Assembly (NCBI GenBank): GCA_020445765.1
Contig: JAGRFY010000044.1
Span: 18,740 to 82,739, forward strand
Source: Rhodocyclaceae bacterium
GTDB taxonomy: Bacteria; Pseudomonadota; Gammaproteobacteria; Burkholderiales; Rhodocyclaceae
Reading direction: 5' to 3'
DNA: 64,000 bases
Shown one piece after another: positions 1 through 64,000 of this stretch. Position 1 is the stretch's first letter. Every line of letters starts with the position of its first letter. The translations under genes were made by a program, and so were the position numbers. The notes under the pieces were generated by a model. That model was not told where the DNA came from and made no database searches. It worked only from the letters and a program-made list of their open reading frames with translations.

Positions 1-993
1 ATGGTCGGCTTCAGCGCCGACGAACTGATCGGCCACGCGCCGCCGATGCCGTACTGGGACCCGGACGAACTGGCCAGAACCCAGGCCCTGCACGAGTACA
101 TCCTGGCCCGCGGCACCACCGGCGACGGCGTCGAGGTCCAGCTCAAGCGGCGCAACGGCGAACGCCTGGACGCACTGATCTTCGAAGCGCCGCTGATCGA
201 CGCCCAGGGACGTCAGACCGGCTGGATGGGATCGGTGCTCGACATCACCGAGCAGAAGCGGGCTCGCCACCTCGCCCGCCAGCAGGAGGAGCGGCTGCAA
301 GCGACCTCGCGACTGATCACGATGGGCGAGATGGCATCGACCCTGGCCCACGAACTGAACCAGCCGCTGACCGCGATCGCGAGCTATGCCACCGGCTGCC
401 TGAACCGGCTCGACCAGGGCGTGATGGACCCGGGCGAGATGCGCAACGTGCTCGGCAAGCTCGGAAAGCAGGCACAGCGCGCAGGCCAGATCATCCGCCG
501 CGTGCACGACTTCGTGCGGCGCAGCGAGCCCAAGCGGGAACGACTCGACCTCAACGCCATCGTGCGCGAATCGATCGGGCTGGTCGAGCCGGACGCGCGC
601 AAGCGCGCGGTCGACATCGCAGTCACGCTGACCGAGCCGCTGCCCTTGACCTACGCCGACCCGGTGATGGTCGAGCAGGTCGCGATCAACCTGATCCGCA
701 ACGGCATGGATGCGATGAAGGAAATTCCGGCAAGCCGTCGCCGGCTGATGGTCAGCACGGCGAGCAGCGGACAGGAGGTGGCGATCCGCGTCGTCGACCA
801 CGGCAGCGGCATTCCACCGGAACTCGCGCGCAAGTTGTTCGAACCCTTCTTCACCACCAAGAGCGAAGGCATGGGCATGGGACTCAACATCTGCCGCTCG
901 ATCGCCGAGCTGCATCACGGGCGCCTGGTGTTCGAGGACAATCCGGACGGTGGTACGATCTTCACGTTGTGGCTGCCGAGTTCCGACCCATGA
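1..993 (+). CDS. PAS sensor histidine kinase, FixL-like (5' partial)
   Basis: This is the sensor kinase of a two-component pair that phosphorylates the response regulator encoded next. The visible protein begins inside a PAS domain (about residues 1-85, ending in the usual DITEQKRA linker), so the true start lies before the window. The HisKA box is STLAHELNQPLTA, with H117 the phospho-acceptor. The ATPase domain shows the N box (INLIRNGMDAM, about 229-239), the G1 box DHGSGIP and the G2 box GMGMGLN. The HELNQPLTAI signature is typical of FixL, DctB and TtrS-type kinases. Its TGA overlaps the ATG of the regulator, so the two are translationally coupled. The sensed signal cannot be read because the N-terminus is missing. 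Confidence 0.9.
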   Translation: MVGFSADELIGHAPPMPYWDPDELARTQALHEYILARGTTGDGVEVQLKRRNGERLDALIFEAPLIDAQGRQTGWMGSVLDITEQKRARHLARQQEERLQATSRLITMGEMASTLAHELNQPLTAIASYATGCLNRLDQGVMDPGEMRNVLGKLGKQAQRAGQIIRRVHDFVRRSEPKRERLDLNAIVRESIGLVEPDARKRAVDIAVTLTEPLPLTYADPVMVEQVAINLIRNGMDAMKEIPASRRRLMVSTASSGQEVAIRVVDHGSGIPPELARKLFEPFFTTKSEGMGMGLNICRSIAELHHGRLVFEDNPDGGTIFTLWLPSSDP

Positions 994-1619
994 ATCAGCC
1001 CCCCCTCGCCCACATCGTCGACGACGACGAAGCGATCCGCGACGCGCTCGAATGGCTGTTCGAGACCCGCGGCGTGGCCTGTCGCGGCTGGTCGTCGGCG
1101 GAAGCCTTTCTCGATGCCTGGCAAGCGGAATGGCGGGGCTGCATCGTGCTCGACATCCGCATGGACGGCATGAACGGGCTGGCCTGCTTCGACGCATTGC
1201 GCGAACGGGCATGCACGCTGCCGGTGATCTTCCTGACCGGCCACGGCGACGTGCCGATGGCGGTGTCGGCGCTGAAGAACGGGGCCTTCGACTTCGTCGA
1301 GAAGCCGTTCAACGACAACGATCTGGTCGATCTGGTCGAAAAGGCGCTGGAGGCGGACGCCCGCAAGCAGGCACAACTCGCCAACCGCGATACCGTCGCT
1401 CAGCGGCTGGGAAAGCTGACCGCACGCGAATCCGAAGTGATGGAATTGATCCTGGCCGGCAAGTACAACAAGGTGATCGCGGACCGGCTCAACATCTCGA
1501 TGCGTACGGTCGAGGTGCACCGCGCCCGGGTATTCGAGAAGATGGGTGTGCGCTCGGCGGTCGAACTGGCCCAGGCGCTGGCTGCCAGCGGCCTCAGGGA
1601 ATCCCGCGAAGACGAGTGA
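990..1619 (+). CDS. FixJ/TtrR-family response regulator
   Basis: This is a DNA-binding response regulator of 209 residues, partner of the kinase just upstream. The receiver domain (1-120) has the acidic cluster DDD at 11-13, the phospho-acceptor D55 in VLDIRMDG and K105 in VEKPF. The C-terminal LuxR-type helix-turn-helix (about 140-190) reads LTARESEVMELI followed by ISMRTVEVHRARV. The start is the ATG at 990, which overlaps the kinase stop by 4 bp; a longer reading in the same frame would lie inside the kinase gene. The 3' end overlaps the end of the convergent tilS by about 26 bp. Confidence 0.92.
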   Translation: MNQPPLAHIVDDDEAIRDALEWLFETRGVACRGWSSAEAFLDAWQAEWRGCIVLDIRMDGMNGLACFDALRERACTLPVIFLTGHGDVPMAVSALKNGAFDFVEKPFNDNDLVDLVEKALEADARKQAQLANRDTVAQRLGKLTARESEVMELILAGKYNKVIADRLNISMRTVEVHRARVFEKMGVRSAVELAQALAASGLRESREDE

Positions 1620-2961
1620 GCACGCCGGCCGGGGGTCGCCACGAAGGCACCAGCCCGATCTCGTCGGCGGCACAGGCAATGGCCGCGTCGATGCCGAGTT
1701 CGGCCACCCAGCACGGCCGCCCGTGCAGCCTCAGCACCGGCAGTCTGGCGCGCATCCACGGCGGCACACCGGCCTCCTGAGCAAGTGCCTTGAAGGCTCG
1801 CGACGGCCCGCCGGCATGCGGCCGCAGACGATCACCGTCGGTGCGTGCCGAGATCGTGATGCGGTCACCGAGTACCCGCGGCGACAGCCCCTGCCCGTGG
1901 GCACGATCGAAGCGGATCTCACCGCCGCCCCAGGGAAGACACGCCTCGCCGTGCCACTGCACCGATGCCTGCTGGCGCGTCGGCACGACCGGCTGCAGCC
2001 AGAAGCGACCGCGGTAACGACACAGTTCAGTATCGCCCAGATCGACGCACAGGGACCGCCCGGCGTCCGACCCGGCGAGTTGGCGCACCGACTCCGCCAG
2101 GCGCGCGTGGGCTGGCGAGCGGAGACCGAGGGCGTGGATGCGCCAACGCAACAGATTGCATAGGCGCGCCGGATCGAGATCACCCAGCCCCGCGCTCGAC
2201 GCCGACACCTCGTCGCCCGCGAGCGTGCGCCAGTCGATCGCCGCCAGTTGCTCGAGCAAGCGGTCGCCCTCGCGAAATCGTTCGGCGGCCGCGGCAAGCC
2301 GTTCGGCAACGGCCGGAAATCGCCCCTGGATGGCGGGCATCAGCACGTTGCGGACATGATTGCGGTCGAATGTCGTGCAGCGGTTGCTCTCGTCCTCGAC
2401 CCACGACAGACCGTGACCGTGCGCCCACGCTTCGATGTCGGCACGCCGCAGGCCGAGCAGCGGGCGCAGCACGACGGCGGTGTCCGGCCGCGATTCGCAG
2501 GCAGCCATGCCGCCGGCGCCGCGCAGGCCGCAGCCGCGCAGCAATCGATAGAGGACCGTTTCCGCCTGATCGTCGGCATGGTGGGCAAATGCCAGGACGT
2601 CGGCCGGCTCGTGCGCCAGCGCCGCCAACCGCGCCGCCCGGGCGGCCGCTTCGAGCCCTTCGCCATCGGGTCGCACGTCGACCCGGCGAATCGCGCACGG
2701 CACGCCCAGGCGCGCGCACAGGGCGGCGCAGAAATCCGCCCAGTGCCCGGCATTGGGGCTGAGACCGTGATCGACATGGCAGGCGGACAACGCGATCGGG
2801 CGATCGCGGCAAATGCGGTGCAGGGCGTGCAGCAGCACCACCGAGTCGACGCCGCCCGAGAGCGCGACGCAGACCCGCCCCGATTCGACGCGATGCCGTG
2901 CGAGACTGGCCCGGACCGCGGCCGGCGGATCAGCGGGGCGCGACTTCCTTGAACCGGCCAT
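1594..2961 (-). CDS. tilS: tRNA(Ile)-lysidine synthase
   Basis: TilS attaches lysine to C34 of the tRNA-Ile CAU precursor so that it reads AUA codons. The protein has 455 residues. The PP-loop ATPase signature SGGVDS is at residues 35-40, and [10 protein letters not shown] and the [17 protein letters not shown] motif follow, all diagnostic of TilS. The C-terminal third carries the substrate-binding TilS domains. The start overlaps the end of accA by about 32 bp, so tilS is probably translated from the accA transcript. An accA-tilS pair is common in betaproteobacteria. Confidence 0.95.
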
Positions 2962-3898
2962 AGGCCATCAGCCGCTCGTGACGCTTGGCCAGCAGTTGAT
3001 CGACCGGCAGTTCGCCGAGTTGACGCAGGGCGTCCGCGATCGCCTTGCGCAGGCTCTGTGCCATCGACGCGTGGTCGCGATGGGCGCCTCCGACCGGCTC
3101 GTTGACCACCTTGTCGATCATGCCCAGCGACTTGAGCCGGGCTGCGGTGATGCCCATCGTCTCGGCTGCTTCGGCGGCCTTCTCCGCACTCTTCCACAGG
3201 ATCGACGCGCAGCCTTCCGGCGAGATCACCGAATAGGTCGAGTACTGCAGCATCTGCACCTGGTCGCCGACCGCAATCGCCAGCGCGCCGCCCGACCCCC
3301 CTTCGCCGATGATCGTGCAGATCAGCGGCACCTTGAGTTCCGCCATGACATACAGGTTGTGGCCGATCGCTTCTGACTGGCCACGCTCTTCGGCGCCGAT
3401 GCCCGGATAGGCGCCCGGGGTGTCGACGAAGGTGAAGACCGGCAGATTGAACTTCTCGGCGAGGCGCATCAGGCGCATCGCCTTGCGATAGCCTTCGGGC
3501 CGCGGCATGCCGAAGTTGCGGTAGATCTTTTCCTTGGTGTCGCGCCCTTTCTGGTGGCCGATGACGATGCAGGACTGGCCGTTGAATCGTGCCAAGCCGC
3601 CGATGATCGCCTTGTCGTCGGCAAACGCGCGGTCACCGTGAAGTTCCTGGAAATCGGTGAAGATGTGGCGCAGGTAGTCGAGCGTGTAGGGGCGTTGCGG
3701 ATGGCGGGCGACCTGGGCGATCTGCCACGGCGTGAGCTTTGCGTAGATGTCCCGGGTCAGCGTCTGGCTCTTCTTCTCGAGCCGGGAAATCTCTTCCGAG
3801 ATATCCACCGCCGAATCGTCCTGAACGAAGCGAAGTTCTTCGATCTTGGCCTCAAGTTCGGCGATCGGCTGCTCAAAATCGAGGAAAACGTTTTTCAT
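2930..3898 (-). CDS. accA: acetyl-CoA carboxylase carboxyltransferase subunit alpha
   Basis: AccA with AccD transfers the carboxyl group from carboxybiotin to acetyl-CoA, making malonyl-CoA for fatty-acid synthesis. The protein has 322 residues and begins [19 protein letters not shown], the usual AccA N-terminus; an in-frame start 10 codons upstream adds non-conserved residues. Characteristic segments are [21 protein letters not shown], the [10 protein letters not shown] motif and the [10 protein letters not shown] loop that forms part of the CoA site. It is the first gene of the accA-tilS unit. Confidence 0.96.
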
Positions 3899-3973
3899 CA
3901 GGACACGTCCGGAAACAAAGCGTGTCATTCTACACCTTGCGCGGCACGCTCATCAGCGCCATCGGCACCGGAC

Positions 3974-3979
3974 TATAAT
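3974..3979 (+). promoter_or_regulatory. purC: -10 box of the purC promoter
   Basis: A perfect TATAAT lies 30 bp before the purC GTG, in the short divergent gap between accA and purC. I see no convincing -35 hexamer at the usual distance. Confidence 0.5.
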
Positions 3980-4009
3980 CGCCGCACATCGCCACTTCGG
4001 AAGCACGCC

Positions 4010-4921
4010 GTGAGCCAGCCCCTGTTCCAGTCCAGCATCGCCAGCCTGCCGCTGGTCGGCCGCGGCAAGGTACGTGACATCTACGCGGTCGACGACCAGC
4101 GCCTGCTGATCGTCACCTCCGACCGACTGTCCGCGTTCGACGTGGTGCTGCCGGACCCGATCCCGGGCAAGGGCGTGGTGCTGACCGCGATGGCGTGCTT
4201 CTGGTTCGAGCGACTCGCCCACGTCATTCCGAATCAGCTGACCGGTATCGCGCCCGAGGACGTGGTGACTGCCGGCGAGCGCGAGCAGGTGGCCGGACGC
4301 GCGCTGGTGGTCAAGCGCCTGCGGCCGCTGCCGATCGAGGCGGTGGTCCGCGGCTACCTTATCGGTTCCGGCTGGAAGGATTATCGCGAAACCGGCACGG
4401 TCTGCGGCGTCGCCCTGCCACCCGGGCTGCGCCAGGCGTCGAGGCTGCCGCAGCCGATCTTCACCCCGGCGACCAAGGCCGAGGCCGGCGACCACGACGA
4501 AAACGTCAGCTTCGATCAGGCCAGCGCGCGTTGTGCGGCGACCCTGCCGAACGGCGCCGCACTCGCCGCCGAGGCACGTGACGCCGCCCTGTCCCTATAT
4601 GGCGAGGCCTCTGCCTATGCCTCCGGCCGCGGCATCATCATCGCCGATACCAAGTTCGAGTTCGGCATCGACGCACACGGCACGCTGCACCTGATCGACG
4701 AGGCGCTGACACCGGACTCGTCGCGCTTCTGGCCGGCAGAGAGCTACCGGGAAGGCATCAGCCCGCCATCGTTCGACAAACAGTATGTCCGTGACTACCT
4801 CGAGACGCTGGACTGGAACAAGCGCGCACCGGGGCCGAAGCTGCCCGACGAGGTGATACGGGCGACCGCCGCCAAGTATGCCGACGCATACGCGCTGTTG
4901 ACCGGCAAACGCCTGTCCTGA
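4010..4921 (+). CDS. purC: phosphoribosylaminoimidazole-succinocarboxamide synthase
   Basis: PurC (SAICAR synthase) condenses CAIR with aspartate using ATP in purine synthesis. The protein has 303 residues. The phosphate-binding motif GRGKVRDIY lies near the N-terminus, followed by [23 protein letters not shown] and the C-terminal [13 protein letters not shown] and [11 protein letters not shown] motifs. The start is a GTG at 4010 ([10 protein letters not shown]), downstream of a TATAAT; the same frame is open upstream but that part is antisense to accA. This is the roughly 300-residue type of PurC found in many proteobacteria. Confidence 0.95.
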
Positions 4922-4928
4922 CAAGGGA

Positions 4929-4950
4929 TTTCCCGCCGAACGGCAGGAAA
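4929..4950 (+). terminator. hairpin after purC
   Basis: An imperfect inverted repeat (TTTCCCGCCG / CGGCAGGAAA, one mismatch) starts 8 bp after the purC stop. There is no U-tract, so termination is uncertain. Confidence 0.3.
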
Positions 4951-5005
4951 CTTCCGCCCCCTCCCGACGGTCTCAATGACGTCGTTCGAGCAGAGGGAGA
5001 ATGTC

Positions 5006-5782
5006 ATGGACAAGCCTTTTCATTCACTCGACCGCCATTTCGATGTGCCGCGGATCGCGCTGGTCGAGCACAGCCGGCCATTGGCCTGGCTGAGGGCGGG
5101 CTGGCAGGACCTGGTCCGCAGCCCGGCCGCCAGCCTCGCCTACGGTATCGTGTTCGCAGCGCTTGGCTACCTGATCATGGCCTATGCCATCGACAAGCCC
5201 TACCTCGGCACGGCAGCCGTTTCGGGCTTCATGCTGATCGGCCCGATCGCGGCCGCCGGCCTCTACGAGATCTCGCGGCGCCACGAAGCCGGCGAGCCGG
5301 CCGGCCTCTTCCAGTCGCTGTCGGGTCTGCGCGGACATCGGGACGGACTGTTCACCTTCGGCATCATGCTGGCGTTCCTGCTGATCGTGTGGGAGCGCCT
5401 GTCGGCGATGCTGTTCGCACTGTTCTATCGCGGTGACATCCCGGACGTGTCGAACTTCTACAGTCACGTGCTGTTCTCGGGCGACTACGTGTACTTCATC
5501 GTCGCCTACCTGGTGATCGGCGGTGCGCTCGCGGCGCTGGTGTTCGCACTGACTGCGGTCGCAGTGCCGATGGTCATGGACCGCGACACCGACACGATCA
5601 CCGCGATGATGACGAGCCTGCGGGCGATGGGCACCAACCTCGGGGCGATGGCGTCATGGGCGGTGATCATCGTCCTGCTGATGGCGATCTCGTTCGCGAC
5701 CAAGATGATCGGCATGGTCGTCCTGCTGCCACTGCTCGGCCACGCCACCTGGCACGCATACCGCGACCAGGTCGAGCGCTAG
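5006..5782 (+). CDS. DUF2189-family integral membrane protein
   Basis: This is a membrane protein of 258 residues and unknown function. Several hydrophobic spans follow a soluble N-terminus, for example around SLAYGIVFAALGYLIMAYAI, GFMLIGPIAAAGLYEI, FTFGIMLAFLLIVWERL and ASWAVIIVLLMAI. The order and the GPIAAAGLYEISRRHEAGE segment fit the DUF2189 family. I chose the ATG at 5006 because an AGAGGGAGA ribosome site lies just before it; an in-frame start 10 codons earlier lacks one. It stands alone between purC and a convergent HDOD gene. Confidence 0.75.
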   Translation: MDKPFHSLDRHFDVPRIALVEHSRPLAWLRAGWQDLVRSPAASLAYGIVFAALGYLIMAYAIDKPYLGTAAVSGFMLIGPIAAAGLYEISRRHEAGEPAGLFQSLSGLRGHRDGLFTFGIMLAFLLIVWERLSAMLFALFYRGDIPDVSNFYSHVLFSGDYVYFIVAYLVIGGALAALVFALTAVAVPMVMDRDTDTITAMMTSLRAMGTNLGAMASWAVIIVLLMAISFATKMIGMVVLLPLLGHATWHAYRDQVER

Positions 5783-5800
5783 CGGCAGGACTGCTGCCGC
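5782..5800. terminator. bidirectional hairpin between convergent genes
   Basis: A perfect 7-bp stem (GCGGCAG / CTGCCGC, 5-base loop) fills most of the 29-bp gap between two converging genes. No U-tract is present on either strand. Confidence 0.4.
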
Positions 5801-5811
5801 GGTACCGGGCG

Positions 5812-6672
5812 TCAGCCGCGAAGGGTCGACAGCGCCTCGGCGTGACGCGCCGAGGCGCGCGTCAGCATCGCCTGCAGTTGCTCGCCGTCGATCCGGCCGA
5901 GCGCCTCGTCGGTCAGCGCGTCACGGGAGATGCCCCCCAAATCCTCGAACGGATCGGGTGTCTCGGCGCTGACGACGCCGATATAGAGCACGTCGGACAG
6001 GCTGCGGGGCGGCCAGCCCTCGAAGTACAGTTCCGCCTCCTCGACGGCATCGGCGACGCCCTCCGGGGTGCCCAGGGCAATCAGCACGTCGCGCGAGATC
6101 CGCGGATTCCAGTAGCGGATCAGGTCGGCGAGTTCACCATCCTCGGCGATCAATTCCGGAAAATCGGCAACCCGGGCCAACAGGTAGAAGCTGCCGAGCT
6201 TATGCACCAGGCCGGCGTAGAGGGCCTGGTCCGGCGGCACGCCGGGCACATCGGCGGCGATCGCCCAGGTCAGCGCCGCCACCTCGATCGTATGCCGCCA
6301 CAGCTGATCGGCCTCGGCGCGCACGCGGGCATCGACCGACTGGGTGATCTGTCGCGCCACCAGCGCCAGCGCCATTGGACGGATCGCCGCGGTGCCGACC
6401 AGCAGCACTGCGCTGCGCACGTCGGCGATCGGCCTGTCGCCGCGGTGGTACATCGCCGAGTTGGCCAGTCGCACGACATGCGCAGCCAGCAATGGTTCGA
6501 CCGAGATCAGCCGCGAGACCTCGTCGATCCCGCTCAACGGGTCGTCGAGCACGCGCTTGATGCGCACGCACAGCTCCATGCTGGTCGGAAAATCGAGGTC
6601 GCCGCTGGCCAGTTCCGCTTCCATGCGACGGTAGAAACGCCGACTGCGCTCGCTGATGTGCTGCTCGCTCAT
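5812..6672 (-). CDS. HDOD-domain protein
   Basis: HDOD domains are degenerate HD-type domains found in bacterial signalling and regulatory proteins, and they usually lack phosphohydrolase activity. The protein has 286 residues. The segment ISVEPLLAAHVVRLANSAMYH (about residues 50-75) is the HDOD hallmark, and VGTAAIRPMALALVARQI fits the helical core. The start is the ATG at 6672, preceded by AAGGAG; a longer in-frame reading upstream has no ribosome site and overlaps the prlC promoter region. It is divergent from prlC. The target process is unknown. Confidence 0.8.
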   Translation of the reverse strand: MSEQHISERSRRFYRRMEAELASGDLDFPTSMELCVRIKRVLDDPLSGIDEVSRLISVEPLLAAHVVRLANSAMYHRGDRPIADVRSAVLLVGTAAIRPMALALVARQITQSVDARVRAEADQLWRHTIEVAALTWAIAADVPGVPPDQALYAGLVHKLGSFYLLARVADFPELIAEDGELADLIRYWNPRISRDVLIALGTPEGVADAVEEAELYFEGWPPRSLSDVLYIGVVSAETPDPFEDLGGISRDALTDEALGRIDGEQLQAMLTRASARHAEALSTLRG

Positions 6673-6782
6673 AGCTGCTCCTTGAATTTCGCGTGGGCGC
6701 CCCGCATCTGGGAACACGCCGCGATCCCTGTTTTTCGGCACAATGAGCCTCAACTTGCGCAATTCCCGAATCCGGACCCTCC

Positions 6783-8825
6783 ATGACCAATCCCCTGCTC
6801 GACTTTTCCGCCCTGCCTCGCTTTGACCTGATCGCCCCCGAACACGTCGAACCGGGCATCTCCGAGGTCCTCGCCACGCTGCGAAGTCTGGTGGGCGAAC
6901 TGCAACGACTGCCGCTTCCCGGCTGGGACAATTTCGTCGCGCCGCTCGAAGCTGCCGGTGAGTCGCTCGATCGGGCGTGGGGCGTCGTCGCCCACATGCA
7001 CGGCGTCATGGATCTGCCGGACTGGCGCGACGCCTACAACAGGATGCTGCCGGAGGTCACCCGCTTCTACGCCGAGCTCGGCCAGAACCTGGCGCTGTTC
7101 GAGCAATACCGAAAGATTCGCGACGGCGCCGAGTACGCAGCGCTGAATCCGGCCCGTCAGCGCATCATCGACAACGCGATCCGCGACTTCCGGCTGTCGG
7201 GTGCCGAACTCGACGACGCGCACAAGCCGCGCTTTCAGGCGATCCAGGAGCGTCTGTCGGCGCTCGCGGCGAAGTTCTCGGAGAACCTGCTCGACGCCAA
7301 CAACGCCCACGCGGAATGGGTCGAAGACGAGGGCGGCCTCGCCGGCCTGCCGCCAGACGTCATCGCGGCAGCCCGCGCCGCGGCCGAAAAGGAGGGCCGT
7401 GCGGGCTGGAAGTTCACGCTGCACATGCCTTCCTACCTGCCGGTGATGCAATATGCCGACGACCGCGAGCTGCGCGCGCGCATGTACCGCGCCTACGGCA
7501 CCCGCGCCGCGGAATTCGGCAAGGCAGAATGGGACAACACCGCCAACATCCGCGAGATCCTCGAGCTGCGCGCGGAGGAAGCCCACATGCTGGGGTACCG
7601 CAACTTCGCCGAGGTGTCGCTGGTGCCGAAGATGGCCGACTCGCCCAAGCAGGCGCTCGACTTCCTGCACGATCTCGCCCGTCGCGCCAAACCCTTTGCC
7701 GAGCAGGACCTCGCCGAGCTGCGAGACTTCGCGGCCACCGAACTCGGCGTCGACCAGCTCGAGCCGTGGGACATGGCCTGGGCCTCGGAGAAGCTCAAAC
7801 ACACCCGCTACGAGTTCTCCAACGAAGTGGTTCGCCAGTACCTGCCTGAACCGAAGGTCCTGGAAGGGCTGTTCGGTGTCATCGAACAGCTCTACGGCGT
7901 CTCGATCGAGGCCGACCAGACATCGACCTGGCATCCGGACGTACGCTTCTTCCGCATTCAGCGCGACGGCGAACTGGTGGGCCAGTTCTTCCTCGATCTC
8001 TATGCCCGCGACACCAAGCGCGGCGGTGCCTGGATGGGCGAATTGCTCAATCGGCGACCACGCCCGGGCGGCCTGCAGGCGCCCGTTGCCTATCTGGTAT
8101 GCAACTTCACCCCGCCGGTGGGCAATCAGCCCGCGCGCTTCACCCACGACGAAGTGATCACGCTGTTCCACGAGTGCGGCCACGGGCTGCATCACCTGCT
8201 CACTCGGGTCGAAGAGCCGGCGGTATCGGGCATCCACGGCGTCGAGTGGGACGCAGTCGAGTTGCCGAGCCAGTTCATGGAGAACTTCTGCTGGGAGTGG
8301 GCAGTGCTGAGGGACATGAGCAGCCACGCGGCCACCGGCGACACCCTGCCACGGGAACTGTTCGACCGAATGATCGCCGCGAAGAATTTCCAGAGCGGCA
8401 TGCAGACGGTGCGCCAGCTCGAATTCGCCCTGTTCGACCTGATGCTGCACAGCGATCCGGACGGCAAGATCGACGCAATGGCGGTGATCAGGCAGGTCCG
8501 CGACGAGGTGGCGGTGATTCATCCACCGTCATGGCACCGCTTTCCCCACAGCTTCAGCCACATCTTCGCCGGCGGCTACGCCGCGGGCTACTACAGCTAC
8601 AAGTGGGCCGAGGTGCTGTCGGCCGACGCCTTCGCGGCTTTCGAAGAAGCCTCGGAACGCTCCGGCACCGTGCTCGATCGCGCCACCGGCGAGCGCTTCT
8701 GGTCCGAAATCCTGGCGGTCGGCGGCAGCCGGCCGGCCATCGAGTCATTCCGCGCGTTCCGCGGGCGGGATCCCGAACCAGATGCATTGCTGCGGCATAG
8801 TGGGATGTTGGTCGAGGCTGCCTGA
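6783..8825 (+). CDS. prlC: oligopeptidase A (M3 metallopeptidase)
   Basis: This is a cytosolic zinc oligopeptidase that degrades short peptides, including signal-peptide fragments. The protein has 680 residues, the usual length for PrlC/OpdA. The zinc motif HECGH (H463 to H467) sits in LFHECGHGLHHLLTR, and the downstream glutamate ligand lies in the GVEWDAVELPSQFMENF segment. The start MTNPLLDFSALPRF is typical of the family. The next gene follows closely and may be co-transcribed. Confidence 0.95.
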   Translation: MTNPLLDFSALPRFDLIAPEHVEPGISEVLATLRSLVGELQRLPLPGWDNFVAPLEAAGESLDRAWGVVAHMHGVMDLPDWRDAYNRMLPEVTRFYAELGQNLALFEQYRKIRDGAEYAALNPARQRIIDNAIRDFRLSGAELDDAHKPRFQAIQERLSALAAKFSENLLDANNAHAEWVEDEGGLAGLPPDVIAAARAAAEKEGRAGWKFTLHMPSYLPVMQYADDRELRARMYRAYGTRAAEFGKAEWDNTANIREILELRAEEAHMLGYRNFAEVSLVPKMADSPKQALDFLHDLARRAKPFAEQDLAELRDFAATELGVDQLEPWDMAWASEKLKHTRYEFSNEVVRQYLPEPKVLEGLFGVIEQLYGVSIEADQTSTWHPDVRFFRIQRDGELVGQFFLDLYARDTKRGGAWMGELLNRRPRPGGLQAPVAYLVCNFTPPVGNQPARFTHDEVITLFHECGHGLHHLLTRVEEPAVSGIHGVEWDAVELPSQFMENFCWEWAVLRDMSSHAATGDTLPRELFDRMIAAKNFQSGMQTVRQLEFALFDLMLHSDPDGKIDAMAVIRQVRDEVAVIHPPSWHRFPHSFSHIFAGGYAAGYYSYKWAEVLSADAFAAFEEASERSGTVLDRATGERFWSEILAVGGSRPAIESFRAFRGRDPEPDALLRHSGMLVEAA

Positions 8826-8869
8826 ACACCGTGCGGGCGGTCGCCGGCACCGTTCGTGGAGAACTGGCC

Positions 8870-9331
8870 ATGCGCACACTGCTTCTTGCTGCCCTGCTGC
8901 TGACGTCCATCGCCCAGGCCCAGACCTACGTCTGGATTGACGAAAACGGCCAAAAGCACTATTCCGACCAACCGCCACCGCCCTCGGTGCAGCACCAGCA
9001 GCGGCGCTTCGGCCCGAACGGTGCGGCGCGCACGCAGCCGTACCGCGTGCGCGAGGCTGCCCGCAGCCATCCGGTGACGCTCTACACCGGCGATTCCTGT
9101 CCACTGTGCGACGACGCGCGCAAGTTGCTGAAGGCGCGCGGCGTGCCATTCACCGAGAAGAAGGTCGGCAGCCAGGAGGAACTCGATGCACTGACCGAGC
9201 GCTTCGACGGCAACGGCCTGGTGCCCTCGATCGAGGTCGGCAGCGCGAAGTTCGCCGGCTATATCGATGAGCGCTGGCACGCCTTGCTCGACGACGCCGG
9301 CTACCCGAAAGAACTCAAGGGATTGCAGTAG
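8870..9331 (+). CDS. secreted DUF4124-glutaredoxin fusion protein
   Basis: The protein has 153 residues. A cleavable signal peptide (MRTLLLAALLLTSIAQAQ) is followed by a DUF4124 module (TYVWIDENGQKHYSDQPPP, about 19-45) and a glutaredoxin-like domain (about 70-150). The redox motif is CPLC in GDSCPLCDDARKLL, and VPSIEVG corresponds to the cis-proline loop. It is probably a periplasmic thiol-disulfide protein. The start is the ATG at 8870; an upstream GTG in frame would bury the signal peptide. It lies 44 bp after prlC. Confidence 0.8.
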   Translation: MRTLLLAALLLTSIAQAQTYVWIDENGQKHYSDQPPPPSVQHQQRRFGPNGAARTQPYRVREAARSHPVTLYTGDSCPLCDDARKLLKARGVPFTEKKVGSQEELDALTERFDGNGLVPSIEVGSAKFAGYIDERWHALLDDAGYPKELKGLQ

Positions 9332-9332
9332 C

Positions 9333-9351
9333 CGGGGACCGGCCGTCCCCG
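9333..9351 (+). terminator. hairpin after the glutaredoxin gene
   Basis: A perfect 7-bp stem (CGGGGAC / GTCCCCG, 5-base loop) begins just after the stop codon at 9331. The downstream sequence is only weakly T-rich. Confidence 0.45.
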
Positions 9352-9414
9352 ATCAGTCTTGACAGGCTCGTGTCGGCACCTATCGTACACCTCAAGGCGT
9401 AATAAATTGGGCCG

Positions 9415-9732
9415 ATGGACAAGACATTCTTCGCGCTGTCGCACCCCACGCGGCGGGCTCTGCTCGAGCGCCTCGCCGGCGGCGATCTGACCATCGGCGA
9501 GGCGGCCGACGGCCTAGGCGACAGCCCTTCGCAGATCACCAAGCACGTTCGCATCCTCGAGTCTGCCGGCCTGGTGGCCCGCCGGCGCGAGGGTCGAACG
9601 CATCGCCTGCGCTTCAATGCCGGACCGATCGACGAGGCCCTCGGCTGGCTCGGCCGCCAGCGGGCGTTCTGGGACGGGCGCCTGGACGCCCTGGCCGACT
9701 ACCTCGACGGACAGGATCGCCGCGATGGATGA
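9415..9732 (+). CDS. ArsR-family transcriptional regulator
   Basis: This is a small winged-helix repressor of 105 residues. The opening FFALSHPTRRALLERLAGGDLTIGE and the recognition helix SPSQITKHVRILESAGLV are classic for the ArsR branch that pairs with AHSA1/SRPBCC proteins. No metal-binding cysteines are present. It is the first gene of a four-gene unit and overlaps the next gene by 8 bp. In known families such pairs form autoregulated regulator/START-domain operons; here that is inference. Confidence 0.85.
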   Translation: MDKTFFALSHPTRRALLERLAGGDLTIGEAADGLGDSPSQITKHVRILESAGLVARRREGRTHRLRFNAGPIDEALGWLGRQRAFWDGRLDALADYLDGQDRRDG

Positions 9733-10192
9733 TCGAATCGCTCGCGACGTGCTCGAACTGGCGCTCCACCGCGTGTTCGCTCACAGCCGCGAACGCGTCT
9801 TCGACGCCTGGAGCCGTCCGGACGCACTGATGGCCTGGATGGGCCCATCGGCCTCGATCCATGCGGTGCGGGTCGAGACGGATTTTCGCGAAGGCGGACA
9901 CTATCAGATCACTTTCGACAGCGGCGATGGCGGATTGCGACGCGTCCGTGGCCGCTACCTGACGATCGACCGGCCCAGGCGACTGGCGTTTTCGTGGATC
10001 TGGTGCGAGGCTTCACCGGCGGATGAAGTCGAGACCACGGGTATCGTCGATTTCGCCGAGCATCCGCACGGCACGTGCATCCACCTGCGCCACTTGCGGT
10101 TCACGAGCGAGCACGAGCGGCGGCGTCACGCAGACGGCTGGCGCGGCACGCTCGACAAGCTGGCAGGACACCTCGACGATGGACATCGATGA
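9725..10192 (+). CDS. SRPBCC / AHSA1-family protein
   Basis: The protein has 155 residues and the Aha1-C/START-like fold predicted from RVFAHSRERVFDAWSRPDALMAWMGP at the start and the C-terminal helix HADGWRGTLDKLAGHLD. The family binds hydrophobic ligands or acts as a co-chaperone-like domain; the ligand here is unknown. The ATG at 9725 overlaps the ArsR stop, indicating translational coupling. The same frame is open further upstream inside the ArsR gene, but the conserved domain begins at this ATG. Confidence 0.8.
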   Translation: MDDRIARDVLELALHRVFAHSRERVFDAWSRPDALMAWMGPSASIHAVRVETDFREGGHYQITFDSGDGGLRRVRGRYLTIDRPRRLAFSWIWCEASPADEVETTGIVDFAEHPHGTCIHLRHLRFTSEHERRRHADGWRGTLDKLAGHLDDGHR

Positions 10193-10874
10193 CCACGATT
10201 GGCCGGGCACGGCGATCGCCTTCCTCACCGATCTGTCAGAAAACAACAACCGGTCCTGGTTCGACGCCTGCAAGCACCGCTATCGCGAAGCGGTAGCCGC
10301 ACCGGCCGCGCGTTGTCGCGACGAGCTGACGGTGCTGCTCGAAGGAGCCGCCGGATGCCCCATGGACGGGCGGATCTTTCGGCTGGCGCGCGACATGCGG
10401 TTTGCCAGGCCCGACGACCCGCCCTATCACCCCTGGTTGCGGATGGCGTTCCGGGCACCCCACCGGGCGACTGCCTGCTATCTATCGATCGAACCTGCGG
10501 GCGTCCGCTTCGGTGTCGGCGTGATCGCATTCGACAAGGCCCTGTTGACGGCCTGGCGCAACGCCGTGGCGAGCCCGGCCGCCAGCGCGCTGGCGCCGGC
10601 GGAACAAAGACTGATCGATGCCGGCTGGCGGATCGACCCGCCCGAACTGCGTCGGCTGCCGCGCGGCCTCGACGCCGACGGTGCTCCCGCGCGCTGGCTC
10701 CGCTACAAGCAGTTCAGCGCGTGGAGGCACACATGCGGCAGTCCGTTCCGTTCGCGCCGCGACTTGCAGACCTGGTGCGTCGCGGCCGCCGAAGACGCAC
10801 GTCCTCTTTCAGACTGGCTGGGGCATCATTTGCCGGCCGCCGACTGTGCCGGCCGCCCCGGCAATGGAGCATGA
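10179..10874 (+). CDS. DUF2461-family protein
   Basis: The protein has 231 residues of unknown function. The opening AIAFLTDLSENNNRSWFDACKHRYREAV and later RIFRLARDMRFA and YLSIEPAGVRFGVGV match the DUF2461 (TIGR02453) family. It begins within the end of the AHSA1 gene (14-bp overlap) and ends with ATGA shared with the next gene, so the four genes form one tight operon. Confidence 0.8.
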   Translation: MDIDDHDWPGTAIAFLTDLSENNNRSWFDACKHRYREAVAAPAARCRDELTVLLEGAAGCPMDGRIFRLARDMRFARPDDPPYHPWLRMAFRAPHRATACYLSIEPAGVRFGVGVIAFDKALLTAWRNAVASPAASALAPAEQRLIDAGWRIDPPELRRLPRGLDADGAPARWLRYKQFSAWRHTCGSPFRSRRDLQTWCVAAAEDARPLSDWLGHHLPAADCAGRPGNGA

Positions 10875-11233
10875 ACGTGGCCTACGACGAATACCTCGCC
10901 GACCGTATCCGCCAGCAACTCGACCAGCGCCACCAGCCGTATCAGGAGAAGCGCATGATGGGCGGCCTGTGCTTCATGGTCGACGACAAGATGTGCATGG
11001 GCGTCAGCGACGATCGCCTGATGGTACGGGCCGATCCCGACGACTACGCCCGGCTGTTGCGCCTGCCCGGTGCCGGCGTGATGAATTTCACCGGACGACC
11101 GTTGAAGGGATTCCTGTTCGTCGAGCCGGCCGGCATCGACCGCGACGAGGATCTGTCCGGCTGGGTGCAGCGCTGCCTCGACTACAACCCAAAAGCACAG
11201 CGCAGCGCTCGGCGGCAGAAGAAGCGGCCCTGA
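10871..11233 (+). CDS. TfoX N-terminal domain protein
   Basis: The protein has 120 residues and consists of a TfoX-N domain alone (KRMMGGLCFMVDDKMCMGV, then LMVRADPDDY and GRPLKGFLFVEP). Full-length TfoX/Sxy regulates competence, but stand-alone TfoX-N proteins have no settled role and often accompany AHSA1 and DUF genes as here. It overlaps the preceding gene by 4 bp. The tail is basic (RSARRQKKRP). Confidence 0.85.
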   Translation: MNVAYDEYLADRIRQQLDQRHQPYQEKRMMGGLCFMVDDKMCMGVSDDRLMVRADPDDYARLLRLPGAGVMNFTGRPLKGFLFVEPAGIDRDEDLSGWVQRCLDYNPKAQRSARRQKKRP

Positions 11234-12100
11234 ACGGTGCACATGCCACCGACCCCACCGATCGGCTCCTGCGCCGAATCCCCGGCCGTCCCCACGTGCA
11301 CGGCAGACCCGGTGATCGGTCGGTACACTCGTGAAGTCACGCCGCTGGCCATCGGTGCGGCCGGCCGGTCGGAACCGGCCTCGGCTCCGGCAGCATCGCG
11401 CTCACCGTGACTTGATTGCGGCAATTGCGCCAACGGCAGGCGTGCTTGTGCGATTCCCATCGAGTGGAATCTGCTGGATTCGGCCGATTCGCCGACGAAT
11501 CATTCATTTGCGGCCGGGCAACGGGCGCGCCGCCATCCCTGCCGCGGCCCGGCCTTCACTTTCCAGTCGTTGCCGGCCGGGCTGACACCATCGCCGTCCG
11601 TCGGATCAAGCCGATGCTGCCGTCGCCTGTCGCCACGACGTGGGGCAAGCCACCCATTCGCGGGAAAAATTCCCCAGCCTTCCCCAATCTTCACCCTGTC
11701 GGGTCAATTGACCCAAGCCAATGAGCGGACACCGCTTCGGCAAAGGCCAGAACCGAACTCGTACATGCTGCAGATGACGAAGACAACCAATTGATACTTA
11801 TGAACTTTCATTGATCCAAAGGCCCGACCGGGGGGCATGCCGAAAGGCGTCCGTCGCGGACCGGCGAGCGCAGAGGGCCATCTGCCCCGCGTCCGAGCGG
11901 CGTCGGTTCGCGTACATGTTTCGAACGGCGCGGCACCTGGCCAGATCGTGTTGCAGTTCCACATGAAATCGCTGGCCGACTTGCGTATCAACGATCTTCG
12001 GGATGCGTCGGCGCAGCATCGATGCATCAGGTACGCAAGTTGCTCCGTGTTGGGTAACGGAGCCGCCCGCAGGGCAGCCGGGCAGGACAAGGAGAACGAG
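11234..12100. other. 867-bp region without a confident gene
   Basis: All open frames here have poor composition for coding. A locally AT-rich patch around 11780-11820 contains TTGATACTTATGAA (11791-11804), a good FNR-like dyad, but I find no -10 at the distance seen at the other sites. A ribosome site (AAGGAG) just before 12101 belongs to the next gene. Confidence 0.5.
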
Positions 12101-12427
12101 ATGGATGCGATCAGTGCCAGACAGCAGCTTCGTGACGACAATTCCCGCTACGCCGGTACCGGTGGTGTCAGCGCCGGCAACGCGAACCTCGGATTTCGTC
12201 CGGCCTTCCGCGACCGCGTCACCGCCCGCGTCTATCTGTCATGCTTCGCCGACGGCCGCGCCGCGCCGTTTCATCTGGTCGATGGGCTGCCGCCAGAGGT
12301 GGTCGAGGACCGGGATGCGACCGGCCATGTCACGCGGATCAAGGCGAGCCTCGAGTCGGGATTTGTCCGCATGGGCCAGTTCTTCACCCGCGCTGAAGCC
12401 TGCGCCCTGGTCGGAGCCGCTCACTGA
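12101..12427 (+). CDS. small protein of unknown function
   Basis: The protein has 108 residues. The start at 12101 is supported by AAGGAG 6 bp before the ATG. It contains the segments FRPAFRDRVTARVYLS and FHLVDGLPPEVV, but I recognise no family. No membrane span or signal peptide is visible, and the only cysteines are one near the middle and one near the end. It is convergent with the sugar dehydrogenase gene, with a hairpin between them. Confidence 0.55.
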   Translation: MDAISARQQLRDDNSRYAGTGGVSAGNANLGFRPAFRDRVTARVYLSCFADGRAAPFHLVDGLPPEVVEDRDATGHVTRIKASLESGFVRMGQFFTRAEACALVGAAH

Positions 12428-12453
12428 GCGCCACGACAGCGCTGGCGGGCATC

Positions 12454-12477
12454 GGTGGTGGCCACACGGCCGCCACC
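12454..12477. terminator. hairpin between convergent genes
   Basis: A 10-bp inverted repeat with one G-U pair and an ACAC loop (GGTGGTGGCC / GGCCGCCACC) lies in the gap between two converging genes. There is no U-tract. Confidence 0.35.
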
Positions 12478-12493
12478 GGCCCGCGGATTGCGG

Positions 12494-13768
12494 CTACGGC
12501 GCCGTGTAGGTGACGCGATAGATCGCGCCGGCGAAGTCGTCACTGATCAACAGCGAGCCGTCCTTCATCACCGCCACGTCGACCGGACGCCCACGATAGA
12601 TGCCATTCTCGTCGAGCCAGCCCTCGGCGAACACCTCGGTCTGGTCGGCGGTCCCGTCCTCCTTGAGGCTAGTGAACAGGACCCGCGCGCCGACGGGCTC
12701 GGTCCGATTCCAGGAGCCATGCTGGGCTGAGAAGATGCCACCGCGATACTTTTCCGGGAACATATTGCCGGTATAGAAGCTCAGGCCCAGATCGGCCGCA
12801 TGCGCGACCGTCAGCACCTGCGGATCGGTGATGTTGTCGGGCAGCGGATCCTTGTCGTATTCGGATTCGGTGATGCGAGTCTCACCCTGCTTCCACGGAT
12901 AGCCGAAGAACTGGCCGGGCCCGGTGGCACGGTTGATCTCGCCATTCGGAATGTCGTCGCCCATGCCGTCGGTCTGGTTGTCGGTGAACCACAAGGAGCC
13001 GTCCTTCGGGTTGAACGCCATTCCGACCGAGTTGCGGATGCCGGTCGCGAACACCTCGCGGTCACTGCCGTCGAAGGCATTCATGCGCACGATGCCGCCG
13101 ATGCCCCATGTCTTGTAGAGCTCGAGCTTGTCGCGAGGAGGCACGTTGAACGGCTGCCCAAGTGTGACGTAGAGCATGCCGTCGGGCCCGATGCGGCAGG
13201 TACGCGCGCCGTGATTGAAGGATTCCTCCTCTGGCGGAATCAGCTTGCCCTTGCCGACCACTTCGATCACCGCGACGTCCGGCCCCTCATAGAAGAATTC
13301 GGCCGCCGGGAAGTTCAGGATCCGATTGTGCTCGGCGACGATCAGGAAGCCGTTGGGCGTCCAGCACACGCCGTTGGGCACGCTGAAATTCAGTGACGGC
13401 GCGAATGACTTGACCTCGTCGGCGACACCATCGCTGTTGCGATCGGTGACCGCCCAAACGGCTGTCTTGCGCGTTCCGACGAAGAGCATGTTGGTACTCG
13501 GCGCGACTGCCATGTGGCGCGCGTCGGGGACGACCGCGAACAGATCGATGCTAAAGCCCGGCGGCAGCTTCACCCGCTTGAGGTTGTCGCGGATGGCATC
13601 GGCGTTTCGCCCGCTCTGCGCCACCACCGGAATATTGAGATCGGTGGTGGCAACCTTGAACTTCTTCAGTTTCTCGATGTTCTGCTGCGCCATCGACGGC
13701 GCCGCAACCGCAAGAAAGGCACCGAAGGCGAGCGCAAGGCGCGCCGGGAACGGGAATCGGATCGGCAT
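12494..13768 (-). CDS. PQQ-dependent sugar dehydrogenase-like protein, secreted
   Basis: This is a predicted periplasmic beta-propeller oxidoreductase of the glucose/sorbosone dehydrogenase (GSDH) type. The protein has 424 residues, beginning with a signal peptide that ends near APSMAQQ. Propeller motifs include LPPGFSIDLFAVVPDARHMAV, GTRKTAVWAVTD, FATGIRNSVGMAFNPKDGSLWFTDN and the C-terminal GRPVDVAVMKDGSLLISDDFAGAIYRV. The start is the ATG at 13768 with AGGAGA upstream; a longer reading begins in non-conserved sequence. The natural substrate is unknown. Confidence 0.85.
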   Translation of the reverse strand: MPIRFPFPARLALAFGAFLAVAAPSMAQQNIEKLKKFKVATTDLNIPVVAQSGRNADAIRDNLKRVKLPPGFSIDLFAVVPDARHMAVAPSTNMLFVGTRKTAVWAVTDRNSDGVADEVKSFAPSLNFSVPNGVCWTPNGFLIVAEHNRILNFPAAEFFYEGPDVAVIEVVGKGKLIPPEEESFNHGARTCRIGPDGMLYVTLGQPFNVPPRDKLELYKTWGIGGIVRMNAFDGSDREVFATGIRNSVGMAFNPKDGSLWFTDNQTDGMGDDIPNGEINRATGPGQFFGYPWKQGETRITESEYDKDPLPDNITDPQVLTVAHAADLGLSFYTGNMFPEKYRGGIFSAQHGSWNRTEPVGARVLFTSLKEDGTADQTEVFAEGWLDENGIYRGRPVDVAVMKDGSLLISDDFAGAIYRVTYTAP

Positions 13769-14077
13769 CGTTGTCTCCTGATGTAGTCGCGTCGATGACG
13801 GCGCCGCATCGAGCGCTTGTGGCCATGCCCGCGCAATGGCTCGCGACGGGCCGCGCCGGGCTTGCAAGCTCAACTCGGGAGGCGGAGTTCGATGTGATCC
13901 GCTGTTGCACGCGCCGCGGGCACCTGACCTGCCCTGGCGCATGAATCTGCCTCCCGCATTTCTCGTTGTTCGCTTCACGCGTCATGCGGGTGACTTCGTT
14001 CTAGGCGACCGGGCAGGTGATTACAAGGACCGGTCAGGCAATGGCGTGCGCCGCCGCCGGCCGGCGGCCACATCGAA
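13769..14077. other. 309-bp intergenic region
   Basis: It lies between two genes that both read leftwards and should carry the promoter of the sugar dehydrogenase gene. I see no clear -35/-10 pair and no coding sequence. Confidence 0.4.
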
Positions 14078-14722
14078 TCAGCCTGCGGATTCCCCGACGT
14101 AGATCTCGACGCGACGATTCTGCGCCCGCCCGCCGGCAGTCTCGTTGCTGGCCACCGGCTGGCGCGAGCCACGGCCGGAAATGGCGATGCGGCCGGCATT
14201 GACGCCACGATCGACGAGAAAATCGCGGGCACTGGCGGCACGGCGCTCGGACAGGGGGTCGTTCACGCTGTCGCTGCCGGTGCTGTCGGTGTGACCGATG
14301 ATGCGCACTGTCGTTGCCGGATTCTGGTGCAGGGTCTCGGCGAAGCGCGACAGGATCGGGCGCATTTCCGGCCTGATCACCGCCTTGCCGACGTCGAACG
14401 AGACGTCGCTCGGGATGTCGAGCTTCAACTGGTTGTCCTCGGTGCGACTGACGTCGACACCAGAGCCGGCTGCCGCCTCGGCCATGGCCTGGCGCTGCGC
14501 TTCCATGCGCTGGCTCCAGATATAAGCGCCGAGTGCACCGATGCCGGCGCCGATCGCCGCATCGCGTCCGACCTTGTCGCTGCCGGTGGCACTGCCGATC
14601 ACGGCGCCGCCAACCGCACCGCCGACGGCCCCGATGCCGGCGTTGCGCTGGCTTTCACTGACATTGGCACAGGCTCCGAGCCCGAAGACGATCGAAATCG
14701 CAAGAGCGGTTCGCTTGAACAT
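14078..14722 (-). CDS. OmpA-family lipoprotein
   Basis: This is an outer-membrane lipoprotein predicted to bind peptidoglycan. The protein has 214 residues. The N-terminus is a lipoprotein signal with the lipobox LGAC near residue 18. A glycine-rich segment (GIGAVGGAVGGAVIGSATG, then AAIGAGIGALGAYIW) resembles the glycine-zipper region of YiaD/Pcp-like proteins. The C-terminal OmpA domain (about 105-214) carries the GHTDSTGSDSVNDPLSERRA motif and GRGSRQPVASNETAGGRAQNRRVEI. The start at 14722 has AGGAGG upstream. Confidence 0.92.
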   Translation of the reverse strand: MFKRTALAISIVFGLGACANVSESQRNAGIGAVGGAVGGAVIGSATGSDKVGRDAAIGAGIGALGAYIWSQRMEAQRQAMAEAAAGSGVDVSRTEDNQLKLDIPSDVSFDVGKAVIRPEMRPILSRFAETLHQNPATTVRIIGHTDSTGSDSVNDPLSERRAASARDFLVDRGVNAGRIAISGRGSRQPVASNETAGGRAQNRRVEIYVGESAG

Positions 14723-15287
14723 GATGACCTCCTGATTGATGTGCCGGCACCTGCAAATGGCTGCCGCAAGGATTGTTTGTGCCCGGTCGCGGCGCCGCGT
14801 GCCTGAATTCGCCTCGCGCACCACTCGATTGCAGATTAGTGTGGCCGCAGGAACCGATCTGTCCGACAAACCCTGCTTGGCCTGTAGGGTTGCTCCTGCG
14901 CCGGATTTCGCGAGCACAGAGCTTGCGCATGACCATGCATCGCGGCAAGCGTCGAGTCGCAAGCAATCGTTTCCGAAGATTCCAAGGATCTGGTCCGATG
15001 CTGCATGCGGCCGGCGGCGCCGACTGCCCGACCCGTACCGACCGGCCGCTCGACGAGCCCCGTGGCGCGCGCCACGGCGCTTCGACTCTCGCGCGATCAC
15101 CAATCGTGATCCCGGCAGCACCGTGCCATGATGGCGTCGCCAGTCGTTCTGGCGGCTACACATGTCGAAACCGTCGGCGGAGGCGATCGGCCCCCATTGT
15201 GAATTACGTCACACTTCCGGTCAGCGTTGTCCGACTGCGGCAGCGATGCCAATAGAATATCCGGCGACATTGCCAATCGGAGCCGCC
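14723..15287. other. 565-bp divergent intergenic region
   Basis: It separates the OmpA-like gene from the rightward DUF805 gene. A TAGAAT hexamer at 15253-15258 is a possible -10 for the latter, with TTGTCC 20 bp upstream as a weak -35. I see no gene. Confidence 0.4.
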
Positions 15288-16553
15288 GTGAGCCAGTTCA
15301 AGATCGTCTTTCGCGGCCGCACGTTGCCGGGCCACGACCGCGAGCTTGCCCGCAGGCGCCTCGTCGCCGCACTCGGTGCCGGCCCCGACGTCGCCGATCG
15401 CCTGTTCTCGGGTGCCAAGGCAACCCTCAAGGCCGGCCTTGATGCAGAGCAGGCCGAGCACTACCGAACGAAGCTCGCCGGCATCGGGATCGACGTCGAG
15501 GTCGAGCCGATCGCACCGAAACCCGCGCCAGCGCCGCCTGAGGCACTGGCCACGAGCGTCACGCCACGGGGATCCGGCCAGGGCCGGGACGCGCCCGTTG
15601 CGCCGGAAGCGGCGGCAGAACAGTCGATGACTTGCCCAAAATGCGGCCACCGGCAGCCACCCCGAACCCTGTGCCTGGCCTGCGGCGTGGACATGCCGCG
15701 CTTCGCGGCCCTGCGCGACCAGCCGGTGGCCATCGCGCCGATGCAGGAGGCACTCGGCCGCGACGCGGTCGCGTCTGCGATCCTCGCGGGCGCCGACCAG
15801 CGCGAACCGTCGCCGCCCCTGCTCGGCTTCAGTCTCGGCGGCCGGATGGGCCGGCTCGGCTACGTGGCCGGATTCCTGCTGCTGTCGTGTCTGAGCTTCT
15901 GGGGCGTGATGCTGGCGGTGACCTACACCAACGCCTTCATCGCCGGCGTGCTGCTGATCACCCTGATCGTGCCCTACCTGCGCCTGCTGGTACTGCGCTG
16001 CCACGACCTCGACTGGTCAGGCTGGTGGGTCGTGCTGTCGCTGGTGCCGATCGTCGGAATGGTGTTCTCGCTGGTGCTGCTGGCAGTTCGCGGCACACCC
16101 GACGACAACCGCTTCGGGCCCCCGGTCGAATCGGTCGGCTGGGGCAAGCTGCTCGCCTGCCTCGGTGCCTACATCGGACTGGGCGTCTTCGTCCTGCCGC
16201 TGACCCAGGACCGGATGCGCACCGACTTCGAATACCGGTTCGGCAACGGCGCCGACGCCGGAAGCCGGGCGCTCGTGGGCAACTACTCGCCGGCTCGTGA
16301 CGAAATCTTCTTGTTCACACGCGACGACTGCGCACCCTGTGATCGCCGGCGCAGCGAGTTCGACCGCCTCGGCATCCGCTACGTCGAGCTGTCCCTCGAG
16401 AACGACGACGAACTCGCGCGACTACTCGCGTCGCGTCTGGATCTCGCCGAACACAGGGGCTCTCGGGCGTTGCCGATGGTCGAGGTCAACGGCACGCTGC
16501 TGGCCGGCGATCCCTCGCTGGGGATCATCAGCAGCCACTTCGACGGCCGCTGA
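15288..16553 (+). CDS. zinc-ribbon / DUF805 / glutaredoxin multidomain membrane protein
   Basis: The protein has 421 residues in four parts. Residues 1-65 are a small domain (VFRGRTLPGHDRELARRRL). Around 110-135 a zinc ribbon has the pairs CPKC and CLAC. Around 175-310 is a DUF805 membrane domain with about four spans and the RLGYVAGFLLLSCL and LRCHDLDWSGWWVVL motifs. The last 90 residues form a glutaredoxin-like domain with CAPC in FTRDDCAPCDRRRSEF. The start is a GTG at 15288 where the conserved N-terminal domain begins. The combination suggests a membrane-anchored redox protein; its partner is unknown. Confidence 0.75.
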   Translation: MSQFKIVFRGRTLPGHDRELARRRLVAALGAGPDVADRLFSGAKATLKAGLDAEQAEHYRTKLAGIGIDVEVEPIAPKPAPAPPEALATSVTPRGSGQGRDAPVAPEAAAEQSMTCPKCGHRQPPRTLCLACGVDMPRFAALRDQPVAIAPMQEALGRDAVASAILAGADQREPSPPLLGFSLGGRMGRLGYVAGFLLLSCLSFWGVMLAVTYTNAFIAGVLLITLIVPYLRLLVLRCHDLDWSGWWVVLSLVPIVGMVFSLVLLAVRGTPDDNRFGPPVESVGWGKLLACLGAYIGLGVFVLPLTQDRMRTDFEYRFGNGADAGSRALVGNYSPARDEIFLFTRDDCAPCDRRRSEFDRLGIRYVELSLENDDELARLLASRLDLAEHRGSRALPMVEVNGTLLAGDPSLGIISSHFDGR

Positions 16554-16634
16554 GCGCCGAGTCGCCGCCGGCGTCCTCCGGCGCCGGGTCGATCGAGGCG
16601 CGGGGCGGGTCAAGAAGGCGGACGGAAGAGGCCA

Positions 16635-17867
16635 TCAGGCCCCTGCCAGCGCTTCGTCGAGCGCCACCAGCAGCCGGTCGATCTCGTCTGCGCTGTTGTA
16701 GTGGAGCAGAGAGATCCGGAGCACGCCACGCGCCGGGTCCAGCCCCAGGGCCTCGAGCAGGCGCACTGCGTAGAAATGTCCGGCACCGACCATCAGGCCG
16801 CGTCGTCCCAGCGACTCCGCCAGCGCGCCGGGCGTCTGGCGATCGGACACGACGGACACGGTCGCGGCGCGGCCCGCCGGATGCGGCAAACCAAGCAGGC
16901 GGAGCGCCGGCCGCTGTCGCAGGCCGTCGATGAGGCGGCCGAGCAGCCCCGCCTCGGTGTCGTGCAGCAGCGCCCGCACCCGTTCCGGCCGACCGGCCGG
17001 GGGCGCCTCAGGGTAGTGGTGCCCGTCCAGCGCGTCGAAATAGTCGGCGATGCCGGCAGCCGCCGCCACCTGCGCGTGATCGGGCCCCGCGGGGTTCATG
17101 CGCTTGCGAACCTGATCGGCATTGAAGTAGTGGCCCTCGTTGCCCAGTTCGTCGAGCAGGTCGGGGCGCAGCACCATCAGGCCCTGGTGCGGACCGAAGG
17201 TCTTGTAGAGCGAAAAGAGGTAGGCGTCGGCGTTCAGGGTACCGGCGTCGGGAAAACCGTGGCCCGCGAAGGACACCCCGTCCACGACGCAGCGCGCGCC
17301 CCGCGCATGCACCATCGCCGCGAGTTCGGCCACTGGATTGATCTCGGCGACGATGTTCGAGCAGTGGGGAAAGCACACCAGCCGGGTCCGAGGTCCGAGC
17401 AGACCGGCCAGGGCCTCGGGCTCGAGGTGACCACTGGCCCGGTCCACCCGCCACTCGCGCACGACGACACCGTCCGCCGCAAGGCGGCGCCAGACGCCGC
17501 TGTTGGCCTCGTGATCCTGGTTGGTCACGACGATCTCGTCGCCCGCCGACAGGCAGCGCCGGAATGCCTGGGCCAGCACGTAGGTGTTCTGCGAGGTCGA
17601 GGGCCCGAAATGCAGCCAATCCGCCGGCACACCGAGGTAGCCCGCGAGCCTGCGATACGACTCGTCCATCCACTCGCCGGCCTCGCGGGAGGCGGGATAG
17701 GCGCCGTAGGGCTGTACCTTCAGGCGTCGATAGTAGGTCTCGAGCCGGCGCACGACCGGCTCGCAGGCATAGGAACCGCCCGCATTCTCGAAAAAGGCAG
17801 CCGATGCCAGCGTCGGTTCGGCAAAGGCAGGGAAGCAACTGCGAACGAATTCGAGATCCATCGACAT
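16635..17867 (-). CDS. class V aminotransferase / cysteine desulfurase-like protein
   Basis: This is a PLP-dependent fold-type I enzyme of 410 residues. The opening CFPAFAEPTLASAAFFENAGGSYA, the segment VVTNQDHEANSGVWRRLA and CVVDGVSFAGHGFPD match SufS/CsdA-like class V enzymes. The PLP lysine is in LFSLYKTFGPHQG. No catalytic cysteine in the usual RxGxHC context is visible, because the equivalent loop reads MVGAGHFYAVRLLEAL. It is therefore more likely a class V aminotransferase-like lyase than a true desulfurase. The start at 17867 has CAGGAG upstream. Confidence 0.82.
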   Translation of the reverse strand: MSMDLEFVRSCFPAFAEPTLASAAFFENAGGSYACEPVVRRLETYYRRLKVQPYGAYPASREAGEWMDESYRRLAGYLGVPADWLHFGPSTSQNTYVLAQAFRRCLSAGDEIVVTNQDHEANSGVWRRLAADGVVVREWRVDRASGHLEPEALAGLLGPRTRLVCFPHCSNIVAEINPVAELAAMVHARGARCVVDGVSFAGHGFPDAGTLNADAYLFSLYKTFGPHQGLMVLRPDLLDELGNEGHYFNADQVRKRMNPAGPDHAQVAAAAGIADYFDALDGHHYPEAPPAGRPERVRALLHDTEAGLLGRLIDGLRQRPALRLLGLPHPAGRAATVSVVSDRQTPGALAESLGRRGLMVGAGHFYAVRLLEALGLDPARGVLRISLLHYNSADEIDRLLVALDEALAGA

Positions 17868-18370
17868 CGGACGGCTCCTGGCGAACTTCCAGATCTTCGT
17901 AGGGCTGATCAACACCATCGGGTTCAAGCAAGGCGACGAGCTGACGTCGTCTGTCGACGAAGCCGGCGCGCGCCACCTCGCGCACCTGCACCTGGGCATC
18001 CTACCCGAGGGCGACCTCTGTCCGCGTCCGGAACGGCCCGAGCGCGAGTTCCCTTCCCGCGCCAAGCCGCGCGAAGACCATCTGCACCTGGATAGCGCGG
18101 ACGGCAGCGGCAGGGTGCCAGCGCTGACGATTGCCCTCGAAACGCGATCGTCCGCCTCGCCGCTCGACCGGCGCGGTCGCGATGCGGAATGCCCAAGGCA
18201 CATTGGCCACCCATCGCCGTTCGCTTCCGGCGCCGCCGCCACCAGGCGCTCCGGCATCGCCTCGAGGACAACGCGATCACGCCGTCAGAATTTCGGGCGA
18301 GTGCGCCGCTATTGCCCTTGTTCGACGCTGCATGACGCTGGCCGTGATCGCAAGGCCATTCGCGGCGCCG
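17868..18370. other. 503-bp region without a confident gene
   Basis: The rightward frame from about 17880 looks protein-like for some 45 codons but has no start codon or ribosome site, and it degenerates into arginine-rich sequence. I treat it as non-coding or very old remnant. It also contains the promoter side of the aminotransferase gene. Confidence 0.4.
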
Positions 18371-18411
18371 TTGACCATCATCACCGGGCCGTGACCCGGC
18401 GGCGCTAGGCT
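18371..18411 (+). promoter_or_regulatory. FNR-like dyad with -10 box
   Basis: TTGAC-CATC-ATCAC (18371-18384) lies 31 bp, centre to centre, before TAGGCT (18406-18411). This matches a class II FNR/Crp promoter reading into the lipoprotein gene. Confidence 0.5.
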
Positions 18412-18486
18412 CGCCGGCATGAATGTCGATACGACAGGGGATGAGTGCAGGCACGCCCATCGGTGGGCCGCAACTCGTCCGAATGC

Positions 18487-19041
18487 ATGATCCACCGCAG
18501 GCAGACATCTCGCGGTCGAGCGGCTGTGCGGCTGGCTGGCGTCTTCGTGATCGCTGGCTGTGCGCACCAGGCAGCGCCGACTCAGACCATCGAGGTCCGT
18601 GTCGAGGCCGATTCGCAGAGTTGGGCCGGGCCGCTGTCTTGTCGAGCCACCAACGCCGCCGGCTCGTGGGCGTTCTCGGCCCCGGGAACGGTCACGCTGC
18701 TGCCATCGGCATCGTCACTGCAAATCGCCTGCCAAGCGCCGGATGGCGCATCCGCCGAGCCCAGCGTCACGCCACCCGATGCGTCTTCGACGCGTCAGCG
18801 CTCGAACCAGGGGGCAGCGACCGGCGCCAAGGTGGGTGCGGGCGCAGGCGTCGCGCTGGGCATTGCCGCAGCGCCGGTCATGGGGGGTGCCTTTGCCGTG
18901 CTCATCGCGGTAGGCGCCGCCATGAAAGGCGGCGAAATCGGAGGGATCGTCGGGGCACTCGGTCGTGGCGGGCAGATCCGATATCCGAGCCCGGTGGTTC
19001 TCCATATCCGGAGCAGGCCGTCCGATCGCACCGACCAGTAG
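18487..19041 (+). CDS. glycine-rich lipoprotein of unknown function
   Basis: The protein has 184 residues from the ATG at 18487. A twin-arginine-like basic start leads to a hydrophobic run ending in the lipobox VIAGC (Cys at about 25). The middle has no recognisable domain. The C-terminal part has an alanine/glycine-rich stretch (GAKVGAGAGVALGIAAAPVMGG) that could be a hydrophobic hairpin. A GTG at 18445 would add 14 residues; the ATG gives a normal-length lipoprotein signal. An FNR-like promoter precedes it, so it may belong to the low-oxygen regulon. Confidence 0.6.
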   Translation: MIHRRQTSRGRAAVRLAGVFVIAGCAHQAAPTQTIEVRVEADSQSWAGPLSCRATNAAGSWAFSAPGTVTLLPSASSLQIACQAPDGASAEPSVTPPDASSTRQRSNQGAATGAKVGAGAGVALGIAAAPVMGGAFAVLIAVGAAMKGGEIGGIVGALGRGGQIRYPSPVVLHIRSRPSDRTDQ

Positions 19042-19265
19042 GCCGCTGGATTCCTCGCAGCTGGATTCCTCGTCACCGCAAGCGCTGTCGACAGCGCCAG
19101 GAAAGAGCGCTGCGGCGAGGCGCAGGGTCGCGTCGCGCTTGTTTGTCTTTCCCGAGGTCCCCGCCGACCGGACGGAAAGGTGACTCGCGGCAACCTCGCC
19201 TGCCGATGACGACCCGTGCAATCCCGCGCCTTCGGCGGCCGGGATGACGAGCGATCGCGCCACGA

Positions 19266-21869
19266 TCAGCCGGCCCTGTCGCCCACCGGCCACAGCCGGC
19301 ACCAGAGTGCCTTGACCGGCTCGAACGCCAGCGGCATCGCGACGCCGGCCAGCAGCGCCGCAAGCCACTCAGGCAGAGGCGGGGGACGGAAGGCGAAGGC
19401 GTCGGCCAGCGGCGCCACCAGCGTGATCGCGGCCACCGCGGCAAGAATGCCGATGATCACCGCGACGGGCACCCGCGACAGACCCGCGAACATCCCCCGC
19501 ACGCCCGGCGCAGGCGAGCGGCATGAGAAGATCAATGCGGCATTGGCCGCGACCAGCGATACGAAGGTCAACGCCCGGCCCTCGGGCGCGGGCATGGCCT
19601 GGGTCTGAAGCCAGACATACTGGCCCACGACCATCGCGGTGGTCAGTGCGCCCTGAACCAGGCTGAGCCCCAGGTGGCGCGCCGACACCAGACGCTCGGT
19701 GGTCTTGCGCGGCGCCTGTGACATCAGGCCGGCCCCCCCGCGCTCCGCTTCGAACACGACCGAGCAGGCGGGGTCGATCACCAGTTCCAGAAAGGCAATG
19801 TGGATCGGAGCCAGCACCAGCGGCAGGCCGAAGATCAGCGGCAGCGCCGACAGACCGATGATGGGCACGTGCACCGCCAGCGTATAGACCAGCGCCTGCC
19901 GCAGATTGGCAAAGATGCGGCGACCGAGGCCGATGGCAGCGACGATGGCACCGAAATCGTCCTCCAGCAGGACCAGCGAGGCCGCCTCGCGAGCCACGTC
20001 GGTGCCTCGCCGGCCCATGGCGATGCCGATGTGAGCGGCACGCAATGCGGGGGCGTCATTGACACCGTCGCCCGTCATCGCCACCACTTCGCCCCGAGCC
20101 TTCAGGGCGTCGACGATATCGAGCTTCTGCTGCGGCGTGACCCGCGCGAAGACCTCGCAGGCGGCGATGCGGTCCGCCCGCATCGCCGGATCGAGCGCCG
20201 CCAGTTCCCCCCCGGTCAATACCCGCTCGGCGTCGATGCCGGCCTGGCTGGCGATGACGCGTGCGGTACGCGGATGGTCGCCGGTGATCATCACCACCCG
20301 GATACCCGCCCGGCGACATTCGGCGACCGCGTCGGGCACCTCGGGCCGCAATGGATCGGCAAGGCCCACCAGGCCGACGAAGGCGAAATCGAAGTCGTGC
20401 TGTTGCTCCGGCCAGCTCGCGGCCTGCGTGTGCTCGGCGCGCGCCACACCGAGCACACGCAGGCCGCGGTCGGCCATCTCGGCCGCGCGCTGCGCCAGGC
20501 TGGCGCGCGCCGTTGACGGCAGATGGCACAGATCCGCGATCGCCTCCGGCGCCCCTTTCGCAGCGACCACGTCCGGGCGATTCCGCTGCGGCCGCCAGAG
20601 ATGGGACATGGCCGGCAGTTCCGGCGAGAGTTCGTACTCGCGAGCCAGCGTCCAGTCGGGGTGGAGGTGCTCGGTGTTCTCGAGATGATCATGGGCGAAG
20701 CGGTGAAAGGCCAGTTCCATCGCATCGTGCGGATCGATCTCGCTCGCGAGCACGGCGTATTCCAGCAGCCCGTGGAACGGCTCCGGAAGATCGGCGCCGG
20801 CCATCGCATCCGTATAGAGAATGCCGTCCTCCACCGCCAGGGCCGCGACCGACATGCGGTTGTGTGTCAGGGTGCCGGTCTTGTCAACGCACAGCACCGT
20901 CGTCTCGCCCAGGGTCTCGACCGCACTCAGGCGCCGCGCCAGCACGCTGCGACCGGCGATACGCCGCGCACCGAGGGCCAGGAAGACCACCAGAATCACC
21001 GGGAATTCCTGTGGCAGGATCCCCATGGCCAGGGTGATGCCGGCCAGCAGACCTTCCAGCCAGCCGCCACGGACGGTCCAGTGCAGCACCGCCAGGCCCA
21101 GGCACAGGCCGATTCCGATCACCGCCAGGCGACGCGTCATCGCCCCCACTTCGGACTGTAGCGGCGAGGCTTCCACCGCGATGCTCTGCAGGGATCGGCC
21201 GATGCTGCCCAGTTCGGTGGCGGCACCGGTGGCCGCGACCCGCATCAATCCCTGGCCGCGCACGATCAAGGTGCCGGCGAAGACACGGCCCTCGCCTGCG
21301 ACCTTGGCCACCGCCTCGGATTCGCCCGTCAGCATCGACTCGTCGGCCGCCAGTTCGTGGGACTCGAGCACCGGGCCGTCGGCGGCCACGCGATCGCCTT
21401 CGGCCAGCAGCAGCAGGTCTCCGCGCACCACGTCGCGGCCCGCGATGCGCACCGGCCTGCCGTCGCGGATCGCCAGCGCGCGCGGGCTCGAGAGATCCCG
21501 CAGGGCTTCGAGGGCACGCTCGGTGCGGCTTTCCTGGAGGATCGTGACAAGCATGATGACCGCCACGAAGCCCAGCAGTATCCAGGCTTCGTGGGCGTCA
21601 CCCATGATCAGGTAAATGCCGCCGGCGGACAGCAGCAACAGGAACATCGGCTCGCGGACCACCTCGGCGGCGATCCTTGGCAGCGTGCGCCGCAGTTGGC
21701 TGCCCAATTCGTTGGGGCCGTCGGCCGCCAGGCGGGCGAGCGCCTCGGCGCTGCTCAGGCCCGCATCCGGTCCGGCGTCGGTCGGCCGATCTTCCATCCG
21801 ATTCAGACGCCCGTCATCAACCGGGCAGGCGTCCCGGACCTGCCCCAGGGTCGCCGCAAGTCGCAGCAT
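19266..21869 (-). CDS. P-type cation-transporting ATPase (first of two)
   Basis: This is an inner-membrane P2-type ATPase of 867 residues that pumps a cation, probably Ca2+ or a related divalent ion. It has the N-terminal cation-ATPase domain (LSSAEALARLAADGPNELG), the actuator TGES loop (LTGESEAVAK), the phosphorylation motif DKTGTLT and the hinge TGDGVNDAPAL. The M4 signature reads PQEFPVIL rather than the PEGL of many Ca2+ pumps. The ATG at 21869 has a weak GGAAG upstream; an ATG at 21797 is the alternative. It is divergent from a BCAM0308-family gene. Confidence 0.92.
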   Translation of the reverse strand: MLRLAATLGQVRDACPVDDGRLNRMEDRPTDAGPDAGLSSAEALARLAADGPNELGSQLRRTLPRIAAEVVREPMFLLLLSAGGIYLIMGDAHEAWILLGFVAVIMLVTILQESRTERALEALRDLSSPRALAIRDGRPVRIAGRDVVRGDLLLLAEGDRVAADGPVLESHELAADESMLTGESEAVAKVAGEGRVFAGTLIVRGQGLMRVAATGAATELGSIGRSLQSIAVEASPLQSEVGAMTRRLAVIGIGLCLGLAVLHWTVRGGWLEGLLAGITLAMGILPQEFPVILVVFLALGARRIAGRSVLARRLSAVETLGETTVLCVDKTGTLTHNRMSVAALAVEDGILYTDAMAGADLPEPFHGLLEYAVLASEIDPHDAMELAFHRFAHDHLENTEHLHPDWTLAREYELSPELPAMSHLWRPQRNRPDVVAAKGAPEAIADLCHLPSTARASLAQRAAEMADRGLRVLGVARAEHTQAASWPEQQHDFDFAFVGLVGLADPLRPEVPDAVAECRRAGIRVVMITGDHPRTARVIASQAGIDAERVLTGGELAALDPAMRADRIAACEVFARVTPQQKLDIVDALKARGEVVAMTGDGVNDAPALRAAHIGIAMGRRGTDVAREAASLVLLEDDFGAIVAAIGLGRRIFANLRQALVYTLAVHVPIIGLSALPLIFGLPLVLAPIHIAFLELVIDPACSVVFEAERGGAGLMSQAPRKTTERLVSARHLGLSLVQGALTTAMVVGQYVWLQTQAMPAPEGRALTFVSLVAANAALIFSCRSPAPGVRGMFAGLSRVPVAVIIGILAAVAAITLVAPLADAFAFRPPPLPEWLAALLAGVAMPLAFEPVKALWCRLWPVGDRAG

Positions 21870-22304
21870 ACCGATTCTTCCGCGTACTTCCGCACACGTC
21901 TGCTGCGCACTGCATCTCCCATCCTGAACCCCCGCTCAGGCCGTGGCAGCCTCATGGCTGGGCGCGGCAAGGCATCGTTGCCGTGCACATGCACATTGGC
22001 ACAGCCGCTGATCATTGTTCGCGAAACCTGCACGGTTCAAGACCCCGGCTTTGACCATACACGCCCGGCGACGTGCCGTGGCAACGGCCATCTGACGCGA
22101 ATCAAGTGACGATAGGTTGCCGCCCGCAAAGTCGACGGCAGCAGGATCGACGGCGTGCCGATCAGGGCCACCCCGACGGCAACCGGTGGGCGCCGCAAGC
22201 GGTCGTGGACGCGTCCCGTTGCGAGTGCAGGCCGCGACCCGCGGTCCGTCACGCGCCGCCGCGTCCGGCGCCGAGGCCCCTGGAACGCCTCGGCCACCCG
22301 GTCT
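21870..22304. other. intergenic region between divergent ATPase and BCAM0308 genes
   Basis: No gene is visible. Besides the dyad listed separately at 22305, a second FNR-like dyad CTGAC-GCGA-ATCAA is at 22092-22105, without a well-placed -10. Confidence 0.4.
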
Positions 22305-22345
22305 TTGACGTTCGTCACCCGATGTCGGAGCCCGGTCGCTAGCAT
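22305..22345 (+). promoter_or_regulatory. FNR-like dyad with -10 box
   Basis: TTGAC-GTTC-GTCAC (22305-22318), with perfectly symmetric TGAC and GTCA halves, is centred 31 bp before TAGCAT (22340-22345). The predicted start of transcription near 22352 leaves a 45-nt leader before the BCAM0308-family gene. Confidence 0.55.
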
Positions 22346-22396
22346 CTCGCTGCTGCGGCCCTTCCCGGCAGCAGCGACCCAGATGGCGAGGAACCG

Positions 22397-22882
22397 ATGA
22401 TGGACACGTCCGGCAAGTACTGGCGCCCGATCCGACGCGACGAATTGCGGCCGGAGCGCATTCACGACCCTTACCGAGCTCACTTCAAGTTCGCCGACGG
22501 CACGCGCTGCCCGGATTGCGGTGCGGTGTTCGTTCATGGACGTTGGCAGTGGTCCGCACAGGCACCCGCGCATGCGGCCCTGTGCCCTGCATGCCACCGC
22601 ATCCGGGACGGATTGCCCGCCGGCTACCTGACACTTTCGGGTCCGTTCGTCGCACGCCACCGTGACGAACTGGTGCGCCTGATGCGCCATCACGAGTCGC
22701 ACGAGAAGAACGAGCACCCGCTCGAACGAATCATGGCCGTCGACGACCAGGACGGAAGCCTGGTGGTAACGACCACGGACATCCATATTGCTCGTCAACT
22801 GGGCGATGCACTGCACGACGCCTACAAGGGTGAGCTCGCCTATCACTACAATGAAGCGGAGAATCTGTTGAGGATCAGTTAG
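22397..22882 (+). CDS. BCAM0308-family zinc-ribbon protein
   Basis: The protein has 161 residues. Two CxxC pairs (CPDC near residue 36 and CPAC near 66) form a predicted zinc ribbon like that of NMD3. The rest (RHRDELVRLMRHHESHEKNEHPLERIM, then DGSLVVTTTDIHIARQLGDALHDAY) matches proteins named after BCAM0308 of Burkholderia cenocepacia, a gene of the low-oxygen-activated (lxa) locus. The molecular role is unknown. An FNR-like promoter lies upstream and a GAGGAA ribosome site precedes the ATG. Confidence 0.8.
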   Translation: MMDTSGKYWRPIRRDELRPERIHDPYRAHFKFADGTRCPDCGAVFVHGRWQWSAQAPAHAALCPACHRIRDGLPAGYLTLSGPFVARHRDELVRLMRHHESHEKNEHPLERIMAVDDQDGSLVVTTTDIHIARQLGDALHDAYKGELAYHYNEAENLLRIS

Positions 22883-23036
22883 ACGCGCTGACGGCCGCAG
22901 CGGCGGCACCCGGATCGGGACCGGACCGCCCCTGCAAACGCCCGAGATCGCGTCGATGTCGCGCGACTGGCACTGCGCCGGCCGATACCTGCCCGCGCCG
23001 ACGCACGTACCTCGCCCAAAATCGGGACGAGGCGCC

Positions 23037-23744
23037 TCACCGACGCGCCCCCCTCAACTCGTTCAACAACTGCAACTGGATTTCCTGCACTTCCATCAGC
23101 CTGTCCCATTGATTCGACAGCAGGTGGTCCAGTTTCTGGTGCAGGTGTCGGATTTCCAGTTCGGCCTTGAGGTTCACCTGGTAGTCGCGGGCCGCACCGA
23201 TGCGGTCCCGTGCCTCCTGCCGCTTCTGGCTCATCATGATCACCGGTGCCTGTAGCGCGGCGATGCAGGACAGGCAAAGGTTGAGCAGGATGTACGGATA
23301 GGGGTCGAACGGCTGCGCGACCAGCAACCAGGAATTGAGGCCCATCCATGACAGCACACCCGCCACGAACAGCGTCAGGAACTGCCGGCTGCGTCCGAAG
23401 TCGGCCATGCGATCGCCCACCCGCTCGAACAGGCTCAAGCTGGCACCGAACTCCTCCTCGGGATTGACCGACACCGTCTCCTGTCCCCGCAGACTCTCCA
23501 GCACCTCGTGCTCGAGTTGCGTCAGCTCACCCTTCTCTGCCTTCAGAACGGACTCGACATACTGCTGCTGGTAGCGCTGCAGGTCGTCGATGCAGACCCA
23601 ACCCTCGGGCTCCCAGTTCCCCCGCTCGGAGGCGATCAGTCTGGCCACGGCTTGGCGGACGCTCGATGCCGAGCGCAACGATCCGGCGCGCCGGCTGCCG
23701 CAGATCTGGCACTGCCGCCCGCCATGCCCCTTGTCTGTGTTCAT
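23037..23744 (-). CDS. DUF1003-family membrane protein
   Basis: The protein has 235 residues. An N-terminal CQICG motif and a soluble segment are followed by two membrane spans (FLTLFVAGVLSWMGLNSWLL and PYILLNLCLSCIAALQAPVIMM). A C-terminal coiled coil (LKAELEIRHLHQKLDHLLSNQWDRLMEVQEIQLQ) follows. This is the DUF1003 layout, and the family's function is unknown. The ATG at 23744 is preferred over a TTG two codons upstream. An FNR-like dyad lies upstream. Confidence 0.85.
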   Translation of the reverse strand: MNTDKGHGGRQCQICGSRRAGSLRSASSVRQAVARLIASERGNWEPEGWVCIDDLQRYQQQYVESVLKAEKGELTQLEHEVLESLRGQETVSVNPEEEFGASLSLFERVGDRMADFGRSRQFLTLFVAGVLSWMGLNSWLLVAQPFDPYPYILLNLCLSCIAALQAPVIMMSQKRQEARDRIGAARDYQVNLKAELEIRHLHQKLDHLLSNQWDRLMEVQEIQLQLLNELRGARR

Positions 23745-23849
23745 CGGCAAAGTCCCCGCCCGTGTATTGCGCTGGTGGGCCGCCCACGTGTTGAAGGTGG
23801 CCCCAGGCGCCAGCCCTTCGGCCAGCTACCGGGGCAACGACGCCTTGAC

Positions 23850-23891
23850 ATGATTTCACGGTCGTAGCGCCCGCACGATGACGCACATCAA
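23850..23891 (-). promoter_or_regulatory. FNR-like dyad with -10 box
   Basis: ATGAC-GCAC-ATCAA (23878-23891, plus-strand text) is centred 32 bp from AATCAT on the minus strand (23850-23855). It points towards the DUF1003 gene. The divergent phasin operon could also use the site, but no -10 is well placed on that side. Confidence 0.45.
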
Positions 23892-24058
23892 CTGCGTGCC
23901 CCTCGTGCGCGCACGAGTTCCTGCCGGCGAGCGCCGCACCTAGGCTTGCCATTGGCCCTTGCCGGTGGCCCCGGACAACACGAGCGCATCGAATGCCCCT
24001 GGCGACCACAGCCCGCGCCCGGATCAGGCCACACCGGAAACCGTGTCAGGAGGAGAAC

Positions 24059-24481
24059 ATGAGCAAGACCGTAAACGCCCCGATCGAGCCGCAAGCCCGC
24101 CACTTCGAGCGCACCCAGGCCCTCGCCTGTGCCGAATGGGAAACAGCCCGGCGCATCCTCGAGATCCAGAATGCCGGCCTGCACCGCTTCGTCGAGCTGC
24201 ACAGTGCGCACTTCCCTAAGCCCGGCAGGGAACTCGCCCGCCACCCGGGCAATCCGGCGATGCCTTGGGGCGACCTCTACGGCGAAATGGTCATCGGCAT
24301 GCTCGAATCCTCGGTCATCTCGATCGATGTGCTCGCCGCCATTCAAGCGGAGTTCGTGCGGCTGGCCCGTGAGGCACTTCCGCTCGTCAAGAGCGAGATG
24401 CTCGACGGGGTCGAGCAGATGAACCAGGCTTTCGCGTCCGTGTCCGCCACCCGTCCGGTTTCCATGAAAGAAGCCGCCTGA
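24059..24481 (+). CDS. phasin-family protein
   Basis: Phasins coat polyhydroxyalkanoate granules. The protein has 140 mostly helical residues; ACAEWETARRILEIQNAGLHRFVELHSA and LARHPGNPAMPWGDLYGEMVIGMLESS fit a phasin-like family rather than classical PhaP. The start at 24059 has an excellent AGGAGG-type ribosome site (CAGGAGGAGAAC). It leads a unit with a diguanylate cyclase (10-bp gap) and a Crp/Fnr regulator. Confidence 0.7.
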   Translation: MSKTVNAPIEPQARHFERTQALACAEWETARRILEIQNAGLHRFVELHSAHFPKPGRELARHPGNPAMPWGDLYGEMVIGMLESSVISIDVLAAIQAEFVRLAREALPLVKSEMLDGVEQMNQAFASVSATRPVSMKEAA

Positions 24482-24490
24482 GGTGAACGG

Positions 24491-25945
24491 ATGAGCACAC
24501 GAGCAAGCGTCCTCAGGAGTCCCGCATCGGATGATTCCGAATCACCCGAGCTGCCACGGGCAGGCGCGGACATCCATCGGGCGGGTCGGGTGGCACCCCC
24601 GAGCGCGAATCCCCTCGGTGCGCAGGCGCTGCTTGTGGTTGCACCCGACGGGACCATCGAATTTTGCAGCAGCGCGGCCCGCAGCCTGCTCGACGCGGAC
24701 GATTCGGCGCCAACCGGTTGCCATCTGACGCGATGGTTGCCGAACCTGCCGCTGCGCTCCAAGACGCCAGGCTACAACTGCGCCTACCTCGCGCTGCACT
24801 ACCCGCCCGGCGGCTGGCATGCCATCGAGGCGGTCACCGGCGGCGATCGCATCGTCTCGCTGGAGACCAGCTGTCTGGTGGTGCCCTTCGGCAGCAGCGC
24901 CCGAATCATCATGGGGCTGCGCACCGCGCCGGTCCGCGATGGCGTCGACGATCAGTTCCGCCGATTTCTCGCGAGTGTCGCCGCCAGCACCGAAGCGGTC
25001 GTCGTAACGGATCCGGCCGGTGTCGTCGAATACGTGAATCCGGCCTACGAGCGCCTCAGTGGCTGGTGCGCCGCCGAAGTCGTCGGACGATCGCGGGCTT
25101 CGATCGGCGTGCCCGAGGCCCGCAGGGCAGGAGACGCAACGACGACCACGCGCTGCACCCGGGCGATCAGGACCGAACAGACGCGCGCAGGCCAAGCGCT
25201 CTACCTCGAAGAGAAGGTCCGGCCGTTCACCGACCGGGGCGGGCGCGTGACTCACTACGTCAGCATGGCGCGCGACCTGACCGGCTGCATCCGCGCCGAG
25301 CGGATCCTGCAGTGGCGCGCCGACTACGATTGCCTGACCGGCCTCCCCAATCGACACATGCTGGTCGACCGCCTGCACCAGGAGATCGCCCGCGCTGCCC
25401 GCGAATGCGGTTCGATAACCGTGATCTGCGCCGACATGGACCACCTCAAGGAGGTCAATGACCGTCACGGACATGCTGTCGGCGACATCGCATTGCGAAC
25501 GGTGGCCCACCAGCTTCAGAGCTGTGTGCGCGACATGGACATCGTCGGTCGCTACGGCGGCGACGAATTTCTGCTGATCGTGCCCGGCATGCACCGGCCA
25601 GACGATGTCGATGCCCTGCTCGCCAAGCTTGTTGACAGCGTGCGTGGGCTGAGCCTCGGCGCAAATCGACCGGTCGATGTCTCCCTGAGCGCGGGCGCGG
25701 CCACCTACCCCCGCGACGCACGCGAGAGTTCGCGCCTGATCGAAGCGGCCGATTCCGCGATGTATCGCGCGAAGCGGGCGGGTGGCGATCGACACTGGGG
25801 GTACCGGCCGGATCATCCGACCTGCGTGCAGTCGCGCCCGGAAGCCGCGAAACTGCCGTTCCTTCGTGTGTGGCCGGCTCCGGCCGGCGGGCAAGCACTG
25901 GCCGGCCGGCCGATTGCTGAATGGACTTCCGATGGCCAGCCCTGA
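24491..25945 (+). CDS. PAS-PAS-GGDEF diguanylate cyclase
   Basis: The enzyme makes cyclic di-GMP from two GTP. The protein has 484 residues. A PAS-like segment is at about 40-145 (LLVVAPDGTIEFCSSAARSLL), and a second PAS at about 155-270 (AVVVTDPAGVVEYVNPAYERLSGW). The GGDEF domain runs from about 272 to 440. The active-site signature is GGDEF at 356-360, and the RxxD inhibitory site is intact at R347-D350, so product inhibition is likely. No membrane span is visible, so it should be cytosolic. It overlaps the Crp/Fnr gene by 14 bp. Confidence 0.92.
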   Translation: MSTRASVLRSPASDDSESPELPRAGADIHRAGRVAPPSANPLGAQALLVVAPDGTIEFCSSAARSLLDADDSAPTGCHLTRWLPNLPLRSKTPGYNCAYLALHYPPGGWHAIEAVTGGDRIVSLETSCLVVPFGSSARIIMGLRTAPVRDGVDDQFRRFLASVAASTEAVVVTDPAGVVEYVNPAYERLSGWCAAEVVGRSRASIGVPEARRAGDATTTTRCTRAIRTEQTRAGQALYLEEKVRPFTDRGGRVTHYVSMARDLTGCIRAERILQWRADYDCLTGLPNRHMLVDRLHQEIARAARECGSITVICADMDHLKEVNDRHGHAVGDIALRTVAHQLQSCVRDMDIVGRYGGDEFLLIVPGMHRPDDVDALLAKLVDSVRGLSLGANRPVDVSLSAGAATYPRDARESSRLIEAADSAMYRAKRAGGDRHWGYRPDHPTCVQSRPEAAKLPFLRVWPAPAGGQALAGRPIAEWTSDGQP

Positions 25946-26795
25946 CACGATCGACGGTCGATGGGGCCCGGTCCACGAGGGCATAGGCGGCGATGCCGCA
26001 TGGCCCCCCCGCCGGCCGCGGTGCATCGAGCAGGCCGCTGCAGGCCGGGTGGCAGCGGCGGATCTCATGGCGTTTCTCGGATTGCCCGATGCGCCCGCAT
26101 ACCATGATCGCGCGTTCTTCGCCTGCCGCAGCATACGCCAGGGCGAAGTACCGGTTCGTACCGGCGATCCATGCCAATACCTCTACGTGGTGATTGGCGG
26201 AAGTCTGGCCATGCGCATCATCGAGACCGACGGCACGGAACGCGTGATCGGCTTCCAGCGTGCCGGCGACACACTGGGTCTCGACGGCCTGGCCACGGGA
26301 CACTACGCCAGCGAGTCGGTTGCGCTCGAGGCCGGAACCCTGGCGATCATCCCGCTCGGGGGACAGGGTCGGGGAGGGCAGCCTGCACACAGGCTGCCGA
26401 CCTTCGTCTGCCACCTGCTCGGGCGCCAGATCATCCGCGACAAGGCCACGCTTGCCGTGATGGCCGCCACCCACGCACTGACGAGGCTGGGTGCCTTCCT
26501 CCTCGACTGGCACGAGCATGGTGCGGACAACGGCCCCAGCTTCGAGTTGCCGATGAGCCGCAGCGCGATCGCTTCGTTCCTCGGTGTCAGCCGCGAGACG
26601 ATCAGCCGCGCCTGCGCCGATCTCGGGCGCGCAGGTATCGTCACGGTTCGCGGAAACCGCTTCACCATCGTCGATGCGGATGCCCTGCACCGCACTGCGG
26701 CAGCCGCGATGATGCCCTGCCCACATCACGGCCGGGAAGCCTCGGCCGGCCGCATGAGACTGAACACCGAGGTTCGCGAACTGCAGGCGCATTGA
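25932..26795 (+). CDS. Crp/Fnr-family regulator without FNR cluster cysteines
   Basis: The protein has 287 residues. The effector domain strongly resembles FNR (VIGFQRAGDTLGLDGLATGHY, about 106-125). The helix-turn-helix (about 208-235) has RETISRACADL, keeping E222, S225 and R226, the FNR residues that read TTGAT half-sites. The FNR iron-sulfur ligands are missing: there is no N-terminal CxxCxxxxxC, and the place of the fourth ligand reads TLAIIP. Cysteines 31, 65, 81 and 160 are scattered. It is the likely binder of the FNR-like dyads across this block. The ATG at 25932 overlaps the preceding gene. Confidence 0.88.
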   Translation: MASPDTIDGRWGPVHEGIGGDAAWPPRRPRCIEQAAAGRVAAADLMAFLGLPDAPAYHDRAFFACRSIRQGEVPVRTGDPCQYLYVVIGGSLAMRIIETDGTERVIGFQRAGDTLGLDGLATGHYASESVALEAGTLAIIPLGGQGRGGQPAHRLPTFVCHLLGRQIIRDKATLAVMAATHALTRLGAFLLDWHEHGADNGPSFELPMSRSAIASFLGVSRETISRACADLGRAGIVTVRGNRFTIVDADALHRTAAAAMMPCPHHGREASAGRMRLNTEVRELQAH

Positions 26796-26832
26796 CATCG
26801 CGCAATACCGCCATACGCGGGATCGGTAAGAT
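26792..26832 (+). promoter_or_regulatory. FNR-like dyad with -10 box
   Basis: TTGAC-ATCG-CGCAA (26792-26805) overlaps the stop codon of the Crp/Fnr gene and is centred 31 bp before TAAGAT (26827-26832). Transcription would start near 26840, about 60 nt before the kinase ATG. Confidence 0.45.
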
Positions 26833-26900
26833 GATTCGAGAATGCGTTCGCGCCGACCGGCGTGCGATATGGTCATACCCGAGAGTGTCTTGCAGGCCGC

Positions 26901-28355
26901 ATGAACAGTAACGATACGGACGGCTTCCTGGGCGTCGTCGAGGCATCGGTCGATCCAATGCTGATCGCCGACGCGGTTGGCCGCATCCTCTACGCCAACC
27001 CGGCCTGCACGAACCTGTTCGGATATGCCCACGAGGTAATGCCGACGCTCACCATCGGCGACCTGATTCCAGAGCACCTTCGCGAATGCCACGCCGCGCA
27101 CCTCGCCGAATTCCGGGGTGCGCCGCGATCGCGCCCGATGGGTGCGCATCTGGGCCATCCGCTCTACGGTCGTCGCGCCGACGGCACCCTGGTCCCGACC
27201 GAGATCAGTCTCAGTCCGCTGGGCGACGGACGGGTGCTCGCTGCGGTGCATGACATTTCCCAGCGCGTGCAGGCCGAGGAAGCCATGCGGCGATGCTCCG
27301 CGCGCTATGCGGGCCTGCTCGGTGCCATTCCGGACATCGTCGTCGAACTCGATGCCGAACACGTCCTGCGCTGGGGCAATGATGCGGCCAGATGCTTCTT
27401 CGGGGAGCAGATGGCGGGCACCGCGATCGGACGGTTCCAGGCATCGCCCGAACATTCGTTTCCCCGGACCACCGATGGTGCCGTGCACGAAGTCTGGTTC
27501 GTGCGAGGGGATGGCGATCAGCGCCTGCTGGCGTGGAGCTGCCGCGACGTCGGCGAAGTCAGCGGCGAGCCCGGGGGACTGATCTGCACGGCACGCGACG
27601 TCACCGAGCGCCATCGCGACGAACAGTCCCTGCGCGAGCTGCGTGCCCAGATGCGCCAGTTCCATGCCCTCCACGTCGCGGGCCAGACCCTGCGCAAGAT
27701 CTCGCACGAGCTCAACCAGCCGCTCGACGCCCTGTGCGCCTATGCCGCCGCGGCGCTGAAACTGCTCGAAGGTCCGGATCTCCGGGTCGCCCAGTTGCGC
27801 GCAGCCGTCGAAGGCTGCTGCGACGAGGCCGACCGGGCCGGGCAGGTGGCACGGGCGTTGTCGAGTTTCATGCATCGCGACGTCATTCCCCTGGCACCGA
27901 TCGACCTGGTCAGGGCCGCCGACAATGCAGTCCGGTTGTGCCGGGACGACGGCATCGACTGCCCGGACATCACAATCGACATCGCGCCGGACCTGTGGGC
28001 GGCCATCGGCAACCAGCAGCAGATCGAAAGCGTCCTGCACAACCTGCTCAGAAACAGCATCGAAGCGCTGCGGCTGGCCGGGCAGAGCACGCCGTCGGTG
28101 CGCATCGAAGCGCGCAACGACGCGCGACGCAGCGGCATCCAGGTCACCTTCAGCGACAATGGGCCGGGCATTGACCAAGCGAGCCAGACGAATGCATTCA
28201 CCCCCTTCTACACGACGCGACAAATGGGCGTCGGCCTTGGTCTGACAATCTCTCGCGCGCTGATCGAGGCGAGCGGCGGCGAACTTTGGTACGACGGCGA
28301 AGCAGCCCCGGGGGCGACCTTCCGCTTCACCTTGCCGGCGGAGTCGGGCGCATGA
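26901..28355 (+). CDS. PAS sensor histidine kinase, FixL-like
   Basis: The protein has 484 residues and no membrane span. PAS-A (about 8-120) contains LIPEHLRECHAAHL, in which H64 aligns by eye with the haem-ligand histidine of FixL. A second, more divergent PAS-like region spans about 135-235. The HisKA box is KISHELNQPLDAL with H269, and the ATPase domain has LHNLLRNSIEAL and DNGPGI. It overlaps the FixJ-like regulator by 4 bp and lies next to the Crp/Fnr gene, as fixLJ-fixK do. Oxygen sensing through haem is a good guess but not proven by the sequence. Confidence 0.9.
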   Translation: MNSNDTDGFLGVVEASVDPMLIADAVGRILYANPACTNLFGYAHEVMPTLTIGDLIPEHLRECHAAHLAEFRGAPRSRPMGAHLGHPLYGRRADGTLVPTEISLSPLGDGRVLAAVHDISQRVQAEEAMRRCSARYAGLLGAIPDIVVELDAEHVLRWGNDAARCFFGEQMAGTAIGRFQASPEHSFPRTTDGAVHEVWFVRGDGDQRLLAWSCRDVGEVSGEPGGLICTARDVTERHRDEQSLRELRAQMRQFHALHVAGQTLRKISHELNQPLDALCAYAAAALKLLEGPDLRVAQLRAAVEGCCDEADRAGQVARALSSFMHRDVIPLAPIDLVRAADNAVRLCRDDGIDCPDITIDIAPDLWAAIGNQQQIESVLHNLLRNSIEALRLAGQSTPSVRIEARNDARRSGIQVTFSDNGPGIDQASQTNAFTPFYTTRQMGVGLGLTISRALIEASGGELWYDGEAAPGATFRFTLPAESGA

Positions 28356-29011
28356 ACGCCGCCCCCGAGCCGACCGTCTTCGTCGTCGACGACGACGCCG
28401 GCGTGAGACGCAGCATGCGCATGCTGATGGAAGCCGCGGGTCATCCGGTAGCCTGCTTCGACAGTGCCGAGGCGTTCCTGCACGCCTGGCGCCCCGACTG
28501 GCACGGCTGCCTGGTGCTGGACGTCAGGATGAATGGCATGAGCGGATCGGCCTTGCATGAGATTCTGACGGCTCGTGGCATCCCGCTGCCGGTCATCTAT
28601 CTCACCGCCTACGCCGACGTGCCATGGACCGTGCAGGCGATGCGCCGCGGTGCCGTCGACGTGCTGGTCAAGCCGGCACAAGGACACGTGCTGCTGGCCG
28701 AGGTCGAGCGCATCCTCGCTGACCACTGCAAGTCGCCCCCGTCGACGGCATCCGACGGCATCGCGCTAGACGGCCTGACGCCACGGCAGACCGAGATCAT
28801 CAGGCTGGCAGTGGGGGGGGCCAGCAACAAGGAAATCGCACGCAGGCTCGGCATCAGCCACCGGACCGTGGAGTATCACCGCACGCAGATCCTCAACAAG
28901 ACCGGTGCGGCGTCCTTCCTCCAGATCGCCGCAAGCCTGCCCGGCGCTGCCGAAACCTCGGGCAAGGCGTCAGCGGGCGAATCCGCCGGACCGTCCGATT
29001 GGTCGGTGTGA
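28352..29011 (+). CDS. FixJ-family response regulator
   Basis: The protein has 219 residues. The receiver domain has DDD near residue 13, the phospho-acceptor aspartate in VLDVRMNGMSG and a lysine in VLVKPAQGH. The LuxR-type helix-turn-helix reads LTPRQTEIIRLAVGG followed by LGISHRTVEYHRTQILNKTG. The start is the ATG at 28352, coupled to the kinase stop (ATGA). It is convergent with lon. Confidence 0.92.
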   Translation: MNAAPEPTVFVVDDDAGVRRSMRMLMEAAGHPVACFDSAEAFLHAWRPDWHGCLVLDVRMNGMSGSALHEILTARGIPLPVIYLTAYADVPWTVQAMRRGAVDVLVKPAQGHVLLAEVERILADHCKSPPSTASDGIALDGLTPRQTEIIRLAVGGASNKEIARRLGISHRTVEYHRTQILNKTGAASFLQIAASLPGAAETSGKASAGESAGPSDWSV

Positions 29012-29065
29012 AGGCCGGCCCATGGCGAACCGGCAAGTCGGACCGCTTTCTGCCAGCCGCAGACA

Positions 29066-31477
29066 TCACGCGGGCGATGGCCCCTCGAGGGCCTCGCGCA
29101 GCGCATCGTCCACGGTCTCGAGCCACTCGAAGTGCAGGCTTTGTCGGGCGTCCGTCGGTATCTCGTCGAGGTCCTTGCGGTTGCGCGCGGGCAGCATCAC
29201 CGTGGCGATGCCGGCGCGCAACGCGGCCAGCACCTTCTCCTTGATGCCGCCGACCGGCAGCACCAGCCCCCGCAGGCTGATCTCGCCGGTCATCGCGCGA
29301 TCGGCGCGCACCGGCCGGCCGGTGACCAGGGAGGCCAGCGCGATGAACATCGCCACCCCGGCGCTCGGGCCGTCCTTGGGAATCGCGCCGGCCGGCACGT
29401 GCACATGGATGTCGTGCGTCTCGAACAGATCCGGCGCCAGGCCGAGGCGCGATGCCTGTGCCTTGACCAGCGTCAGTGCGGCCTGGACGCTCTCCTTCAT
29501 GACGTCGCCCAGCTGGCCGGTCTGGATCAGCCTGCCCCTGCCCGGTACCAGGCTCGCCTCGATGAACAGGATGTCGCCTCCGGCCGGCGTCCACGCCAGC
29601 CCGGTCGCCACACCGGCCTGGCTGGTGCGCAGCGCGACCTCGTTCTCGAAGCGCGCCGGACCGAGGATCGCGGCGAGATCGCAGGCCGCGACACGAACCG
29701 GGATCGCGGCGCCTTCCGCGATGCGCACGGCGCTGTGGCGCAATACGTTGCCGAGCTCCCGTTCCAGGTTGCGCACCCCGGCTTCGCGGGTGTAGTCGGC
29801 AATGATCGCGTGGATCGCCTCGTCCGCGATCTCGCACTGGGATGCCGCCAGTCCGTTGGCCTCGAGCTGGCGCGCGAGCAGGAAGCGCCGCGCGATCTGC
29901 GCCTTCTCGTCCTCGGTGTAGCCCGGCAGCGCGATCACCTCCATGCGGTCGCGCAAAGGTCCGGGAATCGTATCGAGGACATTGGCGGTGCCGACGAACA
30001 TCACTGCCGACAGGTCGAAGGGCACGCCCAGGTAGTTGTCGCGAAAGCTTGCGTTCTGCTCCGGATCGAGCACTTCCAGCAACGCCGCCGCGGGATCGCC
30101 CTGGATACCCGCACCGAGCTTGTCGAGTTCGTCGAGCATCATCACGCAGTTGCGCGCACCGGCCTTCCGCAACGCCTGGACGATGTTGCCCGGGAGCGCA
30201 CCGACATAGGTGCGCCGGTGGCCGCGGATCTCGGCTTCGTCGTGCACGCCGCCCAGGCTCACCCGGGCAAACTTGCGTGCGGTGGCGCGCGCGATGCTTT
30301 GACCCAATGACGTCTTGCCGACCCCGGGGGGGCCGACAAAGCACAGGATCGGGCTGCGTGCATGCGGGTTGAGCTTGTGCACCGCCAGATGCTCCAGAAT
30401 GCGCCGCTTGACCTTGCCGAGCCCGCAATGGTCCTGATCGAGGATGCGGCGCGCCTCGGCAATGTCGATGCGGTCTTCCGTGAACACCGACCAGGGCAGC
30501 TCGGTGAGCCATTCGATGTAGGTCCTCAACATCGCGTATTCGGCAGCACCCTCTCCCATGCGCGCCAGCCGCTTGAGTTCCTTGCGCGCGAGCCGGTCGG
30601 CCTCCTCGCTCATCGCCGCCTTGTCGATGGCGTCGGCCAGCTCCTCGATGCCAGCCGCGTCCTCGCCGGTCTCGCCCAGTTCCTGCTGGATGGTCCTCAG
30701 TTGTTCGCGCAGCAGGAACTCGCGCTGCTTCTCGTCGATGCGACCCCGGGTCTGCTGGTCGATCTTGTGCGACAGGCGCATCACTTCGAGGCGCTCGCCA
30801 AGGATCACCAGGAGGCGATCCATACGATCGCGCAGCTCGATTGCCTCCAGCAGCGCCTGCTTGTCGTCGCTCTTGAGGTCCAGCACGGCCGCCAGGAAGT
30901 CGGTCAGCGGCGCCCCCTCGTCAATGCCCGCAATGGTGCTGGCCAGTTCTGCAGACGCACCGGGCAGCAGTTCCAGCAATTCGCCGGCCCGCGTCTTCAG
31001 GTGCGCCAGGCGCGCCTCGATCTCGGCGTCGTCGGACGACTGCTCGCCGAGCCGTTCGACCTGCGCCACGAGATAGGGGTGACCCGTCAGGTAATCCTTG
31101 ATGCGCACGCGCTGCACGCCCTGGCAGACGACATGATGGGTGCCGTCCGGGGCGGTGACGTAGCGGACGATGCGCGCAGCAGTACCCACGCGGTGAAGCT
31201 TGTGCGCGTCGGGATCGTCGTCGGCGGGATCCCTTTGCATCACCACGGCGATCTGCAGTTCGTGGCGCACGGCCTCCTGGGCCGCAAGCAGCGAGGTCGG
31301 CCGGCCTATCGCGATCGGGGCGACGAAGCCGGGGAACAGCACCAGATCGCGCACCGGCAGAACGATCAGCGCGTCGGCAGGAACCTCGGATATCGCCGAA
31401 TCCGGCTGCTGCGGTGCCGCAGCCGCCTGCGCCGGGCTACCGTCGGCGCTGCGGGTCGGATCATCGGTATCGATCAC
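29066..31477 (-). CDS. lon: ATP-dependent Lon protease
   Basis: Lon degrades misfolded and regulatory proteins. The protein has 803 residues: an N-terminal LON substrate domain (VLPVRDLVLFPGFVAPIAIGR), an AAA+ module with Walker A GPPGVGKTS, and the protease domain. The catalytic serine is in KDGPSAG and the catalytic lysine in GIKEKVLAALRAG. The start is a GTG at 31477 that overlaps the upstream hsp20 stop (GTGA). Since Lon is often duplicated in stress islands, this may be an accessory copy besides a housekeeping lon elsewhere. Confidence 0.94.
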   Translation of the reverse strand: MIDTDDPTRSADGSPAQAAAAPQQPDSAISEVPADALIVLPVRDLVLFPGFVAPIAIGRPTSLLAAQEAVRHELQIAVVMQRDPADDDPDAHKLHRVGTAARIVRYVTAPDGTHHVVCQGVQRVRIKDYLTGHPYLVAQVERLGEQSSDDAEIEARLAHLKTRAGELLELLPGASAELASTIAGIDEGAPLTDFLAAVLDLKSDDKQALLEAIELRDRMDRLLVILGERLEVMRLSHKIDQQTRGRIDEKQREFLLREQLRTIQQELGETGEDAAGIEELADAIDKAAMSEEADRLARKELKRLARMGEGAAEYAMLRTYIEWLTELPWSVFTEDRIDIAEARRILDQDHCGLGKVKRRILEHLAVHKLNPHARSPILCFVGPPGVGKTSLGQSIARATARKFARVSLGGVHDEAEIRGHRRTYVGALPGNIVQALRKAGARNCVMMLDELDKLGAGIQGDPAAALLEVLDPEQNASFRDNYLGVPFDLSAVMFVGTANVLDTIPGPLRDRMEVIALPGYTEDEKAQIARRFLLARQLEANGLAASQCEIADEAIHAIIADYTREAGVRNLERELGNVLRHSAVRIAEGAAIPVRVAACDLAAILGPARFENEVALRTSQAGVATGLAWTPAGGDILFIEASLVPGRGRLIQTGQLGDVMKESVQAALTLVKAQASRLGLAPDLFETHDIHVHVPAGAIPKDGPSAGVAMFIALASLVTGRPVRADRAMTGEISLRGLVLPVGGIKEKVLAALRAGIATVMLPARNRKDLDEIPTDARQSLHFEWLETVDDALREALEGPSPA

Positions 31478-31887
31478 GGCGCCGCTCCTTCCGACCGCCT
31501 CAGATTCAGGACCAGACAGCCGTTTCCAATGCTCCGGCGGACCAGTTCGAAGGTACCGGGCAGCACGATGCGACGCTCGAAAAGCCCATACGGCATTTCC
31601 ATCTGGCGTATCCGCGCCTGCCGGCAGGCCTCGGGCAAACGGCGCTCACCGCGCACCAGCAATCCGTCCGCATCGATCACCACCTCGACCTGCGCGGGCG
31701 GCACGTCCGGCAACGCCACCACCACCAGCAGCGCGTCGCCCTGCTCGAAGACATCCACTGGTGGTACCCAGACCGGGGCACCGCTGCGCAGCTGCAGCCG
31801 GAAGAACTGGCGCTGGAGGCGTTCGGCGCGGTCGAACAGATCCAGCGCCTCACCCCAGACCCAGGAGTCTGGATCCCAACTCGGCAT
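31474..31887 (-). CDS. Hsp20 / alpha-crystallin small heat-shock protein
   Basis: The protein has 137 residues. The alpha-crystallin core shows WVPPVDVFEQGDALLVVVALPDVPPAQVEV and LLVRGERRL, followed by YGLFERRIVLPG. The family holds unfolded proteins for refolding or degradation. It is coupled to lon by a 4-bp overlap, so substrate holding and proteolysis are co-expressed. The ATG at 31887 is preferred to a GTG one codon earlier. Confidence 0.88.
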   Translation of the reverse strand: MPSWDPDSWVWGEALDLFDRAERLQRQFFRLQLRSGAPVWVPPVDVFEQGDALLVVVALPDVPPAQVEVVIDADGLLVRGERRLPEACRQARIRQMEMPYGLFERRIVLPGTFELVRRSIGNGCLVLNLRRSEGAAP

Positions 31888-32233
31888 CACCTATCCCACC
31901 ACGCTCTGCCTGCCCGGTTCTGCTTGCCCATCGGCGCTCGACGTGTGCCCACCGATTCCGGAAGCCGGCGCGGCCACGGACACCTGCGGCCCGGCGCGCG
32001 GCAGCGAGACAACGTCGCAAGCGCCTGCCCTCGGTGAGCCGGCAATTGCGGCGGCGATCTTCGGATGCTTCCCGGCACGCCAACTCCGCTTTCTTCGCGC
32101 CAACGACGCGTGCCGAAGCATCGACGGCGGCCGCTCACCGGCGGCGCCCCCCGGCGGACGCGCGTCGGGCTGGTCGCGCCGCCGCTGCAAGAGATGCCGA
32201 TCGCGAACCGACGCCCCCCGCGACCGGCGTGTC
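31888..32233. other. 346-bp intergenic region
   Basis: It separates the hsp20-lon pair from the repeat-protein gene that reads in the same direction. I find no coding sequence, no clear FNR-like dyad and no obvious heat-shock promoter, so hsp20-lon may be read from upstream. Confidence 0.35.
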
Positions 32234-32896
32234 TCAGCGTCCGCGTCCACCACCGCCACCGCCCATGCCACCGCCCATGCCACCGCCAGGGCCCGCGCCG
32301 CCGCCCATGCCCATGCGATGGCCACCGCCGCGCCCGTCATCCGACATCCCCGGCCTTTGCGGCGGCTCGTCCGGCAGCGTCACGCCTCTTTCCCGCGCGC
32401 GTTCGACCATCTGCGCATGGTGCTCGCTGCGGATCTTCTGGCGTTCCTCCTCGCTCGTTGCCGCCCGCATGCGCTGACGGTAATGCTCACGCTCTTCTTC
32501 CGTCATCAATTGCGAGCCGTAGATGCGGTCACGCGCCCGGGCCTGGGCTTCGTCCCCGATTCGTTCCTGTGTCTCGTGACGTTCCCGGTCCATTTCCCTG
32601 TCGCGCGTTCGGTAGTCGTCGTCGGAGGCCCGATCACGTTCCCGGACCTGGTCCTCGTCCCTGGTCCTCTCTCGCGCCATGTCCCTGTCGCGGACGCCAT
32701 CGCGATCGTCGGATTCGCGGTCTCTCTCGCGAGTCTGCACCTCCTCCCGCATCCGTTCCTGCGCCTCGGTTCGCGCCTGTTCCATGCTTGCGTCGCGCGC
32801 GCGATCCTCCTGGGCCAACGCGGAAGACGCCGTCGCGCAGCTTGCGAGTCCCAGGGCATACAGGACGAAAGTCTTCTTGAACGGCAGGGTTTTCAT
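32234..32896 (-). CDS. secreted acidic-basic repeat protein with Gly/Met tail
   Basis: The protein has 220 residues. A signal peptide (MKTLPFKKTFVLYALGLASC to about ALAQ) is followed by some 100 residues made almost entirely of Arg, Asp and Glu in short irregular repeats such as RDRD, RERD and DREMDRER. A helical segment (LMTEEEREHYRQRMRAATSEEERQKIRSEH) and a glycine-, methionine- and histidine-rich tail (GHRMGMGGGAGPGGGMGGG) follow. The charge pattern suggests a long single alpha-helix outside the cytoplasm. I recognise no named family. It has a GAGGT ribosome site and a strong FNR-like promoter. Confidence 0.75.
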   Translation of the reverse strand: MKTLPFKKTFVLYALGLASCATASSALAQEDRARDASMEQARTEAQERMREEVQTRERDRESDDRDGVRDRDMARERTRDEDQVRERDRASDDDYRTRDREMDRERHETQERIGDEAQARARDRIYGSQLMTEEEREHYRQRMRAATSEEERQKIRSEHHAQMVERARERGVTLPDEPPQRPGMSDDGRGGGHRMGMGGGAGPGGGMGGGMGGGGGGRGR

Positions 32897-32962
32897 GGTG
32901 ACCTCGATTCGTCAGGATCCGAGTGGCCATCCGACGGGTGCCGAAGGGCTGCTCCAGATGCC
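32897..32962. other. leader of the repeat-protein gene
   Basis: A short leader lies between the predicted -10 and the ATG. Nothing else is visible. Confidence 0.3.
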
Positions 32963-33003
32963 AATCTACGGCATGCGATCGGCGCACGAGTGATGGAGAT
33001 CAA
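32963..33003 (-). promoter_or_regulatory. FNR-like dyad with -10 box
   Basis: GTGAT-GGAG-ATCAA (32990-33003, plus-strand text), one of the best matches in the window, is centred 31 bp from TAGATT on the minus strand (32963-32968). It reads into the repeat-protein gene. Confidence 0.55.
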
Positions 33004-33470
33004 GGGTCGGCGAGCGGCTCCCGAAGTCGTCGCCGCCCCGGGGTCCGTCGGGCCGAAGGCCGGCAGGCCGGGGGTGTGGCGGGATTGTCCCCGGCGACTC
33101 CGCGACCGCCTGCAGGCGGCCCTTGCACACCGGCTCGCCGCGACAGCGGGGCTTGTTCGGAAGATAGCCCGGACAGAGGTTTCGCCGGTCAGGCACCGGC
33201 CTCGCAGGCCAGCAGGCGCACGGCAACCGCGATCGGCCGGACACGCACGAATTGCCACCCTTCGGCAGCCCCGGGCTGCAGCAACGCCCGGCCACTCGCA
33301 CCGCCCCGACGATGAATGCATCGGCTCGATCGCCGCGGCGTGCAGGGTACACGCCGCCCGTTCGAATCCATGGAAGGACCCGCAACCCGTGGCGATCGCG
33401 AGTCGCACGAGCGGGAAGACGGTGACGGCATGGGGCGACCGCAGCCGCCCCACTTCAGCAGCGCAGCGAT
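33004..33470. other. 467-bp region without a gene
   Basis: Both strands contain only arginine- and proline-rich open frames without ribosome sites. I see no structural RNA or repeat. Confidence 0.4.
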
Positions 33471-33911
33471 TCAGGCGATCTTCACTTCCCGCGCATTCGA
33501 TTTCGACTCGCCGGTCTTGGGCAGGCGAATGCTCAGCATGCCGTCATTGAACCGGGCCTCGACCTTGCTCCCGTCGACATTGTCCGGCAGCGAGAAACGA
33601 CGCGAAAAGCTGCCGTACGAACGCTCGATGCGATGGTATTGCTTCCCCTTCTCTTCCTTCTCACGCCGGCGCTCGCCACGCAGCGTGAGCAAACCGTTAT
33701 CGACGGTGACGTGTACGTCTTCCCTTCGGACCTCGGGCAACTCGGCCTTGACCTCGAACTCCGTTTCGTTCTCTGCGATATCGACCCTGGGCGACCAGTC
33801 CTCCGGCGCGACGACCTCGCTCGACCCCAGCCGCAGCGGCCCGAACGAGCGCGTCAGCCGGTCGAACATTTCCTCCATTTCACGCATTGGCTCCCATTTC
33901 ATCAATGCCAT
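33471..33911 (-). CDS. Hsp20 small heat-shock protein (second)
   Basis: The protein has 146 residues. It opens MALMKWEPMREMEEMFDRL, typical of bacterial class A Hsp20, and the crystallin core reads WSPRVDIAENETEFEVKAELPEVRREDVHVTV, GLLTLRGERR and SYGSFSRRFSLPDNVD. It is more canonical than the copy next to lon. The start at 33911 has GGAG upstream. A palindromic FNR-like dyad (34049-34062) lies upstream. Confidence 0.92.
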   Translation of the reverse strand: MALMKWEPMREMEEMFDRLTRSFGPLRLGSSEVVAPEDWSPRVDIAENETEFEVKAELPEVRREDVHVTVDNGLLTLRGERRREKEEKGKQYHRIERSYGSFSRRFSLPDNVDGSKVEARFNDGMLSIRLPKTGESKSNAREVKIA

Positions 33912-34002
33912 GACGTATCTCCAGTGCGGGGAACTCGAGTCGGGCGGCCACAGCGCCCCGCATTGATCGTTCTGTGCCTCCCGGGCCATCGGCCTCGCAC
34001 CT

Positions 34003-34062
34003 ATCGTAGTCATGCGGCGGGATCGGAAAAGCACAACTAGGATGACCCTTGACGATCGTCAC
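34003..34062 (-). promoter_or_regulatory. palindromic FNR-like dyad upstream of hsp20
   Basis: TTGAC-GATC-GTCAC (34049-34062) contains the perfect palindrome TGACGATCGTCA. The nearest plausible -10 on the minus strand is TACGAT (34003-34008), about 50 bp away. That would fit a class I position (near -61.5) rather than the class II spacing seen elsewhere. Confidence 0.4.
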
Positions 34063-34080
34063 TCGGCATGCGGCAAGCTC

Positions 34081-34608
34081 TCACAGGGCACGCACGACGC
34101 GCACGGTCTCGCGGTCGTCGGGATCGTGGTGCACGCTGAAGCCGAGCTGGCGCGCGAACTTGAGCATCTTGACATTGACCGCCAGAACCGAACCTTCCAT
34201 GGTGGTGAGACCCCGCTCGCGGGCAATGACCATCAGCTCGAACATCATCAGGCCAGCGACGCCGGTACCCTGCCAGGCATCGTCGACCGCGATTGCGAAC
34301 TCGCAACCGCGACCGTCCGGGCCGACGACGTAGCGCACCACGCCGACCTCCACCTCGTGTCCATCGCGCACGACCGTTGCCACCAGGGCCATATGCCGGT
34401 CGTAGTCCGGTTCGGTCAGGTAACGCAGCTTGGCCGGCGGCAATTCCTTCAACGTCGCCATGAAGCGTGCATATCGCGACTCTTTCGACAGGTGCCGGAC
34501 GAAATCCTGTTCCATCGCGGCGTCGTCCGGGCGGATCGGCCGAATGGTCACCTGGCTGCCATCGAACAGGTAGTGGTTGTGCACCAGCGCCTCGGGATAG
34601 TCGGCCAT
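34081..34608 (-). CDS. GNAT-family N-acetyltransferase
   Basis: The protein has 175 residues. GNAT features are VTIRPIRPDDAAMEQDFVRHLSKESRYARFM at the start, EFAIAVDDAWQGTGVAGLMM with the acetyl-CoA pyrophosphate loop, and NVKMLKFARQLGF near the end. The sequence resembles the GNAT domain fused to Pat-type protein acetyltransferases, though here it stands alone. The ATG at 34608 has GGGGTGA upstream; a GTG at 34617 overlapping the acyl carrier protein stop is possible. It is the last gene of a small-ORF/ACP/GNAT operon. Confidence 0.82.
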   Translation of the reverse strand: MADYPEALVHNHYLFDGSQVTIRPIRPDDAAMEQDFVRHLSKESRYARFMATLKELPPAKLRYLTEPDYDRHMALVATVVRDGHEVEVGVVRYVVGPDGRGCEFAIAVDDAWQGTGVAGLMMFELMVIARERGLTTMEGSVLAVNVKMLKFARQLGFSVHHDPDDRETVRVVRAL

Positions 34609-34613
34609 CGGGC

Positions 34614-34874
34614 TCACCCCGCCGATTGGCCGCGCAGCCGCTCGGCCAGATAGTCGATGATCCCGGCAAGCGTCCCCAGCCTGCGGTAGTCGCGTTCCGG
34701 GATGTCCAGCCCGAGGCGCTCGTGCAGGCGGGCAATGACGTTGAGCCAGTCCATCGAGTCGAGGTCGATCAGGCGCCGCAACACCGCGTCATCGTCGATC
34801 GACTCGAAGTCGGTCTCAGGCGCAATGCGACCCAGCGTTTCGAGCACCGCGTCACGGATCTGCTCGCGATTCAT
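34614..34874 (-). CDS. acyl carrier protein-like protein (first of two)
   Basis: The protein has 86 residues. The phosphopantetheine site is S40 in DLDSMDWLN. It is clearly a paralogue of the ACP at 55065: both read RIAP near 17-20, have the serine at 40, then LH.R.G..IP..DY.RL. The family is not the housekeeping AcpP, whose site reads DSLD. The ATG overlaps the stop of a small upstream ORF, and the GNAT gene follows immediately, suggesting an acyl-ACP-linked acetyl transfer step (inference). Confidence 0.85.
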   Translation of the reverse strand: MNREQIRDAVLETLGRIAPETDFESIDDDAVLRRLIDLDSMDWLNVIARLHERLGLDIPERDYRRLGTLAGIIDYLAERLRGQSAG

Positions 34875-35107
34875 CGTCGGCTCCGGCGTGATCCGGCGGT
34901 CGAGCGTTCGCCACCGGGCGTGCGCTTCGTGGCCGCATGGCGGTCGAGCACCATTGAACGCCGATTGCGAATGGGCAAGATCCGGCGTCGCCAGTGTCCA
35001 CCGCGGGACACCGGCCCTACCCCGACGCACAGCACCTCGAGCCCGGCCGCCCCCGCGCCCTCTGGCATCGCGCCGACCACCGCCTCGCTGGCCATCAACT
35101 GATGCAT
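34871..35107 (-). CDS. possible small basic protein upstream of the ACP gene
   Basis: The predicted protein has 78 residues and no recognised family. The first half is neutral and hydrophobic (MHQLMASEAVVGAMPEG, then LEVLCVGVGP); the second half is very basic and ends KRTPGGERSTAGSRRSRR. Three points support it: GAGGA 6 bp before the ATG, a 4-bp overlap of its TGA with the ACP start, and an FNR-like promoter whose predicted transcript starts about 20 nt before the ATG. Composition is only moderately convincing, so it could be just a leader. Confidence 0.45.
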   Translation of the reverse strand: MHQLMASEAVVGAMPEGAGAAGLEVLCVGVGPVSRGGHWRRRILPIRNRRSMVLDRHAATKRTPGGERSTAGSRRSRR

Positions 35108-35134
35108 CGCAGTTCCTCGCATGGCGCTTGCGCC

Positions 35135-35175
35135 ATTTTGATTTGCGACCTGATCGGCGCTGTGACATCGCTCAA
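35135..35175 (-). promoter_or_regulatory. FNR-like dyad with -10 box
   Basis: GTGAC-ATCG-CTCAA (35162-35175, plus-strand text) is centred 31 bp from CAAAAT on the minus strand (35135-35140). It would drive the small-ORF/ACP/GNAT operon. Confidence 0.5.
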
Positions 35176-35274
35176 GGGATGCTCGCACCGCCGATGGAAT
35201 CCGGCCGGGGGACGCTGGCATGGTCCGCTCGAGTACCCGTGCAGCAAGTACGCGCGCCGCACGCAGGACGATGC

Positions 35275-37947
<2,673 letters not shown>

Positions 37948-38146
37948 CGCCAGCTCCTCTCGTCCCGCACGCGCAGACGCAGACCGCGCCCCACCATCGT
38001 AGTGGATCTCGATGGCCGGGCGGCCCGAAGTCGACGGCGAGGTAGATCGGCCCGGCCATCGCCCCCGACGATCATTGTGCGATCATGACACCGTCTATGC
38101 ACCACGCCCCTCCCCGGAAGCACCGCCGGCGCATCGAATCGCTGCT
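37948..38146. other. promoter region of the second ATPase
   Basis: A direct repeat CGATCAT-N4-CGATCAT lies near 38070-38087. No clear gene is seen. Confidence 0.3.
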
Positions 38147-38341
38147 GGCCGTGGTCTGGCTGGCGCCCGTGCGCGCCTGGCGGCCACGGGCGAGCTCGCC
38201 GCGTTTGCCGGCGACGCAATGTCGGGTCGCTTCGACACCGAATTGGCGGCGGCAATGACCCGATTGCAGGCGCGCCACTTGCCTGACGCACGCAATGTGC
38301 CTGTCGAACGACGCATCGCCCCGATCCGCATCAGTCTGGAA
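38147..38341 (+). pseudogene. remnant of a YcbB-type L,D-transpeptidase
   Basis: About 65 codons read GARARLAATGELAAFAGDA, GRFDTELAAAMTRLQARHL and NVPVERRIAPIRISLE. This is the peptidoglycan-binding and linker region of YcbB/LdtD proteins, where a helix ending in KRFQxRHG is followed by GxxTLxALNVPxExRIxxIRxNLER. The stretch between the repeat and NVPVE is missing, and the catalytic domain is absent downstream. There is no start or ribosome site. It is a decayed fragment, recognised by motif only. Confidence 0.5.
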
Positions 38342-38595
38342 TGCCCGCGCTCGGTCAGCCACGATCGGGTATGCGACGACCTACTGCTCGACATCGTCGG
38401 CTCCAAAGCGAACCACTACTTGGTCAGGCCTTATTCGCTGGGCTTCAGGCCGGTGTCGCGCCTGATGCGGCGCAGCGCGATGCCTTGGCTCGTGGATCCG
38501 GAGAACTCGCCCAGGGTGGCACCCCGGCTCTCGCGCGCCACGGCCCGCAGGTCCACCGGCAGGCCACAGCGCAGCGCCACCCCGGCGCGCATCGC
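38342..38595. other. non-coding tail after the transpeptidase remnant
   Basis: No convincing gene is visible; part may be further decayed remnant sequence. Confidence 0.3.
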
Positions 38596-39261
38596 TCAGC
38601 GCCGGTCGGATGTCGGCGGAGCCTTGGCCGTCGACAGCGATGCACCCAGCAGCCGCAGCACCTCCGCATCCTCGACCTGTTCGAAGTCCGCATAGAAGGC
38701 CCCGATTGCGCCCATCCAGGCCGGTTCGAGAAGACAGGCCACCTGATCGCAATGCCTGGCGATCAGGGCCAGCGTATCGGGCGGCGCCACCGGTACCGCG
38801 ACGATGAGTTCGACTGGTGCCTGCGCCTTGAGGACGTGCAGCGCAGCCAGCATCGTGGCGCCGGTGGCGATCCCGTCGTCGGCGAGAATCACGCTTCGCC
38901 CAGTCACCGGCGCACGTGGGCGGAGCGCACGGAACGCATGCCGGCGGCGCGCGATCTCCACTGCCTGGCGCGCCTGTTCCTCGGCAAGATAGGCGTCGGA
39001 AAAACCCGGCACCTCGCGGGCGAACTCGGTCAGATAGACATCGCCATCTTCGCCCAGCGCGCCGATCGCCAGTTCCGGCTCGTAAGGCGCCCGCAGCTTC
39101 CGCACCAGGACCACGTCGAGTTCCGCTCCGAGCCGCTCCGCCAGAACGGCGGCCACGACGACGCCACCGCGCGGAATGCCGAGCACCAGCGGATTCTTGA
39201 GCGCGCTTCCCGGGATCAGCGCGGCGAGCTGCGTGGCAGCATCCTTGCGGTCATGGAACAT
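38596..39261 (-). CDS. phosphoribosyltransferase-domain protein
   Basis: The protein has 221 residues. The PRPP-binding loop reads VILADDGIATGATM, and the N-terminal part has NPLVLGIPRGGVVVAAVLAERLGAELDVVLVRKL, the pattern of stand-alone PRTases often found in stress islands near Hsp20 and USP genes. The base substrate cannot be named. The ATG at 39261 is preferred; a longer reading has no ribosome site. An FNR-like promoter lies upstream. Confidence 0.85.
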   Translation of the reverse strand: MFHDRKDAATQLAALIPGSALKNPLVLGIPRGGVVVAAVLAERLGAELDVVLVRKLRAPYEPELAIGALGEDGDVYLTEFAREVPGFSDAYLAEEQARQAVEIARRRHAFRALRPRAPVTGRSVILADDGIATGATMLAALHVLKAQAPVELIVAVPVAPPDTLALIARHCDQVACLLEPAWMGAIGAFYADFEQVEDAEVLRLLGASLSTAKAPPTSDRR

Positions 39262-39318
39262 TCCGTGCCTCTTCTGGCGGCAGCAATGCCGGGGCACGAC
39301 GGCGCCCCATTTCCGGCC
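39262..39318. other. leader of the phosphoribosyltransferase gene
   Basis: A short untranslated leader lies between the predicted -10 and the ATG. Confidence 0.3.
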
Positions 39319-39360
39319 ATCCTATCCGACCGAGCGCGGCCCGATCGCGACATCCGTCAA
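39319..39360 (-). promoter_or_regulatory. FNR-like dyad with -10 box
   Basis: GCGAC-ATCC-GTCAA (39347-39360, plus-strand text) is centred 32 bp from TAGGAT on the minus strand (39319-39324). It reads into the phosphoribosyltransferase gene. Confidence 0.45.
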
Positions 39361-40172
39361 CGGCACGTCCGGCCGATCGATGAGGCCCTCGCGTCCGATC
39401 CGGCGCCCGTGACACCCGATTGCCACCAGTGCCGGTCGGCGCCTGCCGATCACGGAATCAGGGAATGGTGGCGGAGCGGAGCGCTTGGCACGCACGACCA
39501 GAAACACGAAAGGCCCCCCCTCACAAAGATCGCGCACAGACCCGAGGTCCTGTGCGCCCGCAAGACCGCGTCCCCGTGATCAATCCGGTCGCTCAGACCG
39601 AATCGACGCCACCTCCGTCGTCTCCGATCGTCAGCATCGGCGGGCGGGCTGAAGGCGCGCCAGGGCCTCATTGGAAACGTGCCGTCCGACCCCCAGATGG
39701 CCATTCCCTGTGGTCAATCAGTGGCACCCTGGCCGTGACGGCATGCTCACCAACCTGCCCGGCCAATGTACCTCGCCACCCGCCCTCGCGATTTCCGACG
39801 ACATGAAATCGCAGCCGAGCCTGGACTGCGTCTGCCTTCCCACGGGACAGCTCCAAATTCTGTACGGGAACCTGCACCGTCTGATCGCGGTGAATTCGCA
39901 ACCAACCCATCAGCCGATCGAGCACTTCTTCCACTTGCCCGCGTGCGACCAACGCGAGAACGCACTCCGCACCGTGTCTGGTGTGCGCAGGCAGCGACTG
40001 CACGAGCGCGCGGGCGCCGTGCAATCCGGAGCCCCGCACCGATGCGCAACACGGAATCCTGGCGAGCCAGGCGGGCACAACCCTCGGTCGCCGCAAGCTC
40101 TCCAGGCAACGCGTGCAACCTGCCCTGCGGGCAGGCGCTGCACCGCAACCGCCGTGCCGGATGGAACCGGGC
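39361..40172. other. 812-bp region without a confident gene
   Basis: A leftward frame at about 39750-40030 is protein-like over 70 codons (LALVARGQVEEVLDRLMGWL) but lacks a convincing start and continues into poor sequence. It may be a remnant. Confidence 0.35.
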
Positions 40173-40178
40173 TAGAAT
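40173..40178 (+). promoter_or_regulatory. possible -10 box before the hybrid kinase
   Basis: TAGAAT lies 27 bp before an AGGAAAC-ATGATG start-like signal. No FNR-like dyad or -35 is found at the expected distance. Confidence 0.35.
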
Positions 40179-40317
40179 GCTAGCGCCAGATCGTAGGAAA
40201 CTTCGATGATGCCCCCTTTCCCGCGGACGGCGAATGGGACATTCTCGACGCAGCGGCGTCACTGCGGCCTCTACTGCAGGCCGAACACGCCTTGCTTGTG
40301 AAGCCATTCGCTCATTC

Positions 40318-42054
40318 ATGACGCGCAAGGAAATCCCCGCCGCCAACCTGCGCCAGCTCCCGGAGGACCGTGTCGAAGGTGTCGGCGACGATATCGACCG
40401 GATGAGCCGGGAACAACTCCGGTGCCTTGCCCGTGAGTTGCAGGTGCGCGAGATCGAGCTGCAGTTGCAGAACGAGAAGCTGCGCAACGCTCAATTGCAG
40501 CTAACGCAATCCCACGATCGGTATGTCAACCTCTACGACTCCGCCCCGGTGGCCTGCCTGAGCCTGGACACCGACAGCACGATCCTCGAATGCAATCTCA
40601 TGGCGGCCCGCCTGCTGGACGACCAGCGGGGACGGCTCGTCGGGCACCGACTCGCCCCCGTACTCAATCGCGACTCGCGGGACGACCTGCACCGGCTGCT
40701 CCTGGCGGTCGCCGAAAGTGGCGAACAGCGAGCCTGTGGCCTGAATCTGCGCCGCCGCGAGGGCACGGTCCTGCCGGTATGGTTCGAAGCCGCGCTCGCC
40801 CGTGGCACAGCTGGGACAGAGCGCCAGTTCCGCTGCACGATGTTCGACCGCAGCGAGCAGGCACGGGCGGAGGCGGCGCTGCGCGAGGCTGACCGGCGCA
40901 AGGACGAGTTCCTCGCGGTGTTGGCCCACGAATTGCGGCATCCCCTCGTTCCGATCAGCAACGCGCTGGCCATCCTCGACCATGAGCGCGCGTCCGACTC
41001 GGAAAAACGGGCGGCCCTGCAAATGGTCGAACGCCAGACACGGCAGCTCGGGCGACTGGTCGAGGATCTGCTGGACATCTCCCGTGTCTCCCGCGGCGAG
41101 CTGCAATTGCGCCACAGTCAGGTGGAGTTGGGCGCACTGCTGGCAGAAGTGGCAGAGGCGGCGGCGCCGCAGATTGCCGAGGCCGGCGTGAAATTCAGCT
41201 TCGTTCCGCCGTCCTCCCCCGTATGGGTTCGTGCGGACCCGGTGCGCCTGACCCAGGTCTTTGCCAACCTCATCTCGAACGCGGTGAAATTCACCGGTTC
41301 GAGTGGCTTGGTGACGATCGGCGTAGGCCAGCACGGGACGCAGGCGCTGATCGAAGTGACCGATTCCGGACTGGGCATTGCCGCACAGGATCTTCCACGT
41401 CTGTTCGCGAAGTTCTCCCGGTTCGGCGAACGCGGCCAAGGACGGGCTCCCGGCCATGGCATCGGTCTCTGGCTGTCGCAGGATCTGGTGCATCTGCACG
41501 GCGGGCGCATCGAGGCCGCCAGCGGCGGCGTCGGCGAGGGAACTCGAATGAGCGTCTATCTGCCGCTCTCGCAGCAATCCCAGGCAGCGACCGCCGCCAC
41601 GGATGTCGCCGAGTCGCCGCCGGTGAGGCGGCGCATCCTGGTGGTGGACGACGACCGCGCCGTCGCGGACTCCAGCGCGACACTCCTGCGACTGCACGAA
41701 CAGGCGGTCGAATTAGCCTACGATGGTGCCGGCGCCATCTCCGCGGCACAACGTTTCCATCCGGATGTGGTGTTGCTTGATATCGGGCTGCCGCTGATGG
41801 AAGGCAACGACACCTGCCGCGCATTGCGCCAACTCCCGGGCGGCGACCAGATGACGATCGTCGCCGTGACCGGATGGAGCGACGAGGAGAATCGCCGCAA
41901 GTCGATAGCGGCGGGATTTGACGCCTACCTGGTGAAACCCGTGGTCTGGGACGAATTGCAGCGCATCGTCAGCAACTGCCGTGGCCCCGGCGCCCGGGTG
42001 TCGAATCCGCTGGTGGCATCGCTTCCCACGCCTACGGCGGGAAGGAGTTCGTAG
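40318..42054 (+). CDS. hybrid sensor histidine kinase / response regulator
   Basis: The protein has 578 residues and no membrane span. An N-terminal coiled-coil segment (about 30-70) precedes a PAS domain (about 70-185). HisKA has H204 in LAVLAHELRHPLVPI, then an HATPase domain (NLISNAVKFTG, VTDSGLGIA and GIGLWLSQ), and a C-terminal receiver (about 445-560) with the acceptor aspartate in VVLLDIGLPLMEG and lysine in AYLVKPV. The start at 40318 has only a weak ribosome site and overlaps the stop of a short upstream frame. It may be translationally coupled to that frame. Confidence 0.88.
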   Translation: MTRKEIPAANLRQLPEDRVEGVGDDIDRMSREQLRCLARELQVREIELQLQNEKLRNAQLQLTQSHDRYVNLYDSAPVACLSLDTDSTILECNLMAARLLDDQRGRLVGHRLAPVLNRDSRDDLHRLLLAVAESGEQRACGLNLRRREGTVLPVWFEAALARGTAGTERQFRCTMFDRSEQARAEAALREADRRKDEFLAVLAHELRHPLVPISNALAILDHERASDSEKRAALQMVERQTRQLGRLVEDLLDISRVSRGELQLRHSQVELGALLAEVAEAAAPQIAEAGVKFSFVPPSSPVWVRADPVRLTQVFANLISNAVKFTGSSGLVTIGVGQHGTQALIEVTDSGLGIAAQDLPRLFAKFSRFGERGQGRAPGHGIGLWLSQDLVHLHGGRIEAASGGVGEGTRMSVYLPLSQQSQAATAATDVAESPPVRRRILVVDDDRAVADSSATLLRLHEQAVELAYDGAGAISAAQRFHPDVVLLDIGLPLMEGNDTCRALRQLPGGDQMTIVAVTGWSDEENRRKSIAAGFDAYLVKPVVWDELQRIVSNCRGPGARVSNPLVASLPTPTAGRSS

Positions 42055-42373
42055 GCGACCCGCCCAGGCCACTGGCCAGGACGGCTGCCCAGTCTGGCAC
42101 CCTGGTCAACCGGCCTGACGTGGATCGGCGATCGCCGCGAAACACCCGTCGTCGGTCAGTGGGCCTGGGATCGCGACACGACGACCGAAACCCCCGCCCG
42201 GTTAGTCCACTGTCACTGATCCACGTGGCAACGCAGCTGAATCTCACCGGTTTCGCATTGTCCTGGTTGCCGACCCGCGCGCCCTGACGCGCCAGTCAGG
42301 CGGTTCAATGTCCGGACTGCGCCGCGGCCGACGGCACGGCGGGCCAGCGACGCGACAGCGGCATGGCGAATCT

Positions 42374-42835
42374 TCACTGCTGAATCGACAGGACGTAGTA
42401 GACGAGTTCCAGGATGCGCCCACGGACCGCCTTCTCGTATTCACCTCGAAACGCTTCGGGCGTCTGCGGCAGGTCCATCAGGTAGCGGTCGCCCCAGACG
42501 GGCATGTCACGGTCGCCGTGTCCAGCGACCAGGGCCCGGCCGTCGATCACCTGATACACATGGAAGAACGGAAAGGTGCCCGCCTTGAGATCGGGGTACT
42601 GGCCACCGTTCCTCGCCGAGATGGTGGTCAGGTCTGCGGGCTTTGGCGTCATGTAGGCGGCAAGCGCTCCGTTGCCTTTGCCGCCGACACCGTGACAGGC
42701 CATGCATGACAACCGGTACTCGTCGGCGCCGATGGCCTCGTCTTCCGCGACCACGTTCGATGTCCCGACCAACAGCAGCAGGGCGATCCCGATGCTGCAA
42801 CGCTTTGCCGAAAGAGCCGAATTTCCCTTGTTCAT
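42374..42835 (-). CDS. mono-haem c-type cytochrome (second gene of pair)
   Basis: The periplasmic protein has 153 residues. A signal peptide ends near NVVAED. The haem site is C44-M-A-C47-H48, and the likely axial methionine is in DRDMPVWGDRY. The protein pairs with the similar cytochrome just upstream (126-bp gap, same direction). Both share GGKGNGA/GGKGDGS, KPADLTT/APADLTV and YQVIDGR/YAVIDGR segments, showing duplication. They probably carry electrons to a periplasmic oxidase or reductase. The ATG at 42835 follows GGAGTGACG. Confidence 0.88.
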   Translation of the reverse strand: MNKGNSALSAKRCSIGIALLLLVGTSNVVAEDEAIGADEYRLSCMACHGVGGKGNGALAAYMTPKPADLTTISARNGGQYPDLKAGTFPFFHVYQVIDGRALVAGHGDRDMPVWGDRYLMDLPQTPEAFRGEYEKAVRGRILELVYYVLSIQQ

Positions 42836-42961
42836 CAGCGTCACTCCGTAACATGCCCGACCCTTGTCGCCGGCCTACATGCCTCTGGGCCGACCGGGCC
42901 TGGACCGTGCGTGGTCGATCCGGCCGTCGCCGATCACCTGCCGCGCCGTCCGACGACCGCG

Positions 42962-43405
42962 CTACTTCTCCTGAATCCGGCTCAGATAGTCGATCAGGGC
43001 AAGAATCCGGACCCGTGCGAACATTTCCATGTCATAGGGCATGTCAACGAAATACGACGCCGCCTCGGTGGTTTCTCCCAGGTAGCGCCTGCCCCAGATC
43101 GGCATTTCGCGACCGCCATGGCTCTTGATCGCCTCGCGGCCGTCGATCACCGCGTAGACGCGGTCGACCGGAAAGACGCCGCCGTTGTTGCGTGCGAGGA
43201 CGGTCAGGTCGGCTGGCGCCACCTTGAGCAGATCGAGAACGCTACCGTCCCCCTTGCCGCCTTCACCGTGGCACACGACGCACTTGTCGCGGAACTCGGC
43301 TTTGCCGAGATCCGGCGTCTCTGCGCCGGCAATCCTCACGGCGACACAATTCATCGCGGCGACGAGCGCCGCGACGCGCATGAACGTGATCCTTGCTTTC
43401 ACCAC
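42962..43405 (-). CDS. mono-haem c-type cytochrome (first gene of pair)
   Basis: The periplasmic protein has 147 residues. The signal peptide ends near RIAGAE, the haem site is C42-V-V-C45-H46, and the axial methionine is probably in GREMPIWGRRY. The start is a GTG at 43405 directly after AGGAGGTC, a better site than any ATG nearby. An FNR-like promoter precedes it, fitting a role in low-oxygen respiration. Confidence 0.88.
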   Translation of the reverse strand: MVKARITFMRVAALVAAMNCVAVRIAGAETPDLGKAEFRDKCVVCHGEGGKGDGSVLDLLKVAPADLTVLARNNGGVFPVDRVYAVIDGREAIKSHGGREMPIWGRRYLGETTEAASYFVDMPYDMEMFARVRILALIDYLSRIQEK

Positions 43406-43459
43406 GACCTCCTCGCATTGACAACGTCCCCTCGAATCGAGACTCGGGACCGCAGATCA

Positions 43460-43502
43460 AGTATCCGCCGCAGCACTGGTGCGGTGGCGTGAGCTTTGTC
43501 AA
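43460..43502 (-). promoter_or_regulatory. FNR-like dyad with -10 box
   Basis: GTGAG-CTTT-GTCAA (43489-43502, plus-strand text) is centred 33 bp from GATACT on the minus strand (43460-43465). It reads into the cytochrome c pair. Confidence 0.45.
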
Positions 43503-43792
43503 CGGTGTTGCTGGCGGCGGCGAGGTCGCGCCGGGGCAATGCCTTGCCCGCGCCCGCGTGACCCCACCTTGCGCTGACAGGTCCGGACAGCGGCCGACAT
43601 CGGCCGACGACGCGCGGGCAATCTCGATTCTCACCAGGAATTTATCGACGTCAGCGTCGAGGGCACCGGGTTTGAGAAGATGAACCTGCAGGACGGGCCT
43701 GCCAAATCCTTCGCCGATCCGGGCAGCGCCGATGGCGGCGAGGTGGCATTCCGCGGACCGGATCGCACCCAGGGGCCCGTGCGCTTGAAGCG
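43503..43792. other. upstream region of pncA
   Basis: A short rightward frame (43680-43796, 38 codons) overlaps the pncA start by 4 bp. It has no good ribosome site and I do not call it a gene. Confidence 0.35.
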
Positions 43793-44404
43793 ATGATGGC
43801 CAGAGAACTGATCGCAACGGAAACGATCGCGTTGTCGCCGGGCGATGCGCTGCTTGTCGTGGACGTGCAGAACGATTTCCTGCCGGGCGGTGCGCTTGCG
43901 GTCCCTTGCGGCGACCGCGTGATCCCTGTGATCAACGCCTATCTGCATCGCTTCCGCTTGCGCGGCTACCCGGTGTTCGCCACCCGCGACTGGCACCCCG
44001 CGGATCACTGTTCCTTTCTTGCAGAGGGCGGGCCATGGCCACCCCATTGCATCGCGAATACCGGTGGCGCCGGATTTCCGACCGATCTTGCCCTGCCGGC
44101 CGACCTGCAGCCGATTTCGAAGGCAACGGCCAGGGCGCCGGACAGTTATTCAGGATTTGCCGGCACCGATCTGGCGGATCGCCTCCGGGAGGCTGGCGTG
44201 AAACGCCTCTTCGTTGCTGGTCTGGCTACGGACTACTGTGTTCTGCACACCGTCTGCGACGCCCTGGCGGAAGGGTTTGCGGTGGTGTTGCTGGTGGACG
44301 CGGTACGCGCGGTCAATGCCAGAGCCCACGATGGCGACGCTGCCATCGCCGAAATGACAAGCCGAGGCGCAGTCTCTGCAACGTCGGAGCAAATACCGAA
44401 TTGA
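43793..44404 (+). CDS. pncA: nicotinamidase
   Basis: PncA hydrolyses nicotinamide to nicotinate in NAD salvage. The protein has 203 residues. The catalytic aspartate is in LLVVDVQNDFLPGG, the lysine in PISKATARAPDSYSGF and the nucleophilic cysteine in GLATDYCVLHT; the metal site DWHPADHCSF is intact. It overlaps the next gene by 4 bp, giving a two-step nicotinamide-to-NaMN pathway in one operon. Confidence 0.94.
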   Translation: MMARELIATETIALSPGDALLVVDVQNDFLPGGALAVPCGDRVIPVINAYLHRFRLRGYPVFATRDWHPADHCSFLAEGGPWPPHCIANTGGAGFPTDLALPADLQPISKATARAPDSYSGFAGTDLADRLREAGVKRLFVAGLATDYCVLHTVCDALAEGFAVVLLVDAVRAVNARAHDGDAAIAEMTSRGAVSATSEQIPN

Positions 44405-45567
44405 ATGACGACGGCCTGCTGCTGACCGACCTCTACCAGCTCACGATGCTGCAGTCCTATTTCGAGCAGGGGATGAACGACATGGCCGTGTTCGAGTTCT
44501 TCGTCCGAAAGCTGCCACCGGGACGCAACTTCCTGATCGCCGGCGGCCTGGAGCAGGTCGTCGAATTTCTGGCGCGGGCGCACTTCAGCGCCACCGAACT
44601 CGACTGGCTGGCAAGCTGCGGGCGCTTTCGGAAAGGGTTCGTCGACTCGCTTGCAGACTGGCGCTTCTCCGGCGCCGTAGACGCCATGCCCGAAGGAACC
44701 GTGTTCTTCCCGGACGAACCCATCCTGCGGGTCGTCGCGCCGCTACGGGAAGCTCAGCTTGTCGAAACGCGCCTCATCAACCTGCTGCAGTTCCAGACCA
44801 TGGTTGCGTCCAAGGCAGTGCGTTGCGTGCTCGCTGCCGAAGGACGGCGCCTGATCGACTTCGGACTGCGACGCGCGCACGGGTCCGAGGCCGGCCTCCT
44901 GTCGGCCCGCGCCAGCTACCTCGCGGGCTTCGCTGGCACGGCAACGGTGCTTGCGGGCATGCGCTGGAACATTCCGTTGTTCGGCACGATGGCCCATTCC
45001 TACATCCAGGCCCATGATCGCGAGCAGGACGCGTTCGAGCACTTTGCCCGCACCTACCCGGCAGGCACGACGCTGCTGGTCGATACCTATGACACCGATA
45101 TCGCGGTCCGGCAATTGGTGAGTCTTGCACAGCGCTTGCAGCATGAAGGCATCACGATCGGCGCGGTACGAATCGACAGCGGTGATCTGCGCGCACATGC
45201 GGCGAACGTTCGACGCATCCTCGATGCGGGGCAGCTACCTCACGTGGCGATCATCGCAAGCGGCAATCTGGACGAGTACAAGATCCGCGACCTCGTGGCA
45301 GCGGATGCGCCGATCGATAGTTTCGGGGTCGGCACACGCATGAACACCTCCGCCGACGCCCCGTTCCTCGACTGCGCCTACAAGCTCCAGGAATACGCCG
45401 GCCGGCCGCGGCGCAAGCGATCGATCGGAAAGGCCACATGGCCGGGCAGAAAGCAGGTGTGGCGCGCCTACGGTGCAGATGGTCGGATGCTCTTTGACAC
45501 ACTGTCCCTGCAGCACGATCGGGCGGAAGGGGAGGCACTGCTGCAGCCCGTGACGGTCGGAGGGTAA
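44401..45567 (+). CDS. nicotinate phosphoribosyltransferase, C-terminally truncated by in-frame TAA
   Basis: This enzyme makes nicotinate mononucleotide from nicotinate and PRPP. The protein has 388 residues from a TTG at 44401 that shares TTGA with the pncA stop; the family N-terminus (DGLLLTDLYQLTMLQSYFEQGM) starts there and no ATG is available before it. Conserved parts include FGLRRAHGSEAGL, GTMAHSYI, AVRIDSGDLRAHA, IIASGNLDEYKI and FGVGTRMNTS. The frame stops at TAA (45565-45567), but the same frame continues for 54 codons with the family's usual C-terminal tail. It may be a nonsense mutation, a sequencing error or readthrough. Confidence 0.9.
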   Translation: MNDDGLLLTDLYQLTMLQSYFEQGMNDMAVFEFFVRKLPPGRNFLIAGGLEQVVEFLARAHFSATELDWLASCGRFRKGFVDSLADWRFSGAVDAMPEGTVFFPDEPILRVVAPLREAQLVETRLINLLQFQTMVASKAVRCVLAAEGRRLIDFGLRRAHGSEAGLLSARASYLAGFAGTATVLAGMRWNIPLFGTMAHSYIQAHDREQDAFEHFARTYPAGTTLLVDTYDTDIAVRQLVSLAQRLQHEGITIGAVRIDSGDLRAHAANVRRILDAGQLPHVAIIASGNLDEYKIRDLVAADAPIDSFGVGTRMNTSADAPFLDCAYKLQEYAGRPRRKRSIGKATWPGRKQVWRAYGADGRMLFDTLSLQHDRAEGEALLQPVTVGG

Positions 45568-45732
45568 CGAGTGGCCGAACTGCCGGCACTGTCCGCCATT
45601 CGCGACCGTGCCCGCGACCAGCTTCGGCAACTGCCTCAGCCCTTGCTGGAACTCGAAGCGGCACCTGCCCACCCCGTTCAGGTTTCGCGATCGCTGCACG
45701 ATCTCGCGCGCAAGCTTGATTGCGGCGCCTGA
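45568..45732 (+). other. detached C-terminal segment of nicotinate phosphoribosyltransferase
   Basis: In the same frame right after the TAA, 54 codons read RVAELPALSAIRDRARDQL and HPVQVSRSLHDLARKLD, the tail expected at the end of this enzyme. A GTG at 45571 could serve as a restart. Full-length translation would give 443 residues, close to family length. Confidence 0.65.
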
Positions 45733-46046
45733 CACGCGGGAAGCGGCGCACTGCGCCACCGTGAGGGACCGAATCGATGGCGCGGACCTTGCGGTCAGCA
45801 CGGCCGACCTGGCGTGGCTGAGCGCATTGTCCGGTGGTCGTCGCGCCATTCGGGAAAGCTTGCGATTCGCCCAGTCGGATGCGCCTGACTCCGCTTGCTC
45901 GATTGTATGGTTCAGCCTCCAACGAGCGCGTTCCAGCTGGCACGGCGGCCGTGCGACCGCATTCTGGCGAATCGGGGATTTCAGGGTCGGCTGCCTGGTC
46001 AGAGCCGATCTTCGCCGCCTTCGCGCTCGGATCCGTGCGCAGTCGG
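45733..46046. other. 314-bp gap between convergent genes
   Basis: No coding frame, dyad or terminator-like hairpin with a U-tract is visible. Confidence 0.35.
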
Positions 46047-47963
46047 TCACAGCTCGGGCATGAGGCGGCTCAGGAGTTCGGAGAGCGACAGGGTGGCGAC
46101 CCCGAGCGCGGTGTCGGCGCCGCCGTAATAGAGGAACAAGGTGTCGCCGCGCACGATTGAGCCGCAGGAAAAGACGGCGTTCGGAACACGGCCGCGCCGC
46201 TCCCAGTCAGCCAGCGGTTCGAGAATGGGCGCATTGGTGCGCGCCAGGACGGTGCTCGCGTCGTCGGACAGCAGCGCCGCGCCAAGTCGGTAGGCGCGGT
46301 CTGAACCGACGCCGTGGTAGATCACGAGCCACCCGTGCGCGACTTCGAGCGGCGGACCTGCGATGCCGACCTTCACGGCGTCCCACATGCCGGGCCGGGG
46401 TGCCATCAGCGCGACGCAGCGGCTCACCGGATGCTCGGTCGGATCGAGCCCGCCGGGGTCGATGCAGATGCTGGGCTCGACGCGGTGCACGACCGCAAGC
46501 CTGCCGTCGATCCGCCGGGGGAAGAGACTCACGTCCTTGTCGCCGATGCCCTCGGGGGTCAGCAGCGTGGGCATGGTCCAGCAGTCGAAGCGGTGACGCA
46601 GGAAATCGCCGACCGCGATGCTGGCGAGCGCGCCACGCGTTTCGCGCAGGCCATCGTAGGCGGTGTAGCAGACGTGGACCCTGCCATCGACGACCACCGC
46701 TCGCGGATCCTCGCACCCGGAATAGGCGTTTGGCCCCCCGCGCTTGCCCTCCCACGGCAGGCGCGGCACGTAGACCGGATCGGGCAGGCGCTCATCGACC
46801 GTCAGGCCGTCGGCGAGCCGCGCATAGCCCAGCACCGAGGTGTTGTCGACGCCCTGGGCGCGGTACAGCAGATGGACCGAATCCTCGAGATCGACCGCGG
46901 CGGCATTGAAGACGCCGTTCGCTTCCCACGGGTGTTGCGGCTGCGGCGCCAGAATGGGATTGTCGGGATGGCGCTGCACGAATCGATCCAGGCCATCGGG
47001 CTCGAGCGCAGAGAGCAGGTGCGGAAGGTGGATGTGGGCGATCGCCGATGTCGTGTCCGCTGCGCCGTAGTAGAGATCCAGCGTCTCGCCGCGGCGCACG
47101 AGCCCGCTCGGGAAGACGATGTCGGGCACCATGCCGTAGCGTTCGTAGGCGGCTTCGGCGGTCAGCATGGGGTGGCGCGTGCAGCCCTTGACCCGCCGCG
47201 GATCATCGCGATCGAGCAGCACGGCTTCGATGCCGAAGACGCGCTGCCCGCCGCCGAAATAGTGCTGTATGTAGGAATAGGCAAGCAACCAGCCCTGATC
47301 GGTCGCGACCGGCACACCGCCCGCTTCGAGGTGGTCGCGCGGGCCGCGCATCGGGATGGCCACCCGATGCGCGGCAAGATTGGCGTGCCATTCGTCCCAA
47401 TAGGCGGACGTCCAGAAGTCCTCGACCGAGTCGGCGAGCGCGATGGCGATGGTAGCGGGCGGATCGTCGGTGTGCGCCGTCAGCAGCAGCGCGACCTTGC
47501 CATCCACCCGATCGGGAAAGAGGGCCGCGGCCTTGGCGTTGAAGGGGGTCACGAGATGCTTCTCGTGCAGCTCGGCCGGCCCGTCGCCGACCGCGGCCGC
47601 GACGCGGATGTTCGCGGCCGAGAATGGATAGCCGCCGACGGCGGTATAGAAGACGTACCACTTCCCCTCGAAGCGGGTCGCACGCGGATCCTCGCAGCCG
47701 AACTGATCCCAGGGTTCCGTCGGCACGATCACCTGGCGGCGGCAGCCGAAGCAGCCGCGGGCGTCGGTGACCGCATAGCCGACGCTCGAGCGACCGACAT
47801 GGGGTGTGACGAGCACGTCGGGGCGCGCCAGCGCGCGATAGAAGACATGTGCGTTGCCATCCGCGATGACGGGTGCGGGATTGAAGGTGGCCACCGACTC
47901 CCATGGATGAGCCTCGACGGGCAGAAGGATGGGGTTCTTCGCGGAGCGGGTGACGATGAACAT
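46047..47963 (-). CDS. tandem double-GH130 glycoside phosphorylase-like protein
   Basis: The protein has 638 residues and consists of two GH130 five-blade propeller domains (about 1-320 and 325-638). Each has the family's opening (KNPILLPVEAHPWES and DNPILAPQPQHPWEA) and the catalytic-site motif GCEDPRA (both copies intact), plus FPSGLVRRGETLDLYYGAADT or VFSCGSIVRGDTLFLYYGGADT near the end. GH130 enzymes are mostly beta-mannoside phosphorylases or hydrolases. A two-domain fusion is unusual. There is no signal peptide, so it is cytosolic. It lies 27 bp after the cupin-GH130 gene. Confidence 0.88.
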   Translation of the reverse strand: MFIVTRSAKNPILLPVEAHPWESVATFNPAPVIADGNAHVFYRALARPDVLVTPHVGRSSVGYAVTDARGCFGCRRQVIVPTEPWDQFGCEDPRATRFEGKWYVFYTAVGGYPFSAANIRVAAAVGDGPAELHEKHLVTPFNAKAAALFPDRVDGKVALLLTAHTDDPPATIAIALADSVEDFWTSAYWDEWHANLAAHRVAIPMRGPRDHLEAGGVPVATDQGWLLAYSYIQHYFGGGQRVFGIEAVLLDRDDPRRVKGCTRHPMLTAEAAYERYGMVPDIVFPSGLVRRGETLDLYYGAADTTSAIAHIHLPHLLSALEPDGLDRFVQRHPDNPILAPQPQHPWEANGVFNAAAVDLEDSVHLLYRAQGVDNTSVLGYARLADGLTVDERLPDPVYVPRLPWEGKRGGPNAYSGCEDPRAVVVDGRVHVCYTAYDGLRETRGALASIAVGDFLRHRFDCWTMPTLLTPEGIGDKDVSLFPRRIDGRLAVVHRVEPSICIDPGGLDPTEHPVSRCVALMAPRPGMWDAVKVGIAGPPLEVAHGWLVIYHGVGSDRAYRLGAALLSDDASTVLARTNAPILEPLADWERRGRVPNAVFSCGSIVRGDTLFLYYGGADTALGVATLSLSELLSRLMPEL

Positions 47964-47990
47964 GGCGCCTTCCCCGAATCGGCGACCGGA

Positions 47991-49391
47991 CTAGGCCTGT
48001 CCCGCCGCGATGGCGTGCACGAAGGCCGCCAGCGGCGTCGATGCCGCACACACCACGGTGTCGGCCGCGCCGTAATAGACGGTCAGTTGGTCGTCGCGGA
48101 TGACGGTGCCGCACGAATAGACGATGCCGGGCTTGATGCCTTCCGAAATTTCGTAAGGAACTTCCGGTTCGAGCACCGGGACCGGCGACCGGGCGATCAC
48201 CCTGCATGGATCCTCGCCATCGAGCAACATGGCGCCCAGCTTGTAGTAGCGCGGCTCGTAGACGTCCATGGCGTGATACAGCACGAGCCAGCCGAGAGAC
48301 GTGCGAATGGGCGGCGGCCCGATGCTGCGCATGCGTCGATGCCAGGCGCAGGGGCTATCCGGCAACAATTGGGGGTCGGGGCTCGCGAAATCCGCCACCG
48401 GGGCACCCTCGCCGAGGGGGTCATCGACGTAGGCCACACAGACGCGCCCGTCGTTGGCCGCGTGAAGGTTGTGAAACAGCGCGAACTTGCCCTTGATCCT
48501 TTCCGGGAACAAGGCCCAGTTCTTGTGCCGCTGCCCCGGCGGCGAAAGGTATTTCGGCGGGGAGAAGTTCCAGCGCTTGGCCTGCAGGTCGGCCACGGAA
48601 ATCGAGGTCAGGCCGACGCGCATCGAATCCCAGCCGTTGAATGCGTTGTAGGTCAGGTATACGCGGCCGTCGATCATGACCGCACGGGGGTCCTCGACGC
48701 CGGTCCAGCTACCGCCCGAGGCATAGGCGACCGGATCGAATCGCCCTGCGCGCGCCGGCATCGGGTTCTCGTGCGCGAAGACCGGAAACGGAAGACGCTC
48801 GTCGAGCGTCACGCCGTCATCGGAAGCGGCATACCCGAGTCGCGAGACCCCATCGGTGCCGATCGCGCGATAGAACAGATGGGTTCGTCCGCCTTCACGG
48901 ATGGCGGCCGGATTCATGACGGCCATTGCTTCCCACTGTGCATAGCCCGGATTGAGGACCGGATTGCCCTTTGCCCGGTGGAGCGCCAGGGCGCCGCACG
49001 GGTGGACGGGCGGCCGCGAGCGCCCGAAGTCATCCTCGACGCGAAAGATATCGTTCTCGTCGAATTCGCCGAAGCCGATTTCAAGCACGGCGAGGCCCCT
49101 GGGCCCGCCGCTGAGCCGATGCAGCGTGCCGACCGGAATCTCGATTTCGTCGCCGACCGAAACCGCATAGGAATGCGAGCCGAGGGTCACCTCGCCGTCG
49201 CCATCGATGACCCGCCACCACTCACTGCGCTTGGCATGCCGCTGCAATGAGAGTCGCTTTCCTGGCAGGAGGTAGAGGATCTTTACGGTCGAGGACTCAT
49301 TGACCGTGAATCGCTCGAAGCCACCCCACGGACGCTTTTCGTGGTGGTAGTGGGGCAATGGGCAATGGCGGTTCGACGCCGCGATGGTCAT
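47991..49391 (-). CDS. cupin (mannose-6-phosphate isomerase-like) fused to GH130
   Basis: The protein has 466 residues. Residues 1-120 are a type II mannose-6-phosphate isomerase cupin: KRPWGGFERF, then LQRHAKRSEWW, GDEIEIPVGTLHRL. From about 135 to the end is a GH130 domain with GNPVLNPGYAQWEA, GVEDPRAVMIDGRVYLTYNAF and IVYSCGTVIRDDQLTVYYGAADT. A mannose-related substrate is therefore likely. The ATG at 49391 is used here; a GTG or TTG at 49400/49397 lies closer to AAGGA. It heads a two-gene GH130 operon with a possible FNR-like promoter. Confidence 0.85.
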   Translation of the reverse strand: MTIAASNRHCPLPHYHHEKRPWGGFERFTVNESSTVKILYLLPGKRLSLQRHAKRSEWWRVIDGDGEVTLGSHSYAVSVGDEIEIPVGTLHRLSGGPRGLAVLEIGFGEFDENDIFRVEDDFGRSRPPVHPCGALALHRAKGNPVLNPGYAQWEAMAVMNPAAIREGGRTHLFYRAIGTDGVSRLGYAASDDGVTLDERLPFPVFAHENPMPARAGRFDPVAYASGGSWTGVEDPRAVMIDGRVYLTYNAFNGWDSMRVGLTSISVADLQAKRWNFSPPKYLSPPGQRHKNWALFPERIKGKFALFHNLHAANDGRVCVAYVDDPLGEGAPVADFASPDPQLLPDSPCAWHRRMRSIGPPPIRTSLGWLVLYHAMDVYEPRYYKLGAMLLDGEDPCRVIARSPVPVLEPEVPYEISEGIKPGIVYSCGTVIRDDQLTVYYGAADTVVCAASTPLAAFVHAIAAGQA

Positions 49392-49613
49392 GTTCAACAC
49401 GGGTTCCTTTCTCCCTTGCCGTGGTCGCCTCGTCCGGTGACGGGCCGCCTCACTTGCTGCTGCCGACTGCTGATTGCGGCTGCGCGCGCTCTGGCGAGGC
49501 GAATTGACAAGGTGGCGCAGGCTGAAACTTTCCGGCCCGACGTCCCGGGGACGACACTTGCGCCGCACCCTTGGCGACGCCGCGCCGACCCTGCCGCGCT
49601 CCACCGCGATCAA
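49392..49613. other. leader and upstream region of the GH130 operon
   Basis: An open frame continues upstream of the ATG but is arginine-rich and lacks conserved sequence, so I treat this part as untranslated. Confidence 0.35.
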
Positions 49614-49654
49614 AGCTTAGCCCCGCGCCCGGTGACTCCAGTGACGTTCATCAA
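49614..49654 (-). promoter_or_regulatory. FNR-like dyad, weak -10
   Basis: GTGAC-GTTC-ATCAA (49641-49654, plus-strand text) is centred 31 bp from TAAGCT on the minus strand (49614-49619). The dyad is good but the -10 is weak. It could serve the GH130 operon, the divergent acetyl-CoA synthetase operon, or both. Confidence 0.4.
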
Positions 49655-50145
49655 AGCCCACGGCATTCGCCTTGCGATCGGACCACGGTCAATTAGGCTT
49701 GGAAGTGAGGGCAAGTCGGTCGTGCCTTGGCTTGGCTTGCCGAAAGACCGCTGACGACGGCCGATGGGGCGACAGGGGCGGCGGCGAGAGATGGCACCGG
49801 TGAATCGTGATTCCTTGCGCGCTGCGGACGAACCGTTGGATCACCCGGTTGCACAAGGAGAGCGAATCCGGCGCCAAGGCCGTGGCAGTGACGTTGGCAT
49901 CAGCAAGGCGGCGCCCCGGTCTTCGCAACGGCGAACAGGCGGCGCGCGGAAGCGAAGCGCATCTCGCCCACGACACCGACATCGGCGTGCGGGGATTCGG
50001 GGCCACCGCCGCCTATAAGGATGTCACCACGGAGGAGGACTGCCGAGACCGCCGGCATCGCGTGCGGGGTAGCACGGACGGCTCCTGTCGTCTGCGTCAA
50101 GGGTTGTACCGGCTGGGCCACATCAGCGAGCGCGAAGGAGCCTCG
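49655..50145. other. upstream region of the acetyl-CoA synthetase operon
   Basis: No gene is visible. The frame of the synthetase is open here but unlike the family. Confidence 0.35.
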
Positions 50146-51894
50146 ATGCCGATGGAAATGATCAGAAAACGCCCACGGGACCATGCGGGCGCCAATCTCG
50201 ACGACTATGAGGCCACGCGCCGGGATTTCTCCTGGGACGCCGCCCGCAGGCTGCTCGACGGTCTGCCCGGTGGTGGGCTCAACATCGCGTTCGAAGCAGT
50301 CGATCGGCATGTCGCCCATGGCCACGGCGACAAGCTGGCAATCCGCTGGCTCGGCAAGGGGGGGGCGCAGCAGGATCTCAGCTATGCCGACCTCAAGGCG
50401 GAGACCAGCCGCTTCGCCAATGCGCTTGCCAATCTCGGCGTGGGCCGCGGCGACCGCGTCTTTTGCCTGCTCGGGCGCGTTCCCGAACTGTACATCGCGG
50501 CCCTTGGCACCCTTCGGCTCGGGGCGGTGTTCTGCCCGATGTTCTCGGCCTTCGGTCCGGAGCCGATCCAGGCCCGCATGACGATCGGCGGCGCCCGGGC
50601 GCTGGTTACATCGGAGGCGCTCTACCGACGCAAGCTTGCCGCCTGGCGTGCAGACTTGCCGGGGCTCGCAGAGGTCCTGCTGGCCGGCGGCACCGACGCA
50701 CCGCCGGCGGGCACCCGGGACCTCGCGGCGCTCATGGCGGCGGCCTCCCCCGACTTCGAGATCGCCCGCACCGATCCGGAGGACATGGCCCTGCTGCATT
50801 TCACCAGCGGCACCACGGGACGGCCCAAGGGCGCGGTGCACGTGCACGACGCGGTCGTCGCCCACCACGTCACCGGCCGACTGGCCCTCGATCTCCGCCC
50901 CGACGACGTGTTCTGGTGCACCGCCGACCCCGGCTGGGTCACCGGCACCTCGTACGGCATCATTTCGCCGCTGACCATCGGCACGACCCTGATCGTCGAC
51001 GAAGCCGATTTCGACGCCGTGCGTTGGTACACGATCCTCGAAACCGAACGGGTCACCGTTTGGTACACCGCCCCAACCGCGATCCGCATGCTGATGAAGG
51101 CCGGTGCCGACCTCGCCCGTGGGCGAGATCTCTCCCGCCTGCGTTTCATGGCCAGCGTAGGCGAACCGCTGAATCCGGAGGCCGTGGCATGGGGCGTGAA
51201 AGCCTTCGGCATGCCCTTCCACGACAACTGGTGGCAGACGGAAACCGGCGGAATCATGATCGCCAACTACGCAGCCATGGATGTCAAGCCTGGTTCGATG
51301 GGCAAGCCGCTGCCGGGTATCGAGGCCGGCATCGTCGAGTCCACCGCAGGGGGCGTGCGCGAGCTGAGCCGCCCGACGAGCGTCGGCCAGCTAGCCCTTC
51401 GCCCTGGCTGGCCTTCGATGATGCGTGCCTATCTTCATGAGGAAGAGCGCTACCGAAAGTGCTTCGCGGATGGTTGGTATCTGTCCGGCGACCTCGCCAT
51501 GCGTGATCAGGATGGCTATTACTGGTTCGTCGGTCGCGGCGACGACGTGATCAAGAGTGCCGGTCATCTGATCGGCCCGTTCGAGGTGGAAAGCGCCCTG
51601 ATGGAGCATCCGGCGGTCGCCGAGGTGGGCGTCATCGGCGTGCCCGACGAGACAGCAGGGGAAGTGGTCAAGGCCTTCGTGGCGCTCAAGGCCGGGTTCG
51701 AAGGCAGCGAGGAACTTGAACTCGAGCTCATCGGCCACGCCCGCAAACGCCTCGGGCCGGCAGTGGCCCCCAAGGCCATTGCCTTCCGAACCAACCTGCC
51801 CAAGACCCGCAGCGGAAAGATCATGCGGCGCCTGTTGAAGGCGCGCGAGTTGGGCCTGCCCGAAGGCGATCTCTCGACCCTGGAGAGCGACTAA
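50146..51894 (+). CDS. acetyl-CoA synthetase (AMP-forming)
   Basis: This is an AMP-forming acyl-CoA synthetase of 582 residues that most resembles AcsA and activates acetate or a related short acid. Motifs are [17 protein letters not shown] (P-loop), [44 protein letters not shown] and the final [15 protein letters not shown] with the catalytic, acetylatable lysine. It is shorter than canonical AcsA. The ATG at 50146 follows GAAGGAG. The next gene starts 2 bp after the stop. Possible control of the lysine by a GNAT such as the one at 34.1 kb is only an idea. Confidence 0.9.
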
Positions 51895-51896
51895 CG

Positions 51897-53900
51897 ATGA
51901 ACGCCGACAGCGCCAAGCCTCATCTGGGCCATGCCCATGCCATCGACCTGCTCGCCCGGATGATCCGCATCCGGCGGTTCGAGGACAAGTGCGCCGAACT
52001 GTATACCCAGGAGAAGATCCGCGGCTTCCTGCATCTGTACGATGGCGAGGAAGCCGTGGCAGTGGGGGTCATTCCGCTTCTCGACGCCGACGATCGGATC
52101 GTGGGCACCTATCGCGAGCACGGTCACGCTCTGGTGCGTGGCGTACCGATGGCAACCGTGATGGCCGAGATGTTCGGCAAGGCGGAAGGGTGCTCGGGCG
52201 GGCGGGGCGGCTCGATGCACCTGTTCAGCAGCGATGCGAACTTCTACGGCGGCAATGCGATCGTCGGAGGCGGACTGCCGCTGGCCGTCGGTCTTGCCCT
52301 GGCCGATCGTTTGCGCGGCGAGGCGCGAGTCACTGCCTGCTTCTTCGGCGAGGGCGCGGTCGCCGAAGGCGAGTTCCACGAAAGCCTCAATCTCGCCGCC
52401 TTGTGGCAGCTCCCGGTGCTGTTCGTGTGCGAGAACAATCGCTATGCCATGGGCACCGCGCTGGAGCGATCGGAGTCGGAAGTCGACATCCACGCCAAGG
52501 CAGCGAGCTACGCGATCCGCAGCGAGGCAGTCGATGGCATGGATGTGATCGCCATGGAGGGCGCGGCACGGCGCGCGCTGGATTTCATCCGCAAATCCGG
52601 ACGGCCCAGCTTCCTGGAGTGCCGAACCTACCGCTTTCGCGCCCATTCGATGTTCGACGCCCAGCTCTACCGTGACAAGGCCGAAGTCGAAGCCTGGCGC
52701 AAGGACGGCCCGATCGAGCGCTTCCAGCGCTGGCTCGAGGACAACGGGTTGATCCGAAACGACGATCTGGCGCGTATCGAAGGCGAGGTTGCGGCGGAGA
52801 TCGCGGCAGCCGTGGATTTTGCCGAGGGCGGTGCGCTGGAACCCCTGGCGAACCTGCAGCGCCACGTGGTCTCGCCCGAGCGCCCTTCCCCGCCATCCCC
52901 GCAACCGTCCACCGCCCAGACCGTGGAAACGACCTACCGCGAGGCGGTCAGGGCGGGCATCGTCGAGGCATTGCAGCGCGACGATCGGGTCTTCCTGATG
53001 GGCGAGGACGTGGGCCGCTACGGCGGCTGCTACGCGGTGAGCAAGGGGCTGCTCGACCAGTTCGGCCCCGAACGCATCCGCGACACGCCTTTGTCGGAGT
53101 CCGGCTTCACCGGCGCCGGCATCGGCGCGGCGGTGGCCGGCATGCGGCCGATCGTCGAACTGATGACGGTGAATTTCTCGATGCTGGCACTGGACCAAAT
53201 CCTCAACACCGCGGCCACCCTGCGCCACATGTCCAACGGCCAGTTCGGCGTGCCGCTGGTGATCCGCATGGCTACCGGCGCCGGACGCCAGCTTGCGGCC
53301 CAGCATTCCCACAGCCTGGAAGGCTGGTACGCCCATATCCCGGGCATCCGCGTACTCGCGCCGGCGACCCTGGAGGACGCCCGCGGCATGTTGTGGACCG
53401 CGCTCCAGGACCCGGACCCGGTGCTGATCTTCGAGAACGTGATGCTCTACAACCGCAGCGGGACACTCGCTGCCAATGCAGGTCCGGTCGACATCGATTG
53501 CGCGGCTGTGCGCCGCGCGGGCGAGGACATCTCACTCGTCACCTACGGCGGCTCGCTGCACAAGACACTGGAGGCCGCCGAGCAACTGGCGCGAGAGGGC
53601 ATCTCCGCAGAAGTGATCGACCTCAGGACGCTGCGCCCGCTCGACGATGCCACCCTGCTCGCCTCTGTGGCCAGGACCCACCGCATGCTGGTCATCGACG
53701 AGGGCTGGCGATCCGGGAGCATCGCCGCCGAAATCGGCATGCGCATCGCCGAGGCCGGTTTCTTCGAGCTGGACGCACCGCTCGGACGCGTTTGCAGCGA
53801 GGAAGTGCCTGTCCCTTACCCCCGCCACCTGGAGGACGCTTCCTTGCCACAGACACCGAAGATCGTCGCCGCAGTGCGGGCCATGCTGGGACGGAGCTGA
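51897..53900 (+). CDS. fused E1 alpha-beta thiamine-diphosphate dehydrogenase
   Basis: The protein has 667 residues and joins an E1-alpha module (1 to about 330) and an E1-beta module (about 342-667) that are normally two proteins in pyruvate, acetoin or branched-chain oxo-acid dehydrogenases. The alpha part has [28 protein letters not shown] and the TDP motif [20 protein letters not shown] ending in N. The beta part has [37 protein letters not shown] and [15 protein letters not shown]. The acceptor is the E2 encoded next. The exact 2-oxo acid (pyruvate or acetoin) is uncertain. Confidence 0.9.
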
Positions 53901-53904
53901 ACTG

Positions 53905-55068
53905 ATGGCCCGCTTCCTGATGCCCTCGCTAGGTGCCGACATGGAAGCCGGCACGCTCATCGAATGGATGGTCGAGCCCGGCCGCACGGTGCGCCGGGGC
54001 GACGCCATCGCGGTCGTGGAAACCGACAAGGGGGCCATCGAGATCCAGGTGTTCGAGGACGGCGTGCTGGAACGAACGCTGGTGGACATCGGTGCGACCG
54101 TGCCGGTCGGCACGCCGCTCGCCGAGATCGGCGTCGCAGGCGGAGCTCCGACCATACCCCTGGCGGCACGAACACCGGCATCGCGACCGGCGGAGTCGGC
54201 TGCCCCGGTCGGCAATGGGCGGCCCGCCGAACCTCAGCGCGCCCGAATCCAGGCCTCCCCGGCAGCCCGTCGCCTCGCCGAAAAGATCGGGATCGACCTC
54301 GAGAAGCTGAGCGGCAGCGGGCCCGGCGGAGCCATCGTACTCGCCGACGTCGTCGACCGGTCCGTCGCAGCCGAGGCGCCAACGCCGTTCGCCGCGCCTT
54401 CGGCGCCGGGCGGCATGCGTGAGGCCATCGCTGCCGCCATGTCCCGCGCCAAGCGGGAAATTCCCCACTACTATCTCGCTCACACGATCGAGCTCACGGC
54501 GGCGGATGCCTGGCTGGACCACCACAACGCGGCGCGCGATCCCGCCGAACGGGTGTTGCTGGGCGCCCTCTTCATCAAGGCCGTGGCACTCGCCGCGCAA
54601 CAGTACCCCGAGTTCAACGGGCACTTCGTGGACGGCCGGTTTACCCCCGCTCCCGCGGTACACGCCGGTCTGGCGATCAACATCCGCGGTGTCGGCCTGG
54701 TGGCACCTGCCATCCACGACGCCGAGCAGCTCGATGTGGACGCGCTGATGGCCGCCACACGTGACCTGGTTACACGGGTGCGCGCCGGCCGCTTCCGCAG
54801 CTCCGAGCTGGCCGACCCGACGATCACCGTGTCGAGCCTCGGGGAGCGAGGCGTCGAGATCGTTTATGGCGTCATCTACCCGCCGCAGGTCGCCATCGTC
54901 GGTTTCGGCACGCCCGTCACCCGCGCCTGGGTCACCGACGGCATGGTCGGGCCGCGCCGCACCGTCAGCGTCAGCCTCGCCGGCGACCATCGCGTCAGCG
55001 ACGGCCACCGCGGCGCCCTGTTCCTGGGCGCCATTGCGCGTCACCTGCTTGAACCGGAGCGACTATGA
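53905..55068 (+). CDS. dihydrolipoamide acyltransferase E2
   Basis: The protein has 387 residues. The lipoyl domain (1-75) has the lysine K42 in ETDKG, where most have DKA. A Pro/Ala linker leads to the peripheral subunit-binding domain (about 113-150, ASPAARRLAEKIGIDLEKLSGSG), then the catalytic domain. The catalytic histidine and aspartate are in SLAGDHRVSDG near the C-terminus. It starts 4 bp after the E1 stop and overlaps an acyl carrier protein gene by 4 bp. No E3 gene is in the window, so dihydrolipoamide dehydrogenase must come from elsewhere. Confidence 0.92.
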   Translation: MARFLMPSLGADMEAGTLIEWMVEPGRTVRRGDAIAVVETDKGAIEIQVFEDGVLERTLVDIGATVPVGTPLAEIGVAGGAPTIPLAARTPASRPAESAAPVGNGRPAEPQRARIQASPAARRLAEKIGIDLEKLSGSGPGGAIVLADVVDRSVAAEAPTPFAAPSAPGGMREAIAAAMSRAKREIPHYYLAHTIELTAADAWLDHHNAARDPAERVLLGALFIKAVALAAQQYPEFNGHFVDGRFTPAPAVHAGLAINIRGVGLVAPAIHDAEQLDVDALMAATRDLVTRVRAGRFRSSELADPTITVSSLGERGVEIVYGVIYPPQVAIVGFGTPVTRAWVTDGMVGPRRTVSVSLAGDHRVSDGHRGALFLGAIARHLLEPERL

Positions 55069-55319
55069 ACGAACAGGAACTGGTTACCGCCCTGACCGAG
55101 GAACTCCACCGCATCGCCCCCGACGTGGATCTTGCGGCGATCGACCGTGACGGCGATCTGCGCGAGCAACTCGACATCGACTCGATGGACTTCCTCAACC
55201 TGATCACCTCACTGCACAAGCGCTACGGCATTCCCATTCCCCAAAGTGACTACGCGCGGCTGGCAAGCTTCGCCGACGCAATTGCCTACCTCTTGGAGAA
55301 GACCCGCCACTCTAAATAG
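55065..55319 (+). CDS. acyl carrier protein-like protein (second)
   Basis: The protein has 84 residues. The phosphopantetheine serine is S40 in DIDSMDFLN. The sequence is a paralogue of the ACP at 34.6 kb, not of housekeeping AcpP. Its ATG overlaps the E2 stop (ATGA), so its expression is tied to the dehydrogenase. An acyl group might pass from E2 or from the acyl-CoA pool to this carrier, but this is inference. Confidence 0.85.
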   Translation: MNEQELVTALTEELHRIAPDVDLAAIDRDGDLREQLDIDSMDFLNLITSLHKRYGIPIPQSDYARLASFADAIAYLLEKTRHSK

Positions 55320-55899
55320 ACGCGACGCCCGAGATGCCAGGACACCATTTCGACCGGCGCGGACCGCAGCGCGATCGGCGCGGTCACGAATCCGTCGATT
55401 CGGCGCCACACCGCTGCCAAGTCAAGGCCGACGCGTACCTCCGCCCGGCCATCGAACGCGGCCCCTATGGCAGGGAGCGTAATCCGGAGAGCGCCGCACG
55501 GCTGCCCATTGGCGCCAACATTTGGTGCCTTCGACGCTCTGCCCGAGCATCCTGTCGTAGTCCGTGGATCGACTGAGACCGCTCCGACGGCTGCCGCATC
55601 CGGCAGACGCGTGACCCATCCGGCTCGCTGACGGCATCGTTCTCGAGCAGGTCGCCACGAAACCGATCAGGACCTAGCGCCTGTTTCGGTGCTGTGGCCA
55701 TCGCCGGCATTGCCCAATATCCGTGCTCAGGCTTCGGTACGTTTGGCGACGAGCACGCCGTCCGCGTCGCTGGGCGTAGAGCCAAACCGAGCTGCGCCCC
55801 AGAGCTTGGGCACGGAACTGCCCACCCTATTTCGCGCTTCTCGACTGTCACGACCATCTTCGCCGTCACGGATGGGAAGGCCGATCAGTCTTGGCCTCA
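55320..55899. other. 580-bp region without a confident gene
   Basis: Open frames on both strands lack ribosome sites and known motifs. It marks the end of the accessory block. Confidence 0.4.
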
Positions 55900-56898
55900 T
55901 CAGTGAAGTGTCGTGCCGAGGCCGCAGCACTTCTTGTATTTCTTCCCGCTGCCACAAGGGCAGGGATCGTTCCGGCCGACCTTCGGGTGCTGCCGTCGGA
56001 AGGACTTGGCCGACTGCACCTCGTGCATGGCATGGCGATGCGGTAACCAGAACCGGTGAATGGCCGCCACCGAGGCTGGAATGCGCTTGGTGATCGCCTC
56101 GCGCTGCCTTGGAGTCGCGGTCTGCGCGCGTTCGACCTCGCTCACATCCTCGTCGCCCAGCAGACGGATCGGCTCGATCCACGCCGATCCGCGTGGATCC
56201 TCGAACAGCGGCCGCCAATCCGCATGGCTCAGCGCCACGCCTTCCATGAACCCGGCTGCCCACATCTCGCCATCGATGCATTCGATTGCACCCTCTTCCG
56301 AGGCGAACACGTCGAAGATCGGCTCATGGCTTTCGGCGTCATGCTGGAGACTCCAAATGATGCCATTGTAGTGACGCATGATCATTTCCATGATGCGCTG
56401 CGCCTCTGCGATGTCATTGAAGTGCGGCGCATCCTCGTCGCACTTGCCCCAGATGCCCGGGTACCACTGGTTCATGCTCAACGTGGTCGGACCAATGACG
56501 ATCGCAGTCAGATAGCCGTCGAGCTGATCCAGCATCATCGTTTCATCCGAGGTGGCGTCGGACGACAGGAAAGCGTCCAGTTCGTCCATCTCCGCGGTCG
56601 ACAGCGGCGTCGCAAGCCGGAGCGGGTTGGCGACCGCGCGCTTGGTCTCGGCGGCGCGGCGCGGCTCCCCAATCAGCGAAGCAATCCCGTCGGTGCGAAT
56701 GGTTTGCATGGCTTCATCGAACGCTGCCTGGTCGGTCTCGAATTCATCCTCCCACACCGTGGAATTGCCATGCCCATCGACGACCTCGAGCGTCCAGGAC
56801 GTGCCCGGCGTCCGGTAGATGCAGATTTCGACCGTAACCTCCCCCTCTGTGTAGTGCCGCTCCAGGGGCGAGTAGATCAGCTCGTTTTCGTCACGCAT
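55900..56898 (-). CDS. UPF0149 (YecA/YgfB-like) protein with SEC-C motif
   Basis: The protein has 332 residues. The centre carries the UPF0149 pattern ([35 protein letters not shown] and [14 protein letters not shown]). The end is the zinc-binding SEC-C motif ([19 protein letters not shown]) found in SecA and YecA proteins. The N-terminal 90 residues are less conserved. The function is unknown. The ATG at 56898 is where the conserved N-terminus begins; an upstream extension lacks a ribosome site. Confidence 0.85.
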
Positions 56899-57028
56899 GG
56901 GTAGTGTCTTCTGGGTGGTTTCGCCACAATCAGTGCCCCGTCGATCAGTATCTGTGCAACCACGAGCCTGCCGGGCGCTTGCCAACCCGGGATCCGAGCC
57001 ATGGTTTCGGACCCACGGTGGGCTCCAA

Positions 57029-57466
57029 CTACGGGCGATCCTGTTGCGGCGTAAAGGCTGGCAATCCCGCGCCCTGCGCCGCCCTGGCGAGATCCGCTTC
57101 CAGCGTCGCCAGTGGAGCGCCAAGGCGGAGCGCGAGTTCCAGGTACGCCGCATCGAAGGCGGACAACTTGTGGCGGCGCGCGAGCTGCAGTGTGTCGTGC
57201 AGGGCATGGGCGGCGGTGCCGGTGTCAGTGACGATGTTGAGCCGATCCAGAAGGTTTACAAATGCCTGCGCGCGGGCCTCGGTCAGAAGACCACGTGCCT
57301 CGGCTTTCGCAATGACATTCGCCGCCTCGAGTGCCCACAGCGAGGGCAGCACGGCCTCGCCATGCGTCAGAGCCTCCAGAACCTCGGTGGCGTAGGTCAC
57401 GTGGTCCGCAGATCCATCCTTCAGCAGCCAGCACATGGCCACCGAGTTGTCGAGGACGAACCTCAT
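57029..57466 (-). CDS. VapC-like PIN-domain toxin
   Basis: This is a probable ribonuclease toxin of 145 residues. PIN-domain acidic residues are D6 in FVLDNSVAM, the glutamate in [10 protein letters not shown] and the aspartates in [11 protein letters not shown] and [10 protein letters not shown]. Its ATG overlaps the expected end of the Phd-type antitoxin (ATGA), the usual operon order. The gene itself is intact, while its antitoxin is frameshifted. Confidence 0.85.
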
Positions 57467-57707
57467 GCACGACCTTCGTTGATGAGCGCCTTCACGTCAA
57501 CCTCCCGGCCAGCGGGCGTTCGTCCATCAGGCGACGCATCTCCGCGACAGCGAGGGCAGCGTCGCCGCGCTTCGTGCCTTGTGCGGGTACCAACTCCGCA
57601 ACGGGCTCCCCGCGGAGCGTGATCGTGAATCGTTCTCCCGATTGCACGGCACGCAAGATCTCGGGAAGCTTGGTCTTGGCTTCGTACGAGCCGATGGTGT
57701 GATCCAT
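57463..57707 (-). pseudogene. Phd/YefM-type antitoxin, frameshifted near the end
   Basis: The reading from ATG 57707 (after GGAGG) is MDHTIGSYEAKTKLPEILRA, RFTITLRGEPVAELVPA to MDERPLAGRLT, stopping at 57492. One frame over, the sequence continues [13 protein letters not shown] and stops at 57463, overlapping the toxin start exactly as in intact pairs. Adding one G to the GGG run (about 57509-57511) would restore [16 protein letters not shown]. It is either a real frameshift removing the toxin-facing tail or a one-base assembly error. Confidence 0.75.
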
Positions 57708-57839
57708 GGGAACCTCCAGCATCCAATTAGACCAGTCGCAATTTGAGAAAGTGCGTAAGCATGTGCTTGGCAACGCACGGAGATCTCATCCGGCGCCAAT
57801 CGACATCGATCGCAAACCGCACGCGGCAATGCTTGTGTA

Positions 57840-57855
57840 TATACTTTGTCAGTAT
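57840..57855 (+). promoter_or_regulatory. probable operator/promoter of the ParD-ParE pair
   Basis: ATACT-TTGTC-AGTAT (57841-57855) is an inverted repeat overlapping a TATACT -10 (57840-57845), 21 bp before the antitoxin ATG. This arrangement suits autorepression by the ribbon-helix-helix antitoxin. Confidence 0.45.
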
Positions 57856-57875
57856 CTCTGGCGGAAGGGCCGACC

Positions 57876-58154
57876 ATGTCCAAAGACGCCGTTTTCACGA
57901 TGAAGCTGGAACCCGAGCTGCGCGCCGAGTTCATGGCGGAAGCCGAAGCCGCCCACCGCCCGGCCTCGCAGGTGCTGCGTGAGCTGATGCGCGAATTCAT
58001 CCGACGCCAACGCGAGGCACGCGAATACGAGGAGTTCCTCCGCCGCAAGGTCGACGCCGGCCGGGCCTCGATGCGTGCCGGTAAGTATCGATCGAACGAT
58101 GGGGTCGAGGCCGATTTTGCCGCACGGCGTGCCAAGGCTTCGAATCGCGCGTGA
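57876..58154 (+). CDS. ribbon-helix-helix antitoxin, ParD-like
   Basis: The protein has 92 residues. The N-terminal part (MSKDAVFTMKLEPELRAEFMAEAEAAHRPASQVLRELMREFI) has the ribbon-helix-helix pattern, and the charged C-terminus is the usual toxin-wrapping region. It overlaps the toxin start by 4 bp (GTGA) and is divergent from the VapC antitoxin. Confidence 0.8.
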   Translation: MSKDAVFTMKLEPELRAEFMAEAEAAHRPASQVLRELMREFIRRQREAREYEEFLRRKVDAGRASMRAGKYRSNDGVEADFAARRAKASNRA

Positions 58155-58512
58155 GCGTCGTCCGGACGTCCGAGGCCCTGCAAGATCGCGCCGATATCCG
58201 GGAGTACGTCGCTGCCGACAGCCCGAGCGCGGCGGCCCGAATGGATGAGCTGTTCAGCGACGCAGCCGCCCGCCTGACCGAGCATCCCAATCGTGGCAAG
58301 CGGGGAAGATTCCCGGCACTCGAGAGTTGATCCCACACGAAACCTATCGCCTCGTGTACGAGGTCAGCGGAGACACGGTGTGGATCCTCTCGCTCGTGCA
58401 CTCGCCAAGGCGCGCCAACACGGCAACGCGAACGGTGAAGGCGATCACCGAAGGACTCTGCGGCCACAACTTCTCGGCCTCGGCGATCTCGGCCATCAAC
58501 AGATGGTCTTGA
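58151..58512 (+). pseudogene. ParE/RelE-type toxin, frameshifted
   Basis: The GTG at 58151 opens VVRTSEALQDRADIREYVAA, ARMDELFSDAAARLTEHPNRG, RGRFPALES and stops at 58330. The family then expects GTRELIPH-x-YxLVYxVxGDTVxIL, and exactly this follows in the next frame (ELIPHETYRLVYEVSGDTVWIL, to 58512). One missing G in CCCGGCACT (58312-58320) explains the break. As read, the toxin is inactive. Confidence 0.75.
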
Positions 58513-58659
58513 TGAGGCGCTCGCGCTTCGCCAACCGCCAGATGGACGAGCCCCAACTGTTCGTCGATGCGAGCTGCCCAGTCGTTCGGCTCGGCTGCCA
58601 GCTTGTCGCGCTGTGGGGGCCATTGCGGGGCCATTTCCAATAGCGGCCCAAGAGAAGCA

Positions 58660-58687
58660 CTTAGGCCAGTTCGAAAACTGGCCTAAG
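58660..58687 (-). terminator. 12-bp perfect hairpin after tRNA-Pro
   Basis: CTTAGGCCAGTT and its exact complement flank a 4-base loop, 13 bp beyond the tRNA 3' end. The following minus-strand sequence is moderately T-rich (TGCTTCTCTT). Confidence 0.6.
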
Positions 58688-58700
58688 TCATTGATTCGAT

Positions 58701-58778
<78 letters not shown>

Positions 58779-58790
58779 CACGAGGCGCGG

Positions 58791-58796
58791 ATTATA
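58791..58796 (-). promoter_or_regulatory. -10 box of tRNA-Pro
   Basis: A perfect TATAAT on the minus strand lies just upstream of the tRNA. The -35 is unclear. Confidence 0.5.
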
Positions 58797-58833
58797 GCAC
58801 CGGCTGCGCCGAACGCCAGTCGATCTGCGGCAT

Positions 58834-59202
58834 TCAGTCGGCGCGCAGTTCGGCCAGCACGTCCTGCAGGCTGGCGCGCGCCCGGGCAATCTCGGCGCGC
58901 AGCCGGACCGACTCCTCGGCGTCTTCCTGGGCGCGGATCACGGTCTCGCCGAGTTGGTTGCGGGCGCCCGAGATCGTGAACCCCTCGCGGTACAGCAGTT
59001 CCCGGATGCGACGCACCAGCAGGACCTCGTGATGCTGGTAATAGCGGCGGTTGCCGCGTCGCTTGAGTGGCTTGAGCTGGGTGAATTCCTGCTCCCAGTA
59101 GCGCAGCACGTGCGGCTTGACCGCACACAGTTCGCTGACTTCCCCGATCGTGAAATAGCGCTTGGCCGGGATCGGTGGCAGTTCGACGTCGGCTTCAGTC
59201 AC
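58834..59202 (-). CDS. MerR-family regulator downstream of ihfA
   Basis: The protein has 122 residues. It has a MerR helix-turn-helix ([25 protein letters not shown]) and a short helical C-terminus without metal ligands. A MerR-like gene following ihfA is a conserved feature of beta- and gammaproteobacteria; its role is not settled. It overlaps the ihfA end by 8 bp. Confidence 0.9.
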
Positions 59203-59506
59203 GCACGTTGTCCGGATTGCTGAGTTGTTCCACGGCGGCCTTGAGTTTCTGACTCGAATGGAAGGTTACCACCCGACGGGCCGTGATCGGAATCTCTTCA
59301 CCGGTCTTCGGGTTGCGCCCCGGCCGCTGCGGCTTGTCGCGAAGCTGGAAGTTGCCGAACCCGGACAGCTTGACGGATTCGCCACGCTCCAGCGCAAGGC
59401 GGATCTCTTCGAAGAAGCACTCCACCATGTCCTTGGCTTCGCGCTTGTTGAGGCCGACCTTTTCGAACAACAGGTCCGCGAGTTCAGCTTTGGTCAGGGT
59501 AACCAT
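59195..59506 (-). CDS. ihfA: integration host factor subunit alpha
   Basis: IhfA with IhfB bends DNA at specific sites. The protein has 103 residues: [32 protein letters not shown], then the beta arm [27 protein letters not shown], with the intercalating proline in RNPKTGE. It follows pheT by 9 bp in the conserved pheST-ihfA order. Confidence 0.95.
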
Positions 59507-59515
59507 GTCAGCAGT

Positions 59516-61897
59516 TCATCCACGCAGTCTGGCACCGAATTGTTGTGCTGCCTGTGCCGTCAGTGCAGACGTCGCCGCCTCCACTTCCGCTTCCTCGAGT
59601 GTGCGGCGAGTATCTTGCATTAACACCCTGAAAGCAAGGCTCTTTTTCCCGTTTTCGATGCCACTGCCCTGATATAGATCGAACAGTTCAATCGATTTAA
59701 CGATTTCCGGCGCGACCGCCGCCATGCTGCTCCGCAAGTCCTCCACCCGCACCGCATCGTCGACGATCAGCGCGAGATCGCGAGTCACCGCCGGCTGGCG
59801 GGAGATCGGCTGGTAGGCGGGCAGCCGGGCCCGGGTGAGGGCGTCGATGCGCAGCTCGAATACCACCGGCGCGGTACCCAGGTCGTACTTCTGGACGAGA
59901 TTGGGGTGCAGTTCGCCGAGCACGCCGATGGTCTCGCCGCCAACGCTGACGCTGGCGCTGCGGCCAGGATGCAGCGCCGGATGGGCAGCCGCTGCGAATG
60001 TCGCGGCGGCCGGAGCCAGCAGCGCTTCGATGTCGCCCTTGACGTCGAAGAAGTCGATGCCGCGTGTGGCGGCGCCCCACTGCTCGGGCAACGCCGGACC
60101 GGCCGCGAGGCCGGCCAGCAGCAGCGGCTGATCGAAGCCGGTGACCGGCGCACCGGCGGCGTCGCGGCGAAAGCAGCGCCCGATCTCGAAGACCCGCACC
60201 CGCAATTGCTGTCGATTGCGGTTGGTGACGAGATTGCCGACCAGGCCACCGAGCAGGGTCGAGCGCATCACCGCAAGTTGGCTGGCGATCGGATTGGCCA
60301 GCCGGATCGGCGATCCGTTGCCGGCGAAGTCGCTTTCCCAGACCTCCTCGACGAATGCAAAGTTGATCACCTCCTGGTAGTCGCGGTCGGCCAGCCGGTG
60401 TCGCAGCGCCCAGGCCGGCCGCTGCGACTCGCTGTAGGTCAGCATCGCCAGCGAACCGCGCGGTGGTGGCGTCGGGATGTTGTCGTAGCCGTGCACGCGG
60501 GCCAGTTCCTCGACCAGGTCGACCTCGAGCTCGATATCGAAGCGGTAGCTCGGCGGCGTCACCGTGAAGTCGTCGCCACTGCTCGCGACTTCGAGTTCGA
60601 GTCCCTGGAGGATGGCCGCGATGCGGGCGTCGTCGAGGTCGATGCCGAGCAGCTTGCGGGCACGACCCGGGCGCAGGCGCACCGGCTCGCGCCGGGGCAG
60701 GTGCTCGGGCGACACCGCCTCGACCACCGGGCCGGCGCGGCCGCCGCAGATCGCCAGGATCAGTTCGGTGGCGCGCTCGATCGCCCTGGCCGGCAGTTCG
60801 AAATCGACGCCGCGTTCGAAGCGGTGCGAGGCATCCGACGAGAAGCCGTAGCTGCGGGCACGCCCGGCGATCGCGTCGGGCGCGAAGAACGCGCTCTCGA
60901 GGAACATGTCGGTGGTGTCGAGGGTGATGCCGCTCTGTTCGCCCCCCATCACCCCGGCCATCGCCAGCGCGGCGGCCTCGTCGGCGATCAGCAGGGTATC
61001 CGCACTGGGCTCGACGACCTGCTCGTTGAGCAGTTCGAGCGTCTCGCCTGCCCGTGGCAGGCGCACGTGGATGGCGCCAGTCAGCCGGGCGTCGTCGAAT
61101 GCGTGCAGTGGCTGACCGAGCTCGAGCATGACGTAGTTGGTGACGTCCACCAGCGCGCTGATCGACCGCACGCCGCAGCGCTCGATGCGCTGGCGCATCC
61201 AGTCGGGCGTCGGCGCCTTGGCATCGACGCCGCGGATCACGCGGCCGCAGTAGCGCGGACAGCCCTCGGGCGCGTCGAGCACGATCTCGCGGCGATCGTC
61301 GATGCTGGGCGCGACGGTGGCAATGGCCGGCAGGGTCAGCGGCGCACCGGTCAAGGCCGCGACTTCGCGGGCGATGCCGGCGAGACTCAGGCAGTCGGCC
61401 CGGTTCGGCGTCAGCTTGATCGTGATCCTGGCGTCGTCGAGATCGAGATAGCGGCGGATGTCGCTGCCGACCGGGGCGTCGGCCGGCAGCGGCAGCAGGC
61501 CGGCGTGCTCGTCCGACAGCCCGAGCTCGCGGGCCGAGCACAGCATGCCGGAGGACTCGACGCCGCGCAGCTTGGCCTGCTTGATTCGAAAGTCGCCCGG
61601 CAGCATGGCGCCGACCAGTGCGCACGGAACCTTCATGCCGGCAGCGGCATTGGGCGCGCCGCAGACGATCTGCAGCGCCTCTCCCTGGCCGGCGTCAACC
61701 CGGCACACGCGGAGCTTGTCGGCATCCGGATGCTTGTCGGCGGACAGGATCTCGGCGACGACGATGCCGGTGAACGGTGGCGCCACCGGGTCGAGTTCCT
61801 CGACCTCGAGGCCGGACATCGTCAGCAGGTGACTGAGGCCGGCGGTATCGATGGCCGGATCCACCATCGACCGCAGCCAGCGTTCGGAAAATTGCAT
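59516..61897 (-). CDS. pheT: phenylalanine-tRNA ligase subunit beta
   Basis: This is the beta subunit of the phenylalanyl-tRNA synthetase tetramer. The protein has 793 residues, the normal length. It contains the N-terminal tRNA-binding (EMAP-like) domain (about 40-150), the B3/B4 editing domain, the B5 domain (VDLVEELARVHGYDNIP) and the C-terminal ferredoxin-fold anticodon-binding domain (QPISRQPAVTRDLALIVDD). It is 6 bp after pheS. Confidence 0.96.
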   Translation of the reverse strand: MQFSERWLRSMVDPAIDTAGLSHLLTMSGLEVEELDPVAPPFTGIVVAEILSADKHPDADKLRVCRVDAGQGEALQIVCGAPNAAAGMKVPCALVGAMLPGDFRIKQAKLRGVESSGMLCSARELGLSDEHAGLLPLPADAPVGSDIRRYLDLDDARITIKLTPNRADCLSLAGIAREVAALTGAPLTLPAIATVAPSIDDRREIVLDAPEGCPRYCGRVIRGVDAKAPTPDWMRQRIERCGVRSISALVDVTNYVMLELGQPLHAFDDARLTGAIHVRLPRAGETLELLNEQVVEPSADTLLIADEAAALAMAGVMGGEQSGITLDTTDMFLESAFFAPDAIAGRARSYGFSSDASHRFERGVDFELPARAIERATELILAICGGRAGPVVEAVSPEHLPRREPVRLRPGRARKLLGIDLDDARIAAILQGLELEVASSGDDFTVTPPSYRFDIELEVDLVEELARVHGYDNIPTPPPRGSLAMLTYSESQRPAWALRHRLADRDYQEVINFAFVEEVWESDFAGNGSPIRLANPIASQLAVMRSTLLGGLVGNLVTNRNRQQLRVRVFEIGRCFRRDAAGAPVTGFDQPLLLAGLAAGPALPEQWGAATRGIDFFDVKGDIEALLAPAAATFAAAAHPALHPGRSASVSVGGETIGVLGELHPNLVQKYDLGTAPVVFELRIDALTRARLPAYQPISRQPAVTRDLALIVDDAVRVEDLRSSMAAVAPEIVKSIELFDLYQGSGIENGKKSLAFRVLMQDTRRTLEEAEVEAATSALTAQAAQQFGARLRG

Positions 61898-61903
61898 GGT
61901 CGC

Positions 61904-63379
<1,476 letters not shown>

Positions 63380-63577
63380 TCAGGCGTAAGGCAGCATGGC
63401 GCGGATCAGCTTGGCGTCGGAGGCGTGAACCTCCTTCATGCCGCGAAGCTGGCGCTTGGCCTTGGTGGTCTTCTTGGTCAGGATGTGGCGCTTGAACGCC
63501 TGCGAACGCTTGATCGCGCCATTGGCGCGAACCTTGAACCGCTTGGCGGCCCCGCTCTTGGTCTTCATCTTGGGCAT
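63380..63577 (-). CDS. rpmI: 50S ribosomal protein L35
   Basis: The protein has 65 residues and a typical L35 sequence ([36 protein letters not shown]). It lies between infC and rplT, 13 bp before the latter. Confidence 0.97.
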
Positions 63578-63714
63578 CGATTGCTCCGTTTATGTCATGA
63601 CACCAGGTACCGCATGGGGACGGTTTCAAAACCCGGCTTCACTTGTCAGCCGGCGGCATGCCGCCGGTCCCGCTGCCCCGCCGGCTTGCCGCCGGGGCGA
63701 AAATTCTCGGGTGA

Positions 63715-64000
63715 TCACTTCTTCTTCGGTGCGATCACCATCACCATCTGACGCCCTTCCATCTTGGGCATCTGCTCGACCTGACCGATTTCGTCGAGGT
63801 CGGCCTTGATCCGCTCCAGCTGACGCAGGCCGAATTCCTGGTGGGCCATTTCGCGGCCCCGGAAACGCAGGGTCACCTTGCAGCGGTCGCCGTCGTTGAG
63901 AAAGCGCACCAGATTCCTGAGCTTGATCTTGTAGTCGTTCTCGTCGGTACCGGGACGCAGCTTGACTTCCTTCAACTGCGTCTGCTTTTGCTTCAGTTTG
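63715..64000 (-). CDS. infC: translation initiation factor IF-3 (5' partial)
   Basis: Only the C-terminal domain is in the window; the gene continues beyond position 64000. [41 protein letters not shown] and the tail [16 protein letters not shown] are typical. The family often starts at AUU, which cannot be checked here. It leads the infC-rpmI-rplT operon. Confidence 0.96.

What the first reader, a model, noticed from the sequence alone, without database searches (positions are those of the whole stretch)
18371..49654. A shared FNR-like operator with constant spacing to the -10 across the accessory block
Nine promoters (18371, 22305, 23878, 26792, 32990, 35162, 39347, 43489, 49641) have a dyad of the form xTGAx-N4-xTCAx whose centre is 31-33 bp from a plausible -10. 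A tenth dyad (34049) is in a class I-like position. The spacing equals that of class II FNR promoters. The genes include the BCAM0308-family, DUF1003, FixL-like kinase, repeat protein, ACP/GNAT, phosphoribosyltransferase, cytochrome c and GH130 genes. A constant distance on both strands is hard to get by chance, though I searched near known starts and some matches are weak.
Basis: partly seen in the sequence, partly recalled or inferred. Interest (0 to 1): 0.75.

Follow-up and report, generated by a model that had tools for sequence, protein, structure and literature searches.

The report
Low-oxygen survival block's shared control switch
A block of stress-survival genes in a Rhodocyclaceae bacterium carries its own likely oxygen-sensor relay and a shared DNA switch in front of many of its genes, so that the block probably turns on as one unit when oxygen runs low.

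Summary
The dyads are real. The block's intergenic DNA (6,368 bp) holds 9 exact TGAN6TCA dyads; shuffles average 0.76, maximum 4 of 1000. TANNNT starts exactly 28 bases past the centre at 4 of 15 dyad-directions, expected 0.07. In a congeneric genome 0 of 56 core bases changed, against 861 of 2720 around them.

The best candidate reader is not the canonical Fnr (contig C165) but a Cys-less FNR-related activator inside the block (26049-26795), in a conserved operon with FixL- and FixJ-like proteins. The dyad follows this gene: dyad plus -10 at 3 of 3 BCAM0308 promoters with it, 2 of 29 without. It reads as a FixLJ-FixK-type regulon captured in an lxa-like hypoxia block. Unexpected: the operator is asymmetric (mostly TTGA-N6-TCAC), oriented by promoter class. 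No expression or binding data exist.

The parts
18371..18384 (+). operator TTGACCATCATCAC, class II; TAGGCT -10 at 18406-18411, before lipoprotein-like ORF 18445-19041
   Evidence: offset 28; 14/14 identical in G104, surrounding alignment 56%; gene frame 88% identical without gaps
22305..22318 (+). operator TTGACGTTCGTCAC, class II; TAGCAT -10 at 22340-22345, before BCAM0308-family gene
   Evidence: offset 28 in own, G104 and G060
23878..23891 (+). operator ATGACGCACATCAA, class I-like towards the fixK operon (TAGGCT at 23941-23946, offset 56); also faces the DUF1003 gene without a TANNNT
   Evidence: core 8/8 kept in G104; dyad 173-177 bp from the gene in own, G104 and G060, TANNNT at 56 in own and G104 only; no dyad found in G115
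26792..26805 (+). operator TTGACATCGCGCAA (one core mismatch), class II; TAAGAT at 26827-26832, before fixL-like gene
   Evidence: dyad-like site 102 bp before the gene in 4 of 4 genomes, TANNNT at 28/28/29/29; exact core only in G115
32990..33003 (-). operator TTGATCTCCATCAC, class II; TAGATT at 32963-32968, before charged-repeat protein gene
   Evidence: offset 28 in own and G104
34049..34062 (-). operator GTGACGATCGTCAA, class I-like; TACGAT at 34003-34008, before hsp20
   Evidence: offset 47 in own, G104, G060 and G115
35162..35175 (-). operator TTGAGCGATGTCAC before ACP/GNAT genes; -10 unclear (CAAAAT at offset 28)
   Evidence: similar site TTGAGCAATGTCAT before the ACS-ACP-GNAT genes of G115; matrix score 16.0
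39347..39360 (-). operator TTGACGGATGTCGC (one core mismatch), class II; TAGGAT at 39319-39324, before phosphoribosyltransferase gene
   Evidence: offset 29 in own and G104, 28 with an exact core in G060; only 11.7 in the other-genera matrix
43489..43502 (-). operator TTGACAAAGCTCAC before cytochrome c gene; -10 unclear
   Evidence: matrix score 15.6; no TANNNT in offsets 0-63; no matching stretch found in G104
49641..49654 (.). two-way operator: class II towards GH130 genes (TAAGCT at 49614-49619, minus strand), class I-like towards the AMP-binding/E1/E2 genes (TAGGCT at 49694-49699, plus strand)
   Evidence: offsets 28 and 46; top-scoring site of the window, 18.4; not comparable with G104
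24059..24481 (+). unknown ORF, first gene of the regulator operon
   Evidence: order unk24-DGC-FixK-FixL-FixJ kept in G104, G060, G115
24590..25945 (+). PAS-GGDEF protein (diguanylate cyclase domain)
   Evidence: Pfam PF00990 1.5e-43
26049..26795 (+). FixK-like CRP/FNR activator, no FNR-type Fe-S cysteines, helix VSRETISR
26901..28355 (+). FixL-like kinase with heme-type PAS (His64)
28352..29011 (+). FixJ-like response regulator
   Evidence: NCBIfam FixJ 9.2e-45, 152.7 bits, below the equivalog cut-off 255
22397..22882 (+). BCAM0308-family (lxa) protein
   Evidence: NF040826 188.7 bits, cut-off 100

Best explanation
The block is a self-contained low-oxygen survival regulon of a Rhodocyclaceae bacterium. 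A heme-PAS FixL-like kinase senses low oxygen (inferred) and phosphorylates a FixJ-like regulator (inferred). FixJ raises transcription of the regulator operon unk24-dgc-fixK-fixL-fixJ (inferred). The FixK-like CRP/FNR protein then binds the 14-bp dyad TTGA-N6-TCA(C/T) in front of many operons of the block (inferred). At six promoters the dyad centre lies 28-29 bp before a TANNNT -10, the class II position that stands in for a -35 element; at three it lies 46-56 bp before the -10, as in class I activation (the sequence layout is shown, the function inferred). A dyad before fixL would give positive feedback (inferred). The operator is read by the local regulator rather than by the Fe-S Fnr on contig C165 (supported by co-occurrence, not proven).
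For: Dyad enrichment and spacer. Offset 28 at 4 of 15 directions; 4 of 10 whole-genome composite hits in this 1.3% of the genome. Core conservation against G104: 0/56 changed versus 861/2720, P 1e-9; without the two poorly aligned regions 0/40 versus 430/1811, P 3e-5. Orthologous promoters keep dyad and offset: hsp20b 47 in 4 of 4 genomes, fixL 28/28/29/29 in 4 of 4, BCAM0308 28 in 3 of 3, PRT 28-29 in 3 of 3. A matrix from G060 and G115 sites only, at 15.5 or more: 8 hits in 6,368 bp of block intergenic DNA, 0 in 36,276 bp of own background intergenic DNA, 0 in 65,840 bp of intergenic DNA of regulator-minus lxa loci; 200 column-shuffled matrices give at most 1 in the block. Co-occurrence: dyad plus TANNNT at 28-29 at BCAM0308 in 3 of 3 promoters with the regulator and 2 of 29 without, P 0.002; intergenic dyads own block + G060 + G115 17 in 16,849 bp, regulator-minus lxa loci 7 in 53,268 bp (convergent gaps counted in the own block only). 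Regulator operon in 4 of 4 carriers. Recognition helix E..SR as in FNR, no FNR Cys motif. PAS His64 aligns with a His of DosP and of 10jx (its heme role in DosP is recalled) and is invariant in 4.
Against: No binding, expression or start-site data. Only 4 of 395 family genomes carry the regulator, so co-occurrence rests on 4 genomes, 2 of them congeneric, and some regulator-minus genomes are incomplete. In G115 no dyad was found before unk24, and its intergenic dyads (2 against 0.58 expected) mean little on their own. The fixL and phosphoribosyltransferase dyads are inexact; the first is not in the matrix's top 28 and the second scores 11.7. The matrix also finds coding hits at 15.5 or more: 1 in the window, 3 in 277,244 bp of own background coding DNA, 5 in 387,882 bp of regulator-minus loci. 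Exact dyads are also above chance in the own background sample (11 in 31,932 bp, expected 3.2), and one (C73, ATPase genes) is kept in G170, which lacks the regulator and BCAM0308, so another protein reads similar sites. NCBIfam FixK and FixL equivalog cut-offs are missed by far (49 of 300 bits, 175 of 850).
Confidence: 0.7

Rival explanations
1. The canonical Fe-S Fnr of this genome (contig C165) reads the block's dyads directly; the local FixK-like protein has other targets.
For: Fnr with the CxxCxxxxxC motif is present and has an E..SR helix; TTGA-N6-TCAC is one base from the FNR box. In B. cenocepacia an Anr-like protein, BCAM0049, is the proposed oxygen regulator linked to lxa (passages of PMC6127331).
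Against: 182 of 199 family genomes carry a protein that matches P0001 at E 1e-15 or better, at about 30% identity in nearly all listed rows; the four of these that I read (L001, L065, L066, L068) have the FNR cysteine motif. Yet 23 lxa loci without the close regulator have dyads at chance level and no matrix hit of 15.5 or more in 65,840 intergenic bp. No block dyad is a symmetric FNR box, while 28 lie elsewhere in the genome.
Confidence: 0.2
2. Another CRP/FNR paralogue (Dnr- or Crp-type; 12 HTH_Crp_2 hits over the cut-off) reads the sites.
For: Paralogues with E..SR helices exist, e.g. L003, L006, L008, L011; the DNR box resembles the FNR box (passages of PMC1274295); the C73 dyad is kept in a genome without the regulator.
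Against: It does not explain why dyads follow the block-encoded regulator across genera.
Confidence: 0.07
3. The dyads are chance matches or inert ancestral sequence.
Against: Shuffle, offset, conservation and other-genera matrix tests all speak against it.
Confidence: 0.02

Closest known systems
FixLJ-FixK2 regulon of Bradyrhizobium diazoefficiens (FixK2 box TTGA/C-N6-T/GCAA)
   Same: FixLJ-controlled CRP/FNR activator; 14-bp imperfect dyad; targets include Hsp20, universal stress protein, GroEL and cytochrome c genes (passages, with part of Table 2, of PMC9104804).
   Different: Here the regulator genes lie inside the regulated block with a GGDEF protein; the operator's second half is mostly TCAC, not TCAA/GCAA; the protein groups with FNR and misses the FixK equivalog cut-off.
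lxa locus of Burkholderia cenocepacia
   Same: BCAM0308-family protein; in B. cenocepacia a 50-gene cluster with stress proteins that low oxygen switches on (passages of PMC6127331).
   Different: Gene content was not compared here beyond the BCAM0308 family. The word 'motif' does not occur in the three lxa-related papers searched (PMC6127331, PMC3759415, PMC9104464); the original lxa paper is not held, so whether it reports an operator is unknown to me.
FixLJ of Burkholderia dolosa
   Same: FixLJ switches on a CRP/FNR-type fixK in low oxygen (passages of PMC5234846).
   Different: fixK has a distant gene number from fixLJ there, and is the homologue of Anr-like BCAM0049.
FNR and DNR regulons of Rhodocyclaceae MAGs
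   Same: Predicted FNR/DNR sites in the same bacterial family (passages of PMC8510549, 12 of 19 places shown); box TTGATnnnnATCAA (PMC1274295).
   Different: Those predictions, in the passages seen, centre on denitrification; the block's sites always have one imperfect half.

Membership tests
FixLJ-FixK-type regulon | CRP/FNR regulator lacking the FNR cysteine cluster | tested here: met
   No CxxC-type motif in 4 orthologues; the own Fnr and E. coli FNR have it
FixLJ-FixK-type regulon | fixL and fixJ linked to the regulator, FixL PAS with heme-ligand His | tested here: met
   Gene order in 4 of 4 genomes; His64 invariant and aligned with the DosP/10jx His; heme binding itself not tested
FixLJ-FixK-type regulon | member of the FixK equivalog family | tested here: not met
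   NF050806 49.2 bits against cut-off 300; groups with FNR in a tree without rhizobial FixK
FixLJ-FixK-type regulon | FixJ activates fixK in low oxygen | not testable with these tools
   needs expression data
FNR class II promoter set | dyad centre about 40-41.5 bp before the start, i.e. about 28-30 bp before a -10 (definition recalled) | tested here: met
   6 promoters at 28-29; 3 others at 46-56, 2 unclear
FNR class II promoter set | symmetric TTGAT-N4-ATCAA-type box | tested here: not met
   0 TTGAYN4RTCAA in the window; 28 in the genome
lxa locus | BCAM0308-family member over the curated cut-off | tested here: met
   188.7 bits against 100
lxa locus | induction by low oxygen | not testable with these tools
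   no expression data

The most novel reading that the evidence does not exclude
The regulator is an FNR relative that lost its Fe-S cysteines and gained a CRP-type Arg/Lys just before the recognition-helix Glu (VSRETISR; LSKETVSR in the other genera) while keeping FNR's Ser-Arg. It therefore reads a hybrid operator, one FNR half (TTGA) and mostly one CRP half (GTGA). The orientation of that asymmetric operator encodes the activation class: TTGA is promoter-distal at all six class II promoters and promoter-proximal at all three class I-like promoters of the window, as if the stronger half always lies under the subunit that offers activating region 1 to the RNA polymerase alpha subunit.
Probability: 0.3. 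Interest if true: 0.7.

Novelty: new variant of a known kind. Interest (0 to 1): 0.5.

Why it matters
It ties an lxa-type hypoxia block in environmental Betaproteobacteria to a concrete sensor-kinase-activator cascade and an operator. It also shows that the 23 examined lxa-type loci of the same family without the regulator do not show this operator above chance, so control of such blocks seems to change with the regulator they carry. If the hybrid, orientation-coded operator is right, it gives a natural test of how CRP/FNR subunit orientation sets class I against class II activation.

Tried and rejected
The sample was not random: several contigs were taken because earlier searches had found CRP-type or composite hits on them. 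Searches used 16 of its 18 stretches (313,520 bp).

TTGA as a -35 element: rejected. In the class II sites TTGA starts 35 bp before the -10 hexamer, which would be a 29-bp spacer; this follows from the offsets.

Dyad 22092: rejected as a likely chance match.

More distant FixK-like proteins at order and phylum level: by tblastn of the block's proteins no BCAM0308 or lxa-type cluster showed in the stretches fetched around them, some of them short; not pursued. Plasmids: one remote hit.

Regulon outside the block: C53 cytochrome c and C73 ATPase sites are conserved, but both have the opposite orientation to the block's class II sites, and C73 is kept in a genome without the regulator; left open.

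Literature searches for a hybrid or asymmetric CRP/FNR operator and for FixK in Rhodocyclaceae showed no such report in their listings; passages of PMC8510549 and PMC1802743 did not either. The library lacks most subscription journals.
Full report
Setting. The window lies on contig C35 of a 4.84 Mb, 210-contig genome. My own gene caller and Pfam/NCBIfam give, between 18 and 55 kb: two cation P-type ATPases, a BCAM0308-family (lxa) protein, DUF1003, a PAS-GGDEF protein, a CRP/FNR regulator, FixL- and FixJ-like proteins, Lon, two Hsp20, GNAT, two ACP, a phosphoribosyltransferase, a hybrid kinase, two cytochromes c, isochorismatase- and NAPRTase-family proteins, two GH130, and AMP-binding/E1/E2 proteins. 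Core genes (accA, pheS, pheT, L20) lie outside.

Is the motif there and is it more than chance? Yes. Nine exact TGAN6TCA dyads sit in the block's 6,368 intergenic bases (shuffle mean 0.76, maximum 4 of 1000), and TGA is the top of 64 half-sites at spacer 6; the block's 27,624 coding bases hold 3.

Is the spacing constant? At 4 of 15 dyad-directions a TANNNT starts 28 bases past the centre, and no other offset from 0 to 63 occurs more than once. Adding the two inexact sites gives six promoters at 28-29: lipoprotein, BCAM0308, fixL, charged-repeat protein, phosphoribosyltransferase, GH130. Three others have their only TANNNT at 46 (AMP-binding operon), 47 (hsp20b) and 56 (fixK operon). For the ACP/GNAT and cytochrome c dyads no TANNNT lies in range, although the ACP site has a counterpart in G115. 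The phosphoribosyltransferase site scores only 11.7 in the other-genera matrix and the fixL site is not among its top 28; these two rest on conservation.

Is it conserved? Against G104, the 56 core bases of seven dyads are unchanged, including the imperfect halves, while 861 of 2,720 surrounding bases differ (gaps counted; the fixL stretch includes the end of fixK); 22092 has decayed to 3 of 8. Two of the seven surroundings align poorly (50% and 56%), which inflates the contrast; without them it is 0 of 40 against 430 of 1,811, P 3e-5. The GH130, cytochrome c and ACP sites could not be compared: the search of window 32,000-50,000 in G104 found no match over them. In G060 and G115, whose regulator is 55% identical, orthologous promoters keep the dyad and its distance: hsp20b at offset 47 in 4 of 4 genomes, fixL 102 bp before the gene in 4 of 4 (inexact in 3 of them), BCAM0308 in 3 of 3 carriers, phosphoribosyltransferase in 3 of 3. 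The training sites were themselves found with the TGA/TCA core and at orthologous genes, so the core is given; what is tested is the outer letters and the background, which is 0 intergenic and 3 coding hits in 313,520 bp of own sample.

Who reads it? All four carriers of the close regulator (4 of 395 family genomes) have the operon unk24-dgc-fixK-fixL-fixJ. Among 32 BCAM0308 promoters (31 genomes, G003 twice), dyad plus TANNNT at 28-29 occurs in 3 of 3 with the regulator and 2 of 29 without; one more of the 29 has a dyad without it; the two (L041, L042) have TTGAT-N4-GTCAA. In 23 lxa loci without the regulator, intergenic dyads are at chance: 7 observed, 8.0 expected. In many of these BCAM0308 may lie inside an operon, which I did not sort out. 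The own genome's background sample is itself above chance, 11 against 3.2, which fits an ordinary Fnr/Dnr regulon: 28 symmetric boxes genome-wide, of which I looked at 15; some precede genes that read like nirS, norC and napF (my reading of the translated starts). One outside site (C73) is kept in G170, which lacks the regulator. So similar dyads can be read by other proteins, and the case for the local regulator is comparative, not direct.

What is the regulator? Its four orthologues form one clade (100/100) on a long stem (1.15) in a group (98/95) with E. coli FNR and the own Fnr, apart from most other paralogues; branching inside that group is unresolved, the root is a midpoint, and three more distant relatives (L120, L121, L125) also show no cysteine motif in the N-terminal stretch printed. 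The helix is VSRETISR (own, G104) or LSKETVSR (G060, G115), against LKLETVSR in the own Fnr. In CRP/FNR proteins, Arg at the position before this Glu goes with G as the third base of the half-site, i.e. GTGA (passages of PMC1274295). That is the basis of the hybrid-operator idea.

Orientation. TTGA is distal at 6 of 6 promoters with class II spacing and proximal at 3 of 3 with class I-like spacing (Fisher P 0.012); the two dyads without a clear -10 also have TTGA distal. The pattern was noticed after looking, comes from nine promoters, G060's unk24 site is symmetric, and the two conserved sites outside the block (C53, C73) have the opposite orientation at offset 28. The link to activating region 1 rests on recalled CRP biology.

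Compared with what is known. The closest parallel is the Bradyrhizobium FixLJ-FixK2 regulon, whose FixK2 boxes precede Hsp20, universal stress and cytochrome c genes (PMC9104804). In Burkholderia, FixLJ switches on fixK in low oxygen (PMC5234846) and an Anr-like protein is linked to lxa (PMC6127331). FNR and DNR regulons were predicted in Rhodocyclaceae MAGs (PMC8510549). Of these papers I read only passages. The present case is a new variant: the cascade is packed inside the block it seems to control, and the operator is asymmetric.

Noticed in passing
18423-19247 and 18445-19041: The ATG ORF at 18423 is probably not the gene: the overlapping frame 18445-19041 has a lipobox-like stretch and is 88% identical to G104 without gaps, against 77% with gaps for the other.
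   Followed up: yes
L091 (own contig C73, about 33155): Dyad CTGACCTCGCTCAA plus TAGCAT precedes a gene that reads like an alternative (N-type) F-ATPase beta subunit; dyad and -10 are kept in G104, and the dyad in G170, which lacks the FixK-like gene.
   Followed up: partly
L090 (own contig C53, about 20452): Dyad ATGATCTGCGTCAA plus TAGCGT precedes a further cytochrome c-like gene; the dyad core is kept in G104, with a second dyad-like element upstream.
   Followed up: partly
L093 (own contig C123, 776-815): TTGACATAGATCAA with TACTAT at offset 28 precedes a gene that reads like a benzoyl-CoA reductase/2-hydroxyacyl-CoA dehydratase subunit; perhaps an Fnr target.
   Followed up: no
L072:1477-2684 and L076:11639-12873: G060 and G115 each carry a second, diverged FixL/FixJ-like pair close to the regulator operon.
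   Followed up: no
L055 (G003 contig C33): Two BCAM0308-family genes about 13.5 kb apart in one genome.
   Followed up: no
same-genus genomes G049, G140, G170, G194: BCAM0308 was not found in 4 of the 6 genus genomes searched, and the close FixK-like orthologue not in the same 4; both are in the window's genome and G104. The block is patchy, perhaps mobile or often lost; three of the four genomes are 80-93% complete.
   Followed up: partly
57032-57707: PIN-domain toxin and Phd/YefM antitoxin pair between the block and pheST, near tRNA-Pro at 58701.
   Followed up: no
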